This document shows, piece by piece, positions 1-64,000 of a DNA stretch of 64,000 nt. The position numbers and the translations under genes are program-made. The stretch comes from Desulfobacula sp. Its GTDB lineage: Bacteria; Desulfobacterota; Desulfobacteria; Desulfobacterales; Desulfobacteraceae. Below the pieces are notes generated by a model. That model saw only the letters and a program-made list of their open reading frames with translations. It made no database searches and was not told where the DNA came from. Location of the stretch: assembly GCF_030611305.1 (NCBI RefSeq), contig NZ_JAUWQB010000003.1:1-64000 (forward strand), read 5' to 3'. Numbering within the stretch: position 1 is the first letter of the stretch; each line of letters starts with the position of its first letter.

Positions 1-235
1 GCAAACGATATGAGCAAAAAAAAATTGAAAAATTGGGTGAAATTTAATAGGGATATTATATTTCTGCTATATTTTGAATGGTTTCAACACCCTTTAATAT
101 AACCAACTGCGGAGCGGTTTAGTTCAATAAAGTACCAGAAGGAAATCAAAACTGTTTTCTGGTAAAAGTTGAAGACATAATACAAGTAATCTCAACTATT
201 GAATATTAGATTGTCTTTGCTTTTATTTTATACCT

Positions 236-1615
236 TTGGTAGCAAAGATAAAGCATCTCACAATCTGTAGTGGAGTCAATAACAAAGTGAATCAAAATAT
301 TGTTTATAAATATAGAGGTGGAGAAAAAAAATTGTTTGAAAGAGATCTTGACGCTCTCAACAAAAACTATTTTTGGGCACCGAATCATCTCGAATTAAAC
401 GATCCTTGTGAAACTGTAGTTTCAGATGAAATATTAAAAAATCAAGTTAATGCTGTACTAAAATTATCTCCCTCTAAAAAAATCGATACGAAGCATCTAT
501 ATTCGGCAATTGATAAAATGATGAAAAAAAGATCAGAGGTTGGGATTTACTCTTTATCATCGTCTTACAAACACGAGTTACTTTGGGCTCATTATGCTTA
601 TTCTCATAAAGGGTTTTGTATACAATATAACTTGGATTTACTAATCAAAAGAAACATATATCAGACACTCCATTTCGTCCCCGTAACATATAGAGATAAA
701 CCTCCAGATCTTACAGCTTTAGATATTTCAACAATAAAAAATGTTTTTAAAAAAATAGTTGGAACTAAGTCAACGCCTTGGAATTATGAAAAAGAGATTA
801 GAATTATAACAGATAAAATTGGAGAGAATGATTATGATTATTCTGCGGTGACAGGCATTTATTTTGGTCTCAGAATGCCCGACGAATATAAAGAAAAGAT
901 GATGAACTTGTTAAAAGGGCGTGGCATAAAATATTATCAAATGTTTTTAAAAGATAGATCTTATCAATTCATAGCCCAGCCGTTAACAGATAAATATAAA
1001 AAAATTCAACCGTATCTATATCAAATTTCGCAAGAAACAGAAAAAATAGAATATAAAATTTCAAAGAAAGAATATGCTCAATTTGCTAAAAAAGGAACTA
1101 TTGAGATACAATTAGAGCAGAAAATTACCGAAACCCAGCTCCAAAAAATAGCCTTAGATTTAAAAAACAAAATATTTCGGAAATCAAAAAGGGTATTCAT
1201 GTCATATTTTTTGCCTGAAATGATGAATGGTGAAACTTGGGCAACGACCCACTTTGAATCAGGCAATTATACTATTAGGATATTGGGATTTACTATTGAG
1301 CAAGAAATAGAATTACAAAACAACTTTGAAGGGGATACTCAAAATATAATCGGCCAATGGATTGACACTTCCCCACATGTTAATCATGGATTAACTCTTT
1401 TTGAAAAAGAAAATAATTTGTTTTTAGAAAGAAAATTCACAAATGGAAGCAGTTCAATTACTGAGATGAAATCTTCTGAAATTGATGGGTGGGTTCGGTA
1501 TGACGATATTGAAGATAATGCACACGGTGAGTATTTTACTGTTGATGGCGATGGTGTTCTTCACTATTTTTCATCCGAAGAAGAGTTTATGAGTTTAAAG
1601 CCCTATAAATCTTAG
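236..1615 (+). CDS. DUF2971-like protein with long C-terminal extension
   Basis: 459-aa ORF. N-terminal pattern YKYRGG...LNKNYFWAPNHLELNDPCE...SLSSSYKHELLWAHYAYSHKGFCIQYN is typical of DUF2971. ORF begins at a TTG; true start uncertain. Confidence 0.65.
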   Translation: MVAKIKHLTICSGVNNKVNQNIVYKYRGGEKKLFERDLDALNKNYFWAPNHLELNDPCETVVSDEILKNQVNAVLKLSPSKKIDTKHLYSAIDKMMKKRSEVGIYSLSSSYKHELLWAHYAYSHKGFCIQYNLDLLIKRNIYQTLHFVPVTYRDKPPDLTALDISTIKNVFKKIVGTKSTPWNYEKEIRIITDKIGENDYDYSAVTGIYFGLRMPDEYKEKMMNLLKGRGIKYYQMFLKDRSYQFIAQPLTDKYKKIQPYLYQISQETEKIEYKISKKEYAQFAKKGTIEIQLEQKITETQLQKIALDLKNKIFRKSKRVFMSYFLPEMMNGETWATTHFESGNYTIRILGFTIEQEIELQNNFEGDTQNIIGQWIDTSPHVNHGLTLFEKENNLFLERKFTNGSSSITEMKSSEIDGWVRYDDIEDNAHGEYFTVDGDGVLHYFSSEEEFMSLKPYKS

Positions 1616-1662
1616 TAGCTTTCTGCCAATTTCTTTCATAATTAAGTCAAAGGGTATCCTAA

Positions 1663-1839
1663 TTGGAATTGTCAGGAGACTTTCAAAATATCAACAATAC
1701 AATTTCTAATCTTGATTTTGTTTGTGATATCAGACAAGCCGAAAAGGAAAGCTTTAAAAGACGAGACTTCTGGTACGGTTCTGAGAGATTGATTAAGGGT
1801 GGGCAGCCATCAGAAAATATTAAAAAAAGTCTGGAATGA
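1663..1839 (+). CDS. small hypothetical protein (TTG start), overlaps next ORF by ATGA
   Basis: Hand translation gives (M)ELSGDFQNINNTISNLDFVCDIRQAEKESFKRRDFWYGSERLIKGGQPSENIKKSLE*. AAAGGG lies upstream and an ATGA overlap joins it to the 1836 ORF. Not in the ORF track (58 aa). Confidence 0.3.
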   Translation: MELSGDFQNINNTISNLDFVCDIRQAEKESFKRRDFWYGSERLIKGGQPSENIKKSLE

Positions 1840-2090
1840 TAATCGAAACCTCTGACGGCAGATCTATTAACACGGCAACAGACTTGGGGCCGGAAGAGCG
1901 GCATATCTTACAGAAATTAATGGCATGGGGCCCCATGGTTGAATCTTTGGACCAGTTCCGGGACATTAAGAAAAAGGGCCTGGCCAATGGATGGAACAAC
2001 TCGGGTCCTGTCCGTGAGAGCCGGGCCCTTTCACTGGTGGTCAAAGACCTTGAGGTTCAGATCCGCCAGAGGCTCAAACACCTGCCATGA
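1836..2090 (+). CDS. conserved-looking hypothetical protein (84 aa)
   Basis: ATG start in an ATGA overlap with the preceding small ORF; balanced amino acid composition. Confidence 0.4.
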   Translation: MIIETSDGRSINTATDLGPEERHILQKLMAWGPMVESLDQFRDIKKKGLANGWNNSGPVRESRALSLVVKDLEVQIRQRLKHLP

Positions 2091-2314
2091 CCGTTGACAC
2101 AAACCACTCAAGAATAATTATCCCAAGGAAAACTGCCATAAGCCTTCCAGGACATCAAGGATATCAATTCAATTCTTGATGAAGTTTTTTAAAGATCTGA
2201 GGGATCAAATCTATTACGTATTGACAGATCTTTTTGTTTTTATTACGATTTTTTTTGTTATAATTAATATTAGCTGTTTTGCCTGAAACCATTATTTTAT
2301 TTAGAGAGAATCTT

Positions 2315-4966
2315 ATGAGCGAACTTCTAAAAACCGTATTTTTTAATAAACACCAGGATCTTGATGCAAAAATTGTAGAATTCGGGGGCTGGGAAATGCC
2401 CATACAATATCCTGCCGGCATCATTAATGAACATATGACAACCCGTAAAAAAGCCGGCATCTTTGATGTTTCGCACATGGGAAGACTGTTTTTCAAAGGC
2501 AAAGACACACTGCCTTTTTTACAACACGTTTTGACCAACAATGCCATGGCCCTGGAATTAGGTGAAAGCCAGTATACACTGATCCAGAATGAAAACGGAG
2601 GGGCTATTGATGATGCGTATCTATACCGGTTTAAATCCGATGAGTATCTGCTTGTGGTCAATGCTTCAAACCGGAAGAAAGATGTGGCCCACTTTGAAAA
2701 GCATCTAAAGCTGTTTCAGGATATTGAAATGGTTGACAGAACCTTTGATATGGCCATGATTTCCTTGCAGGGCCCACTTTCCAAATCTATTATCGAAGAG
2801 ATTGTTACGGGAGGAGTTCTGCCAGAACCTGCCCGGAACTGTTTGAGCATTGTAGATATCAGCGGCGTTGAAACCTGCCTTGCCAGAACCGGCTACACAG
2901 GTGAACCCCTGGGATTTGAATTCTTTATAGAGAACGAACATGCCGTTTTTATCTGGAATCTCTTAATGGAAAAAGGGGCTGTGCCGATCGGGCTTGGTGC
3001 AAGAGACACTTTGAGGCTTGAAGCAGGTCTGCCCTTATACGGTCATGAATTGGGTGTGGATCATGATGGCAATGAAATCCCTCTATTTGCATCCAAATTA
3101 TCCAAATTTGCTGTCAGTTTCTCACCGCTTAAAGGGAATTTTATTGGAAAAGATGCTCTTTACCAACAATATTTTGCGTTTAAAAATATTATGGATCAGA
3201 AATTTGAAAATATTTCCCATTTGCCAAAAATAGTCATGCCCCTTGCCATCACCGGAAAAGGGATAGCACGAGAAGGATACAAGGTATTTTCAAAAGACAG
3301 ACACGTGGGATATATTACGTCCGGAACCATGATCCCGTATCAGGAACCTGAAGGAAGCGGGCTGAATTCTGAATTTAAAGAAGATCCTAAAAGAAGAGCC
3401 GTTTCCCTGGCTTTGGTTAACAGCAGTATTCTTGAAGGAGAAACCCTTGAAATACAAATCAGGAAAAAACGGTGTGAAAGTATTGTTGTTCCCTATCACA
3501 TGAGTTCGGAAGCACCGCCTTTTGTCAGGTCCATTCCCCATGATCAATTAAGATCTGTAAAACAGACAGGAGATGACGAAAACTATCCTAAACTTGCGCG
3601 GCAACTGGTATCAAAAGCGTTAAACAATCATACCTGGCGTCAGAAAGAGTGCATCAACCTGATCCCGTCGGAAATGAGCCAATCGTACCTGTCAAGACTC
3701 TTATCCATCAGCGACCCTGTAAACCGGTATGCAGAACATAAAGAGATTAAGGCCTTCTTTGGAGAAGATGTTTTTTATTACCAGGGAACCGAATTTATCC
3801 GGGAGGTTGAACATCTTATAAACAGGGAATTCCAGACTTTCTTGGGATGCCAAAATATCGAATCAAGGGTCATTTCCGGTCAAATGGCCAATACAGCTTT
3901 TTTCAGTGCGCTTGTGGATTTTCTCAACCGGACTGACAGGAAAAATGAGCAGAGAAGAATCCGTAAAATCATAAACAACCATATTATTAAGGGGGGGCAC
4001 TTAAGTGCACAACCCATGGGAGCGCTTCGTGATTTTGTGGCAAGAGATCCCAAGACAGAAAAACCAGCCGTTATTAATTTTCCGGTATTAAAAGACAACC
4101 CTTATAAAATTGATATTCAAGCCTGTAAGGCCATCATTAAAGAGCACCGGCCCGAGCTGGTCATTCTTGGCAAAAGCATGATTCTCCACAAAGAACCGGT
4201 AGCCGAAATCCGTAAACTGGTGGATGAATTTTCCCCGAGTTGTCTCGTGATGTATGACATGGCCCATGTATTGGGACTCTATGGTCCACATTTCCAGGAG
4301 CCGTTAAAAGAAGGCGCTCATATCGTAACAGGGTCTACCCATAAAACCTATTTCGGTACCCAGCGCGGGGTTATTGCATCTGATTTCAATGAAGAGGACC
4401 TGGAATATGGGCTCTGGGAAGCAATCCAGAGAAGAACGTTTCCGGGAAGCGTCAGCAACCATCACCTGGGTACCATGACAGGTCTATTATTTTCCGCCTA
4501 TGAAATGAATCATTTTAAGGAAGACTATCAGAAAGCCGTCATTTCAAATGCCAAAGCTTTTGCCGGGGCATTAAAGGAACAAGGCCTGGATGTGGCGGGT
4601 GATCCTGATATCTCTTTTACCGACACCCACCAGGTAATTCTGAATGTCGGCTATGGGAAAGGGGCAAAAATAGCCAAAGACCTTGAAGAAAATAATATCA
4701 TTGTCAACTATCAGGCAACTCCTGTTGAAGAAGGTTTTACGGCATCAGGAGCGCTTCGGATGGGGGTGTCTGAAATGACACGGTTTGGCATGAAAGAAAA
4801 AGACTTTGAAGTGCTTGCGATGTTAATGGCAGATCTCATTAAAAACAGATCTATCATAAAAGATGAAATCATAAAATTCAGGGAAACATTTGTTGATATG
4901 CAATTTTGTTTCAAAGAATCAGAGGTTCAGGATGAGATGACATCTTTGTTGGGTTCTTTTAAATAA
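2315..4966 (+). CDS. fusion protein: aminomethyltransferase (GcvT) + serine hydroxymethyltransferase-like domain
   Basis: ATG at 2315 preceded by AGAGAGAA. N-terminal half has GcvT motifs (GWEMPIQYPAGIINEH, FDVSHMGRL, ARTGYTGEPLGFEF, GLGARDTLRLEAGLPLYG). C-terminal half has SHMT-like motifs (ECINLIPSEM, NRYAEH, GHLSAQPMG, YDMAHVLGL, GSTHKTYFGTQRGVI). Confidence 0.88.
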   Translation: MSELLKTVFFNKHQDLDAKIVEFGGWEMPIQYPAGIINEHMTTRKKAGIFDVSHMGRLFFKGKDTLPFLQHVLTNNAMALELGESQYTLIQNENGGAIDDAYLYRFKSDEYLLVVNASNRKKDVAHFEKHLKLFQDIEMVDRTFDMAMISLQGPLSKSIIEEIVTGGVLPEPARNCLSIVDISGVETCLARTGYTGEPLGFEFFIENEHAVFIWNLLMEKGAVPIGLGARDTLRLEAGLPLYGHELGVDHDGNEIPLFASKLSKFAVSFSPLKGNFIGKDALYQQYFAFKNIMDQKFENISHLPKIVMPLAITGKGIAREGYKVFSKDRHVGYITSGTMIPYQEPEGSGLNSEFKEDPKRRAVSLALVNSSILEGETLEIQIRKKRCESIVVPYHMSSEAPPFVRSIPHDQLRSVKQTGDDENYPKLARQLVSKALNNHTWRQKECINLIPSEMSQSYLSRLLSISDPVNRYAEHKEIKAFFGEDVFYYQGTEFIREVEHLINREFQTFLGCQNIESRVISGQMANTAFFSALVDFLNRTDRKNEQRRIRKIINNHIIKGGHLSAQPMGALRDFVARDPKTEKPAVINFPVLKDNPYKIDIQACKAIIKEHRPELVILGKSMILHKEPVAEIRKLVDEFSPSCLVMYDMAHVLGLYGPHFQEPLKEGAHIVTGSTHKTYFGTQRGVIASDFNEEDLEYGLWEAIQRRTFPGSVSNHHLGTMTGLLFSAYEMNHFKEDYQKAVISNAKAFAGALKEQGLDVAGDPDISFTDTHQVILNVGYGKGAKIAKDLEENNIIVNYQATPVEEGFTASGALRMGVSEMTRFGMKEKDFEVLAMLMADLIKNRSIIKDEIIKFRETFVDMQFCFKESEVQDEMTSLLGSFK

Positions 4967-5560
4967 CTATTTCCCAAGTGTATGACAAATCTCCACGGCA
5001 AGGGCATAGATAATATCTAACGGCAAATGCTGTTCTATTGTCCTGTCAAACAAAAGTCTTGCTTCGCTTGGGAAATCCTCATCACCCTGCCAGTACAATA
5101 CGGCAACCGGGATAGTCGGTGTAATCTGAAATAAAAAGGAGGCATCTGCCAATTCAATGGGAATTCCGCCTGATTTTTCACTTTCTTTTTTAAAAAGATC
5201 TATATTATCCCCAAACCGGCCTGTAATCAAATCCGCAGGAATGGTATGCGGGCCTCTGAAAAACGCAGCCCCTCCCGGGATATCTTTTTCAGACACCCAG
5301 ACCCCTGAAGGAGGTATGTTCTTTGATTTCATCAGATAATACAAAATAAATAAATACAAACAATTATGATGGGTTTTTAACCCTGGCCCTTCAGGTCGGA
5401 CTTCATATTTATTTAAATCAACACAATACTTGTGCCCCCATATATTTACAAAATATTGCTCCCCGGTTTTATCAAATCTACAGCCAGTTCTTGAAACAAC
5501 CTCTTCAGGATCACAGGATTTAAGGTCCAAAAAATTAGTTCTATCGATATCTTCACTCAT
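4967..5560 (-). CDS. DUF3786 domain-containing protein
   Basis: 197-aa ORF; pattern GGAAFFRGPHTIPADLITGRFGDN resembles the DUF3786 family of anaerobes. Confidence 0.6.
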   Translation of the reverse strand: MSEDIDRTNFLDLKSCDPEEVVSRTGCRFDKTGEQYFVNIWGHKYCVDLNKYEVRPEGPGLKTHHNCLYLFILYYLMKSKNIPPSGVWVSEKDIPGGAAFFRGPHTIPADLITGRFGDNIDLFKKESEKSGGIPIELADASFLFQITPTIPVAVLYWQGDEDFPSEARLLFDRTIEQHLPLDIIYALAVEICHTLGK

Positions 5561-5637
5561 ATCATCCCCTTATCAAAACAACACGCCTCACCCTTATTTC
5601 AAGTCCTTTAAAATAAAAACTCCCATATCCATAGTTT

Positions 5638-6090
5638 TTAAGATTGTTTCCCAGTCATTTCATCAATGACAACTTTTATTACAAGCGTTTTTTCAAGCGT
5701 ATCATCAGGATATTCAAATGTCCTGTCTGAATACTGTGACATAATAATATTTAATGCTTTTTTCTTTTCATTTGAATCTTCCAGCAATTGAGCCTTGCCT
5801 GATCCAATCACACTTTTATATTCAACTCCCCAGTCGCAGGCCAGCTTCGCCTTTTTAAGCCGAATAAGCTGATCAACCTCAAAACAGACATTGGGATTTT
5901 TTTTAATCAAATCAATCTTCCGCCCCTCCTTTGCACTGTGAAAAAAAAGGCATGCATCACGGTATCCAAAATTCATCGGAACCATATAGGGTTTATCACC
6001 ATCCACCATTGCCAGGCGACAGACATTGCTTTCCTGTAAAATTTTTTCAATCTCTTTTGAGTCTGTAATTGCTTTTTCTTTTCTTCTCAT
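5638..6090 (-). CDS. pyridoxamine 5'-phosphate oxidase-like flavin-binding protein
   Basis: CRLAMVDGDKPYMVPMNFGYRDACLFFHSAKEGRKIDLI is the NimA/PPOX-like pattern; ATGA overlap with the upstream gene. Confidence 0.75.
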   Translation of the reverse strand: MRRKEKAITDSKEIEKILQESNVCRLAMVDGDKPYMVPMNFGYRDACLFFHSAKEGRKIDLIKKNPNVCFEVDQLIRLKKAKLACDWGVEYKSVIGSGKAQLLEDSNEKKKALNIIMSQYSDRTFEYPDDTLEKTLVIKVVIDEMTGKQS

Positions 6091-6995
6091 TCCAGTGCTT
6101 CCTTGAATAATTTAAATTCTGATTCTGATATACCCTTCACCCCTATGGGGCGCTCTGTTTCATCATGGCAGTCTGAGCCGCCGGTTTTTAATAGATGATA
6201 TTTTTTAGCCCAGGATGCCATCAAAACCTGGTGCTCTTTCGTATGACCGGGATAATAGACTTCCAGTCCATGAATACCCGCTTCAATAAATTCCGGCAAA
6301 ATTCTTTGAACAATTTCCAGGGGGGGCAGAACTTCTTTATAATGCCCTTTACCCGGGAAAGACCCGGCTGCCGGATGGGCCAGGACTGCAACAATCTTAT
6401 TTTCCCGGATAAAATCAATCACCGCTTCTAATTTTATCCCCGAAGGAAGGTAAGCCGGACTGTCATTTCCAATAATTGAATTGACGGTATCGGCATCGGT
6501 AATTCCAAAGCATTCCTTCAATGCAATGGCAAAGTGACGTCTTGTGGCATTATCACTTAATGCGGCAATATCTTCCAATTCTAAATTTCTTTTTAATAAA
6601 GCTGTTTTTCCTTCCGGTCCGAAAAATTTATTGATTTTATCAACCCTTGCCCTTACAAGTTTTTCTCCCCTTCCCCGTGCCAGAATATTCTGAAATCCTT
6701 TTATAAATTGATTGTCCAAAAGTCTGCCTACCGGAAAATAACATAAGAGATGCAGTGTTCCTGTAAAGTATGACCGTTTAAACCGAATAGAGACTTCAAC
6801 ACCACAAATTACCTCAATATTATATTTTTTTCCTGCTGCCACTGCATTTTTCAACCCTTCCAGCGTATCATGATCCGTGATCCCAATTGCCTTTATTCCA
6901 AGGGCTTTTGCCTGTTCAACCATCTGATCGGGCGTAAAATCTCCATCAGATGCTGTGGTATGATTGTGTAAATCCGCAAATATTTTTTGAGTCAT
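6087..6995 (-). CDS. PHP domain phosphoesterase
   Basis: DLHNHTTASDGDFTPDQMVEQA, ITDHDTLEGL, AVLAHPAA and GGSDCH motifs. Confidence 0.88.
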   Translation of the reverse strand: MTQKIFADLHNHTTASDGDFTPDQMVEQAKALGIKAIGITDHDTLEGLKNAVAAGKKYNIEVICGVEVSIRFKRSYFTGTLHLLCYFPVGRLLDNQFIKGFQNILARGRGEKLVRARVDKINKFFGPEGKTALLKRNLELEDIAALSDNATRRHFAIALKECFGITDADTVNSIIGNDSPAYLPSGIKLEAVIDFIRENKIVAVLAHPAAGSFPGKGHYKEVLPPLEIVQRILPEFIEAGIHGLEVYYPGHTKEHQVLMASWAKKYHLLKTGGSDCHDETERPIGVKGISESEFKLFKEALE

Positions 6996-7159
6996 CTGTT
7001 TCCTTTAACCGGCCAGGCACCAGTAATTTATTCATGTACCTGATTTTTATACCGGTTATCATAAAAACACAATCTAACTTTTTTTGAAAAAAAATAAGAT
7101 ATATTTAATTTTTATAAATTTAATGGTAGAAAAGAGAAAGCTCTTTTAATAACGTTAAT

Positions 7160-9136
7160 TTGGAGATGATAATTAAAATGCTTAAAACCGGTAATGATAT
7201 AGATATTATTAATGAACTTGGAAAAGTGGATTCCGAAGAGAGTGCCAAAGCCGTATTTAAACAATATATGGATGATGAGCAATTGACCCGGATTTTAAAA
7301 ATCAAACACCCCGAAGTCTTAAAAAGAATTGCCGATTCAATTGTTCTTTGCAATCCTTCTTCTGTTTTTGTCAATACGGGATCATTCGAAGACAGGGAAT
7401 TTATCAAAAATCTTGCCCTTGAAAAAAAGGAGGAAAGCTCTCTTGCCATGGAAGGGCATACCATTCATTATGACCTGGCCTCCGAACAAGGCAGAATCGT
7501 TGACAGAACCTATTATATCGCAAACCCGGAAGATCATGTCAGTTCTCTTGCCAACCGGATGGACAGACCGACTGCCCTTGAACAAGTCAAATCCAATATG
7601 ACGGATATCATGAAAGATTTGACCATGATTATTGGATTTTACATAAGAGGTCCTGTCGGGTCTCCCGTATCAAATCCGGCTTTGGAAATCACAAGTTCCA
7701 CCTATGTTGCCCATAGTGCGGAACTGCTTTACAGGAATGCCTATGCTGATTTTGATAAAGAAGTAGAAACCCTTGGTCATTTCTTTACAAATGTTCACAG
7801 TGAAGGCCTGAACAGAACCCAGGATCTGCCCGATGCAAGGGTTTTCATGGATCGAAAATTCAAGACCACCTATAGCTGGAAATGTACCTATGCCGGCAAC
7901 ACCCTGCTGCTTAAGAAAGGAAATCATCGATTTGCCGTGGATAAGGCTGTTTATGAGAATCTGGGGCAAGAATTGTCCGAGCACATGTTTATCACTGGAA
8001 TTCATGGGCCGAATGATCGTATGACCTGGATTGCAGGTGCCGCTCCCAGCGGATGCGGGAAAACAACCACTGCCATGGCAGGAAATGTATTTATTGGTGA
8101 TGATCTTGCCCAGATGTGGATCGCAGATGACGGCAGTATCCGGTCCATCAATCCGGAATGCGGAATTTTCGGCATTGTTGAAGATGTCAATCTTGAGGGT
8201 GATCCGCTGCTGATGAAAGTGTTAAGGCAGCCCGGATGCGAAGTAATATGGTCCAATGTACTCATTGATGGAAACAAGGTACCCCATTGGGTGGGAAACA
8301 ATGAAGACCATCCGGACAAAGGCTTCAATTTTCAGGGTGACTGGCATAAAGGAAAAACCGATGAAAACGGCAAAGCCATCCCCTTATCCCATTCCAATTC
8401 GCGTTGCACATTAAGGTCTGATTCACTTGACAATTACTCTGGGGAAGCAGAAAATCCCGAAGGTGCCCTGACAAGAATATTTACATACAGTGGAAGGGAT
8501 GCCGACACCATGCCGCCGGTCTGGGCGGCCAAAAGTTCCGATGCCGGGGTTGTCATTGGGGCCTGCATTGTTTCAGCAGCCACTGCCACTGAAGTCGGTG
8601 TAACAGGTGTTAAAAGAGCACCCTGGGCCAATGCACCCTTCATCCCGGGCTCCTTGGGGGATTACATGGATGCCCAGTTCAAATTCTTTGGAAATGATAA
8701 GATAAAAGAAGAATACAAGCCTGTGATGGCAGGTCTTAATTACTTTCTGACGGACAAGGCCCGTGGCGGGGATTCTTCTAAGCTTCTGGGAGAAAAAAGA
8801 GATGTAAAGGTGTGGCTTTCCTGGCTTGAACGATATGCCCACAATGAAATTGAATATATCTCAACACCCATTGGGAATCTTCCCAAATATGATGATCTGA
8901 AATCATTGTTTAAACAAATTATAGATAAAGAATATACAAAAGAGCTTTATACAAAACAATTTTCCCTATATATGGATCATATTATCAAAAGGGTTGAACT
9001 CCAGCAGGAAGCATATTCTAAAGAAGAAGAAATCCCCCAGATCCTGTTTGATATATTGGCCGAACAGAAAAAGGAGCTGTCAGCACTAAAGGATGCTCAT
9101 GGCAGCATTATTTTACCGGATGTATTTATGGCATAG
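7160..9136 (+). CDS. pckG: phosphoenolpyruvate carboxykinase (GTP)
   Basis: P-loop GAAPSGCGKTTTAMAG, GDDLAQMWIADDGSIRSINPECGIFGI, PGSLGDYM and related motifs. Track start is TTG; ATG at 7166 or 7178 is possible. Confidence 0.8.
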   Translation: MEMIIKMLKTGNDIDIINELGKVDSEESAKAVFKQYMDDEQLTRILKIKHPEVLKRIADSIVLCNPSSVFVNTGSFEDREFIKNLALEKKEESSLAMEGHTIHYDLASEQGRIVDRTYYIANPEDHVSSLANRMDRPTALEQVKSNMTDIMKDLTMIIGFYIRGPVGSPVSNPALEITSSTYVAHSAELLYRNAYADFDKEVETLGHFFTNVHSEGLNRTQDLPDARVFMDRKFKTTYSWKCTYAGNTLLLKKGNHRFAVDKAVYENLGQELSEHMFITGIHGPNDRMTWIAGAAPSGCGKTTTAMAGNVFIGDDLAQMWIADDGSIRSINPECGIFGIVEDVNLEGDPLLMKVLRQPGCEVIWSNVLIDGNKVPHWVGNNEDHPDKGFNFQGDWHKGKTDENGKAIPLSHSNSRCTLRSDSLDNYSGEAENPEGALTRIFTYSGRDADTMPPVWAAKSSDAGVVIGACIVSAATATEVGVTGVKRAPWANAPFIPGSLGDYMDAQFKFFGNDKIKEEYKPVMAGLNYFLTDKARGGDSSKLLGEKRDVKVWLSWLERYAHNEIEYISTPIGNLPKYDDLKSLFKQIIDKEYTKELYTKQFSLYMDHIIKRVELQQEAYSKEEEIPQILFDILAEQKKELSALKDAHGSIILPDVFMA

Positions 9137-9145
9137 AGAAACCCC

Positions 9146-10405
9146 ATGAGTAAAATATCATGTATTGAACTGTATCATGTCAGAATCCCCCTGGATAAAC
9201 CCTTTTATCCAAGCTGGATTCCCGGATATCCGGCCATGGACAACCGGTTTGACCTTGTAAAAATCACCACCGAGGATGGGATACAAGGATATTCTGCAGG
9301 CCCTGCCATTGCTTCGGAAAGGTTGGGGCTTGGCAATTTGATTGCTCCCTATCTTCTGGGCCATGATGCCACTAATATCGATTTAATGCTTCAACGGCTC
9401 CGGGAAGTCAGCTATCTCGGTGTCCGGGCAAACTGGATTGAACCGGCATTCTGGGATATCAAGGGAAAACTTGAAGACAAACCCGTATACAAACTTTTGG
9501 GTGGCCATCGGGAATCTGTCGAACTCTATGCTTCCACCGGCGAAATCAAAGATAAAGACTCAAGGGTTTTTGAGGCCCGGAAAAGATACGAAGAAGGCTT
9601 TAAAACCATAAAAATCCGTGTCCATGAATTTGATGTTGAAAAAGACATCAGCCATGTCAAGGCAGTTGTGGAGGCTGTGGGTGACAAGATGACCATTGGG
9701 GTGGATGCCAACCAGGGATGGCGGGTGACCATTATCAATGATGCCCCGTTATGGGACCTTGAACGCGCCAAATATTTTGCCGATGCCTGTGCAGACATGA
9801 ATATTGCCTGGCTTGAAGAACCCCTTCCCATGGATGATTACGAAAGCCTTTCCCAGTTGACAAAATACAGCAGAATTCCCATTGCAGGCGGTGAAATCCA
9901 CACCAATGGGAAGAGTGAACTCAAATTCATGATTGAAAAAAAATGTTATGACATTTTTCAGCCGGATGCCATTATGACCGGTGGTATTCAACATGCACTT
10001 GAAGTGGCAGACCATTGCAGAAAACATGGTTTAAAATTTACACCCCATACCTGGACAAACGGTATCGGGTTTGCTGTCAATCTTAATGTTCTGCTGGCAA
10101 GCGGGTTCAACGGCACCAAACCTTTGGAATACCCCATTAACCCGCCTTCATGGACCATAGAAAAGCGGGACGGGATCTTGAAAAAACCTTTTATGCACGA
10201 TAAAGGTATTCTTCACCCAACCTATGCACCCGGGCTTGGATTTGAAATTGATTTGGACAAGCTTTCCAAATATGGCAAAAAATTCTTCAGCATGAATAAA
10301 AGAAAACTCATGTTTTACACCATAAAGGACAAAGGCTTACTCACTGCGCTGAAACTCAATTCAAACAAAAAAAAGTATGGGGTGGATGCCCGGAAAAAAG
10401 ATTAA
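9146..10405 (+). CDS. mandelate racemase/muconate lactonizing enzyme family protein
   Basis: Enolase-superfamily motifs: KIRVHEFDVEKDI, GVDANQGW, WLEEPLPMDDY, GGEIHT, DIFQPDAIMTGGI. Confidence 0.85.
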   Translation: MSKISCIELYHVRIPLDKPFYPSWIPGYPAMDNRFDLVKITTEDGIQGYSAGPAIASERLGLGNLIAPYLLGHDATNIDLMLQRLREVSYLGVRANWIEPAFWDIKGKLEDKPVYKLLGGHRESVELYASTGEIKDKDSRVFEARKRYEEGFKTIKIRVHEFDVEKDISHVKAVVEAVGDKMTIGVDANQGWRVTIINDAPLWDLERAKYFADACADMNIAWLEEPLPMDDYESLSQLTKYSRIPIAGGEIHTNGKSELKFMIEKKCYDIFQPDAIMTGGIQHALEVADHCRKHGLKFTPHTWTNGIGFAVNLNVLLASGFNGTKPLEYPINPPSWTIEKRDGILKKPFMHDKGILHPTYAPGLGFEIDLDKLSKYGKKFFSMNKRKLMFYTIKDKGLLTALKLNSNKKKYGVDARKKD

Positions 10406-10965
10406 AGCTTTCGGGCCAGATCCCTGATATCTTCAGAAAGGGTGAGCTGATTTTCCATCTCACCCTTTTCATCCATACCCCTGTAGCAGAGCGATGTTTC
10501 GTATTTAATATCTGCTGCATCAAAAAAGTACCTGGCTGTCAGCTTCAAACCGTCAAAAAGATCTTTTCCATGGGTGGCACCTGATGCCAGAAGCACTCCC
10601 TTGCGTTTGCGGTCCTTGAATTCATCCATTTTCAGCCTGTATTTTCGGGACCACATCACCTGAATACGATCAATCAAAGCCTTAAGCACTGCCGGAAAGG
10701 CGTAAAAATAAACCGGTGAGCTGATGACGACAATATCGGCCTTTATCATTGCCGGGAGAAAAATATGGGTAAAATCATCCTCAAAAATACACACCCCTTC
10801 TGTTTCACAATTGCCGCATCCTATACAGGGATTGATCTTGAGTTTAACGGCATTCAACACCTGAGTGTCATATCCCCTGACTTTCATTTCTTCCATGAAA
10901 CAAGACATAAGATGCTGAGAATTCCCTTTATGGCGCGGACTGCCGTTTATGCCAAGAACCAGCAT
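10402..10965 (-). CDS. flavodoxin/NADPH-dependent FMN reductase family protein
   Basis: GINGSPRHKGNSQHLM, CIGCGNCETEGVCIFEDDF, ADIVVISSPVYFYAFPAVLKALIDR. Confidence 0.85.
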   Translation of the reverse strand: MLVLGINGSPRHKGNSQHLMSCFMEEMKVRGYDTQVLNAVKLKINPCIGCGNCETEGVCIFEDDFTHIFLPAMIKADIVVISSPVYFYAFPAVLKALIDRIQVMWSRKYRLKMDEFKDRKRKGVLLASGATHGKDLFDGLKLTARYFFDAADIKYETSLCYRGMDEKGEMENQLTLSEDIRDLARKL

Positions 10966-10971
10966 AATAGA

Positions 10972-11679
10972 TTACTCCACAATGCCCAATACTTCGACTT
11001 CAAAAATCAGGGTGGAACCCGGTTTTATGAGAGATCCTGCCCCCCTGTCACCATATGCCAGGTCCGGCGGAATATACAATTCCCACTTTGATCCGACCTT
11101 CATTATCTGCAAGGCCTCAATCCAACCCTGGATCACACCGCCCACCTGAAATGTTGCCGGTTTGCCCCTTCGATAGGAAGAGTCAAACACTGTTTCATCA
11201 ATGAGTGTGCCTTTATAATGACATTCTACCGTATCCGTTGCCTTTGGCAAAGGACCGTCACCCTCTGTAATAATTTTATATTGAAGCCCGGACGGCAGGG
11301 TTACGACACCCTCCTTTTGCTTGTTTTCCTCTAAAAACTTGGCTCCTTTTTCCCTGTTTACTTTGGATTCCATTTTAACCCTCTCTATCTGTTTTTGCCT
11401 TGCCAGCCGCTGATAAGATGTCAGGGCCTGTCTTAGCTTTTCTTCTGTCAGTTTGGACTGCTTTTCATGGCTGTCCCTGGCTCCCATGATAAAAAATGTG
11501 GGATCAAGTTCAAAGTTTTCTCTTAATTTATCAAAAATATCATATCCAAGAGCATAACTGATCTGCTTTTCAAGATCAGCTTTTTCAATGGATTGTTCTT
11601 TCTCTTCATTTGCAAAACATTGAATATTGAAAAAAAACAGAATGATCAGAACCAGAAAACATCTTTTACGATTTTGCAT
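10972..11679 (-). CDS. FKBP-type peptidyl-prolyl isomerase with signal peptide
   Basis: C-terminal FKBP domain (VTLPSGLQYKIITEGDGPLPKATDTVECHYKGTLIDETVFDSSY...LIFEVEVLGI). Start placed at MQNRKRCFLVLIILFFF after an AAGGAG-type RBS. Confidence 0.88.
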   Translation of the reverse strand: MQNRKRCFLVLIILFFFNIQCFANEEKEQSIEKADLEKQISYALGYDIFDKLRENFELDPTFFIMGARDSHEKQSKLTEEKLRQALTSYQRLARQKQIERVKMESKVNREKGAKFLEENKQKEGVVTLPSGLQYKIITEGDGPLPKATDTVECHYKGTLIDETVFDSSYRRGKPATFQVGGVIQGWIEALQIMKVGSKWELYIPPDLAYGDRGAGSLIKPGSTLIFEVEVLGIVE

Positions 11680-12100
11680 TAAGGTCTCCTTAAATTTTAC
11701 AAAGTTTAAATTGACATGCCTTAATATGAGTAACAAAAAGACCAAAAATTTGCAATGGGCGTACCGACTTAAAACAGAGCGATCGCATGAAAAAATATGA
11801 ATTTTAAGAGGTAACTTCTAATGAACCATAAGAAATGCAAACCGGTTCATTTTTTGGTCGTAGTCAATCTTAGGTATTTTATGGTTCATTTACTATTACA
11901 TTTTTCAATAGTACCTGCCACTAAAATTCTATTGATGTATCTTTTTGGTATCCACAAGAATTGGGGACTCTGAATACTCGGTACAGGGATAATGATACTT
12001 GAGTGTGATCAAGGCATTAAACTTGATAAAAAAAATATAATTTGAAAGAATAGCTTTTGATATTTTTCTAAGATAAGAGAGTTTGATCTGGAGAAGTGAT

Positions 12101-12373
12101 TCATTTGGATATGATTTTTTCATATTTTGCTTTTGTCAAAGGGCATTCCAACAGTTGATCAAAGTCTGAAACCGATAAGCCTAGCTGTCTAGCCATTGAG
12201 GCATATGTCTTTCTCGGAATGCTTTTACGGCCTTTTGGGACTGTTATTCGTTTTGCTTTTACACCGTTTAGCTTGAACCAGCCGTTAAATTCTTTTCCGC
12301 TTTTAAATTCAATGTGAAGTTTCTTTTCCCCTACTTTTTTAACATCTCTTACATTAAATTGGGCATTTTTCAT
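12101..12373 (-). CDS. small protein with HicA-like C-terminal pattern
   Basis: 90 aa; RITVPKGRKSIPRKTYASMARQLGLSVSDFDQLL resembles the HicA C-terminal region. Three-gene tandem array. Confidence 0.45.
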   Translation of the reverse strand: MKNAQFNVRDVKKVGEKKLHIEFKSGKEFNGWFKLNGVKAKRITVPKGRKSIPRKTYASMARQLGLSVSDFDQLLECPLTKAKYEKIISK

Positions 12374-12375
12374 AA

Positions 12376-12840
12376 TCAGGAGTCAATAATCAATTCTTTT
12401 AAGAAATTTTTTATACTTAGCCACTCTTCAGTAAAATTGTCATCTTCTATCAAATCAAAATATAAAGATTCAATTTCAAATTTAAGAGCATCTATAGCCT
12501 CAATTCTATCATCACCACAACCGAATAAAGAAAAGTCAACAGCTCTAGCAATAAACCCTTCGCTATCTTTCTCGATTATAACATCTAAAGGACTTTGCAA
12601 TCGCTTTGTTTCCAACATATTTAATTTGATTATGATTGCTTCATTTTTTTTAGATTCAGCATATTTTTTTTGTTCGATATAAGTAGCAATATGAGGAATC
12701 ACCTTTTCCAATTCTATACTTGTTGCTACTCCTTCTTCAGCAATCACTGGAGTTGATGTAGTGTCTGACTCATTATGTTTATATTTCCAGTCAGAAAGAG
12801 AAGTGATATCAGTGGCACTATTTGTTGCTGTTCCGGTCAT
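12376..12840 (-). CDS. HicB-like antitoxin-type protein
   Basis: C-terminal SPLDVIIEKDSEGFIARAVDFSLFGCGDDRIEAIDALKFEIESLYFDL resembles a HicB-fold domain. Confidence 0.45.
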   Translation of the reverse strand: MTGTATNSATDITSLSDWKYKHNESDTTSTPVIAEEGVATSIELEKVIPHIATYIEQKKYAESKKNEAIIIKLNMLETKRLQSPLDVIIEKDSEGFIARAVDFSLFGCGDDRIEAIDALKFEIESLYFDLIEDDNFTEEWLSIKNFLKELIIDS

Positions 12841-12841
12841 T

Positions 12842-13495
12842 TCAATCCTTTGAATTTATTTTATTCGTTAATTCTTGGCAAATACGTTTTGCCTCATCCC
12901 ATTTGTCGAATAAACCAATAACAGTATTATGATCATCTTCTTCATTAAGGCTAATATTAAAATTATATGCGAGCTGAAGCATTTCCTTTTTTTTATTCTG
13001 CATCACTACGGAAATAGGTTTTGCATCAAGTCTAAATCTTGTCCCTAAGAGATCCTTGCTAAAATACCCGCCAAATCGAACATTTTCTTCCTCAAGATCA
13101 TTAAATAATTTTGATTGTTCATTACAAAATAATGATCGGGTTAATTTATAGATATCTTTATCCAATGGAATTACATGATATGTAAAATTTAACCCGGCTG
13201 CTGTAAATGGAGTGTGGGGTAAAAGTTTAACAAGCCGACCAATTTTTGATGATAGTAATTCTTTGGTATTTTTATATTTAGGGTTTATTGAAAATTGCAA
13301 TCGATCAGGAACAATATGTAATCGAAAGTCATCGGATTGAGCTTCAACAATCACGGGTAAACACGTTGCTCCTTGCAATTCTTTTTCCGTAAAAATTTTA
13401 TTTTTATATAGCCAAACTGTATTTAATATATTTACGTTGAAGGTAGACGCAATAATAACTATGTTACAGTCAACAAAGTCTATATCGTGATTCAT
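12842..13495 (-). CDS. hypothetical protein
   Basis: 217-aa ORF directly upstream of the HicB-like gene with a 1-bp gap; no domain recognised. Confidence 0.5.
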   Translation of the reverse strand: MNHDIDFVDCNIVIIASTFNVNILNTVWLYKNKIFTEKELQGATCLPVIVEAQSDDFRLHIVPDRLQFSINPKYKNTKELLSSKIGRLVKLLPHTPFTAAGLNFTYHVIPLDKDIYKLTRSLFCNEQSKLFNDLEEENVRFGGYFSKDLLGTRFRLDAKPISVVMQNKKKEMLQLAYNFNISLNEEDDHNTVIGLFDKWDEAKRICQELTNKINSKD

Positions 13496-13804
13496 TTTAT
13501 AGTTTTTCCCAAGAATATTTTTTTGCTATGGATTATTTAAACAAATAATAACCATTTTTATTTGTAAATCAAATATCACAGAAGATTATATAGAGCAAAT
13601 TAATAATTTTTAATTTTTATTGCGAGCCGGAAACTCAAGATTACTTGCATTAGTCATAACTTCCCCAATATTCAACAATTCAAACGGTATCTTTAATCTC
13701 TGCTGAGCAAACGATCCTGGCAGCCGGAAAAATCCCTGTGAAAAACCTCGACTTTTGAAATTGAGCTATTTACGGTCATAAAAATCAGGGTCTTTGCTTT
13801 TATA

Positions 13805-15055
13805 TTAAAGCATTTCTATGACGCATGCCATGGATACACCGCCGCCGCCGCAAAGGGTGGCAAGGCCAAGGGATTTATTCCTGTTTTTCATGGCATACAT
13901 CAAGGATACCACGATTCTTGCACCGGTGGAGCCCACAGGGTGACCCAGCCCGATTCCCGAGCCATTGACATTGGTAATTTCCCGGTTCAGCCCCAGTTCT
14001 TTTTCACATCCGAGATATTGCCCTGCAAATGCCTCATTCACTTCAATGAGTTCAAAATCATCCATTTTAAAATGGGATGATTTCAATAAATTTTTAACCG
14101 CCGGTACCGGTGAAAGCCCCATGACAGACGGGTGGCAGGCGCCCCTTGAGGTTGTTTTTATCCTGGCAATGGGTGTCAGTCCCAATTCTCTGGCTTTTGA
14201 GGCAGACATGATAATCATACCGGTTGATCCGTCATTAATGCCGGAAGAATTCCCGGCAGTCACTTTGCCGATTTTAGGAACAAAGGCTGAAGGAAGGGCG
14301 GAAAGTTGTTCCATGGTTATTCCAGGCCTGAAGTGTTCGTCTTTATCAAAAATGATGGGATCTTTTCTTTTTTGAGGAACTTGAACCTGCACAATTTCAT
14401 CCTTGAATGATCCGTCATTTGTGGCGCGCTCCACCTCGTTGTGACTTCTTAAGGCGACTTCATCCATCTCTTTTCGAGATATATCCAGATGCTGAGCTAT
14501 AAATTCAGTGGTATGACCCATGATATAAGGTTTGCCTATAAAATAACTCAAAGGTGGCTGGGTCTCATCCACGGGCCCGTCCTCGGGATGAGGGATAATG
14601 TAGGAGCCGCAGTGCAGGGCATGGATCATATCATCCACAAATGTCTGATCCTGGAGTCTGCATCCCCACCGGGCATTGGGAACACTGTATGGCACCGATG
14701 ACATATGCTCTGTCCCGCCTGCCAGAATAATGTCTGCCATGCCCGCCTGGATCATGGCCATCCCGGATATCATGGCTTCCATTCCGGAAATACAGACCCT
14801 GTTGATGGTAACAGCAGGTATTGCATCCGGAATACCGGCAAGCAATGCACCGACTCTTGCCACATTGAGCGTATCACACGATTCCATGCAGCACCCGTAT
14901 CGTATATCATCTATCATCCCGGGCTCAATATTTGCTCTTTTAATTGCCTCTTTCATGGTAACCGCTGCAAGGCTTGCGCCATTCATAGGGAGCAGTGTTC
15001 CGCCAAAAGCGCCAATCGCTGTTCTACAGCCGGATACTATGACAACATCTTCCAT
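13805..15055 (-). CDS. acetyl-CoA acetyltransferase (thiolase)
   Basis: SGCRTAIGAFGGTL, NRVCISGMEAM, GGTEHMSSVPY, NVNGSGIGLGHPVGSTGARI, LCGGGGVSMACVIE. Confidence 0.93.
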   Translation of the reverse strand: MEDVVIVSGCRTAIGAFGGTLLPMNGASLAAVTMKEAIKRANIEPGMIDDIRYGCCMESCDTLNVARVGALLAGIPDAIPAVTINRVCISGMEAMISGMAMIQAGMADIILAGGTEHMSSVPYSVPNARWGCRLQDQTFVDDMIHALHCGSYIIPHPEDGPVDETQPPLSYFIGKPYIMGHTTEFIAQHLDISRKEMDEVALRSHNEVERATNDGSFKDEIVQVQVPQKRKDPIIFDKDEHFRPGITMEQLSALPSAFVPKIGKVTAGNSSGINDGSTGMIIMSASKARELGLTPIARIKTTSRGACHPSVMGLSPVPAVKNLLKSSHFKMDDFELIEVNEAFAGQYLGCEKELGLNREITNVNGSGIGLGHPVGSTGARIVVSLMYAMKNRNKSLGLATLCGGGGVSMACVIEML

Positions 15056-15097
15056 TTTTATTATCTCCTGTACTTTAATTTAGATCCTTAACTATTT

Positions 15098-16894
15098 TTA
15101 AAATAAGTGTTCTTCCATACTGGCTGCCGGATTCTTTTCATATGTGATGGCAGTCAATTTTCCCATGGTCGCAGGAATGATGGTCATGATAAAAAATTGA
15201 GCCGCCTTGATTTTTCCCTGATAAAAAGCACTTTCTTTTGTTTCAAGCTTTTTGTCAGCAATGACGGCTCTCCACAGCAGCATCCATGCCATGATGATGT
15301 CGCCTGTTGCGTCCAGCAATGGATGGGCACAGGCAAAAGCCGATGCCATATGCTTTGAAAAGAATGCGTTGCTGGTATTTTTACAAGTGGTTTCTAACAA
15401 AAAAAGAGCGGTTTCTAATTTTATTGCAAGCTCCTTTAAATTGTCCTGGGCTTTGGCTGTCAGTATGGTGGCTTTAATCTCACTGATCAGTGCCTCCAGC
15501 ATCAGCCCCTTATTTCCTGCAATCTTACGCCCCAGAAAATCCATGGCCTGGATACCGTTTGCACCTTCATAAATGGACGCGATTTTACAATCCCTGACCG
15601 TCTGCTCCACAGGATACTCTTTGGTGTAGCCGTACCCGCCAAGAACCTGCATGGCCTCGACACAAACATCAAACCCTTTTTCGCTGGAATAGGCTTTGAC
15701 CAGAGGTGTTAAAATTTCCACCAGGTTTGAATAGTGCATGGACTCCTTCTTATCCGCAACCGTTTCTATTTTATCAAAACAAAAGGCTGTATAATAAACC
15801 AGACTTCGCATGCCTTCCACATAGGATTTCATCTTCAACAGCATGCGTTTTACATCGGGATGTCGGATAATCGGCACCTGGTTTGCACCATGATCGCCAA
15901 GATCTTCAATACTTCTTCCCTGAAGTCTTTGTTTTGCATAATCAAGGGCGTGCAGATAGGCCAGGTTTGCACTTGTAAAGGCCTGTGTCCCCACTTCCAG
16001 GCGGACTTCATTCATCATGTGAAACATGATTTCCATTCCCCGGTTGGGATTGCCCAGTAAAAATCCCCGGCATTTTCCTTTGCTGCCAAGTGACAGAGAG
16101 CAGGTCGGGCTGCCGTGGAGTCCCATTTTTTCTTCAATACCGGTACAGATCACATCATTGGATTCGCCCAACGTCCCGTCCGCATTGACCCATATTTTGG
16201 GAACAATAAACAGGGAAATCCCTTTGGTTCCGGCAGGTGCCCCTTCAATTCTGGCAAGGACCGGATGGATAATATTATCTGTAAGGTTCTGTTCTCCGTT
16301 TGTAATAAAAATTTTACTGCCAATGATTTCATAAGTACCATCATCCATTTTTTTTGCCGAGGTGGTCAATGCCCCGACATCTGACCCTGCGCCGGGCTCT
16401 GTCAACAGCATGGTACCACCCCAGACACCGGTATATAGTTTTTCCAAAAACAGATCTTTTTGCTCCCCGGTCCCAAAAAGATCGATCATTTTTCCTGCCC
16501 CGTGGCCAAGAATGGAATAGGTTGTTAAAATATAATTTGCACCGGTAAGGTATTCCATGGCTGCCTGGGCAATGGAAAAAGGAAGCCCTTGCCCGCCATA
16601 TTCAGGACTTTCGGTCAACGCACCCCATTCACCTTCCACCAGAAGTTTGTGGGGCTTTCTTAAACATTCCGGCACTTTGACCATACCATTTTCAAATGAC
16701 ACACCCACTTTGTCGCATTCTGTATAGGTGGGGAAAATTTCTTTAACTGCCAGATTTTTTGCTTCTTTTACCACCATATCAAACATTTTCTTATTAAATG
16801 CTTTGTATTTGTCTGATGTTAAAAACGCATCCACTTGGAATTGTTCATAAAGGACAAAATCGATATCTCTTTGATCAGTAAGTTTGGGAGCCAT
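15098..16894 (-). CDS. acyl-CoA dehydrogenase (long, with C-terminal extension)
   Basis: LLTEPGAGSDVGAL, KIFITNGE, VLGGYGYTKEYPVEQTVRDCKIASIYEGANGIQAMD; 598 aa. Confidence 0.92.
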   Translation of the reverse strand: MAPKLTDQRDIDFVLYEQFQVDAFLTSDKYKAFNKKMFDMVVKEAKNLAVKEIFPTYTECDKVGVSFENGMVKVPECLRKPHKLLVEGEWGALTESPEYGGQGLPFSIAQAAMEYLTGANYILTTYSILGHGAGKMIDLFGTGEQKDLFLEKLYTGVWGGTMLLTEPGAGSDVGALTTSAKKMDDGTYEIIGSKIFITNGEQNLTDNIIHPVLARIEGAPAGTKGISLFIVPKIWVNADGTLGESNDVICTGIEEKMGLHGSPTCSLSLGSKGKCRGFLLGNPNRGMEIMFHMMNEVRLEVGTQAFTSANLAYLHALDYAKQRLQGRSIEDLGDHGANQVPIIRHPDVKRMLLKMKSYVEGMRSLVYYTAFCFDKIETVADKKESMHYSNLVEILTPLVKAYSSEKGFDVCVEAMQVLGGYGYTKEYPVEQTVRDCKIASIYEGANGIQAMDFLGRKIAGNKGLMLEALISEIKATILTAKAQDNLKELAIKLETALFLLETTCKNTSNAFFSKHMASAFACAHPLLDATGDIIMAWMLLWRAVIADKKLETKESAFYQGKIKAAQFFIMTIIPATMGKLTAITYEKNPAASMEEHLF

Positions 16895-17076
16895 ATTCCA
16901 CCTCTTTTATGTGTTAACTATTGGGCAAATAAAATTTACTTATCCAATATAAACCTGTCAAGAAAAAAATAATTAAGGATCAATTATGTAAACAGTGTTT
17001 ATAAAATTAAAATAAATGGTTCTTCTTGAAATCAAGGGTGCGGTAAGGTACTTCGACTTAATTTGTGGGATATTCT

Positions 17077-17514
17077 CTAATCTTTCTTGAACACTTCATT
17101 CTCGGTCGCCAGAAGACCTGAAATGGTGATTTTATCCAGGCAATCAAACATTGCGCGGCTGGCCTCAACCCATACCCACCGGGACAGACATTCTCCTGCT
17201 CTGTTACAGACACCGCAGACCTGGTTTTCCTGTTCTGCACAATCTGTAATGGCTGTGGATTCCTCAAGAATTCGTACAATGGTGCCAATGGTTATTTCAT
17301 CAGGGGATTTTGCAAGCATGTGACCGCCGAAAGGGCCCCTGTGACTTTTTATAATGCCTGCTTTCTTGAGTTTAGACACAAGCTGTTCCAGGTATTTTAC
17401 CGAGATGTTCTGTCGACCTGCAACATCGCTCAAAGGAACCGGTTTGTCCTTGCCATGAACTGTAATATCAAGGATAAGCCTTGTACCGTATCTGCTTTTT
17501 GTTGTCAGTCGCAT
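17077..17514 (-). CDS. rrf2: Rrf2 family transcriptional regulator
   Basis: MRLTTKSRYGTRLILDI...ISVKYLEQLVSKLKKAGIIKSHRGPFGGHMLAKSPDEITIG, with a cysteine cluster (CAEQENQVCGVCNRAGEC). Sits downstream of the hmc locus, as in Desulfovibrio vulgaris. Confidence 0.9.
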   Translation of the reverse strand: MRLTTKSRYGTRLILDITVHGKDKPVPLSDVAGRQNISVKYLEQLVSKLKKAGIIKSHRGPFGGHMLAKSPDEITIGTIVRILEESTAITDCAEQENQVCGVCNRAGECLSRWVWVEASRAMFDCLDKITISGLLATENEVFKKD

Positions 17515-17634
17515 TGTCTTTCCTAAATTAATTTCCAAATCCCATTATTATGTCTTTTATATGACATTCAATCAAATGATTCAATTGTTAGTATTAATAA
17601 TCATTCATCGCCAACAGACAAAAAGAGGCAATTA

Positions 17635-19128
17635 TTAGCGGTCTGACCTGGGAAACTCAACGATCTTTGCATTATCCGGCTTATGCAAAGGGAGACAGAT
17701 ACAAAATTGACTTCCTTTGCCCTGTTTAGATTCAACCTCAACCGTTCCGCCATGGTGTTTAATTACCCTGTTAGCGATAAAAAGGCCTAAGCCTGTTCCC
17801 TGTGACCCTTTGGATGTAAAAAAAAGTGTGAACATTTTTTCTTTTGTTTCAGTATCCATACCGATGCCATTATCTGTGATAGTAAAACTAATTTGATTTT
17901 TTGAGTTCTTACGGACATGAAATTTTACGTAATGGTCTTTTTTATCCCTCTCAGAAACACATGCATCTACAGCATTTTCAAGGAGATTGACAAGAGCTGC
18001 CTCCATCCAGTTGGGATCAACTTCGATTTTTCCAAGGGTTTTTGGAATAGAAATATCTAACTCGACAGCCTGCTTTTTAGCCATTGGCTTTACAATGTTA
18101 ACAACGTTTTCAGCAAGGGTGCCAGCATTCATCTCTTCGTATTGAAGTTCCCTTGATTTGGCATAATATAAAATTTCAAGCACCATTTTCTTAATTCTAT
18201 CTGCCATCTGCTTAATCTGACCAGATGCCATTAAAACCCTGTCATCATCTTTTTGGACAAGACCTGTTTCAAGCTGGTAAATACCGCCATCCAGTGCTGT
18301 AAGCATGCCTTTAACCCCGTGGGACACGGAGCCCAGCATCAATCCAAGGGAAACGAGATGATCCTGCAATTGCCGAATCTGGGTAATATCGGTAGACATT
18401 TCCATCACCTGGCTGATTTCACCCTTTTCATTTTTGATGGGTGCTGTCAGGGTCAGGACATTATACTGTTTACCGAATTTAGACGTAACAATCTCTTCGG
18501 TACTATGAGATTTTCCATCCTGGAATGTTGCGACAACGGGACATTCATGACATTGGGATGTCCTGTGTTTATATATCTCAAAACAAACCCCGCCGATCTG
18601 GCCTCCGAAATGGCGTCTAAATCTTTTGTTGGATGCCGTGATCCTGAGATTTTTGTCCTGGACCGAAATATAGCAGGGAACTTCTTCAAATAATTGATTT
18701 AATAAATCCTGTGTACCATGAAGTTCGGCAAGCCTTTCTGAATATCGATCAAGTTTCTTCTTCCTTGAAATATTTTTACTGGCGGTAATAAGAGCAAGAT
18801 CCAGGGCTTTGCTGTTAACAGGTGTCTCAAGGTAATGGATGACACTCGATTCAAAAATATCCATTGCAGTATCAAGCCTGTCTTTTTGTGCAAGGATAAT
18901 TATCTGAACATGGGGACAGTTCTTTTTAACCGCTTCAAGGCAGGAGACCATTTCATCATTAATGAATGGATCGGCAAGAATAATATCCCAAATATTCTTT
19001 TCAAGTTTATGCATCACCTCTTCAAAGGTGGTGGCACAGGTGACGTCATACTGCTGGCGCTCAATATATGTTTTCAAAGCGTCGGCAAGATCTTTATCAC
19101 CATTGATAAGTAATATCTGTTTTATCAT
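17635..19128 (-). CDS. hybrid sensor histidine kinase (N-terminal receiver-like domain, PAS, HATPase)
   Basis: N-terminal receiver-like ILLINGDKDLADAL...DIILADPF; PAS with CHECPV; H-box VSHGVKGML; ATPase motifs LLENAVDAC, DNGIGM, GSQGTGLGLFIANRVIKHHGG. Confidence 0.88.
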   Translation of the reverse strand: MIKQILLINGDKDLADALKTYIERQQYDVTCATTFEEVMHKLEKNIWDIILADPFINDEMVSCLEAVKKNCPHVQIIILAQKDRLDTAMDIFESSVIHYLETPVNSKALDLALITASKNISRKKKLDRYSERLAELHGTQDLLNQLFEEVPCYISVQDKNLRITASNKRFRRHFGGQIGGVCFEIYKHRTSQCHECPVVATFQDGKSHSTEEIVTSKFGKQYNVLTLTAPIKNEKGEISQVMEMSTDITQIRQLQDHLVSLGLMLGSVSHGVKGMLTALDGGIYQLETGLVQKDDDRVLMASGQIKQMADRIKKMVLEILYYAKSRELQYEEMNAGTLAENVVNIVKPMAKKQAVELDISIPKTLGKIEVDPNWMEAALVNLLENAVDACVSERDKKDHYVKFHVRKNSKNQISFTITDNGIGMDTETKEKMFTLFFTSKGSQGTGLGLFIANRVIKHHGGTVEVESKQGKGSQFCICLPLHKPDNAKIVEFPRSDR

Positions 19129-19149
19129 AATCGATTAAAAATACCTAAA

Positions 19150-19503
19150 TCAAGTAAGTGTTTCTTTTACAATTTTCAGCAGTTCATCACGGTCAAAAGG
19201 TTTTGAAAGAGAAGCGACTGCCTTGACAACTGCGTACTGATGACCTGAAAGACCACTGATAACAATGACGGGAATATTTTTAAGCTGCGGGTCCTGTGAA
19301 AGCTGACGGTAAAGCCGTGGCCCCCATTCTCCCGGCATTTCGATATCCAGAGTAATAAGGTCCGGCTTATTCTTTTTTGCTACCTTAAGCCCTTCTTTTA
19401 CATCCCCGGCAAGACAGGCGTCATAACCATTATCATTAAACAGGGAAACAAGATAATCTCTAATATTCAAATCGTCATCAATCACCAGAATTTTCTTTTT
19501 CAT
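19150..19503 (-). CDS. rrf1: single-domain response regulator (Rrf1-like)
   Basis: KILVIDDDLNIRDYLVSLF...LITLDIEMPGEWG...IPVIVISG...SLSKPFDRDELL; position matches rrf1 in the D. vulgaris hmc region. Confidence 0.85.
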   Translation of the reverse strand: MKKKILVIDDDLNIRDYLVSLFNDNGYDACLAGDVKEGLKVAKKNKPDLITLDIEMPGEWGPRLYRQLSQDPQLKNIPVIVISGLSGHQYAVVKAVASLSKPFDRDELLKIVKETLT

Positions 19504-19518
19504 AACATCCTCTGATTC

Positions 19519-20418
19519 TTATTTGTTTATACTTATTACCGGACAGCCCGCCCTGACAATAACCTGTTCTACATTTCCCCCCAATCTTATGTCTCCCGAG
19601 GGGACTTTCCTTGAATGATGAGCCATAATGAGCAGGTCGGCATGTTTATCCCTTGCATATTTAACAATTTCTATAAAAGGAATACCTTCCCAAACATCCA
19701 TGGAGTAGCCTTTCAGCTCTTTTAACCGGGACTCATACCTTGCCCGAATCTTTCTTAGTGATTCTCTTATCTGCTGCTCAATTTCATCCTGGCTTAACAT
19801 TTTACCGGTATGCAAGGGGGTAATATCAAGGGCGTGAAAGACACTGAGTTCACAATCAAGAGCTTTGGCAACCTTTATTGCAAAATCAAATGCCTTGTCT
19901 GAAGTTTTTGAAAAGTCCGTACCAAAAACAATATTGGACAGTCCTCCCCAAAAGGAGGCTGCAGGTCTGTTCACAACAAGAACAGGACAATTGGCTGCCT
20001 TGGCTACTTTTTGAAGGGTTGATCCTGCCAGGCTTTTTTTGTAAACCGTTTCATCTTCGTCCCCTGTGGTTCCGCCGAGCAGAATCAAATCCGGTTTCAT
20101 GGTTTTTGCCTGTCTTAATATTTCACGAGCCGGCAGTCCCACTGCAACATCAATTGAGTATTTAAGACTTTCATCCAGGTATTTTTCATAATAGGTTTTA
20201 ATCTCTTCAGTCACCCAGGCGATATAATCTTCATCAACACTAACTTCTTCTTTGGTTTTTACATCCACGACAACCTGGCTGTATCCCCTTGTAGGGACCC
20301 CCATAACATGAAAAATATTCAAGTTAGACTGGTAACTTTTCGCAATGTTAAAGGCAACCCTTGCAGCATGGTCGCTGGCAGCGGTAGCGGATGTTGCAAA
20401 TAAAATTTTTTTAAACAT
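19519..20418 (-). CDS. tandem universal stress protein (UspA x2)
   Basis: Two Usp repeats: MFKKILFATSATAASDHAAR...CPVLVVNRP and NIVFGTDFSKTSDKAFDFA...CPVISINK. Confidence 0.88.
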   Translation of the reverse strand: MFKKILFATSATAASDHAARVAFNIAKSYQSNLNIFHVMGVPTRGYSQVVVDVKTKEEVSVDEDYIAWVTEEIKTYYEKYLDESLKYSIDVAVGLPAREILRQAKTMKPDLILLGGTTGDEDETVYKKSLAGSTLQKVAKAANCPVLVVNRPAASFWGGLSNIVFGTDFSKTSDKAFDFAIKVAKALDCELSVFHALDITPLHTGKMLSQDEIEQQIRESLRKIRARYESRLKELKGYSMDVWEGIPFIEIVKYARDKHADLLIMAHHSRKVPSGDIRLGGNVEQVIVRAGCPVISINK

Positions 20419-20452
20419 ATCAAACCCCATTTCATTAAATAATCAAAAGGCC

Positions 20453-21841
20453 CTATTCCTCGGGTTGTAAATGCTCTGGAATTTCCAGCATTTTTATTAC
20501 AATTGGTTTTAAAAACGACCATCGGATACCGATCTCATATTCTTCTTCAAGATCTCTTATGGCATCCCAGCAGTTATGGCAGGGCGCTAAGACAAGCTTT
20601 GCTCCGGTAGCCAGGATCTGGTCCCTCTTTGTAATAAGCGCTATGTTTCGCTGCTTCCTGAAAAGACCGATACCATTAAACCCACCGCCTCCGCCGCAGC
20701 AATAATTATGCTCTTTGTTGGGGGACATCTCAATAAAATATCCGGGTTCAACAATATGCTTCATAATATCTCGTGTTGCTTTCTTTAGGCCATGATTTCT
20801 TATGTAATTGCATGAATCCTGAAGTGTTACAGGTTCTTTTATCCTTTTGTGGGGGTCAATTTTAAGTTTTCCCGTATTGAGTGCTTCTGCCAGCCATTCT
20901 ACATAATGAATAGATTCAGCCGGCGGCTGACCATTCTTTCGTCCGGCCCAGTAGGGTCCTTCAATGACGGTTGCCCTGTGGGCATGACCGCACTCAGTTC
21001 CAACCATCCTGACAGGTTTTAATCTTTCCATGGCCTCATACACAGTTTCCACCTGCATCTTGCAGGCAGCCCAGTCACCGGCAAACATGGCAAGGCTTGT
21101 CTGCTCCCATCCTTTTGATGGAACCGTCCAGTTCTCACCTGCTATATGGAACAGGATAGCAGCTTCGGCAAGGTCTTCGGGATAGTGTTTTACTTCCCTT
21201 GCGTTCACTGTGTACATGATATCGGCGCCTTCCACGTCAACTGGAACGGTGAGCCCGGGATAGTCATCTTCATACTCCTCAACCATCCACTCAAAGGTAT
21301 CGACAAAGTCCTCATCTGTGACATCCATTTGCGCTCTGTACACCCTGTGCATTCCCGCACCGATTTTCAACTCCCATGGCACAAACCCCTGCTGGTACAA
21401 CAGACCTCTAAGATAACCAAACATGATGCCCGTATCAATCCCATGGGGACAATACGTTCCGCACCTGTTGCAACAGGTGCATTTTGCCCATGCAACCTCC
21501 ATGGTATCCCGCATGAACTTATTGTCTACTTTTCCTTTTTTTCGTATGATTTCACCAAGGGTTGACTGAATCTTATACGCCGGTACCTGTTTGGGATCAC
21601 GGCCATTGACCTGGTAAAGAAAACAGGATTCGGCGCACATTCCGCAATGGGCACAGATCTCAAGCCAGGTTCTTATACGTGACTTACAGGTATTTTGTAT
21701 GGTTTTCCACAAAAGGTCAGAATCAATTTCCAGTTTCTCCATTTCCTTATAGTAGTTATTCCCACTGGTATCTGACAGCAGCTCATTAATGCCTTCTGCT
21801 GTATCTATGGGTTTTTTATTGCAAAATTTTCCTTCGGGCAT
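20453..21841 (-). CDS. hmcF: HmcF/HdrD-like iron-sulfur protein
   Basis: Two ferredoxin-type clusters ([25 protein letters not shown]) and CCG motifs ([22 protein letters not shown]). First downstream of HmcE. Confidence 0.85.
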
Positions 21842-21880
21842 GGATCATTCTCCTTAAAGCTTAGGTGGGCCGGGTATTGC

Positions 21881-22558
21881 CTACCAAGCCATTTTTGTCC
21901 CTTTCATTCCTCCCCTCTTAATTCCAAAATCCATTCCAAGCTGGGCACGGGATGCAAAAAACAAAAAGACATGTGACAGCTTGGTAAAGGGTATGGCTAT
22001 CAAAAGGAGCTCACCACAAAAAATATGCATATTCAGCCAGAATGAATAATCTCCGACCTGATACCGGGCAAGAAGACCTGTAATAAAAGGAGCAATGGAT
22101 ATAAGTAAAATAAAATAATCATAGAGTGTGGTCATTATCCTGACCTCGGGAAGAACCATTCGTCTTAACACAAGAAAAAAGGCGCTGACAACCACAGTCC
22201 AAGTTAATATGTCCGCAAAAGTAGCGTTTAAAGTAAAAAATGAAATTCCCAGTTTTTCCTTAAGAAACAGGCTATGCCCCAACAGAAAAAGAGGAATCAT
22301 AACAGCTCCGATATGGAATCCGAAAAAGGCAACGGTAATGAACGGCTGAGTACGCCATCCATATGTTCCAAAAGGAATCAGCCATTTATAGATAGACCGG
22401 ACAGCCCCCTTAAATCCCGCAGCCGGGTACGAGGTATACGCCACCCTGTCCAACCGCCAGCTTAGGCCTTTGAAATACATGATAAATCGTACAATCATTC
22501 CAATCAAACAGACTCCCAGAGCTATCCAGAAGAATAAGCCTGTTAAAAGATCATGCAT
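21881..22558 (-). CDS. hmcE: HmcE, NarI/DsrM-like membrane cytochrome b subunit
   Basis: Hydrophobic multi-TM protein with histidines (GFHIGAVMIPLFLLGHSLFL, FAILTWTVVV-type helices) in hmc gene order. Confidence 0.8.
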   Translation of the reverse strand: MHDLLTGLFFWIALGVCLIGMIVRFIMYFKGLSWRLDRVAYTSYPAAGFKGAVRSIYKWLIPFGTYGWRTQPFITVAFFGFHIGAVMIPLFLLGHSLFLKEKLGISFFTLNATFADILTWTVVVSAFFLVLRRMVLPEVRIMTTLYDYFILLISIAPFITGLLARYQVGDYSFWLNMHIFCGELLLIAIPFTKLSHVFLFFASRAQLGMDFGIKRGGMKGTKMAW

Positions 22559-22587
22559 TGTTTAATCCTCCATATAATAAATTAACT

Positions 22588-22719
22588 CTAATCATCTTCT
22601 CTGTCCGTCAGGAATTTCCAGAAAAGCGGCATAAAAACAAGAATCCCACCCATAATGATATACGTTATTCCTTTGGTATGTGTCATAAAATCCTGAAGTG
22701 TAAAAATAATATTTTCCAA
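22588..22719 (-). CDS. hmcD: HmcD, 43-aa single-TM subunit (TTG start)
   Basis: Hand translation: (M)ENIIFTLQDFMTHTKGITYIIMGGILVFMPLFWKFLTDREDD*. Preceded by AAGGAGGATAC, located between hmcC and hmcE. Below the ORF-track length cutoff. Confidence 0.78.
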   Translation of the reverse strand: MENIIFTLQDFMTHTKGITYIIMGGILVFMPLFWKFLTDREDD

Positions 22720-22739
22720 AGTATCCTCCTTTATCCCTT

Positions 22740-23909
22740 CTAATGGGCCTTGTAATCAGGGTGCTCATGAAGAATAGGCATCCGGGTTGCAATAAATTTG
22801 TAAACCACAATTCCCAGGGTAACGATAAAAACAGAAGTGGATATTTCCATAAAGCTTGGACAATACCTTTCAGCAGAGGGCAGATGCCAGTTAAATGCTA
22901 CAACGGAAATATTGAGTCTGTTCAGTACGATTCCCAGAACCGTCCAGATTGATGCCAGCCGAACCAGCACAAGGTTCTTTTCCCTTGAACCCACAGCATA
23001 TAAAATGGCAGGGAAAAGGACAAATCCGACCAGTTCCAAAAGAAACCAGAGTCCCCAGCCTGTGAAGAGATAATGCCAGTTGTCGTCTATGGAAAGGCCG
23101 ATGATCTTGATACAAACATATCCCATCATCACGAATGACGCCGCTTTGGCAAATCCGAAGGCAACCCCGCGACTTTCGCTCAAATGAGTTTCATCCATTT
23201 TGTGTTTAAGATAGCGGTGTGCAAGACTTCCTTCAAAAATAACCATGGACATGCCGGCAAACATGCTGGAGATGAAAAAATATACCGGCAGATAGGACGA
23301 ATACCATAATGGGTGAAGCTTTGACGGCGCAATCATAAAAAGAGCACCCAGAGACGACTGGTGAAGGGTGGAAAGAATGACCCCGAAAATCGTCAACAAC
23401 AGGGTTAATTTTACCACCCAATTGCGTAGCTTCTTGAACCCCAGCCATTCCATGGCAGAAGGACTGAATTCGATGAACAATACGGTAATATAAAGGAACA
23501 CGCAAAGTCCCACTTCAAACAAGAGTGAAGAGGTTCCCTGGGAATAGAATATTGGATAGGGCAAACGCCAGGGACGGCCAACATCATAGTGAAGGGCCAG
23601 AACAACAAGGGCATAACCTAAAAATGCGGTTAAAATAGCAGGTCGGACGGCTGAATGGAACCGCTTCAGTCCAAAGAGATAGCATGCCGCAGATGTTACA
23701 TAACCGCCCGCTGCAAGGGCGACACCACACAGCAGGTCAAATCCGATCCATATCCCCCAGGGGTTATTGTTATCAAGGTTGGTCACCACACCCAGGCCCA
23801 TCGTAAACCTGAGAATGGTTAACACAAGTCCACCCGCAAGGATGATACCTGTCACCACATTAAACACAGTAAATTTTGAATTTTCAGGAATCCTGTTATC
23901 CAAATCCAT
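22740..23909 (-). CDS. hmcC: HmcC, NrfD-family integral membrane subunit
   Basis: 389 aa, many TM segments; NPWGIWIGFDLLCGVALAAGGYV is an NrfD/HybB signature. Confidence 0.88.
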   Translation of the reverse strand: MDLDNRIPENSKFTVFNVVTGIILAGGLVLTILRFTMGLGVVTNLDNNNPWGIWIGFDLLCGVALAAGGYVTSAACYLFGLKRFHSAVRPAILTAFLGYALVVLALHYDVGRPWRLPYPIFYSQGTSSLLFEVGLCVFLYITVLFIEFSPSAMEWLGFKKLRNWVVKLTLLLTIFGVILSTLHQSSLGALFMIAPSKLHPLWYSSYLPVYFFISSMFAGMSMVIFEGSLAHRYLKHKMDETHLSESRGVAFGFAKAASFVMMGYVCIKIIGLSIDDNWHYLFTGWGLWFLLELVGFVLFPAILYAVGSREKNLVLVRLASIWTVLGIVLNRLNISVVAFNWHLPSAERYCPSFMEISTSVFIVTLGIVVYKFIATRMPILHEHPDYKAH

Positions 23910-25025
23910 CTATTCCTCCTGTTTACCTTTATCTTCGGAATCTTCAAGCTTCTCAGTCGTTTTTGAGTCCTGTTCTTCCCCGGCTTCGGCTTCTTTTTCT
24001 TTTGCAGCTTCTTCAAGAGCTTTTTTTATTTCAAAATTGATTGCAGCAGTTTTCTCTTTGGTCATTTTCTCTCTGAGCTCTTCTATCTTTTGATTCATTT
24101 CTTCATTGGCCTGAACTCTTGCCTCTTGCAATGCTTCATCTTTTTCTTCTTTGGCTATCTTATCTTTTCTCTTGGAAATGGCATATACTCCGGTCAATAA
24201 TACCGGCCAAAGTCCGACAACGATTGGAACAGCCGAAAGCGGTCCCGAGGTAAGTTCAGGGGCTGATTTTGTTCCCAAATCCTCTCTCATGCCAATGGTT
24301 TCAAACGGTTGCCCGGAAAGGTAAAGCCAGCTTGTCCCGCCCATTTCATATTCGCCATATACATGGTCAACATATTGATCAGGATGTTTTTGAATTCTGA
24401 TTTTTGCAATTTTTATAAGCGCTTCTCTTTCTCCAAAAATCAATGCTTCCCTGGGACAGGCTTCCACACAACCCGGAAGTTTACCTTCTTCTAACCGGGG
24501 AGCGCACATGGTACATTTAGTCACCCTGGGAGTAAGGACTTTATCATATTCATAGGCTGGAATCTCAAAAGGACATGCTACCATGCAATACCGGCATCCC
24601 ACACAGAGAGAATCATCATACACGACCGGTCCTGCCGGTGTTTTTTTAAATGCCTTAACAAAACAGGCAGAGGCACATGCAGGCTCAAGGCAATGGTTGC
24701 ACTGTTTTTTTACAAAGACTTTTTCCTTGGCCTGAAACTGGTTAACAACGGTATATTCATATGCCTGGGTACGCCTCTTTTTATCGAGAACACTTAAATC
24801 CTCAAACGATTTTTCAGGTTGTGGTAAATCATTTACCTTGGTGCAGGCCTGTTCGCATTTTCTGCATCCAATACACTTGGTTGTGTCATGCAGAACTCCG
24901 GAACTTCCCGGATATCCCTTGAAATGTTTGTTTGCGGCACCATAGGCTTTTGTCAGGGAACCAGTTGTGGTGGCGCCGATAGCCGCTCCAAATGAACCCA
25001 AAAACTTTCTACGAGAAATAGCCAT
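23910..25025 (-). CDS. hmcB: HmcB, periplasmic ferredoxin-like subunit with Tat signal
   Basis: Tat motif [12 protein letters not shown]; four 4Fe-4S motifs ([40 protein letters not shown]); C-terminal TM and charged coiled-coil tail. Confidence 0.88.
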
Positions 25026-25060
25026 AATTTTACCCTTATTATTTGTATCCTTTGAATATT

Positions 25061-26626
25061 CTATTTCTTTTCTTCATGACATTTGACACAGTCGGTTGCT
25101 GCAACGGATTTAACTTCCATTTTCTGATGGCAGGTTATGCACTGGCCATGATATGCACCTTTCAATCCCGGTCTGCCATCCGAATCCGGGCCTTTTTTAC
25201 TGTGACAGGATGCGCATCTGGGAGGCTCAAGCGTTTTAGGGCTATTGTGATGGCATCCCATACACAGCCCTGCCTGGTCTTTATGAAAAGCCTTAGCCAT
25301 ATCGCTTTTCTCAACTCTTAAGAATATAGCCTGAACCATTTTTCGGTGTGGAAACTGACTGGGTTTATACTCATTGGCCAACACATCAATAACGATTTCC
25401 TCAGGAATCTTGTCTTCTAAAACAAGGTTATAATCTGAAGAAAGATCGGTTAACGCCTTTCTTGCAACTTCCCCGGGTTCCATGGCCTCAAGCTGCGCCT
25501 GCTGCAAATTATGACATGTTTTACATGAGTCGGAATTATCCTTTTCAGCGGGTGCCTGAAAATGACAGCCGGCACAATCCGAGCTTTTTGTAAATTCCTT
25601 GTGGCAGCCGATACAACTCCTGGTGTTATCCAGATTGTGCATCGCTTGTGCAAGACTGACAAATCCGCCTTTTGAATCTCCTCCGTCCGTCTTATGGCAG
25701 TCATTACATTTTTTCAATGTTTCGTGGTGACATGCCTTACAGCTTTCAGTTCTTGTTTCATGGACTTTGTGATTAAACGCGACACCGTTCATATAATTTT
25801 TTGTCGCTTTACTGCCAGTCTCCCAACCTGTAATAGCAACTTCGTCCGGCTGGCTTCGTTTGAGCCGGGGAATATCAACAACTTTTTTTATCTTTTGCTG
25901 CTTTCCTTTATCATGACAACCCTCGCAGGTTGTAGGGCCGGCAGTAATCTTTTGGTCTTTGAAGGTTTGATGACATTTTACACAAGCATCATGAGAGGCT
26001 TCTTGAATGGGCCTGATGTCGTCTTGTTTTATTGATTTATGACAATAAGAACAGGATTCTTCCTCGCCTTTGATATAAAAAATCTCTTTTGTTTTCTCAT
26101 TATATTTATGATGACAACTACTGCAATTTTCTTTAATTGAAGGGTCCATACCCTTAATCTGGTCTGAACTTTCATGGATAAAATGCAATGATTTGTCAAA
26201 CTTGATTTCTTCCCAAGAGGATCCCATGGGCTTTGTTGTAGCATGACAGGATCGGCAATCAGCAGTAACAGGTCCTGCTTTTTCGTTGGATGCTTTTTTC
26301 TCCACATGACAGGCAATACATTCGGCATGATAAGAATCCATGGACGCTTTTTCGGTTGTCCTTTTGAATTCAAAGACGAAACCACCCTCTTTTTCAATAT
26401 GACAGGCTGTGCATTTCCCATCAACAGCCTGGGTGTGAAGATCATGCAGAAAACCGACTGCCGGCATTTCATTTTTGCTTAACTCCGCCCCAAGCTGAAT
26501 ATTGATACGATCCAGTCTTTTATCATCATTGCTCTTTTTAGTAGTGCTTTGCCCTATTAAGGGAAACAAAATGGATAAGACAATCATCGCAAGAATAATC
26601 AGCTGAAATGGTTTAACTTTTGACAT
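25061..26626 (-). CDS. hmcA: HmcA, 16-heme high-molecular-weight cytochrome c
   Basis: Signal/TM N-terminus and 16 CXXCH motifs counted by eye, from CTACH to CVKCH. Confidence 0.93.
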
Positions 26627-27049
26627 GGTTCAATCCCCTGATTGATTTTTAAAAACTCAATTCCAATAAACCCAACCAAATTAATCGGATTATTTCCTAC
26701 TGTTTTTCTATGATTAAGTCAATAGAAAAAATGATCGCTCTCTATATATTTATAAAAATTATTATTATATCAAGAAGTTACCAAATAAAATTTCCAGCCT
26801 GAATCATTTTCTGACCATCAATTTCATTGTTCTTTCAGGCGGGTTGGACCAAATGTCAGTTGATATTAAATCTGCCATTTTATTTATTTTTTATTCCTGG
26901 GCATCTTTTCTGCCCGACTGGCATCTTTTCTACTTGATTTTATTAAATTTTTCTGAGTAAAATTAACCCTTTTAATTCGGGCACAAACTGAATTGACTTT
27001 TTCAACCGAATGCTGATTAGAATATAGATATATAGAACAGGAGGAAGGA

Positions 27050-27883
27050 ATGGCAAAAATTGTAAATCGTGAAGAGATGGCTCAAGGAACCATTATTCTT
27101 AACGAAATAAAAGCACCCCGCATATCACAAAAAGCCAAACCCGGTCAATTTGTGATACTTCAAGCCGATGAAACAGGAGAGCGCATCCCTTTGACGATGG
27201 CAGACACAAATCCGGACAAAGGTACAATCACAATTATTTACATGGTAATTGGAAAATCCACGGCCCGGTTTAAAGATTTAAAGGTTGGTGATGAATATTA
27301 CGCCCTGATTGGCCCTCTTGGAAAGCCCACCCATGTTGAAAAAGTTGGAAAAGTTGTCTGTGTCGGCGGCGGAACCGGGATCGCAGTTCTTCACCCCATC
27401 GCCCAGGCTCTTAAAGCAGCAGGCAATGAAGTTACTACCATATTGGGTGCCAGAAGCTATGATCTTTTGATCATGGAAGAAAAAATGAAGGCTGCATCCA
27501 ATACGCTGCATATCTGTACAGATGACGGTTCTCATGGCCACCATGGATTTGTGACCGATGTATTAAAAGATGTCCTGGAAAAAGAAGAGATTGACCTTGT
27601 TGTTGCCATAGGCCCTATCCCCATGATGAAATTCTGTAGCCTTATCACCAAGGAAAAGAATGTCAAAACCCTTGTCAGCCTTAACCCGATTATGGTGGAT
27701 GGCACAGGCATGTGCGGCTGCTGCCGCGTAACTATAGGTAATGATACTAAATTCGCCTGCGTGGATGGCCCGGAATTTGACGGTCATAAAGTAGACTTTG
27801 ATGAACTGGCCAAGCGTCTTGCTTCTTATCTTGATGATGAAAAGGCAAGCTATGACGCCTATGAGAAATGTAAAGCACAATAA
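27050..27883 (+). CDS. nfnA: NADH-dependent ferredoxin:NADP oxidoreductase small subunit (NfnA / sulfide dehydrogenase B-like)
   Basis: FNR-like fold: GQFVILQADETGERIPLTMAD, VGGGTGIAVLHPIAQAL; C-terminal 2Fe-2S cysteines DGTGMCGCCRVTIGNDTKFACVDGPEFDGH. Confidence 0.9.
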   Translation: MAKIVNREEMAQGTIILNEIKAPRISQKAKPGQFVILQADETGERIPLTMADTNPDKGTITIIYMVIGKSTARFKDLKVGDEYYALIGPLGKPTHVEKVGKVVCVGGGTGIAVLHPIAQALKAAGNEVTTILGARSYDLLIMEEKMKAASNTLHICTDDGSHGHHGFVTDVLKDVLEKEEIDLVVAIGPIPMMKFCSLITKEKNVKTLVSLNPIMVDGTGMCGCCRVTIGNDTKFACVDGPEFDGHKVDFDELAKRLASYLDDEKASYDAYEKCKAQ

Positions 27884-27918
27884 AATATACCATCATGGTT
27901 GTATATATGGAGGAATAA

Positions 27919-29331
27919 ATGGCAGATAAGAAACCAAAAAAAATAAAGGTGCCAAGGGCAAAAATGCCTGAACAGGATCCCAATGTAAGAAGAAGAAATT
28001 TTGAAGAAGTTCCCCTGGGGCTTACCCCGGAAATGGCTATGGTTGAAGCCTCAAGATGTCTTCAATGCAAAAAGCCGCTATGTATAGAAGGATGCCCGGT
28101 TTCTGTTAAAATACCAGAGTTTATTAAACTGATTGCTGAAAATGACTTTTCAGGCGCTGCAAAAAAATTATGGGAAACAAATGCACTTCCGGCTGTTTGC
28201 GGACGTGTCTGTCCCCAGGAAGAACAATGCGAGATAAAATGTATTGTGGGCAAAAAAGGTGAGCCTGTAGCCATTGGATATCTTGAAAGATTTGCAGCTG
28301 ACTGGGAAAGGCAAAACGGCTCAGGAGAATCCCCTGTTGTCGCTAAAAAAACCGGCAAGAAAGTAGCCGTCATAGGTTCCGGCCCATCCGGCCTTACTGT
28401 TGCCGGAGACCTTTTACTCAAAGGGCATGATGTCACAATTTTTGAAGCATTCCACAAACCCGGCGGAGTATTGGTATATGGAATCCCTGAGTTCAGGCTT
28501 CCAAAAGAGATTGTTGCCTCAGAAGTTGCCACACTTGAAAAAATGGGTGCAAACATTGAATGCAATTCCGTGGTCGGAGCTTCCGTCACCATTGATGAGC
28601 TTTTCGAAGAAGGGTATAATGCTGCATATATCGGAGTTGGAGCTGGTCTTCCAATGTTCATGAACCTTCCCGGAGAAAACATGATCGGCATCTATTCAGC
28701 AAATGAGTACCTGACCCGTACCAATCTGATGAAAGGGTATCTTTTCCCTGAATATGACACCCCCGTTGCCCGGGGTAAAAATGTGGTTGTCTTAGGGGCA
28801 GGAAATGTTGCCATGGACTCGGCAAGAACAGCCATGAGGCTTGGAGCGGACTCTGTAAAAATCGTTTACAGAAGATCCCGTAACGAAATGCCGGCAAGGG
28901 AAGAAGAACTTCATCATGCTGAAGAAGAAAAGATTGAATTTGTTCTTCTGACCAATCCCACTCAATTTTTTGGAGATGAGAATGGTCGCCTGACAGGAAT
29001 GGAATGCCTTAAAATGGAACTTGGAGAGCCGGATGATTCAGGCAGACGACGGCCCATACCCATTGAAGGCTCTGAATATAAATTTGACTGCGATCTTGTG
29101 GTTGTATCCGTTGGTTCAAACGCCAATCCTCTGCTGACAAATTCAACACCTGATATTTCCCTTAACAGATGGGGTAATATTGTGGCCGATCCTGAAAACG
29201 GGAAAACATCCAAGAAAGGTGTATGGGCAGGTGGAGATATTGTAACCGGCGCTGCGACAGTTATTCTGGCCATGGGTGCCGGAAGAAAGGCTGCCACTTC
29301 AATGCACGATTACCTGACCCTGGGCTGGTAA
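27919..29331 (+). CDS. nfnB: NfnB / glutamate synthase small subunit-like flavoprotein
   Basis: CLQCKKPLCIEGCPVSVKIPEFI, VAVIGSGPSGLTVAGDLLLKGHDVTIFEA, VVVLGAGNVAMDSARTAMRLGA. Confidence 0.92.
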   Translation: MADKKPKKIKVPRAKMPEQDPNVRRRNFEEVPLGLTPEMAMVEASRCLQCKKPLCIEGCPVSVKIPEFIKLIAENDFSGAAKKLWETNALPAVCGRVCPQEEQCEIKCIVGKKGEPVAIGYLERFAADWERQNGSGESPVVAKKTGKKVAVIGSGPSGLTVAGDLLLKGHDVTIFEAFHKPGGVLVYGIPEFRLPKEIVASEVATLEKMGANIECNSVVGASVTIDELFEEGYNAAYIGVGAGLPMFMNLPGENMIGIYSANEYLTRTNLMKGYLFPEYDTPVARGKNVVVLGAGNVAMDSARTAMRLGADSVKIVYRRSRNEMPAREEELHHAEEEKIEFVLLTNPTQFFGDENGRLTGMECLKMELGEPDDSGRRRPIPIEGSEYKFDCDLVVVSVGSNANPLLTNSTPDISLNRWGNIVADPENGKTSKKGVWAGGDIVTGAATVILAMGAGRKAATSMHDYLTLGW

Positions 29332-29353
29332 CTCATAAGACATAACAAGACTA

Positions 29354-29391
29354 AAGGTTAACCATTGAATTTTTTTTCAATGGTTAACCTT
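29354..29391. terminator. bidirectional intrinsic terminator
   Basis: Perfect 16-bp stem AAGGTTAACCATTGAA / TTCAATGGTTAACCTT with a T6 loop. Lies between convergent nfnB (+) and cooT-like (-), with T-rich sequence on the + side. Confidence 0.85.
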
Positions 29392-29408
29392 ATTTTTATA
29401 ACAATTTT

Positions 29409-29612
29409 CTATTGTTTAATATATATCTTGTGATCCACCAGTGACAATGCGTGGATATGGCCTTTGATAAATTTTTGCTCGCCAAAGATAGAAATAAGAA
29501 GGATACCGTTTTCCTCCGGTTCAACCTTGTCAACAGCTTCCATTAACAGTGTTTCATTAGGCTCGCCAGGCTTGCCGTCATTTTCAAGTAAATATGCATT
29601 TGCTTCGCACAT
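29409..29612 (-). CDS. CooT-family nickel-binding protein
   Basis: MCEANAYLLENDG...LMEAVDKVEPEENGILLISIFGEQKFIKGHIHALSLVDHKIYI; N-terminal MCE with a single Cys. Confidence 0.75.
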   Translation of the reverse strand: MCEANAYLLENDGKPGEPNETLLMEAVDKVEPEENGILLISIFGEQKFIKGHIHALSLVDHKIYIKQ

Positions 29613-29633
29613 AACGCCTTCTCTCCTCGTATA

Positions 29634-30059
29634 TTATAAAAAAGATAAATGTTTATCCAATAATTCATCCACCAGTTGAGGCAGGGGCAGATCGCTCACC
29701 CCAACAATTTTCAGGTTTTCCTGGGTCAACGGCAGAAGAATTTTTTTTGCATCGGCAGAACATACGGCTTCTGCCATCAAGGGGGTCACCTCTCCCATCA
29801 TTGCATGGGGCATGATAATCCCCACAGGCCCGATAATGATATCCGCTTTTTTCACAGTCTGAACAATTGCATTAGTGCCGGAAGCCCCCTTGTTTGCCTT
29901 TGCCTTTAACATCTGAGCCGTAGCAATGGCATTGGTTCCCAGGGCAAAAACTTCTATTCTCTCTTCAAACCGTTCTTTGAGTTTTTTAATAATTGTGGAT
30001 CCGATTCCACCCCCCTGACCATCTATGACACAAACTTTTTTTTGCTTGTTCACTCTCAT
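29634..30059 (-). CDS. DUF3842 family protein
   Basis: VIDGQGGGIGSTIIKKLKE...ALGTNAIATAQMLKAKANKGASGTNAIVQTVKKADIIIGPVGIIMPHAMMGE. Confidence 0.7.
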   Translation of the reverse strand: MRVNKQKKVCVIDGQGGGIGSTIIKKLKERFEERIEVFALGTNAIATAQMLKAKANKGASGTNAIVQTVKKADIIIGPVGIIMPHAMMGEVTPLMAEAVCSADAKKILLPLTQENLKIVGVSDLPLPQLVDELLDKHLSFL

Positions 30060-30079
30060 ACCTGTTATTTGCCTTTAGT

Positions 30080-30721
30080 TTATTTTATTTCACTCAATAC
30101 CTTTTTGACTTCATTTAAAATCGCATCTTCGACTTTCCCCTTGGTGCTGTTTCCATCAATGATGACAATTTTCTCAAGGTCCTTTAATGCATCAAAGGCT
30201 TTAAAATAGCTGGCCCTGACTTTTTTCATGATATCTATTTTCTCATACATTTCAAAATTGCTGCGGCTGTTTTTTATTCTTTCAAGACAAATATCAGGAT
30301 CAACATCAATAAAAATTGTCACATCAGGCCTTAAAATCTCTGCATTCAGGGCGTTTGCATGGATCACCCATTTCATATCGATATATTGGGCATGATACGC
30401 GTATGATGAAAAATAATACCTGTCACATAATACAATCTCACCCTGATCGACTTTATGGCGGATTCCACTCACTTTATTCACCAGATGATCTGTTCTGTCC
30501 GCTGCAAAAAGAGAGGCAATGGTTCTTTGATCAGTCGGGACTTTTCCTGAAAGCATCTGCCGGATTAATGATCCGACAGGTCCGTCAGTGGGTTCAAATG
30601 TCGAATAGACTTTATAACCAAATGCTTCCAGCCGCTTTGATATCTTCTTTATCTGAGTGCTTTTTCCAGACCCGTCAATTCCTTCAAAAACAATAAATCT
30701 GCCGTTAGTTTTATTACCCAA
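30080..30721 (-). CDS. tmk: thymidylate kinase
   Basis: FIVFEGIDGSGKSTQIKKISKRLE, TFEPTDGPVGSLIR, LFAADRTDHL, LCDRYYFSSYAYH. Confidence 0.93.
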   Translation of the reverse strand: MGNKTNGRFIVFEGIDGSGKSTQIKKISKRLEAFGYKVYSTFEPTDGPVGSLIRQMLSGKVPTDQRTIASLFAADRTDHLVNKVSGIRHKVDQGEIVLCDRYYFSSYAYHAQYIDMKWVIHANALNAEILRPDVTIFIDVDPDICLERIKNSRSNFEMYEKIDIMKKVRASYFKAFDALKDLEKIVIIDGNSTKGKVEDAILNEVKKVLSEIK

Positions 30722-30935
30722 TTTGTAAATCCCATACTTCCAAATTATTGAAGATTCTCCAGTAAGAAGGAGAACCTGATTTTCTTCCGCTCACATTACC
30801 GGTTCATCCACCGGAACACAATCTATAACAATATACGGATTTCTTTACAAGTATTTGACATAAAAAGAGGTCTTGCTATCCTTATGAAACCGGTTTATTA
30901 AAGTATGATTCTAATTTTAAATATTTAGGTGATAT

Positions 30936-32318
30936 ATGAAGTATGATGTAATCATCGTGGGCGGTGGACCTGCCGGGCTTTTTGCGGCCTATCATTTAAA
31001 AGAATATTCCAAGTTGAATGTATTGTTAATCGAAAAAGGCAAAAGTCCTTTAAAAAGAAAATGTCCAAATCATAATCTCCAAAAATGTATCCAGTGTGAT
31101 CCCTGCAACATTCTGTCCGGGATCGGCGGTGCCGGTCTTTATTCCGATGGAAAGCTCAATTTCATCCCACGGCTTGGCAAAACGGATTTAACCCAATTTA
31201 TGCCGATGGATTCTGCCCAAGACCTGATTGATGAGACAGAAAAAATTTTTACGAAATTTAAAATGGACGGGACTGTTTTCCCCACCGACATGAAAGAGGC
31301 AAAACAGATCCGAAAAGAGGCAAAGCGGTTTGGAATTGATCTTTTGCTGATCAAACAAAAGCATTTAGGATCTGATAATCTGCCCCGCTTTATTGCCGGA
31401 ATGGCAGAATATATTCAGACAAAAGAGGTTAAAATAAAAACCGAAGAGACTGTCATTGATATCCTTAAAAAAGACGGCCATATCCGGGGTGTTATAACGG
31501 ATAAAGCTGAATACAAGGCAGCCAATGTTATTCTTGCACCGGGAAGAATCGGTGCAAAATGGATGGCCCGGGTTGCCCGGAAACACAAAATTAATTTAAG
31601 CCAGAGGGGGATAGAAGTCGGGGTCAGGGTTGAAGTCCATAATGACATCATGGAGGATCTTTGCAATATTATTTATGATCCCACTTTTTTTATTCAGACA
31701 TCCACTTATGATGACCAGACCAGGACCTTTTGCACCAATCAGGGTGGATTTATTACCCTTGAAAACTATACTGATTTTGTCTGTGTAAACGGCCATGCCT
31801 ATTCAGATAAAAAATCAGCAAATACAAATTTTGCATTTCTTTCAAAGGTGGTTTTAACCGAGCCGGTCACCGACAACCAGGCCTATGGCGAGTCCATTGG
31901 AAAACTGGCCACCATTATCGGCGGTGGGAAACCTATTTTGCAAAGATTTGGAGATCTAAAGAGAGGACGGCGCTCAACCTGGAACAGAATCGGCAAAGGG
32001 TATATTGAACCGACCATGACCAATGTGGTTTGTGGCGATATTGCCATGGCTCTGCCCGAAAGAATTCTGACAAACCTGAGGGAAGGTCTGGAATCCTTAA
32101 ATTTAGTTATTCCGGGTGTTGCCAACGATGAAACCCTGCTTTATGCACCGGAAATAAAATTTTTTGCCACACAGGTGGAAACAAACAATTATCTTGAGAC
32201 TGCCATTAAGGGAATGTATGTGGCAGGGGATGGACCGGGCGTGGCAGGCAACATCGTATCTGCCGCAGCAACAGGCATCATTCCGGCTAAACGGATTATT
32301 GAAATGAGTTGTGACTAG
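30936..32318 (+). CDS. NAD(P)/FAD-dependent oxidoreductase
   Basis: DVIIVGGGPAGLFAAYHL, GGAGLYSDGKLNFIPRLG, GMYVAGDGPGVAGNIVSAAATGI. Confidence 0.88.
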   Translation: MKYDVIIVGGGPAGLFAAYHLKEYSKLNVLLIEKGKSPLKRKCPNHNLQKCIQCDPCNILSGIGGAGLYSDGKLNFIPRLGKTDLTQFMPMDSAQDLIDETEKIFTKFKMDGTVFPTDMKEAKQIRKEAKRFGIDLLLIKQKHLGSDNLPRFIAGMAEYIQTKEVKIKTEETVIDILKKDGHIRGVITDKAEYKAANVILAPGRIGAKWMARVARKHKINLSQRGIEVGVRVEVHNDIMEDLCNIIYDPTFFIQTSTYDDQTRTFCTNQGGFITLENYTDFVCVNGHAYSDKKSANTNFAFLSKVVLTEPVTDNQAYGESIGKLATIIGGGKPILQRFGDLKRGRRSTWNRIGKGYIEPTMTNVVCGDIAMALPERILTNLREGLESLNLVIPGVANDETLLYAPEIKFFATQVETNNYLETAIKGMYVAGDGPGVAGNIVSAAATGIIPAKRIIEMSCD

Positions 32319-32341
32319 CGATAGAAGCCAAAATATAAAAT

Positions 32342-32737
32342 TTATTTCCCAATACTCTCTGGAAAATAAGTGGCGCAAGTATCATCCGATTCCCAGACCA
32401 TGAGTTTTGACACCCTTATATCTTTTTCCAGGTCCTGATCTAAAAGGGCCTGGACTCTTTGAGCAATATATACGGCAATGCGCTCTGATGTGGGCTGCAT
32501 TCCCTCAAATATTTCGAGCTCATTTAAAAATTTATGATCCAGCTCTCCTTCAACAACCTTTCTCACAGCCTTTTTTATATCACCAAAATCAGCAAGCACT
32601 CCTGCTGAATTCAACTTTTCCCCTGTAACACAGACTTCTACATGCCAGTTATGCCCATGCAAATTTTCACATTTTTCCCCCACCATGGTCAATTGATGGG
32701 CACCTGCAAAATGACTTTTTACTTTGAGTTCAAACAT
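32342..32737 (-). CDS. queD: 6-carboxytetrahydropterin synthase
   Basis: SHFAGAHQL...CENLHGHNWHVEV...VLADFGDIKKAV...LDHKFLNEL...PTSERIAVYI. Confidence 0.92.
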   Translation of the reverse strand: MFELKVKSHFAGAHQLTMVGEKCENLHGHNWHVEVCVTGEKLNSAGVLADFGDIKKAVRKVVEGELDHKFLNELEIFEGMQPTSERIAVYIAQRVQALLDQDLEKDIRVSKLMVWESDDTCATYFPESIGK

Positions 32738-32758
32738 TATTTTTGTCCTTTAAATGCC

Positions 32759-33859
32759 TTAAAGGTTCTTAAATAGATTTTTCAGTTTGTTTGATATTTT
32801 ATTTGAATCAAGCTTGTCAAACTCTTTTAGCAATTTTACCTGCTTTTGATTCAACCTGTTTGGTGTTTTTATGATCACTTTAATAATCTGATCGCCTCTT
32901 CGACCGCTTCTAAGCGAGGCAATCCCCTCACCTCTCAGTCTGAAAACATCCCCATACTGGGTTCCTTTTGGAATTTTCAATTTTTCCTCACCCACAAGGG
33001 TTGGAATCCTAATATCATCTCCAAGAGCTGCCTGGATAAAAGAGATGTCAATGGCACAGATAATATCCATGTTATCCCGTTGAAAAAACTTATGGGGTTT
33101 GACATTGATCACCACATAAAGGTCCCCGGAAGGTCCTTCAGAAGAAGGCGAAGCTTCTCCCTCGCCGGACAGCCGAAGTTTTGATCCGACATCCACTCCT
33201 GCCGGGATCTTAACCTGAACCTTCCGCGTTATCTCGACCCTGCCGGCCCCTCTGCATTTTCTACAGGGATTCGGGATAATGCGCCCCTGGCCCTTACAAT
33301 AAGGACAGGTTGTTTTTACCTTGAAAAAACCCTGGCTCTGAATAAACTGTCCTGAGCCATGACAATGGGAACAGGTCTCGGGGCTTGAGCCTTCCTGACA
33401 TCCTGACCCTTTACAAACCTCGCATATATCCATTTTTGGAATAGAAATGGTCTTTTCAGTACCAAAGGCAGCCTCCATAAAATCTATGGTCATGTTATAC
33501 TGAAGATCAGAACCTTTTCTAACCCTGTTACCACGACTGCCTCCTGAACCAAATCCAAAAAAATCTTCAAAAATATCACCAAAACTTGAAAAAATATCCT
33601 CAAACCCGCTCGGGCCTGTATGACCGGCACCCTCAAGCCCCCGGTGACCGAATTGATCATAAATCTGGCGTTTGCTATCATCATTGATCACTTCATAGGC
33701 TTCAGATGCTTCTTTGAATTTTTCTTCTGCTTCTTTATTATCCGGGTTCTTATCTGGATGGTATTTAATGGCAAGCTTCCGATATGCTTTTTTTAATTCC
33801 GGCTTTGAAACATCTTTTGCAACGCCAAGTATTTCATAATAGTCACGTTTTTCAGTCAT
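32759..33859 (-). CDS. dnaJ: chaperone protein DnaJ
   Basis: J domain [10 protein letters not shown]...YHPDKNP, G/F region, four CXXCXGXG-type zinc motifs ([33 protein letters not shown]). Confidence 0.95.
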
Positions 33860-33962
33860 CTGGGCTCCAACCATTCTATTGTATTCTTCCCTTTATTATG
33901 ATATTTTTCCAACCTGCCTTGATAAATATCTTAAACTAACTCAGAAATCCAGGTTGTCAACG

Positions 33963-34664
33963 ATGAATAAAGAACTTGATTTTGTAAAAGACATGTTTGA
34001 CCGCATTGCACCAAAATACGATTTTTTAAACCGCCTTTTAAGTATGCGGCAGGACATTGCCTGGAGAACCCAGATGGTAAAGGCTGCAAATCTTCAAAAA
34101 AACAGCCGGGTTCTGGATGTGGCCTGCGGAACCTGTGATGTGGCTTTGGAGGTAAGCTCTCAACTCATGGGTCATCCCCAAATTTTCGGGCTTGATTTTT
34201 CCTTTGGCATGTTAAGACTTGGAAAACAAAAATTAATAAACCAGGACAAAAAAAACATAATTATCTTGAACGCGGATGCTCTTAATCTCCCTTTTCAGCA
34301 TAATATTTTTGATGCTGTATTTATTGCCTTTGGTATCAGAAACATCATGGATCGGCAAAGGGCCATCAAAGAATTTTTTGATGCTTTAAAAAGCGGGGGA
34401 CGGCTTGCGGTTCTTGAATTAACCACACCTGAAAAAGGGATTCTCCGTTCATTTTACCTTCTATATTTTCAAAAAATATTGCCTATGATCGGCTCCTTTT
34501 TTTCAAAAGACAATAATGCATATAGTTATCTGCCCGACTCTGTATTAAAGTTCCCCACCCCTCTAGAATTTTCAAAAATCATGAAACAGGCAGGATTTAA
34601 AAACATCCGATTCAAACAAATGACATTTGGAATTGTAACTCTGTTTGTCGGCAATAAACCTTAA
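33963..34664 (+). CDS. ubiE: ubiquinone/menaquinone biosynthesis methyltransferase
   Basis: FVKDMFDRIAPKYDFLNRLLSMRQDIAWR, VLDVACGTCDVALE, AFGIRNIMDRQRAIKEFFDALKSGGRLAVLELTTP. ATG at 33963. Confidence 0.92.
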   Translation: MNKELDFVKDMFDRIAPKYDFLNRLLSMRQDIAWRTQMVKAANLQKNSRVLDVACGTCDVALEVSSQLMGHPQIFGLDFSFGMLRLGKQKLINQDKKNIIILNADALNLPFQHNIFDAVFIAFGIRNIMDRQRAIKEFFDALKSGGRLAVLELTTPEKGILRSFYLLYFQKILPMIGSFFSKDNNAYSYLPDSVLKFPTPLEFSKIMKQAGFKNIRFKQMTFGIVTLFVGNKP

Positions 34665-34685
34665 TTTATCCTTTTGACACATATA

Positions 34686-34808
34686 TTAGCTGTATTTTAA
34701 CCATTTCTCAATATCCCCTGCTTCTGCCATAAGCCGTTCATAAAACAGGGAGTGATTTTGCAATTCCAATTGCCTTTTGTTCAGATACGTCACCCAGTGG
34801 GTGACCAA
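34686..34808 (-). CDS. small ORF directly after the last defence-operon helicase (40 aa, TTG start)
   Basis: Hand translation: (M)VTHWVTYLNKRQLELQNHSLFYERLMAEAGDIEKWLKYS*. GGAGAAGG RBS-like sequence follows the upstream gene's stop codon. Confidence 0.4.
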   Translation of the reverse strand: MVTHWVTYLNKRQLELQNHSLFYERLMAEAGDIEKWLKYS

Positions 34809-34826
34809 TTAGGGGCCTTCTCCTCA

Positions 34827-36962
34827 TTATACTGCCATTATAAATTTACTTGGTGATCCAAAACTTGTTACAATAACTTCCTTCTTTGCTCTGGTAGCTG
34901 CAACATAAAGCAATGCCCTTTCATGAACCTCAGCCTCTTGCTTAATCACTGGATCATATGTTTGGATATTTGAACTTTCAAAGGGGACAATTCCCTGATT
35001 CACCCCGGCAATGATAACTCTGTCAAATTCAAGGCCTTTGACTCTATGCATTGTGGCAAGCCTAAGCCCGGGAGCATTTTGATCTTCGGCTTCAGTCCGC
35101 TTTATTAAATATGTTTCAAAACCTTTATCTTCAATAACATTTTTGTATTGGTTTATAAGGTTGTTCGTTCTGGCAACCAGACAAATTTCCTTTATCTGAA
35201 TATCATCTTTGTTCATCTGTTGAAGGTATTGGGTTATATAATCAATTTCTTCTTGAAATGTGTCAAAAAATTTTACTTCGGGCGATGAACCATGAAGCAG
35301 TGATTTATACCCTTTTTGATCATCATCCCCCCCATCAAGATCATCGACCTTAATATTTTTTAAAAGGCCCACAGCCCACTTCTGTGTTTCATCGGTTGTA
35401 CGGTAATTTATTCTAAGTTTTCTTCCCCGCCCAATAATTTTGATGCCGCACTGCCCAAGCACAACCCTGTGTTTATAAATACGCTGGTGAGCATCACCGA
35501 CAATAAATATATCGTTTTTAGTCTCCTGCGGAATTATTTGTCGTATAAGTTTAAAAGCCTGCACCCCCATATCCTGGGCTTCATCCACAATTATTGAACG
35601 ATAGGAAAGGTTCTGCTCCTTTTCCCGGAGTAACAGCCTGGCATCTCTCATTGCATCATCCCCTTCCCGAAGGCCTTCTTCGTTGAGTAGAATTCGATAT
35701 TCCTCAAATACAGTCCAAACCAGTTTTCGTATCTTTCGACTCAACCGTGTTCCTCTGCCGACACGGGAGGCTTTTATGTATTCTTCAAAAGAAGTAATTG
35801 CCTGGGGCTGGATTACCCGCGTCCATTCTTCCCTGTAAAAAGACAAATCAAAATCAAGATCTGCAGGGACTAAATCCAATGCTTTATTCCAGAGAGATCT
35901 GGTTCGATTGCCGTAATCAATTGTGTAATCATATCCATTTTTATTTAAGAATCGGGATACCCACCTGTCCAAATTAACGACCTCAATTCTGCGCATCATA
36001 TCCTTTGTGCAAATTTTTGACAGGTTCTCCTGAATATCAGCAGCAAGGTTCCGGGTAAATGTTGTAAACAAAATTCGGTCTTTATCTTTTGTAAACTTAT
36101 TTCGGACAAGCCATTTTGCCCGGTGCATGGCAGCAACTGTTTTCCCGGTGCCGGCACCACCAAGGACCCGAACCGGACCATTCCAATTACGCTCAACGAG
36201 TTTCTGCTGGGAAGGGTGAAGAAAAATCCGCCATTTTTCCAAGGGTTCATTTAATATGGCTGCAAGTTCCAGGTCATCTTCAACAATATAAAACCTGCGG
36301 CGTGAATCCGGGTTTTCCAGGGCTGAACTAAAATCATCTGTATCTACAGCCTTTGTTTTCTCAGTAGATTCTATTTCCTGAAGCACTTCTTCCAAAGAAA
36401 ACCCTTCAGCAAGAAAAAAAAGAGATTCATATGCTTCCTGGGGTATTTGAGTTGATATCTGATCAAGCTCTCCAACGGTCTCCAAGCTTCTGATAAGTGG
36501 TATCTGCAATTTTGGAAGCCCGAGTTTTAAAAGATGTCTGTCCCGAATATTGTCAAACAATGCTTTTTTAGTATCATGGCTGATTGGCTTTTCTTTGGCT
36601 GCCTCTTCTATCTCGATAACCTGCAGACTCCCGGTCTCAGGGTGTATCCTATAAAATTTATTTTCAGCCCATTTGTATGCTTTATCATGATGGGCCACCC
36701 AGAGAAGTACATAAACATTCCCTTTTTCAGGTTTAAGCACAATTCCTCTGTAAGTATTATCAATACGAACAGATCTCATATTTTTATCTTTTGAATTCAT
36801 GATTTTTTCATAATTTATACCTGACAGACTTGGATTTGATCTGAATTTTGTTACAAAATCCATCACTTTGGCCTGTTGTTTTCTTGGTATTTTTGAAAAA
36901 GATAATAGAAAATCAGAAGCAATTGCCACTTTGATCTTATTTATAGGACCAGCCATACTCAT
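34827..36962 (-). CDS. RelE/ParE-like N-terminal domain fused to UvrD/SF1 helicase
   Basis: N-terminus KVAIASDFLLSFSKIPRKQQAKVMDFVTKF...MRSVRIDNTYRGIVLKPEKGNVYVLLWVAHHDKAYKWA is RelE-like. Helicase motifs RVLGGAGTGKTVAAMHRAKWL, SIIVDEAQDM, VGDAHQRIYKH, ATMHRVKGLEFDRVIIAG, LLYVAATRAKKEV. Confidence 0.88.
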   Translation of the reverse strand: MSMAGPINKIKVAIASDFLLSFSKIPRKQQAKVMDFVTKFRSNPSLSGINYEKIMNSKDKNMRSVRIDNTYRGIVLKPEKGNVYVLLWVAHHDKAYKWAENKFYRIHPETGSLQVIEIEEAAKEKPISHDTKKALFDNIRDRHLLKLGLPKLQIPLIRSLETVGELDQISTQIPQEAYESLFFLAEGFSLEEVLQEIESTEKTKAVDTDDFSSALENPDSRRRFYIVEDDLELAAILNEPLEKWRIFLHPSQQKLVERNWNGPVRVLGGAGTGKTVAAMHRAKWLVRNKFTKDKDRILFTTFTRNLAADIQENLSKICTKDMMRRIEVVNLDRWVSRFLNKNGYDYTIDYGNRTRSLWNKALDLVPADLDFDLSFYREEWTRVIQPQAITSFEEYIKASRVGRGTRLSRKIRKLVWTVFEEYRILLNEEGLREGDDAMRDARLLLREKEQNLSYRSIIVDEAQDMGVQAFKLIRQIIPQETKNDIFIVGDAHQRIYKHRVVLGQCGIKIIGRGRKLRINYRTTDETQKWAVGLLKNIKVDDLDGGDDDQKGYKSLLHGSSPEVKFFDTFQEEIDYITQYLQQMNKDDIQIKEICLVARTNNLINQYKNVIEDKGFETYLIKRTEAEDQNAPGLRLATMHRVKGLEFDRVIIAGVNQGIVPFESSNIQTYDPVIKQEAEVHERALLYVAATRAKKEVIVTSFGSPSKFIMAV

Positions 36963-36967
36963 TCCTC

Positions 36968-39900
36968 CTAATCACTAAGCAAATCGATATATTCTGCTTT
37001 ATTATTTAAAACGTCATCTATCATTGCTACTTTCCAGCCTGCTTTTTGAAATATCGATGTAAATTCAATCTGGCTGGATAATAAAAATGCCACTCTCTTT
37101 TCAATCCAGCCCAGTTCTGCTTCTGCGACAATTTGTCCTTTCCCATCAACAAGCTCAAATCCGGCTTCCGGGACCGAGCAGTTCATTTCAGCCAGTTGTT
37201 TTATAAGTTTATGCAAGGCAGGATCTACTAACTCAAAAACTTCGTCCCACTCACTCTTCGTCCCAGAAACATCTTCTGGTTCTGTATCTCTAAATCCTTT
37301 GTATGCAACACCATTGGCCATATCCTGCCCGGTTATGAAATACGAGTGTGGAATAAACTGAAAAAGATTATACAAGCGAAGAAATCCATTCCAGGCCACT
37401 TCAAATTCTTTGTTCTCCTGAAATTCATCAAGATCTTCCAGTCTGCAGGCAATATACATTTCAGATGCCTTATTTGTCTGAATCGCATCTTTCTGAACAG
37501 CAATACTGATTTGTAAAAAACTATTTTTTAACTTTGGCTGGAACAAACCATAAAACCATTGATCCTGCTTAACTTCAAAAGCATCTTTAATAATCTCGTT
37601 TACCTCTACAGGAAATCTTGTTTCTAAATTTTCAAACCATTTTGATTCACCCTCGGACGTTCCATATGTGACATTATCAAGATGAATCAGGCCGTGGATA
37701 AAAGCATGACAGCTCCACTTTTCAGCATCTGGATTAACTAAAAAACGAATCAGCCACTCAAAGCTGTCAATATTATTTGTTTTTCTTAAATTTTTTATTT
37801 CGTATAGTTCAGTCAGTTGATTATATTTTAAAATCTTTTCTTCTTTTTGAATATGGGTATAATTTTCAAAAAACGAGTTCTGATTTTTATATTGATTTTC
37901 AATATCTTTCCAGGACAATGACCATACATAGAAATTATTGCTTTGTGCAATTGCACACCTTTGATGCATGTCTTTTCCAATACGGTCTTTATGAAAAGCA
38001 AATCCATCGGTAAAAACAGCAATGGGTTGAAGCCCCTCCCTGGCACGGGCTGGCCTGAATACAAAATCCGCCCTTGATTTAACCAGAACACCGTCCGGCT
38101 GCCCTAAATCAACCTGCAATTCAATATACCAGGCTCTGTCACCAATTTTATAAAAATATCCTGGTTTTCCATTGACCACTTCTTTCTTAAGCGAAACCGG
38201 CAGGTTTTCTTTTTTTACCCTTCTTAAGGCCTCAATAAAACGGGCCTCAAGAACACTGTCAAAAAGTGAATTGATCTTGATATCTTTCAAGGTTTTTGTC
38301 TGGATTAAAAGATCCTTGTACTTCAAGATCTCAGACAGCATCTCAATTGCTGTATCCCGGGATGTCCCGGACATGGTGTAGTTTCTGCGATAAGCAAAAA
38401 GACATTTGTAACATCCGTCTTTTTCAGGATTCTGGTTACAGGAACAGGATTTTAGAACTTCAATGGCTTTTTCAAAAACTATCATCAATGGTTTTTTGCT
38501 CCGCATCAATTGTTTCAAATAACCCGTACCGCCGGGAACGGTATCGTAAATAACAATAAATTGTTTTCTATGACTTGAGCCTGCAACCGGCTCTTCATGC
38601 AGCGCCGTCTGGATGTGGTCAATATTGCCGCCAAACATCTGTTTCAGCCCGAGATGCAATGCAGCAATAAAACTATGGAGTTTTTTATCCGAGCTTTCAA
38701 GGGATATAATGGGCAATAACATCATGATAGCTTCAGATGCAAATTCTCTATACAAATAGACACAATCAGCAAGATTTTTTTCTGAATCTTTTTTGCGTGA
38801 CGGGCAGGTTAAGGAGTGTTTAATCTCACCTTTTCTATCTTGAATTTTCCCACAATATTTGCAGATTAAAAAACCCTTTCTGGGCAGCTCCAAACCTGCA
38901 ATACTTACTTTCTCACCGATTTCCTCCTTTTCTCCAAAATTAATTTCCCTGAAATTTGCTTTGGATAAAAATTCAAAACCAAATGGCAAGTCATCTGTTT
39001 TTACTTTGTACGCATCTGTTATATCTGTTTCTTTAAACCCCACAACCATCTGTTTATTGAAAAAACTTGTATTTCGTTCATCATTATCGTCACTGATACG
39101 ACTCTCTCTATCAGAGGTCGTGGCAAACATTTGCCGCATCCTCAGCATATTTCTTTTCTGGCCTGCATCTGACCACAATGGACTTCCACACTGGGGACAG
39201 GATGAATACTCAGAGATAGTACCTTCAATGGCCATAAACGAACACTTGTCGCACAACCGCCATATTTCAACTTCCGAAACGGACAAATCAACTTGGTCGA
39301 TCACCACTTTGCGGCCACCAGCATAAAAAGTGCTGGCTGGTGCAAGCTCACTGATGGCACTCACAGCCGGTCTTTCAAAATCATAGGTGAATATGTCGTA
39401 ATTGCTGCCTTGCTCCTGAGTCTTTGCCTTTCTTCTGTGAATGATGGAACGAAGCATGACACCGGCCTGGGGGAATGCATAATTCGGCAGCAGTCCTTCA
39501 TCTGTAAAAAAATTTAAGGTATGTTTATCATTAATCCGTGTGACAAGTGAATGAAGCCCTTTTTTTTCAATAACAAGCTCTCCAAGCTCTTTTTCATAAT
39601 TTTTGTCTTTTGCCTTTTCTCTCTTTTTCTTTCTGATTTTGGCATTTAGCGCATAGACTTTCTTTTTAAGAGACTCTCTTGCCTTGTAATGGTAAGCCAA
39701 CTGATCAATGATCCGGTATGCAAGGCTTCCCTCACTCTCATCATTACCCCGGACAAATTTTTTAAGAAACAAAATGGACTCCGAAGTTAAAGTTTTTGAA
39801 AACAATTGAATAAATTCATCAAGGATAATGGTCTGGTTAGTTTCAATGAAATTTAAAAAACTATGGGGAAATTTATTGATATCAACAGGTACAAGATTGC

Positions 39901-42900
39901 TCAAAACATGCCTGAGTTGTTGTGGAATCGCATTATCACTGATACCGTTTTCAACCCACTTGTCAAAGCAAAATGCTGTGAACTGCCGCTCAAGTACTGC
40001 CGAAGCATTTAAAAAAATGCCCGGAGGTTCGATTTGACCTGAAATCATGGCTTTGGGGTCTGCAAAAAAATAAAGATCATGGGGGCTTGCATTTGCCACA
40101 GTATAATTCAGTGAATTTCCATTTTCTCTTCCGGCCCTGCCGATTCTCTGGAGATAATTTGCCTGGGCTGGAGGTACAGAACAAAGTATGATCGAGGAAA
40201 GATCACCAATATCAATCCCCATCTCAAGGGTGGGGGTACATGATAGAAGATTGGGGTCCCAGGGGTTTCGATCTTTTCTCTTAAAATCTTTCTCAAGGGT
40301 TTCTCTTACATCTCTTTCAAGAAGACCTGTATGTTCTGCTGCAAATATCCGTTCTATATCTCCTGACGCATATAATTTCCCATAATAATCAGGCCCGGTA
40401 TCCATCAAGGTGTAGGTTCCCGGGCAATTTTGCCTGATGCAATAAGCATTCTCCCAGAAAGTTTGTTCCTGCAATGAGACAGACAGGTTGTGACTGCATT
40501 CCCTGCAGGTAAACTGGATAACATCTTTGCTTACATTAAAACTTTTTGGATAGATTCCCCATACCGGCTCATTATTGATTTTATGCTCATATAAAATTTT
40601 ATCCTCAACAAGGCTTTTCAGTGTGAATTCATAAATTGAACGTATCAGCTCTCCCACAAGGGGATAAAAAGGAGAAAAGCATTTATCCGCCCAGAATTCA
40701 TACCAGGTCATGCGGCTGTTTTTTTTACTGAAAATCTGATCAAACCGATATGATTTTTTTGCAGTCAGAAACGCAGGCGTCCTGGCATTAATACTGAAAT
40801 TCGGCATCCAGGGAATCCGGTTGATAATATAGGGCTCGCCCCATCGTTCTATAAAAGCATCCAGCTCTGTATAATAAAGTCCGCCTACATTTTTCAGGTG
40901 TGTTAGAAATCCTGAAAGAAACAGTTTCACACTCTTTGTGTTTAATTTTTCAAAACCGCCGATTTCATTTTTCAATATTTCTAAAAGCTTTTGGGACATT
41001 GCATCAAGCAGGACAGGATTGACATGGACAATGGATGAACTTGTTTTTTCAAGGGTACGCCCGATGCGGGTTCTAAAACCATATTCGCTGTATATTTCCC
41101 ATTCGATCCGCTTATGTACCTGATGTTTCAGGTCGGAACCTTTGGGAAGAATTCCATCCTTTTTTAATTTAGCATAGTCTGGAAGCCATGCCATGTTTGG
41201 CGCAAGAAACGTTGAAATAAACCTGTTCTCATCCATTTTATCCGACCAGTACCTGATAAATTTTTCAGACACCTGATCAAGAGATATCTCTTTTGTATCC
41301 TCAATAAAATGCTGCAAAGCACCTCTAAAATTGAAACGGAATGTCCTTCCCTCAAAAAAACCGGCTCGATGGGCTGCATCCTGTACAGAGTCTGAAAAAG
41401 TTAAAAGCTTTTTGTCATCATTAAAAGTGGAAGAATACAATTGAGCAATCAGCACACTGGTCAGGCTGGCCGCCCTTGATCCGAGAATGGTAAGGCTGTT
41501 ATATCCCCCGCAATAAGGGCAATTGTGCGTACCAAAGATTCGGTCGTTCCTTCGGATTTTCGTGTTTGGGATGAAAACAGGTATCATTTTGCTGCCGCCG
41601 CAATTGGGGCAGTCTTTTTTATCTGAGCCTGAAACCAAATGAAGACAATCCGTGCAAAGGCTGTTGAATAGTCCATCCATGAAGAACTGTGTCGAATTTT
41701 TCTTTTCCGGAAAAATAAAAGTCACTTTAGGATCATTCTTAAAAAAGGCAATATAAAATGATTGAAGATCCGGATTAATCTCATTATCCATTTCCCGTTT
41801 AAGACCGGCCCATCCCATGCTGTTGCAATCTCTGCAATGGATAAGGGGCAAATGCTTTTTCAGCTGCTCTTCATTCAGATCATCAGCAAAATTGATACAG
41901 GGTTTTGCCGAAACCTCACCCACCATGCGCCGAAGCTCCCTCATCCAGTGTTGATACCTGACATGAAGAAAGGGAAAAATCGTATCATTTATTTTGATTC
42001 GTGCAATGGAGACAAGGGTCAGAAGACTTGCGAAAAGATTTATTTTATGCGCCGGGGCAAGCGATTTTAAATCGGCAGTACATTTTTCCAGCTCAAACAA
42101 TATGTCCCCATAGCTTTTGCTTTCACCCTTGAGTACCTTGAGCAGGTTCTGGAAAAAACTGTGGCCCTTGAGCTTTTCACCCAGTTCAAACCGCCACTCC
42201 ATATCTTCAAAATCTTTTTCCAAAATGATTTCATCAAACCAGAGCTGATACTGCATCAGGGCATAAGCTTTGAAATTGTCGTAGACTCCAGGGTTTAATC
42301 TGTCCATCAAGTCAGGGGCGACAAGATCTACCCGTGTGATCATACTCTTTTCTAAAAATTCACCGGGTGAAATTCTGGATTCAGTGATCACGGCATTTTC
42401 ATCAAACGGTTCCCCAAACACTTCCCGGGCATATTCAACAAGACAATCCTTTTGTTCTTCACTGCCAAGAGTAGCTGATGTTCCGATACAGCATAAAAAA
42501 TCTTTTGGTGTATTCAGACGGGCTTTTAACCTTCGGACAAGACAGGCAAGATCAGAGCCTTGAGCCCCGTCAAATGTATGCAGTTCATCAACAACCAGGA
42601 ATTGAAGGGTTTCAGGTACTGCCTGTGACCACAATGGATAATCTTTTGCCCGTATGAGAAGATAGTCCAGCATTTTATAGTTTGTCAGCAGAATATCCGG
42701 TGGGTTTGCCCTTAATGTCTCTTTGTGGGTGATGATAAAATCCTGACCCATCACCATGTGGGGTTCTTTTTCACTCTGACCGACATACAGCCCTGCCGTG
42801 ACCATCCCTTTCAGATTTGGATTGTCGTATATGGCCGTGGCGAGCCGTCCGGCCTGGTCAGTGGCAAGTGCATTCATGGGATAAATAAAAATAGCCTTGA

Positions 42901-43270
42901 TTCCTGGTTCACCCCTGTGCTGATAGCAAAAATTGAGCACAGGATATAAAAAACTTTCTGTTTTACCGGAACCGGTTCCCGTAGCTACAATGGTGGATCT
43001 TGGTTTTTCCCCTGAAAGACGTTCAAAGATTTGCTCCTGATGAAGATGGGGTGCAAAACTCATGGGAACATCAATAAAATAATCCGGCCTGCCCGACCCT
43101 TTTTTAAACGGAAGCTGGACAGACAAATAAGGGCCTTTAAACACCTTGTCATCTTCAGATAACAAGTCATCAACAATCCCGTGGAAAAATGGCGTGGACA
43201 CAGGAAAGGTGGTCTTTAAAAAATCCTCTACGCCTTGTTTTAACTGTTGTGAGAGTATGGATGGTATCAT
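36968..43270 (-). CDS. giant DEAD/DEAH helicase with DUF1998/MZB-like zinc region and C-terminal putative nuclease domain
   Basis: About 2100 aa. TIVATGTGSGKTESFLYPVL, VVDELHTFDGAQGSDL, CTPTLEMGIDIGDLSSIIL, QRIGRAGRENGN, CNQNPEKDGCYKCLFAYRR. Start placed at 43270 (ATGA overlap with upstream gene). Confidence 0.92.
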   Translation of the reverse strand: MIPSILSQQLKQGVEDFLKTTFPVSTPFFHGIVDDLLSEDDKVFKGPYLSVQLPFKKGSGRPDYFIDVPMSFAPHLHQEQIFERLSGEKPRSTIVATGTGSGKTESFLYPVLNFCYQHRGEPGIKAIFIYPMNALATDQAGRLATAIYDNPNLKGMVTAGLYVGQSEKEPHMVMGQDFIITHKETLRANPPDILLTNYKMLDYLLIRAKDYPLWSQAVPETLQFLVVDELHTFDGAQGSDLACLVRRLKARLNTPKDFLCCIGTSATLGSEEQKDCLVEYAREVFGEPFDENAVITESRISPGEFLEKSMITRVDLVAPDLMDRLNPGVYDNFKAYALMQYQLWFDEIILEKDFEDMEWRFELGEKLKGHSFFQNLLKVLKGESKSYGDILFELEKCTADLKSLAPAHKINLFASLLTLVSIARIKINDTIFPFLHVRYQHWMRELRRMVGEVSAKPCINFADDLNEEQLKKHLPLIHCRDCNSMGWAGLKREMDNEINPDLQSFYIAFFKNDPKVTFIFPEKKNSTQFFMDGLFNSLCTDCLHLVSGSDKKDCPNCGGSKMIPVFIPNTKIRRNDRIFGTHNCPYCGGYNSLTILGSRAASLTSVLIAQLYSSTFNDDKKLLTFSDSVQDAAHRAGFFEGRTFRFNFRGALQHFIEDTKEISLDQVSEKFIRYWSDKMDENRFISTFLAPNMAWLPDYAKLKKDGILPKGSDLKHQVHKRIEWEIYSEYGFRTRIGRTLEKTSSSIVHVNPVLLDAMSQKLLEILKNEIGGFEKLNTKSVKLFLSGFLTHLKNVGGLYYTELDAFIERWGEPYIINRIPWMPNFSINARTPAFLTAKKSYRFDQIFSKKNSRMTWYEFWADKCFSPFYPLVGELIRSIYEFTLKSLVEDKILYEHKINNEPVWGIYPKSFNVSKDVIQFTCRECSHNLSVSLQEQTFWENAYCIRQNCPGTYTLMDTGPDYYGKLYASGDIERIFAAEHTGLLERDVRETLEKDFKRKDRNPWDPNLLSCTPTLEMGIDIGDLSSIILCSVPPAQANYLQRIGRAGRENGNSLNYTVANASPHDLYFFADPKAMISGQIEPPGIFLNASAVLERQFTAFCFDKWVENGISDNAIPQQLRHVLSNLVPVDINKFPHSFLNFIETNQTIILDEFIQLFSKTLTSESILFLKKFVRGNDESEGSLAYRIIDQLAYHYKARESLKKKVYALNAKIRKKKREKAKDKNYEKELGELVIEKKGLHSLVTRINDKHTLNFFTDEGLLPNYAFPQAGVMLRSIIHRRKAKTQEQGSNYDIFTYDFERPAVSAISELAPASTFYAGGRKVVIDQVDLSVSEVEIWRLCDKCSFMAIEGTISEYSSCPQCGSPLWSDAGQKRNMLRMRQMFATTSDRESRISDDNDERNTSFFNKQMVVGFKETDITDAYKVKTDDLPFGFEFLSKANFREINFGEKEEIGEKVSIAGLELPRKGFLICKYCGKIQDRKGEIKHSLTCPSRKKDSEKNLADCVYLYREFASEAIMMLLPIISLESSDKKLHSFIAALHLGLKQMFGGNIDHIQTALHEEPVAGSSHRKQFIVIYDTVPGGTGYLKQLMRSKKPLMIVFEKAIEVLKSCSCNQNPEKDGCYKCLFAYRRNYTMSGTSRDTAIEMLSEILKYKDLLIQTKTLKDIKINSLFDSVLEARFIEALRRVKKENLPVSLKKEVVNGKPGYFYKIGDRAWYIELQVDLGQPDGVLVKSRADFVFRPARAREGLQPIAVFTDGFAFHKDRIGKDMHQRCAIAQSNNFYVWSLSWKDIENQYKNQNSFFENYTHIQKEEKILKYNQLTELYEIKNLRKTNNIDSFEWLIRFLVNPDAEKWSCHAFIHGLIHLDNVTYGTSEGESKWFENLETRFPVEVNEIIKDAFEVKQDQWFYGLFQPKLKNSFLQISIAVQKDAIQTNKASEMYIACRLEDLDEFQENKEFEVAWNGFLRLYNLFQFIPHSYFITGQDMANGVAYKGFRDTEPEDVSGTKSEWDEVFELVDPALHKLIKQLAEMNCSVPEAGFELVDGKGQIVAEAELGWIEKRVAFLLSSQIEFTSIFQKAGWKVAMIDDVLNNKAEYIDLLSD

Positions 43271-44688
43271 TTGAGCTTCACCAGCACTTTCCAATATCCG
43301 CCCTTTGTAGAACCAACTCTTTTTAACGCCCCCATTTTTTTTAGTTTTTCCATATTATTTTGTATGTTTCTCAAAGTGATTCCTACAATTTCAGACAAAT
43401 TTTCCTGGGTAAGTTTTCTATTTTTTTTTATGCTCTTTAAAATCAAGATTTGATTTTTGGACAGACTGATTTTTTTTTCTACGTCGTTTGTGATGTTTCT
43501 TACGTCTTTTCTTACGTCGTTTGTGATGTTTCTTACGTCTTTTTCTAGGTCGTTAGACTCTTTTACAGGGTCTTTTTCCAGGTCGTATGACCGTGTATCC
43601 AATAATTCGACCCTGAAAAAATCTCCAATCTCACTGATTTTGTAGGTCGCTGTCTTTAATTCTTTAAGTTGTTTTCTGATGCGAATAAACCCGGTGCCGT
43701 ATTTTTCAATATCTCCTGTCAAAAAAAAGGCTTCTGCCACAATCTTATTCCGGATGGAAGAGATATAATCATCCTTTTCCAGGTCCTTGAGGGTAAGCTT
43801 GCCGAATAAGGTTCCAGGATTTGAAAAGATGATCCGGTTATCAAAGATTTTAATCACAATATCAGTGGAGTGTTTATAATCCCTGTGCACCACAGCATTT
43901 AATAAAAATTCCCTGATCACGTCTAAGGGATACTGCCATACTTCCTTACGCTCAAGGCTCCCGTCAAATTCATAGGAAAGATTGATATGTTTTTTAATAA
44001 AAATCATTGCCTCTTCAAGAGCAGTCAAAAGCGGTGCTTTAATCAAAAGATCGTCTATAATGGTATCTTCTGCTTTAAAACGGCCAATATGAATTGAATA
44101 CCCGTGATTCCCGAATAAGAGCATACCGGCAAGAGTGGTTTTGCCGGCTTTGATGAATTTAAGCTTGGTCATATTGGTCGCCATGTCATCGAGAAGGCTT
44201 ATCCGTCCTTTGGAGTTCACCTTTTCAATGAATTTTTCCATGAGTGTTGTATCAAGATCAGGCAGGCTTTCATCAACTATATGGGCATCAAAGGAGATAT
44301 CAAGGCTCTGCTGCCGAAGGTCAACGATCTCCTCCAGGCTTAACATGTGATTGCTGTTTTTAACCCGCTTGTAATATCTGTTTTTATAAGCAACCGGCTT
44401 TACAGGATATTCATTTATCTCAAGTACCAATATGGTCTTGCCGTCAACTTCATAAGTATCAGAATGGGGAAGAAGCTGGGGATAGGTAGATGTCTTGATG
44501 TCATTGAGGTATTTTTGTTCTGTCTCAGCTCCCAACTCAATACCTTTGACCTTCCCTTTATCATCCAGGCCCAGGATAACCTTTCCACCCCTGGTATTGG
44601 CAAAGGCCACCAAAGTGATAATCACTTCTTTTCCAAAGGTTGATTTAAATTCAACCTTCCGGGATTCTTTTAAATTTTTAAAATCCAT
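43267..44688 (-). CDS. AlbA_2 / HATPase_c_4 / HTH protein
   Basis: ESRKVEFKSTFGKEVIITLVAFANTRGGKVILGLDDKGKVKG (AlbA_2), REFLLNAVVHRDYKHSTDIVIKIFDNRIIFSNPG (HATPase_c_4), C-terminal winged HTH. Confidence 0.88.
   Translation of the reverse strand: MDFKNLKESRKVEFKSTFGKEVIITLVAFANTRGGKVILGLDDKGKVKGIELGAETEQKYLNDIKTSTYPQLLPHSDTYEVDGKTILVLEINEYPVKPVAYKNRYYKRVKNSNHMLSLEEIVDLRQQSLDISFDAHIVDESLPDLDTTLMEKFIEKVNSKGRISLLDDMATNMTKLKFIKAGKTTLAGMLLFGNHGYSIHIGRFKAEDTIIDDLLIKAPLLTALEEAMIFIKKHINLSYEFDGSLERKEVWQYPLDVIREFLLNAVVHRDYKHSTDIVIKIFDNRIIFSNPGTLFGKLTLKDLEKDDYISSIRNKIVAEAFFLTGDIEKYGTGFIRIRKQLKELKTATYKISEIGDFFRVELLDTRSYDLEKDPVKESNDLEKDVRNITNDVRKDVRNITNDVEKKISLSKNQILILKSIKKNRKLTQENLSEIVGITLRNIQNNMEKLKKMGALKRVGSTKGGYWKVLVKLK
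43481..43546. repeat. 33-bp tandem duplication inside the AlbA_2 gene
   Basis: acgtcgtttgtgatgtttcttacgtctttt... occurs twice head-to-tail (43481 and 43514), encoding DVRNITNDVRK/DVRNITNDVEK. Confidence 0.85.
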
Positions 44689-44728
44689 ATGATTCCCCTG
44701 CTTTAGCCCCTATTTGCGGGATTCTTGA

Positions 44729-44758
44729 GATGTTCCCGAAATCTATTTCGGGAACATC
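44729..44758. promoter_or_regulatory. inverted repeat in the intergenic region within the defence operon
   Basis: GATGTTCCCGAAAT-CT-ATTTCGGGAACATC: perfect 14-bp arms with a 2-nt centre. No T tract follows on the minus strand. Confidence 0.6.
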
Positions 44759-44856
44759 CCGGCTTAAAATTGATTTTTTCAATCTTTTCAATCAGTTATC
44801 CTCAATAGCGGTGTAACCACCGTGACCGACTGAACTCACTGATTTCTTTATGCGAA

Positions 44857-46731
44857 TTATTCATTCTCACTTTCCATTATCACCTCATTATTTTCAAACC
44901 AGTCTTGGTGAATAGCAAAGTGCTTTACGGCATCTGGATTTTTTGTGTAAGCAACAATTGCTAAACTTTTTTCTGCTCTACTACAAGTTACATAGAAAAA
45001 TCTACGTGTTCTATCAATACCGGTTTCTTTACCTTCTGATTCATTTTTTATATCTGTTGTAGTACGACTTTTTGCTCCAAAGAGTTTTTCATAGCTAAAC
45101 AAAAATCCCCGTGCTTCGGCATCATCCAAAATTACCATTACACGAGGAAATTCTAATCCTTTAATGCCTTGATGGGTTCCAAATGCTGAATTGTCAGAAA
45201 TATAATCAGCGTATTTTTCTAATTGCGTGAATTGACAGTTTAATGCTCCTTCCCAAGCATCAATACTTTTATCATTATCATTTTTTGAATTATCTTCAAA
45301 AGTTTTATCTGAACGATCAACAATCATTGCAAATTGATCAGGAAGAGTAAAAATGTTTAATTCTCTAATTTTTCTTAAAATATCTAAAAGAGATGGTTCT
45401 GATTTATTGTTCCATAGCATTAATAGTGTTTCTAATGCTGTATTTGCATTTTTTATTTGCTCAATAGGACTATCACAACCTTTTAGGAAATTTTTATCCA
45501 GCAATGGAGAGTATTTTTTCATTATCTGTGCAACAGCAAATTCATCGCCCAATTGTTTGGCTTTAATCAGCGGTAAAACTTCACGAATAAAAAATGGAAT
45601 ACCTGTCATGCTGCCATCAAGCAATCCAGTTGAATCACTTGTGGATTTATATAGAGGTTCAAAAAAATCAATAAATCCGCTTCTTCTTGCTGCCATATGA
45701 TGTTCAAGCGTTAAGGTTTTAACCGCTGAATGCAAATTTTTCCAAGAGTCATCGTTTGTAAATTCAGACATTTGTTCAGAAATCTGTTTTTCTATGGCCT
45801 GCTTATCCAATTCAATATTTGAATCAACAATGAAGATACGAACGACACCCTCAATATTTGTACTTGCAGGTTCCTGTATCTGTCCATCAACATCTGACCT
45901 TATTTTATTAATAAGTGTAATAACTCGCCTTGGACACCTGTAATTAATTACCTTTTTGGGTGTTTCCCAAGAATCGGGAATATTAGTTCCCAAATCAAGT
46001 TTCCCGTCAGTGTAAATTCGTTGCATAGTATCCCCAAACAATCCCAACACAAATTTGTCTTGATGGATTGTTTGAATTGTAAAAAATGCTTCTATCAATT
46101 CTTTTTTTGTATCTTGACTCTCGTCAATAAGCAATATTGGATATTTCTTAATAAGAATCTGTTGCATCAATGGCTTATTCGATAGAAAAACTGATGCTAT
46201 TTTAATCACTTCTGCATGGTTTAACGAATCACGGGAACTATTTGTACCATTCGGATTGTATGTAAATGATTTGATTTTATCCAAGGTCTCTAATCTTTTT
46301 TTCTTCGACTCAATTTTTGAGGCTCTATCACTTGCAGCTTTTGTTCCTAATCGTCCTTTACGCTGTTTTTCTTCAAGATCAGATATTACATTTTGGGTAT
46401 CACTACGAATCCATCCTTTAATGTCCCTCTGAAATGGCCGAATCAATTCCCAAGAAAAACTATGTATCGTTGAAACAGCAAAGTTTGAATCAAACTCAAG
46501 ACGTCTTTTGATCTCATCGCTGGCAGCATTAGTATACGTGATTATTGCCACTTTTTGACCGCTAATTTTTAAATGATGAATATTTTCTTTTTTAAATTTT
46601 TTTAGGACTTCTACAAGCGACCGGGTTTTTCCTGAACCAGCTCCAGCAAAAAGAAAAAAACTAGTTGGCTTTTCTAAATTTAAACAGGAATATATTTGAT
46701 CATCAACACTGATGGAGGAGTTACTCATCAA
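44857..46731 (-). CDS. UvrD-like SF1 helicase, GajB-like
   Basis: SFFLFAGAGSGKTRSLVEVL, VAIITYTNAASDEIKRRL, ILLIDESQDTKKE, GDTMQRIYTDGK, HQGIKGLEFPRVMVILDD, RRFFYVTCSRAEKSLAIV. Overlaps the OLD gene. Confidence 0.85.
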   Translation of the reverse strand: MMSNSSISVDDQIYSCLNLEKPTSFFLFAGAGSGKTRSLVEVLKKFKKENIHHLKISGQKVAIITYTNAASDEIKRRLEFDSNFAVSTIHSFSWELIRPFQRDIKGWIRSDTQNVISDLEEKQRKGRLGTKAASDRASKIESKKKRLETLDKIKSFTYNPNGTNSSRDSLNHAEVIKIASVFLSNKPLMQQILIKKYPILLIDESQDTKKELIEAFFTIQTIHQDKFVLGLFGDTMQRIYTDGKLDLGTNIPDSWETPKKVINYRCPRRVITLINKIRSDVDGQIQEPASTNIEGVVRIFIVDSNIELDKQAIEKQISEQMSEFTNDDSWKNLHSAVKTLTLEHHMAARRSGFIDFFEPLYKSTSDSTGLLDGSMTGIPFFIREVLPLIKAKQLGDEFAVAQIMKKYSPLLDKNFLKGCDSPIEQIKNANTALETLLMLWNNKSEPSLLDILRKIRELNIFTLPDQFAMIVDRSDKTFEDNSKNDNDKSIDAWEGALNCQFTQLEKYADYISDNSAFGTHQGIKGLEFPRVMVILDDAEARGFLFSYEKLFGAKSRTTTDIKNESEGKETGIDRTRRFFYVTCSRAEKSLAIVAYTKNPDAVKHFAIHQDWFENNEVIMESENE

Positions 46732-48982
46732 GAACCTCCTGTGATGTTGTACCTGAGCCTAAATAGTCGTTATCCTTATATTCTAATTTTTCTTGCAACC
46801 ATTCTAATCCTTCGGCAATATATTTCGGAGGTTCAATTCCGCTTGGTTCTTGAAGATATAAAAGATCCAAAGCCATTTCTGCTTTTTTCCCAGTACCAAG
46901 GGCATCAAACATTGCGGTCATAGCTTCAGGTAAGGTCGGTTTTGATAGTGCCTCCGACATTTTTTTTATAAGTCCGGTTGGTTTGGTCAAATCCCTGAAC
47001 AGTTCAACATTAGAAAAAGTTAAAGCATCTTCAAAAGTATATGGGATAACCTCCTGGTTTTTATTGTCCCATGTAATTTTAAACGGATACTGATAGGCAA
47101 CTCGGACTAAAGCGTTCTCGGAGACTTTTTTATCCATAGGAAAATCCAACAATTCATCCAGATTTTCTTTTTGAGGTATCCAGTTCTTAAGAGTGTAATT
47201 ACCCGATCTATAACTTTTGTTTCGCTCAGGTTGAATTTTGTTGATACTGTCACTATTAATAGAATCAATATCTGTTATGACAAGAGTAATTAAACCTAAA
47301 TCTTCGATTAATGGTTTCAGCCTATGGGCATGACTTCCTCCTATTTCAAGAATCGTTATATATCGAGAATCTAGTTCAGGATATTTTTGAGATATAAAAT
47401 GGGGGAAAAGGATACGCTCAGCCGGTCCCTCCACTAAAATAACTGCATCTGCAAAAAACAAATCACAATGTGTTGTTTTTAAGTAGCGAGTCGCAAACTT
47501 GGATGTGTCATCTTCCTGTCCGAAGGTTTTCGATAAGTTAACAACTGTAGCATTAGGTACTTCATTTTTATTGTTAGCCGGATTCTTGCGAAAATATCTC
47601 AAACATCCAAAATCATTTTCGTGTGCTATATGGCTTGAATGCGTGCTGACAATCATTTGTGTTGAATGTTTTGCTGAATCTTTTAAATTCTTATGATTAC
47701 GCAATACATTGTAAGCTTTTTTTATAAATACCTGCTGCACTTGTGCGTGTAAATGGGCTTCTGGCTCTTCAATGAAAACAAGATGTAATGGTTCGATGAT
47801 ATTGTCAACTGTTTCAAGAGATTTGCCAGCTTTTCCTTTTCTCATCCATTCATCTCTAAAGCGAATTAATTTAAACACCATGGAAACAAGATTTTGATAA
47901 CCTAGCCCATTATATTTTTCAGGAAGAAAAAGAGGTGGCTCCTTAGTAGAATTTTTGCCCTTTGTTATACTAAATTGCACGGCACTATCATGACTAAGGC
48001 CATCAATTGGATTGATTTTACTGGTTAATGTAATTTGAGGATCACTAAATCCCGGATAGCCAAGACTTTCCAATTCAGATATTGCAGACCTAAAGCTTGT
48101 TTTAAGTTTTTTATCAAATTCATTTTTTGCATTTTCGATAGCAGTCAATGCATCTAAGTCACCTAAAGTTGGTTGTTCATAAGGGTTAAGGTGCTTGTCA
48201 AAATAGCCTCTAAGTTGACTGGACAAATTGCCGATACTATTTCCAGAATTGGTTATATCGGATGTTTTTGCATCAGAAAAACCTCTTTGAGCATTTATAA
48301 TATCTATTTTAAAAAGACCTTTAAACGGTTCTATATCAAGAGATACAAAATTATCTGGTAATTTTTGTAAATTAGCTACACCGTCAACAGGATCAGCAAG
48401 CTTTGACGGGTCAAGCAAATAAGGTTTAATTTTAAAGCGACTATATAAACGTTTCTCTAAAAATTCCTTCAGGGACTGAGGCCATAATGATAGTTTGGTT
48501 TCGCTACTATTTTTTAAAGCTGTTTCAGTGGCAGAATTAAAAGCTTCTTTAAATTCCTTATATAATTTTTCAATATCTCTTGGTTCAAAACTTAGACGAA
48601 CCCCAAGTGTCCCTCCATTCCAAGAAAGAGTAGGAATAAGATGGCTTACATAGTGAATTTGGCTCATATCAACATCAATCCAGATGTCAATAGAAGGGAG
48701 GAATGATAGCCATTGGCCGATATCCAAATTAAGCTCTGCCGAGTTGTTACACTTAACCCAAGTAGAGCCTATTTCATTTATACCATACCAGTTAGAAAGA
48801 GTTATGTCGGTCGTCGTTATTTCTTTATGTCGGTTTTGTTTAAGGAATAGTATCAATGCATCCATTGCAGATGTTTTGCCACTATTATTAGCACCTACTA
48901 AAACTGTCTCTTTGTCACCAAATTCGATGCGACATGATTTCAACTTTCTGAAATTCTGTATTTCAACAAATTTAATTTTCAT
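46721..48982 (-). CDS. OLD-family ATPase with TOPRIM nuclease domain, GajA-like
   Basis: Walker A LVGANNSGKTSAMDAL, Walker B region LVFIEEPEAHLHAQVQQVFI, TOPRIM-like FADAVILVEGPAERILFPHF...ILEIGGSHAHRLKPLIEDLGLITLVITDIDS. Confidence 0.88.
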   Translation of the reverse strand: MKIKFVEIQNFRKLKSCRIEFGDKETVLVGANNSGKTSAMDALILFLKQNRHKEITTTDITLSNWYGINEIGSTWVKCNNSAELNLDIGQWLSFLPSIDIWIDVDMSQIHYVSHLIPTLSWNGGTLGVRLSFEPRDIEKLYKEFKEAFNSATETALKNSSETKLSLWPQSLKEFLEKRLYSRFKIKPYLLDPSKLADPVDGVANLQKLPDNFVSLDIEPFKGLFKIDIINAQRGFSDAKTSDITNSGNSIGNLSSQLRGYFDKHLNPYEQPTLGDLDALTAIENAKNEFDKKLKTSFRSAISELESLGYPGFSDPQITLTSKINPIDGLSHDSAVQFSITKGKNSTKEPPLFLPEKYNGLGYQNLVSMVFKLIRFRDEWMRKGKAGKSLETVDNIIEPLHLVFIEEPEAHLHAQVQQVFIKKAYNVLRNHKNLKDSAKHSTQMIVSTHSSHIAHENDFGCLRYFRKNPANNKNEVPNATVVNLSKTFGQEDDTSKFATRYLKTTHCDLFFADAVILVEGPAERILFPHFISQKYPELDSRYITILEIGGSHAHRLKPLIEDLGLITLVITDIDSINSDSINKIQPERNKSYRSGNYTLKNWIPQKENLDELLDFPMDKKVSENALVRVAYQYPFKITWDNKNQEVIPYTFEDALTFSNVELFRDLTKPTGLIKKMSEALSKPTLPEAMTAMFDALGTGKKAEMALDLLYLQEPSGIEPPKYIAEGLEWLQEKLEYKDNDYLGSGTTSQEVLDE

Positions 48983-49029
48983 ATTTTAATGTCCATTGTT
49001 AATTCCTTTTCTTTAACTTGGCCCATTTC

Positions 49030-52000
49030 TTAACTAATTTTTAAACGTCTTGCAAATTCGTTCCAGACTTCCTCATAATCCTTTTCCCGATCACACCGGT
49101 CGAAGGGGGCTTCATATGCAATGGTTCTCTCTTTTGGTCCTACGGGTAAAGTGTCATCCATAATCGTTCGTTCCACTGTGCCGGGTTCCATATCTTTGAT
49201 TTCATCCCATTCCGAACGGGAAAATCCAACACCAGGCAGCCCCTTGCTGGAAGTGAAAACGATTCTGCCGTTTTGGTCGTACCATGTGTCAGATTCATAT
49301 TGCCGCATAACTGGAAATTGAACCCGATATATGGTTTTTAGTTCCTTCAGGGTCAGGCCCAAAGCCATGGAAGTAAGAACATCAATCTCTACTAACGCCT
49401 GTCTGCGTGCATAATCTGTGCGCAGGGCAATATTTCTTTGCCATTCAGGAGTGAGACTTTTAAAGTGATCGTTTGAAAGGCGGGGGTCGGCTTTTGCCCA
49501 GTAATCGACAATAAAAGAATCTTTCCAGCAATTGTCCCATAGGCCTTTAAAATGTTTTGTAATACATTGAAGTAAAAGAGATCTAAGATGAAGCTCTAAC
49601 CGAAATTTTTCATTGCACAATATCGGTAATTGATTGATAAGCGTAATATTGGCATGCCCCATCCCCGTAGTTTTAACCCTAAAATCAACAGGTAAAGAAA
49701 GAGAAAAACAATATAAATCCAACATCGTTTTTAAATTTTTAAAACACAACGCTATTATGGTATTAATATGGGCAACATCTTTAGGAATTATGGCAGAAAT
49801 GAGCGTTCTTTCCCCTGACTGGCTTAACATTTCTCTGTTAATATACCTATAAAACGTTGACACTGGTTTTTTATCTTCCCACAAGACGCGGGGTGTTTTC
49901 TTAATGTAATGATCATTATCACAATTCGGGATATAATTTGAACGAGGCAAATAATTATCAGGGAGAATCGTTAAATCAAGTACATCATAATCTGAATTTT
50001 TTGTGCATTTTTCACGCGGTGATTTATTGAATGGGTTCCCTAAAAAAAAATGAGGGCCTGATAGTATCCACTGAGAGTCTTTCTTAGGGAAAGTCGTTTC
50101 ACGACGGATTGTTCCGTCACTTTGCGATGTAGTTTCATTCCAATGCTGGGTAGGATGAATGTCATTATCTAAATCTTTAAGCTTTTTTGGATTTTCCGCA
50201 AATTTTTGCAACACGCTTATCAGTTGATGGGAATGTAATGCCGGGAGTCGAGCTTGGAGAGAAGGGGTACCATCTTTATCATACATCTTAGAAAACAATC
50301 TTAATTCTACTTCCGTCGTTTGTATTATTCGGTCATGATGGCCTTTAATATTCCATTTGTTTGCATCGTCTTTAATTCCAGGGATCAGTCCTTGCCAGTT
50401 ATGATCAAAACAAGAGTACACTGTTTTGGGTGCAAATAAATTTGCAATATGGAGAAAATTGGGTTTTATCGGATTGTTTTTATAAATATTGATACTGAAT
50501 TTCGCATGATGGTCAACTTCAGGAAAAAGCTTCAGTTCATTTTGAAATTGAAAATGGGTTCTTAATCTTGGATAGACTTCTTCTCGAAAAATGCCACCAT
50601 TTGGGTCATCATATATTCCTTCTGGATGCAAAAAACCAGATATCCCATTTTTATTCTCTATCATCCAGGCTTGGGGAAGGAAACATTTATAAAGATTGGC
50701 TTTCATACCTAACAATTGGGGGTAATTCTGATAACCGTTCAGGAAATTCTGGGTGCCGTCGGCTGCTTCAAATTCGTTTAAATACGAACTTTTTAAATCA
50801 AACTGATCAATGGTTTCAGCTCTCAGATCATTGAGTTTTGAGGCAGAGTATTTCCTTAAAACAAACTGGGGCTCTGCATCGCCCAGCACACCGGCTTCCT
50901 TCCATTCCACTTTTATCCAGGGCGGATTACCCAACACAAGATCAAACCCGCCTTTTTCTTCAAAGATATCTGCAAACTCAAGTTCCCAGTGCAGGAACCT
51001 GTATTTAACACCAAGACTTTTTATCAGCCCCAGCCGTTCATTTTCCCGGCAGAGCCTGTCCACATCCACAAACCCGAATTCATCCATAAAGTTTAAATTC
51101 TGCTGTTTAGGCTGGGTTTCAGGGAAAAGTGACATTTCCTCTTCAACCCTGAACCCGGAATCATATACATTGCCTTCCAGGATTAAAGACAGTTCCAGCA
51201 GCATTTCATACCGGGTTGGCAGCAGATCTGCCTTTTCAATGGGCCAGAACCATAGTGCGCACCAGTAATTCATTACCAGGCGCAGTCTTCGATAGAAACT
51301 TGAATTCCGGATATTTTCCGACATCAATTCCTGGTTGTAGACTTTGTCCTTCCATTTATTGTCAGTAAATTTTTTGTCTTGTGGCTTTTGGCCAAACACA
51401 TGGATGGAATCTGTTGTTCTTTTGCGCATTATTTTCAGCTCATCAGCATGGCGTTTCCAGAGTTTATCAATGGATTCTGACAATCTTTCTAATTGACCAA
51501 TCTCACCTCTTGTAAAAGGCTTTATAAACTCTTTTTTCCACTCCTTGATGGTTTCTATTTCATCGAATGCCAATTTTTTGATGACCTTGTCTTTATAGCT
51601 GGCCATGCCCCTGTCCGGGAGAAGAAAATGGTATATATGGCTTTCAGGTCTTTTTTTGCCGGGATGAACCCTTGTCGGAACTTCATCTAACCACAGCGGG
51701 GCGGTTCTCCGACTTTTTTTAAGCAGCAATGAAGCAAATACCTGTTTTCGTGCGCCGATAAGGGAATTTCCGCAGACCAGCTGCATTCCAAACCAGGGAA
51801 CATAGGCACCCTCATGGATGGTGTTCAGCCACAAAGAAACTTCGGCAAGCTCCACAGCTGTTGGATTGAGGTCAATCCCGAATACATTATTGTCTGCAAG
51901 GAACATTTTGACCTTCTGTTTTTCCAGAATATAGTCTTCATGGGGAATCATCTGGTTCAGCTCTTTTTGTTTCATCTGAAGATATTCTTCTGCAAGCTGA

Positions 52001-53724
52001 TTAATAGCCTCATTAAGGAAGGCTGCACTTCCCATGGCAGGCTCACAGATAGTGAGCTTTAAAATATCATCTGCTTTTTTATGTTTTAAAAGCTCTTTAA
52101 GGGCATATTTGACCAGGCATTGAGTAAGCACTTCCGGGGTATAGTAGGAGGCTGATTTTTCACGATCCCGGCCAGCAAGACGGTAAATAAAGGTGCCTTT
52201 TGGATATCTTGCCAGGGTGCCGTCCTTGTTGAATACTTTTTCATCCTCTGTATATTTTTTTAAATCATCTTCCCGGACAAAATATGCGGTTTCAAGCTCA
52301 TTATGGGAATCTTTTGCTTTTTTGACCTCGTAAAGCGTATGTTCCGCAAAAAATCCCCGATAGGACAAAAGCGCCTCATAGACCGCGCCCAGCTGGTTGA
52401 TCCCAAGCTGTGCATAAGAAATTCTTCCTCTTCTCTCTTTTCTGGATTTGGGCCGGGAAAGGGACATTTTTTTGATGATTTCCTGGAGGACAGAATTTTT
52501 AAACTTGACGCTGTTCAGGATCTTTGTTCTGTCAGGATCAAACAAATGGGACTGTAGAGGCGACATATTAAAAATATTGAAAGGAGATTGGATACCAAGG
52601 GTAAGCTCAAGGTCGTTGTTCGGGGTCCCATTGTAAATCAGATTAAAAAGTATCTGTAGCGATTCATGGATAAAATATCCGTTAAGGGATTCTTGTGTGG
52701 TCAGCTGAACCATTTCAATATCCCGGAGTGTTTCAAGGCTGTAGCCTTTTCGGTAGGCTGGCGATTTTAGTTGGGCATATCCAAGCTCTGGCCTTGCTTC
52801 AATATAGAAAATAAATAAAAGCCGGTACATGTATCTTAGACATTCGTTCGTGAGATCCTCGGCAAGGTTTCTGTCATACACCCTTGTCTTTTTTTCTTTT
52901 AAATAGGATATGGCTTCATTGCCCAGAAGTTCAATAGCCTTCCGCAGGGCATACTTAAGATCTTCGGAAACAGAAAAAGCATGTTTGTGGGAATTTTCAT
53001 CCAAATTGTCCAAGAGGCTTAATCCTTGTTTGGGGCAAATGCTTTTCCGGTGTAATAATGCACAAAAAACCTGGAGTGTGGACAGCTCCTTTCGGCTGAA
53101 AATCTCGTACAGGTCAAAGCGCATGATCCGCTTCTGGTTCCATTTTGTGCGGTCAATGAGCAGGATCTGGGACATGCTGATCAGGATAACCCAGCGGGGC
53201 GGTTCCGACATTGAAAAAATCTGGCGGCTGATGAGTGTCGAAAGAGACTCATCCGTTACATTCGCCTTAAAATCAGAATCTTTTGAAAACTGACAGGGTA
53301 ACAGTTTATATTCAAGGGGATTCATATCATCATTTGAGATATCAAGGCCTTCAATTATCCATAGCTCGGGTGCACCACTCTGCTTGTTGACGGCACGGAT
53401 GACAGGCATGACTGCACCATCTTCCAGTTCTTTTATTTCAGGGTTGAATTCAAACCCAAATATGGGAAGGAGTTTTTGAATAAATTGGTGTTGAACCAAA
53501 AGGTTTTCTTCGGGGGTGCGGGCCTTTTTTTTTAAAGTGTAAAGATTGAAATACTCTTTTGAAAGCCCTTTAAGTTTTGCATATGGGGGTTTGATATCTT
53601 TATCTTTTTCAGCATCTTTCCATCCCTTTAATACATTTTTCAAATCACTTTCAAGAATGGCGGAAAGGTAGTGATGACTGTAAAATTCATTCTCATTGAT
53701 GATGCCGGTAAAATCTATTGACAT
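49030..53724 (-). CDS. giant N6-adenine DNA methyltransferase, DISARM DrmMI-like / Eco57I-like
   Basis: Motif I ICEPAMGSAAFLNEAINQLAEEYLQ, motif IV DLVLGNPPWIKVEW; 1564 aa; overlaps the SNF2 gene by 10 bp. Confidence 0.87.
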   Translation of the reverse strand: MSIDFTGIINENEFYSHHYLSAILESDLKNVLKGWKDAEKDKDIKPPYAKLKGLSKEYFNLYTLKKKARTPEENLLVQHQFIQKLLPIFGFEFNPEIKELEDGAVMPVIRAVNKQSGAPELWIIEGLDISNDDMNPLEYKLLPCQFSKDSDFKANVTDESLSTLISRQIFSMSEPPRWVILISMSQILLIDRTKWNQKRIMRFDLYEIFSRKELSTLQVFCALLHRKSICPKQGLSLLDNLDENSHKHAFSVSEDLKYALRKAIELLGNEAISYLKEKKTRVYDRNLAEDLTNECLRYMYRLLFIFYIEARPELGYAQLKSPAYRKGYSLETLRDIEMVQLTTQESLNGYFIHESLQILFNLIYNGTPNNDLELTLGIQSPFNIFNMSPLQSHLFDPDRTKILNSVKFKNSVLQEIIKKMSLSRPKSRKERRGRISYAQLGINQLGAVYEALLSYRGFFAEHTLYEVKKAKDSHNELETAYFVREDDLKKYTEDEKVFNKDGTLARYPKGTFIYRLAGRDREKSASYYTPEVLTQCLVKYALKELLKHKKADDILKLTICEPAMGSAAFLNEAINQLAEEYLQMKQKELNQMIPHEDYILEKQKVKMFLADNNVFGIDLNPTAVELAEVSLWLNTIHEGAYVPWFGMQLVCGNSLIGARKQVFASLLLKKSRRTAPLWLDEVPTRVHPGKKRPESHIYHFLLPDRGMASYKDKVIKKLAFDEIETIKEWKKEFIKPFTRGEIGQLERLSESIDKLWKRHADELKIMRKRTTDSIHVFGQKPQDKKFTDNKWKDKVYNQELMSENIRNSSFYRRLRLVMNYWCALWFWPIEKADLLPTRYEMLLELSLILEGNVYDSGFRVEEEMSLFPETQPKQQNLNFMDEFGFVDVDRLCRENERLGLIKSLGVKYRFLHWELEFADIFEEKGGFDLVLGNPPWIKVEWKEAGVLGDAEPQFVLRKYSASKLNDLRAETIDQFDLKSSYLNEFEAADGTQNFLNGYQNYPQLLGMKANLYKCFLPQAWMIENKNGISGFLHPEGIYDDPNGGIFREEVYPRLRTHFQFQNELKLFPEVDHHAKFSINIYKNNPIKPNFLHIANLFAPKTVYSCFDHNWQGLIPGIKDDANKWNIKGHHDRIIQTTEVELRLFSKMYDKDGTPSLQARLPALHSHQLISVLQKFAENPKKLKDLDNDIHPTQHWNETTSQSDGTIRRETTFPKKDSQWILSGPHFFLGNPFNKSPREKCTKNSDYDVLDLTILPDNYLPRSNYIPNCDNDHYIKKTPRVLWEDKKPVSTFYRYINREMLSQSGERTLISAIIPKDVAHINTIIALCFKNLKTMLDLYCFSLSLPVDFRVKTTGMGHANITLINQLPILCNEKFRLELHLRSLLLQCITKHFKGLWDNCWKDSFIVDYWAKADPRLSNDHFKSLTPEWQRNIALRTDYARRQALVEIDVLTSMALGLTLKELKTIYRVQFPVMRQYESDTWYDQNGRIVFTSSKGLPGVGFSRSEWDEIKDMEPGTVERTIMDDTLPVGPKERTIAYEAPFDRCDREKDYEEVWNEFARRLKIS

Positions 53725-56570
53725 GAGTGACTTCCTTTAAGTACCGCAACAACCTGGATATAGGGATTGTCCTCTGTGGTCATGGTCTGTTCAATCCATT
53801 CCATGTACTCATCAAAAATGGCTTTTATCTCTCTGCGTTTGATTTCTTTTGTGGAGTGTATTCTTTTTTCCGACATTCTGCTGGTTTCAAATTTAAACTC
53901 AAGCTGAACATGCTGTTTTTCCTTTAATCTTTCAAGGGCATCCAGGTGGTCCTGGAGTTTTTCATTGATCTGGTCTTCAAAAATGTTTCTTTGTTCACTC
54001 ATCCATTTTTTTGCCTGTTCAATGGCATTTGGCAGTATTTTTTGTAATGGCGCGATATCAAGAGTTTTCCGGGCATTGGATATATTATTTTTACCGAGAG
54101 ATACTCTTTTAACAAGGCTTTCAAAGGCTTCTATCTTTTTAAAGTTTCCCTCCAGAAAAGTTGTTCCAAACCATCTGTGAACAAGGGGATGACCTTTTTG
54201 ATTCGGGATAAGGCCGGAAATAATAAAAACTGTTTCATCGGGTTTGAGGGAATTTTCAAGTTCGATTACCGGGGCTTCATGCCTTCCAAATGCAGCCAGA
54301 AGCTTATCGTTAATCCATTCCACAACAGGATTCAGGCTCCACAGATAATGAATCCGAGGCCATGCTTTCTCATCTTTCCTGCTTCTTTTGATCTCTTTTT
54401 GAATGGTATCCTTGTCCTCTGACAAGATAAAAGAGCCGTTTTCCGGCCAGACTTCTCTTGGCAGGAACCGGAACCTGTGCTTTAAATCATTGGGAGCTGT
54501 CATATCAATGCGTTGTTCATCCGGATAAAAGGCTGCCTGGAAATTCTGTCGGCCCAGATGGGTAATGGATGCCTTCATATATGAATAATTATCAGGGAAC
54601 AAGGATGGCATTGATACGGTTTTTATTTTGGCATCCTCGCCTTTGGGCGGCTGAGCGTCTCCAAAAAGAATTGCCAGCGGGTCCAACGCTTTCTTGGCAA
54701 TAGACGCTTCAAAGCTCTTGGGATTCTGGCCTGTTTCCATGGCCTTTGCAGTGATGCTCTCTTCTTCATCAATATCATAAACACCATAGAACTCAGCCGG
54801 ATCTCCAATATTTTTAACTGCTTCATTATCTTTTTGAATTAAAAGCTCAAGGATACGCATATCTCCCCGGATTTTTTCATTTTCACTTTTAGTAACAAGG
54901 TAAACAATTTGAGGGGTTCTTTCCTGGCCATATCTGTCAATACGGCCATTGCGCTGCTGGAAAACCATCAAAGACCAGGGGATATCAAAGTGAACCATTC
55001 GATGACACAGGTAATGCAGGTTGATGCCTTCCGAAGCCACATCCGATGCAATCAATAGTCTGACAGGAGACTCTTCTTTGCCAAAGTCTTCAACAATATG
55101 TTGCTGATCCATGTCTGACAGGGCGCCATGGAGAATATGTATCTGCTTATCTTTAAGGTTTAAGTCTCTTAAAAGGTTAACCTGTAGAAATTTAAGAGTT
55201 TCAATTCGCTCGGTGAATATAACAAGGCGGTCTGTCTTATCTTTACCTGCCCAGCCAAATCCTTTATGCTTGTCTTTAATCGTGTCTAATAGTTTTTGAT
55301 ATTTAGAAAAAGCCGCTGGTGAAATTTTGCTGACGGTTTCGTGCAATTCCTGCAGGGATTCAATATCCCTGTTGTATCCTGCATCTTTTTTACCAAGCCG
55401 TTCTATTCTATTGTAAATGGTATCAAGGCATGCGGCCGGGCTTGAAAAAAGAGATTTTTCAAGGGTTGTTTTAAAAAGCTGTCTTCCGGTTCTTTTCTGA
55501 TCTATGGAAGTAAATTTTAATTTTGTGAATATATTAAAAGCTATCTCTTCTTCTAAACCTGCCTCACAATTGGCAACGCTGATTTGTCTTTCCTTGAATG
55601 CCGATTCTACCTGGGCTTGAATATCTTTTTTAAAACGTCTGATATAAAGGCCCTTGATATCTTCCGGTCCATAATCCTCGGGATTGGCAATTGCCGTCGG
55701 GTCCAGCATGTTCATCAGGCTGGCAAAGCTTTTTGCCTTCCCGTCGTGGGGTGTTGCAGAGAGCATAATCAATGTATCTGATCTTCTGGATAAAAGTTTA
55801 GCCAGTTTTGCCCTTAAAGATGAATTATTGCCCCTTTCGGCTACATTATGGGCTTCATCAATAACGATCACATCCCAATAGGCATTTTCGATATAGGTTC
55901 TGTACTCAATATCCTGCTTTAATGTATCAATGGAAATAATGGATTTGTCATAATAATAAAAAGGATTGTGGTTGGTTGGAATCTGGGATCTGATACGTTG
56001 AATGCCGGAAGAATCAAGCCGGGTCAATGGGATGGTAAACCTTGCCCACATTTCTTTTTGAAATTGTGTCAGCATGCTTTTTACGGCAAGGACAAGGATG
56101 CGTTTTCCTTTGCCGCGCCTGATAAGTTCACTGAGCAGTATGCCTGCTTCCAGAGTTTTTCCAAGCCCAACTGCATCTGCAATCAATATTCTTTGTCGGG
56201 GTTGTTTTAATGCCTGAATCGCCGGGTCAAGCTGGTAAGGGACAGAATCCATGGCTCCCTTATGACCGACATACAAATTTTCATCTGTGGGTGGTGTCTT
56301 CCTCAAAAGGCTCTCGATATATAACAATGAGGCCTGATATGAGCTGGAGTTATCCTGAACTAATCTGGTTTCTGCCGGATCAAGGATTTCAATCTTTTTT
56401 TCTATTTCATCCAGAAAAATTGCTTCTTTGTCCTTAACCAGCTCTGATATGCCAATCACATCAAGCGCCTGACCGCCTGTTGATGTCTTATCAACTCTTC
56501 GTACGATCCACTCAGCATCCCGGATGACGATTCTTGCACCAGGAGCTATGATCGAATATGATAGGCTCAT
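53715..56570 (-). CDS. SNF2-family helicase, DISARM DrmD-like
   Basis: RILIADAVGLGKTLEAGILLSEL, VIVIDEAHNVAERG, LIASDVASEGINLHYLCHRMVHFDIPWSLMVFQQRNGRIDRYGQ; 951 aa. Confidence 0.9.
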   Translation of the reverse strand: MSLSYSIIAPGARIVIRDAEWIVRRVDKTSTGGQALDVIGISELVKDKEAIFLDEIEKKIEILDPAETRLVQDNSSSYQASLLYIESLLRKTPPTDENLYVGHKGAMDSVPYQLDPAIQALKQPRQRILIADAVGLGKTLEAGILLSELIRRGKGKRILVLAVKSMLTQFQKEMWARFTIPLTRLDSSGIQRIRSQIPTNHNPFYYYDKSIISIDTLKQDIEYRTYIENAYWDVIVIDEAHNVAERGNNSSLRAKLAKLLSRRSDTLIMLSATPHDGKAKSFASLMNMLDPTAIANPEDYGPEDIKGLYIRRFKKDIQAQVESAFKERQISVANCEAGLEEEIAFNIFTKLKFTSIDQKRTGRQLFKTTLEKSLFSSPAACLDTIYNRIERLGKKDAGYNRDIESLQELHETVSKISPAAFSKYQKLLDTIKDKHKGFGWAGKDKTDRLVIFTERIETLKFLQVNLLRDLNLKDKQIHILHGALSDMDQQHIVEDFGKEESPVRLLIASDVASEGINLHYLCHRMVHFDIPWSLMVFQQRNGRIDRYGQERTPQIVYLVTKSENEKIRGDMRILELLIQKDNEAVKNIGDPAEFYGVYDIDEEESITAKAMETGQNPKSFEASIAKKALDPLAILFGDAQPPKGEDAKIKTVSMPSLFPDNYSYMKASITHLGRQNFQAAFYPDEQRIDMTAPNDLKHRFRFLPREVWPENGSFILSEDKDTIQKEIKRSRKDEKAWPRIHYLWSLNPVVEWINDKLLAAFGRHEAPVIELENSLKPDETVFIISGLIPNQKGHPLVHRWFGTTFLEGNFKKIEAFESLVKRVSLGKNNISNARKTLDIAPLQKILPNAIEQAKKWMSEQRNIFEDQINEKLQDHLDALERLKEKQHVQLEFKFETSRMSEKRIHSTKEIKRREIKAIFDEYMEWIEQTMTTEDNPYIQVVAVLKGSHSCQ

Positions 56571-56802
56571 CTTATCCTTTTTCAGGTCTCCACTTAAATA
56601 TCATTATTTGCAGACACAAATTTAGCTTAACGATTCATTTTTTTGTAGTTATTTTTTTTAGTATGCGAACACTGACATGTCAAGCAATTGCACTTATAAC
56701 AGGTGTTTTTATATACTGCTGCCAGCTACGACCTCCCTTATTTAAAATAGGAAGATTATCTTGTTGATATCTGTTTTCAAGGTTCAGTAAGTATCCACTA
56801 TC

Positions 56803-56840
56803 ATTTGTCGGAAATGCCAATATTGGCATTTCCGACAAAT
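56803..56840. repeat. 38-bp perfect palindrome
   Basis: ATTTGTCGGAAATGCCAA-TA-TTGGCATTTCCGACAAAT, fully self-complementary, between nadB 3' end and the defence operon 5' end. Confidence 0.9.
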
Positions 56841-56873
56841 AGCGATAAGTAATGAAACCTGGAATTCAATTCT

Positions 56874-58493
56874 TCAAAAACGTTTTTTAAGGATGGTTGG
56901 TTGCAGCCAGTTTTGATCATCTTTTTCAGGATATTCAATATTATAATGCAGTCCCCGGCTCTCCTTTCTCATCAAAGCGGATTCAATAATCAGTTCCGCC
57001 ACTGTGGCAAGATTTCGAAGTTCTATTAAATCAAATGTTATCTTAAAATTCCAATAATACTCATTGATTTCTTTCTGGATATTCTGGATTCTTCTTAATG
57101 CCCTTTGCAGGCGCTTGTCTGATCTGACAATACCGACATAATTCCACATCAACCGTCTGATCTCATCCCAGTTATGGGAGACAACAATGGCCTCATCACT
57201 GTCTGTTGTATCGGCTTCATCCCACAGTTCAAGGGTAGTGCTTACCTTATTTTCAATGGTCTTAAACTCTTCGATTGATGCTTGATATGCCCTGTGGGAA
57301 TAGACCAATGCTTCCAGCAGGGAATTTGAGGCAAGCCTGTTGGCACCATGAAATCCTGTGCATGCGGTTTCACCGACTGCATAAAGGCGTTGAACATCTG
57401 TTTTCCCATTCAGGTCAGTGGCCACTCCGCCGCACATGTAATGGGCCGCCGGAACAACCGGAATAGGATCTTTTGTCATGTCAATCCCATGCTCAAGGCA
57501 TTTAGAATAAATGTTGGGGAATCTTTTTTTAATAAAGCCAGGATCTTTATGGGAAATATCCAAAAAAACAGCGTCTGCACCGGTTTTCTTCAATTCAGTG
57601 TCAATGGCCCTTGCAACAACGTCCCTGCAGGCAAGTTCCTTGTCAGGAGAATATTTTTCCATAAACCGTTTGCCTTTAAAATCGATTAAAACAGCACCCT
57701 CTCCCCTTACTGCTTCTGAAATAAGAAAATTTTTTGCTTCGGGATGATACAGACATGTGGGATGAAATTGAACAAATTCCAGATTTGCAACCGATGCACC
57801 TGCCCGGTATGCCATGGCAATGCCGTCACCGGTTGCTATATCCGGGTTGGATGTATAAAGATACACCTTGCTGGCCCCGCCTGTGGCAAGGAGGGTAACT
57901 CCTGCGTAAAAAGTTTCAATTTCCCCGGATTTATTATCCAGAACATATGCCCCGCAGCAAATATTTTCACGCTGGGTGACAAGAAGTCCGCTTCGAATAC
58001 TGCTGGAAAATGTTACTAAATTCACAGCGATATGATCTTCTAAAATAGTTATATTCTCATTGTGTTCGACATTTTTTACCAGGGTATCTTCAATCTCTTT
58101 ACCCGTCAGATCATGGGCATATACAATTCTTTTGGCAGAATGCCCCCCTTCCTGGCCCAGTGAAAAATCATACTCACCACTGCCGTGTTTATTAAAATTT
58201 GCCCCTTGTTTTACAAGTTCTTTAATTCTTTTAGGTCCGTCTTTTACCACCATTGTTGCGACATCTTTATTGCAAAGCCCATCACCTGCATCAAGTGTGT
58301 CTTTAATATGAAGGCCAAATGAATCGATTTTGCTGAATACTGAAGCCACACCACCTTGGGCCAGCGCCGTATTTGTCTTCTGGATCTTTTTTTTGGTAAT
58401 GATAGTGACTTTGCCAAATTGAGCCACTTTCAGGGCATAACTTAAGCCAGCAATGCCACTTCCGATCACAAGGAAATCAGTTTTTTTAATCAT
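56874..58493 (-). CDS. nadB: L-aspartate oxidase
   Basis: DFLVIGSGIAGLSYALKVA, TNTALAQGGVASVF, DTLDAGDGLC, EGGHSAKRIVYAHDLTG, HYMCGGVATDLNGKTDVQRLYAVGETACTGFHGANRLASNSLLEALVY. Confidence 0.95.
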   Translation of the reverse strand: MIKKTDFLVIGSGIAGLSYALKVAQFGKVTIITKKKIQKTNTALAQGGVASVFSKIDSFGLHIKDTLDAGDGLCNKDVATMVVKDGPKRIKELVKQGANFNKHGSGEYDFSLGQEGGHSAKRIVYAHDLTGKEIEDTLVKNVEHNENITILEDHIAVNLVTFSSSIRSGLLVTQRENICCGAYVLDNKSGEIETFYAGVTLLATGGASKVYLYTSNPDIATGDGIAMAYRAGASVANLEFVQFHPTCLYHPEAKNFLISEAVRGEGAVLIDFKGKRFMEKYSPDKELACRDVVARAIDTELKKTGADAVFLDISHKDPGFIKKRFPNIYSKCLEHGIDMTKDPIPVVPAAHYMCGGVATDLNGKTDVQRLYAVGETACTGFHGANRLASNSLLEALVYSHRAYQASIEEFKTIENKVSTTLELWDEADTTDSDEAIVVSHNWDEIRRLMWNYVGIVRSDKRLQRALRRIQNIQKEINEYYWNFKITFDLIELRNLATVAELIIESALMRKESRGLHYNIEYPEKDDQNWLQPTILKKRF

Positions 58494-59104
58494 AACAAGC
58501 TGCTTCTTTTCTTTTTACGCGTACTTAAACCTAAAAACAAACCAACGATAAAAACACCGGCACCACTGAGAAACCAGAGTTTTTCATCATCATTCAAATT
58601 ATTTTCCAATGTCTCAATATGGCTTTTCTGGACCTCAAACTGCTGCGCCATTTTTTTATATTTTTCATCCAGTTTTAAAAACTCTGTGGATTCCAGTTTC
58701 AGTTTATTATATTTTTCTTCTATCTGGATCAATGTCGCATTTTTAACCGCAAGTATCTTATTCTCCTCTTCTAACGCTTTTAATCTGGACATCAAATTCT
58801 GATTATTTTTCTTCAATTTTTCAACCACAAGGGCATCCGGCACTTCCTTGGTTAAAAACCTTGTTAAAACCCATCCGGTTTTCTCAAGATCTTTCTTTAC
58901 CCGGGACCAGTTCTTTTTATATTCCACAATTTCAAGTTTGGTACCGGACTCCAACATGGCAATGATTTTATGTTCCAGTCCCGGACCCGTCCGCATGGTA
59001 ATGTTTGTAATCCCGGTCACATATATATCTTCGGCAAATAAAGGATAAGTAAAAAACACCATCCAAAAAGATATGATCAAAAGATATTGATATATTTTTT
59101 TCAT
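58490..59104 (-). CDS. SH3-domain/coiled-coil membrane protein (TIGR04211-like)
   Basis: Signal peptide, SH3-like VTGITNITMRTGPGLEHKIIAMLESGTKLEIVEYKKNWSRV, coiled coil, C-terminal TM; 4-bp overlap with nadB. Confidence 0.8.
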   Translation of the reverse strand: MKKIYQYLLIISFWMVFFTYPLFAEDIYVTGITNITMRTGPGLEHKIIAMLESGTKLEIVEYKKNWSRVKKDLEKTGWVLTRFLTKEVPDALVVEKLKKNNQNLMSRLKALEEENKILAVKNATLIQIEEKYNKLKLESTEFLKLDEKYKKMAQQFEVQKSHIETLENNLNDDEKLWFLSGAGVFIVGLFLGLSTRKKKRSSLL

Positions 59105-59438
59105 CCTATTCTTATCTCCTCTTAAATTTGAGATTTTTTTGATGATCAGTTTTTTTATCTAATCCCTTATCATTGCATCCTGCCTTTATCAATATGAAAA
59201 ATTAAAGGATTTGTTTTCTGCACATCTATCTTCCTTTTTATGACAATTTAAAAAGGAGCATTATATCTGAACTGTTCATCAACCGATTATATATTAATGC
59301 CAAATAAAAAAAAACCTTTTCAAACCTGTATAGAGTTATGTATAAACAAATGAACATTGTTAAATTGATTAACTCACGATTTAGGATAAGCATGATTTAT
59401 CCTTGGCAGGGCACCCCTAAATAAAAGGAGAAACAAAA

Positions 59439-61178
59439 ATGACTGACCAAGCATGGAAAACTCCATATTGGCCTGAAGGAGTAGCACACGATGTAACCAA
59501 TTATCACTACCCTCTGCCCCAAGTCCTTGATAAAACGGCTGAAAAGTATCCTGATAATGTCTATACCATTTTTAACGATGCATTCAGGACCTATGCCCAG
59601 GTCAAGGATACTGCGGACAGAATTGCAACCTTTCTTGCAGGCAAAGGGATTAAAAAAGGAGACAAGGTTGCTATCTTTCTTCCCAACATACCCCACTTTC
59701 CTGAAGTTCTTTTTGGCATCCTTAAATCCGGTGCTGTGGCAGTGAACTGTAATCCAGCGTACACGCCTTCAGAACTGAATTACCAGCTCAAGGATTCTGA
59801 ATCAAAAATGGTCTTTTGCATGGACCACCCCCTGCTTTATCCAAACACGGTTAAGGCGATAAAAGACACCCAGATTGAAACCGTTATTGTCTGCAATATC
59901 AAATCCTATCTTCCAAAAATCAAAGCCTTTATTGGTGGACTTTTAGGCAAAATCCCCAAAGCTGATAAAATTGAACCCGGACATTTGATGTTTGACGATA
60001 TTGTTGCCTCTTCCAGCCCGAATCCGCCTTCCCTTGATATCAATCCTGATGAGGATACTGCTGTCATGCTCTATACCGGTGGTACAACAGGTGTTCCCAA
60101 AGGAGCAGAACTGACCCATTCCAATTTCACCTACAACCTGGAAGCCTGTGAAGAATATTTCAGACTGGTCCATGAAGAGGGGAGTGAGGCTGAAAAATTG
60201 AGGCATGGCGGATATCATACATTTCTTGGCGTTTTACCCTGGTATCACAGTTTTGGTATCACAAGCGCTCTGCTTTTAGGAGCAAAGATAGGCAGCAAGC
60301 TGATCTGCATCCCGGATCCCAGGGCGGGGAATCCTCCTTTTACCGTTGTTCTGGAGGCGGTACAAAAACACAAGCCTACTTTTATCACTGCTGTACCAAC
60401 CATATTTGTTGCTTTTACAAACCATGCTAACCTGGACAAATTTGACATTTCCTCAATTATGGGATGCCTTTCAGGCGGTGCTCCCCTGCCACCGGAAGTG
60501 TGCAGACAATTTGAAGAAAAAACCGGTTCTATTATTTTCGAGGCATATGGACTTACGGAAACCGCACCTGCTACCAGCATTAATCCTTCATTTAAAGAAA
60601 CTAGAAAAATAGGCACAATCGGTTTTCCACTCCCCGGAACAGATGTAAAAATTGTTGATATGAATGATGCCACAAAAGAACTTGCCCGGGGGGAAGACGG
60701 GGAACTTGCCATTTGCGGTCCCCAGGTCATGAAAGGATACTGGAAAAGACCGGATGCCAATGAAGAAGTTTTCAGACAGATTGACGGCAAGCGGTATTTT
60801 CTCACAGGGGATATTGGGAACATAGACGAAGATGGATATATCACCATCACAGACCGTAAAAAGGACATGATCATTGTCGGTGGATTTAATGTTTATCCAA
60901 GAGAGGTGGAAGACATTCTTTATACCAATCCCAAGGTTGAGCTGGTGGCTGTAGTAGGCGTGCCTGACGAAAAAAGCGGAGAAAAAGTAAAGGCCTTTAT
61001 TAAGCTCAAAGAAGGGGAAACTACAACTGAAGAAGAAATAAACGCTTTTTGCAAAGAAAATATGGCAGGTTATAAACGGCCCAAATTCATTGAATTCAGG
61101 AATGAAATTCCTCTATCAAATATCGGAAAAGTCCTGAGGCGTGTTCTCAGGGATGAAGAGACTGAGGATTCTGAATAA
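59439..61178 (+). CDS. fadD: long-chain acyl-CoA ligase (AMP-forming)
   Basis: AVMLYTGGTTGVPKGAELTHSNF, EAYGLTETAPATSINP, YFLTGDIGNIDEDGYITITDRKKDMIIVGGFNVYPREVE; AAAAGGAGAAAC RBS. Confidence 0.92.
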   Translation: MTDQAWKTPYWPEGVAHDVTNYHYPLPQVLDKTAEKYPDNVYTIFNDAFRTYAQVKDTADRIATFLAGKGIKKGDKVAIFLPNIPHFPEVLFGILKSGAVAVNCNPAYTPSELNYQLKDSESKMVFCMDHPLLYPNTVKAIKDTQIETVIVCNIKSYLPKIKAFIGGLLGKIPKADKIEPGHLMFDDIVASSSPNPPSLDINPDEDTAVMLYTGGTTGVPKGAELTHSNFTYNLEACEEYFRLVHEEGSEAEKLRHGGYHTFLGVLPWYHSFGITSALLLGAKIGSKLICIPDPRAGNPPFTVVLEAVQKHKPTFITAVPTIFVAFTNHANLDKFDISSIMGCLSGGAPLPPEVCRQFEEKTGSIIFEAYGLTETAPATSINPSFKETRKIGTIGFPLPGTDVKIVDMNDATKELARGEDGELAICGPQVMKGYWKRPDANEEVFRQIDGKRYFLTGDIGNIDEDGYITITDRKKDMIIVGGFNVYPREVEDILYTNPKVELVAVVGVPDEKSGEKVKAFIKLKEGETTTEEEINAFCKENMAGYKRPKFIEFRNEIPLSNIGKVLRRVLRDEETEDSE

Positions 61179-61899
61179 TAATATTTATCGCCTCGCTTGC
61201 AATGGTGAGGCCAAAAACACCGGGGATCCAGGATACCGTTCCGATTGGAGGTCTTGATCGACCATGATCCGGCAGTGCATCCACGGCATCTTCAAATTTG
61301 TAGGGCTGTTTGTTTAATGGTTTTTCAATGGAATAAACAGCCCTTACCCCTTTATAAAGACCCCGCCTGTGCAATCGTTGCCTGACAACCCTTGCCAGAG
61401 GACAAACACTGGTTTCACTGATATCTCCTGTCCTGATCATGGATATATCAGTTCTACCTCCGGCACCCATGCTGGAAACCACATCAAGATCCAATTGCCT
61501 TGCGCCAACAATCAGGTTTATCTTTGAATTAAGACCATCTATGGCATCCACCACCACATCAATATCTTCGAATAAAAGATCCTCAAGGCTTTTAGCATTA
61601 ATAAATGAACTGTGGAGTTCCACATTACATCCTGGGTTAATGTCTTTTACACGTTCATAGGCAAGATCGGCTTTTTCCCTTCCAATGGTAGAATTTAATG
61701 CAAACAGCTGGCGATTGATATTTGAAGCATCCACCTTATCAAAATCTATAAGATGTAAATTTCCAACACCTGTGCGGGCAAGGGCTTCTGTTGCATATGA
61801 CCCCACAGCACCAAGACCAAAAACAGCCACTGTTGCATTTTTTATTTTTCCCATATTCTTTGCTCCGAGAAGCTGCTTAGTCCTTGCAAACTGATCCAT
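61147..61899 (-). CDS. tcdA: tRNA threonylcarbamoyladenosine dehydratase (ThiF/E1-like)
   Basis: VAVFGLGAVGSYATEALARTGVGNLHLIDFDKVDASNINRQ, VVDAIDGLNSKINLI, VSSMGAGGRTD. Confidence 0.88.
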   Translation of the reverse strand: MDQFARTKQLLGAKNMGKIKNATVAVFGLGAVGSYATEALARTGVGNLHLIDFDKVDASNINRQLFALNSTIGREKADLAYERVKDINPGCNVELHSSFINAKSLEDLLFEDIDVVVDAIDGLNSKINLIVGARQLDLDVVSSMGAGGRTDISMIRTGDISETSVCPLARVVRQRLHRRGLYKGVRAVYSIEKPLNKQPYKFEDAVDALPDHGRSRPPIGTVSWIPGVFGLTIASEAINIIIQNPQSLHP

Positions 61900-62696
61900 T
61901 ACCTGTCCTTTTTCCCCTCCAAAATAGAATGAAATACCGTTAAACTGTTATTATAGGCATGTTTTGAAAATTCTTCAAATGCCATGCTGATCCTGCTTGA
62001 TGCAATCTGTGCAATGGCTGGCAAGTTTTCGGGTTCATTTAAATGGGAAGCTTTTGGTTCCGGCAAATAAGGATAGATATCAGGTGTATCTGTTTCCAGA
62101 ACAAACCGATCTTTAGAAACCCTTTTTAATGCCTTCACCACTTTTTTAGCTTTAGGATTTGTCACTGACCCGGAAAAGGAAATGTACAGGCCATTACTTT
62201 CAAACATCGGAATCATGTCTGCTGAACCGGAATAAGAATGTATTAACCCGGGAACTTTTAATTTCCCCATTTTTTTCAGGATATGGATAAACGTATCCCA
62301 GGCATTCCTGATATGGATGTTAATGGGGCGTTCCAATTGTATTGCCAGCATCAGATGATGCTCAAACACCTTGATCTGCAAATCCCGGTCACAGGTTTTA
62401 TCTGTGAAATCGAGCCCTGTCTCACCAATACCGGATGGATAGGTTAAAAGATAATATTCCAGCAGCTCTTTCCATTTATCAGATATGCTGTCCACAAACC
62501 AGGGATGTATCCCGAAACAGGGCAGGATAGAGGGGAAATCTTTTGATAGCTGCGCAGTTAATTCAAAATTATCTTCCATGGTGGCACAGGACACCATGTA
62601 TTGAACATTTGCTATTTTTGCACGATCCTCTATCCAGGGAATATCTGAAATTATCCTTGAATCATGCAGATGACAATGTGAATCAATAAAGTTCAT
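61899..62696 (-). CDS. TatD family hydrolase
   Basis: FIDSHCHLHD, CFGIHPWFVD, GIGETGLDF, HIRNAWD, LETDTPDIYP. Confidence 0.92.
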   Translation of the reverse strand: MNFIDSHCHLHDSRIISDIPWIEDRAKIANVQYMVSCATMEDNFELTAQLSKDFPSILPCFGIHPWFVDSISDKWKELLEYYLLTYPSGIGETGLDFTDKTCDRDLQIKVFEHHLMLAIQLERPINIHIRNAWDTFIHILKKMGKLKVPGLIHSYSGSADMIPMFESNGLYISFSGSVTNPKAKKVVKALKRVSKDRFVLETDTPDIYPYLPEPKASHLNEPENLPAIAQIASSRISMAFEEFSKHAYNNSLTVFHSILEGKKDR

Positions 62697-62780
62697 TTTT
62701 TTACTGGCATTTCATTAAAACAATAAGTTAAATAATACCCGACCGAAAACCGCCAATTTCCCCGATTACTGCGTTGGGCA

Positions 62781-63500
62781 CTAAACAGCAGCACATACCC
62801 GTCCCAATTGTTTTACAGCCAGATCAATATCCCATTTTGATTTATCCCTTTCACCAACAAAGTTGGAACCTGATCTGACCTCAATCACAGGAATGTCATA
62901 GAGTATTGCAATATGGGCACAGGCAGCGCCTTCCATGGCTTCCATCACAGGGGAAAAAGCCGAATAAAGCAAAGCTGCCTGTTTAAAGGAAGATGTGATT
63001 GAAGAGACTGTGATAAAAGGGCCTTTGGTTATATTAATATTGTTTGCTGAGAGCGCCTGGGACAAAATTTCATGGTAATAATCAACCCTTTCTTGTTCAA
63101 ACATATAAATCCCTTTTCTGGTTAAAGGATTTGCATCAATCAAGTCAAAAGGCAGGGGAGCGTTTTCAAGACAATCCGTTTGAATCCCGGTATGGATATA
63201 ATGTTCCCGGGTGGCGATAGCGACATCACCGATATTATAACCTGTTTGCCTGAAGACACCTGCAATACCGGTCTGTAAAATCAGGGCAGGGGATGAGTGC
63301 TCCAGATAGACGGTTAATGCATGGGCGGCATTGAACACTCCCGGACCTGTAATCATAAGGTCATATGTTTTATGGTGCACTTTTCCGGATATGATTGTCA
63401 GCCCGGTTTGGGTCAATCTTTTTGAATCACCCGGGTGTAGGGTCAGAAAATGAGCTATCTCAAAGTGTGTTGCACATAAGATGAGAAGATCAGGATTCAT
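62781..63500 (-). CDS. mqnB: futalosine hydrolase (menaquinone biosynthesis)
   Basis: Nucleosidase fold: LILCATHFEIAHF, ITGPGVFNAAHALTVYLE, LQTGIAGVF, MEAMEGAACAHIAILYDIPVIEVRSGSNFVGERDKSKWDI. Confidence 0.85.
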   Translation of the reverse strand: MNPDLLILCATHFEIAHFLTLHPGDSKRLTQTGLTIISGKVHHKTYDLMITGPGVFNAAHALTVYLEHSSPALILQTGIAGVFRQTGYNIGDVAIATREHYIHTGIQTDCLENAPLPFDLIDANPLTRKGIYMFEQERVDYYHEILSQALSANNINITKGPFITVSSITSSFKQAALLYSAFSPVMEAMEGAACAHIAILYDIPVIEVRSGSNFVGERDKSKWDIDLAVKQLGRVCAAV

Positions 63501-63939
63501 TGATCATATTTGCGATGGCGTTTAATGCCATCTTATACCCATAATGGCCAAATCCTGAAATCTGGCCTGTGACTATATCAGCCAGCATTGATTTATGGCG
63601 AAAGTCTTCCCTTTTGTAAATATTGGACAAATGAATCTCAACAACCGGGCAGGACAACAAAGCCAGGGCATCTCTCAAAGCAACGCTTGTATGGGTTAAT
63701 GCTGCCGGATTAATTATAATGCCGGCTATATTTTCATTAAAAATCTCGTGAATTTTATCAAGGATTGCCCCTTCATGATTGGACTGAAAAAAATCAAGTT
63801 CCAACCCTAATGGTATCGCCTGTTGCTCAAGATCTGTATTGATCTGATCAAGAGTGAGGGAGCCATATATTTCAGGCTCCCTTTTTCCCAGCATATTGAG
63901 ATTAGGGCCGTTAATCACTTGAATTTTTTTAGTTGCCAT
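63490..63939 (-). CDS. aroQ: 3-dehydroquinate dehydratase, type II
   Basis: IQVINGPNLNMLGKREPEIYG, FFQSNHEGAILDKIHE, IIINPAALTHTSVALRDAL, VEIHLSNIYKREDFRHKS. ATG placed at 63939. Confidence 0.93.
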   Translation of the reverse strand: MATKKIQVINGPNLNMLGKREPEIYGSLTLDQINTDLEQQAIPLGLELDFFQSNHEGAILDKIHEIFNENIAGIIINPAALTHTSVALRDALALLSCPVVEIHLSNIYKREDFRHKSMLADIVTGQISGFGHYGYKMALNAIANMINES

Positions 63940-64000
63940 AGTTTTGAGCCGCCTCGTAACCCAGTTCAAAAGCTTTAAGATTCTTATCCAGAAAAGCCTT
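63929..64000 (-). CDS. C-terminal end of a gene cut by the window edge, possibly 2-oxoacid:acceptor oxidoreductase gamma subunit
   Basis: Open to the window edge: ...KAFLDKNLKAFELGYEAAQNYGN*. NLKAFELGYE resembles the C-terminus of gamma subunits; 11-bp overlap with aroQ. Confidence 0.5.
   Translation of the reverse strand, partial: KAFLDKNLKAFELGYEAAQNYGN

Follow-up and report, generated by a model that had tools for sequence, protein, structure and literature searches.

The DNA analysed here is a stretch of 64,000 nucleotides from Desulfobacula sp. (contig NZ_JAUWQB010000003.1, positions 1 to 64,000; hereafter the window), in which seven large co-directional ORFs lie on the minus strand between ubiE (plus strand) and nadB (minus strand). 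They had been noted in the original prediction, and their domains are confirmed here with Pfam and PADLOC. Both flanking genes are confirmed too, and the window holds no tRNA gene. According to the ORF list, the operon spans 34827-56570, so that of the limits first proposed (34686-56570) the upper one stands and the lower one does not. The overlaps of 10 bp (armA/armB) and 11 bp (gajA/gajB), the ATGA shared by the gene 5 stop and the armC start, and the 5 bp gap between armC and armD were exactly as predicted; the remaining gaps measure 47 bp (armB/gajA) and 168 bp (gajB/gene 5). The armC ORF extends over 36968-43294, but both its homologues and the ATGA overlap indicate that the ATG at 43270 is the start used. 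The short gaps and the ATGA overlap suggest that the cargo is coupled to armC. The gajB/gene 5 gap holds a perfect hairpin with a 13-bp stem and without a T run (44729-44758, GATGTTCCCGAAA-TAGA-TTTCGGGAACATC), and gene 5 may thus own a promoter. Ahead of armA, a promoter-like stretch (TTGACATGTCA...) was found at 56656-56683, in which TGACATGTCA is a palindrome and a possible operator. Sigma-70 and terminator scans returned matches at chance level only.

Table 1. Features of the locus, with predicted functions and the basis of each assignment
Feature	Position	Strand	Basis
armA, RapA/SNF2 (BrxHII-like) helicase, 951 aa	53715..56570	-	PADLOC DrmD/BrxHII-like, Pfam SNF2 + Helicase_C
armB, Eco57I/PglX-like N6-adenine methyltransferase, 1564 aa	49030..53724	-	PADLOC type IIG/DrmMI, Pfam, E. 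coli alignment
gajA (embedded cargo), OLD ABC-ATPase + TOPRIM nuclease, 753 aa	46721..48982	-	PADLOC, Pfam AAA_15 + OLD-like TOPRIM
gajB (embedded cargo), UvrD-family helicase, 624 aa	44857..46731	-	PADLOC GajB, likeness to solved GajB
gene 5 (embedded cargo), AlbA_2 (Schlafen) + HATPase_c_4 + winged-helix, 473 aa	43267..44688	-	Pfam
armC, YprA-family helicase, DUF1998/MZB, C-terminal Vsr-like nuclease, 2100 aa	36968..43270	-	PADLOC DruE-type, Pfam DEAD + MZB
armD, RelE-fold domain fused to GajB-like UvrD helicase, 711 aa	34827..36962	-	PADLOC, Pfam, E. coli alignment, fold match
armB-armC cargo port, 5,759 bp in window	43271..49029	-	filled in 19/19 measured loci
island between ubiE and nadB, ~22.2 kb	34678..56861	.	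join points in genus relative L149

Of 12 genomes of the genus that were searched, 8 had nadB next to ubiE on one contig, mostly 14-120 bp apart, and the island was therefore either gained here or lost in the relatives. Its empty site was observed: the locus of a genus relative (L149) joins exactly at the island ends, and the alignment with genome G025 passes from 34677 to 56862 with no base between. Neither a tRNA nor an integrase nor a clear target duplication was found at the island ends. A perfect palindrome of 38 bp (56803-56840; 19-nt arms, no loop) lies 21 bp inside the end on the nadB side.

On sequence grounds, genes 1, 2, 6 and 7 are the ArmA-ArmB-ArmC-ArmD set of ARMADA type II, an already described system. 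Its definition (PMC12458937, Bell et al. 2025, preprint) comprises a RapA/BrxHII-like helicase (ArmA), a PglX-like methylase (ArmB), a YprA-like helicase with a C-terminal Vsr-type nuclease (ArmC) and a GajB-like helicase fused to a RelE-like domain (ArmD), encoded in the order armA-armB-armC-armD, which is stated to be strict. The same work names ARMADA II as a relative of both DISARM and Druantia and reports that in E. coli all four proteins are needed for non-abortive protection against phages, that the four genes suffice, and that phage replication is blocked directly. The window has the same gene order and domains (RapA-like helicase, PglX-like methylase, YprA-like helicase, RelE-UvrD); in comparison with the published system, it adds 5.8 kb of cargo (gajA, gajB and the AlbA_2 gene) between the second and third of these genes. 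In a plasmid of Cylindrospermopsis (L110), the order of the ARMADA II genes was C-D-A-B, against the strict order stated.

Taking the E. coli plasmid copy of ARMADA II as the alignment reference, we found identities of 53% (ArmA), 52% (ArmB), 39% (ArmC) and 49% (ArmD). The residues mutated and found to be required in E. coli (ArmA K136/D236, ArmB G605/N971, ArmC K110/D234 and ArmD K266/D454; PMC12458937) had the expected letters at the published numbers, and all eight are conserved in the window, as K138 (Walker A) and D238 (Walker B) in ArmA, G565 (SAM motif) and N933 (NPPW) in ArmB, K103/D228 in ArmC and K274/D460 in ArmD. The Vsr-like D/D/H pattern of ArmC, a domain assignment that comes from PMC12458937, is present in the window and conserved in the expected region across four phyla-distant homologues. 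The N-terminus of ArmD had no sequence match in Pfam or, by phmmer, against the PDB; its low-confidence model (pLDDT 58) matched PDB structures that were nearly all RelE/YoeB-family toxins (best E 7e-4), and this region is thus predicted to fold like RelE/YoeB, in agreement with the RelE-UvrD fusion first proposed. In a tree confined to 34 ArmC homologues, the window ArmC grouped with loci carrying ArmD. A search of viral contigs with ArmC returned no match.

Genes 3 and 4, described at the outset as a Gabija-like OLD/UvrD pair, are identified as a complete Gabija pair by PADLOC matches over the full length of the models (E=4e-289 for GajA, E=4e-254 for GajB). Alignments related both proteins to solved Gabija proteins, and the E of the TOPRIM EGP motif and the DxD were retained with respect to solved GajA. 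As in known Gabija, the two genes are complete and overlap, although here the pair is nested in another defence operon and GajA measures 753 aa, as compared with 578 aa for the solved protein. Gene 5 encodes AlbA_2 (E=4e-22) and HATPase_c_4 domains and a C-terminal winged helix, and E8, E13 and D42 are visible in its sequence, which we take to be the acidic active-site pattern of a Schlafen-type RNase. That this gene encodes the transcriptional regulator of the operon, and not an RNase effector, is quite possible. The position of the winged helix and the occurrence of homologues as single genes in non-defence contexts would fit a regulator; the Schlafen-type signatures E-x4-E-F-K and G-x-D, kept in the AlbA_2 gene sequences, speak against it, as does the report of the same architecture as a Schlafen-family RNase layer of BREX loci in >1000 taxa (PMC12839542). 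Homologues of the AlbA_2 gene were found in 39 of 390 genomes of the class, and none of the eight whose contexts were read had Gabija nearby. Conversely, close relatives of GajA in four other genomes of the class formed gajA-gajB pairs without an AlbA_2 gene. Since the two are unlinked in these genomes, we rejected a fixed Gabija-AlbA_2 trio and regard the insert as two independent recruits.

Related loci were gathered by ArmC or ArmD query, never by cargo, with plasmids added; most come from metagenome assemblies. Nineteen of them had both ends of the armB-armC junction on the contig, all in Desulfobacterota genomes except L007, whose assignment to an archaeal bin is probably wrong. The junction was filled with foreign genes in every one (gap 591-5,759 bp). 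The other two junctions, counted as filled at gaps of 500 bp or more, were so in 2 of 16 measurable cases for armA-armB, one of them due to an insertion-sequence gene, and in 1 of 11 for armC-armD (Fisher p 5e-8 and 4e-7 for armB-armC versus armA-armB and armC-armD, respectively, shared ancestry being ignored). Four loci counted among the 19 (L043, L104, L105 and the partial L044) fall in a deeper sister branch with ~31% ArmC identity, and cargo was also present in four further loci with one end missing (L041, L044, L062 and L102). Of the refuting condition first proposed, that the genes rarely co-occur, one half holds, all seven being together only here, and the other does not: the four ARMADA genes are widely found together, and each Desulfobacterota-type locus measured had its armB-armC position filled.

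Outside Desulfobacterota, cargo encoded a MoxR-like ATPase in a Nostoc plasmid and an IrrE-like protein in two Haematobacter plasmids, and was absent in E. coli, Klebsiella, Microvirga, Martelella, Gemmobacter, Aulosira and Pseudanabaena. Among E. coli genomes, 521 matched the junction and at least 517 held most of it, closed; no embedded cargo was seen, each full-length match listed being a single uninterrupted piece. The closed junction in at least 517 genomes shows that the cargo is dispensable for ARMADA in E. coli. Literature searches returned no description of such a port in ARMADA II, and none was found in the main text of PMC12458937, which mentions neither Gabija nor a cargo position. 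The placement, that is, a recurrent cargo port at armB-armC, appears to be new.

By Pfam and PADLOC, the slot genes belonged mostly to defence or toxin-antitoxin (TA) families. The armB-armC slots contained AAA_21+RloB (L039, L040), ABC-ATPase+DUF3226 TOPRIM-like genes (L101, L105), paired or single AAA_21 ATPases (L100, L102), an AAA_11/12-PLD helicase-nuclease (L038), an AlbA_2-HATPase gene (L007), an MBL-fold protein similar to LmuA (L005) and proteins similar to the phage-defence candidates PDC-S02, PDC-M28 and PDC-M38 (L042, L043, L105). There were also DUF4276 with IrrE-HTH and PIN (L041), IrrE-HTH with PIN and a SocA-like gene (L037), HigB with HTH (L006, L065), ParE with its antitoxin (L064), HicB with a SecB-like gene (L103), DUF4160+DUF2442 (L063) and Fic (L101, L104). 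The three cargo genes of L005 (7501-9886) encode proteins of 245 aa, 177 aa and 376 aa; the last is the MBL-fold protein, and the other two match no Pfam or PADLOC family. In L063 (2918-4170), armA is interrupted by a transposase gene, and an ORF of 134 aa lies between armC and armD; its ARMADA is probably inactivated, with the cargo retained. A mobile element as the carrier of the cargo was rejected, as transposase remnants were only occasional (L037, L104, L102) and none was found in the window.

We also observed exchange of the cargo between close relatives. In the ArmC tree (34 rows), close neighbors carried different cargo (L005, L006 and L007; L063 and L064) or were empty and filled (L072, empty, and L073; L111, empty, and L112). 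In the DNA of most such pairs, homology ended ~30 bp or less from the armB stop and returned ~30 bp or less from the armC start. The empty junction of the Martelella plasmid reads ...GCCGCC TGA G ATGAACCCG, and the filled one of the Haematobacter plasmid ...GCCGC TGA ATGACGGGG ... ATGAACCCG. These belong to a set of alphaproteobacterial plasmids (L111, L112, L115 and L116) in which ARMADA II is preceded by a WYL-domain regulator and which differ by the IrrE-like cargo gene, forming a natural filled/empty pair. In the closest relative of the window (L004, in genome G001), ArmC is 96% identical, and armC is still preceded by the end of this AlbA_2 gene. There (1-1075 of L004; G001:C31), codons 267-455 of armA remain as a fragment that overlaps the AlbA_2 gene end by 4 bp, and armB, gajA and gajB were not found, which represents either a decayed operon or a misassembly near the contig end.

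We believe that the locus is very probably a horizontally acquired ARMADA II operon whose armB-armC junction is a preferred port, occupied here by a Gabija pair and a Schlafen-type RNase or regulator gene, the cargo being made of separate modules. By analogy with published work in other hosts, on which the anti-phage activity of both ARMADA and Gabija rests, ARMADA would act as the first line of defence: ArmB would methylate DNA, possibly as a self-mark, ArmA and ArmC would translocate on phage DNA, ArmC cutting it via the Vsr-like domain, and ArmD (RelE-UvrD) would be an essential partner. The embedded genes would be co-transcribed as separate modules on the ARMADA transcript and may represent a second layer or guard beside it, GajA/GajB attacking DNA in response to phage activity or anti-restriction, with the Schlafen protein perhaps a last resort that cleaves tRNA or regulates expression. 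PARIS, Gabija and Zorya II are known to respond to the anti-restriction protein Ocr (PMC12255303). A stronger proposal, that the junction is a dedicated and functionally coupled port for exchangeable guard or back-up effectors (Gabija, ABC-ATPase+TOPRIM/RloB, Schlafen, TA), co-expressed and triggered when ARMADA is inhibited or overrun, is speculative and rather unlikely.

It is possible, if somewhat doubtful, that the insert is neutral or selfish (TA addiction or a chance juxtaposition in a defence island) and has no functional tie to ARMADA. Many slots do hold plain TA modules (HigBA, ParDE, HicAB), the cargo is exchanged fast, and embedding would keep a module on a selected transcript, but chance explains neither a single preferred junction, nor co-orientation, nor the recurrence of ABC/OLD-ATPase plus TOPRIM-type, PIN and Schlafen cargo, classes that are also found inside BREX loci (PMC12839542). 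A single integrated seven-protein system, with Gabija and the AlbA_2 protein as obligate subunits of a new multi-layer machine, would account for the co-directional, overlapping genes of one apparent operon; we consider it very improbable, since the four Arm genes are found elsewhere without cargo or next to other cargos, of which there are at least a dozen, Gabija and AlbA_2 genes are found without each other, and four genes suffice in E. coli (PMC12458937). The new seven-gene DISARM-related architecture of the original prediction is thus replaced by ARMADA with exchangeable cargo at one position, and of its DISARM-like part the relationship persists, the system itself being ARMADA type II. 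A variant of class 1 DISARM or Druantia is hardly credible: PADLOC, which lacks an ARMADA model and spreads the outer genes over DrmD, type IIG/DrmMI, DruE and GajB, gives the first three as best models, and the SNF2 helicase, PglX-like methylase and YprA-family helicase are indeed shared with class 1 DISARM, but the DUF1998/MZB part belongs to one long helicase with a nuclease domain and not to a separate drmB, none of the seven genes has the PLD domain of drmC, ArmD is additional, the DruE-like match has no druH or druABCD partner among its neighbors, and gene set and order equal those of ARMADA II.

The four-gene system, Gabija, and embedding in BREX or type I restriction-modification (RM) loci are already known, and the nesting of defence genes in other defence operons has been termed 'guilt-by-embedding' (as cited in PMC12255303). 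BREX and BREX-related loci host OLD/TOPRIM modules, Gabija and PARIS among them, as well as PIN and Schlafen modules, which are proposed to be back-up effectors (PMC12839542). Cargo classes are shared with the window, including Schlafen with a histidine-kinase-like ATPase and wHTH, whereas what differs is the host, here ARMADA II, and the strong preference for one junction. In type I RM operons, PrrC of the ecoprrI locus acts as a guard that responds to anti-restriction (PMC12707154), and DarTG2 is located between hsdS and hsdR (PMC12255303); these are likewise toxin or abortive-infection genes within a restriction operon, possibly guards, although ARMADA itself falls outside type I RM.

These results indicate that, at least within one phylum, other defence modules have repeatedly integrated at a single internal junction of ARMADA II, where they are exchanged faster than the surrounding genes diverge, and the port links ARMADA to embedding in BREX and type I RM. 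The guard idea would be testable with natural filled/empty pairs such as the Haematobacter and Martelella plasmids. Moreover, several slot genes are of no known family, and the port may offer an unbiased route to new defence genes.
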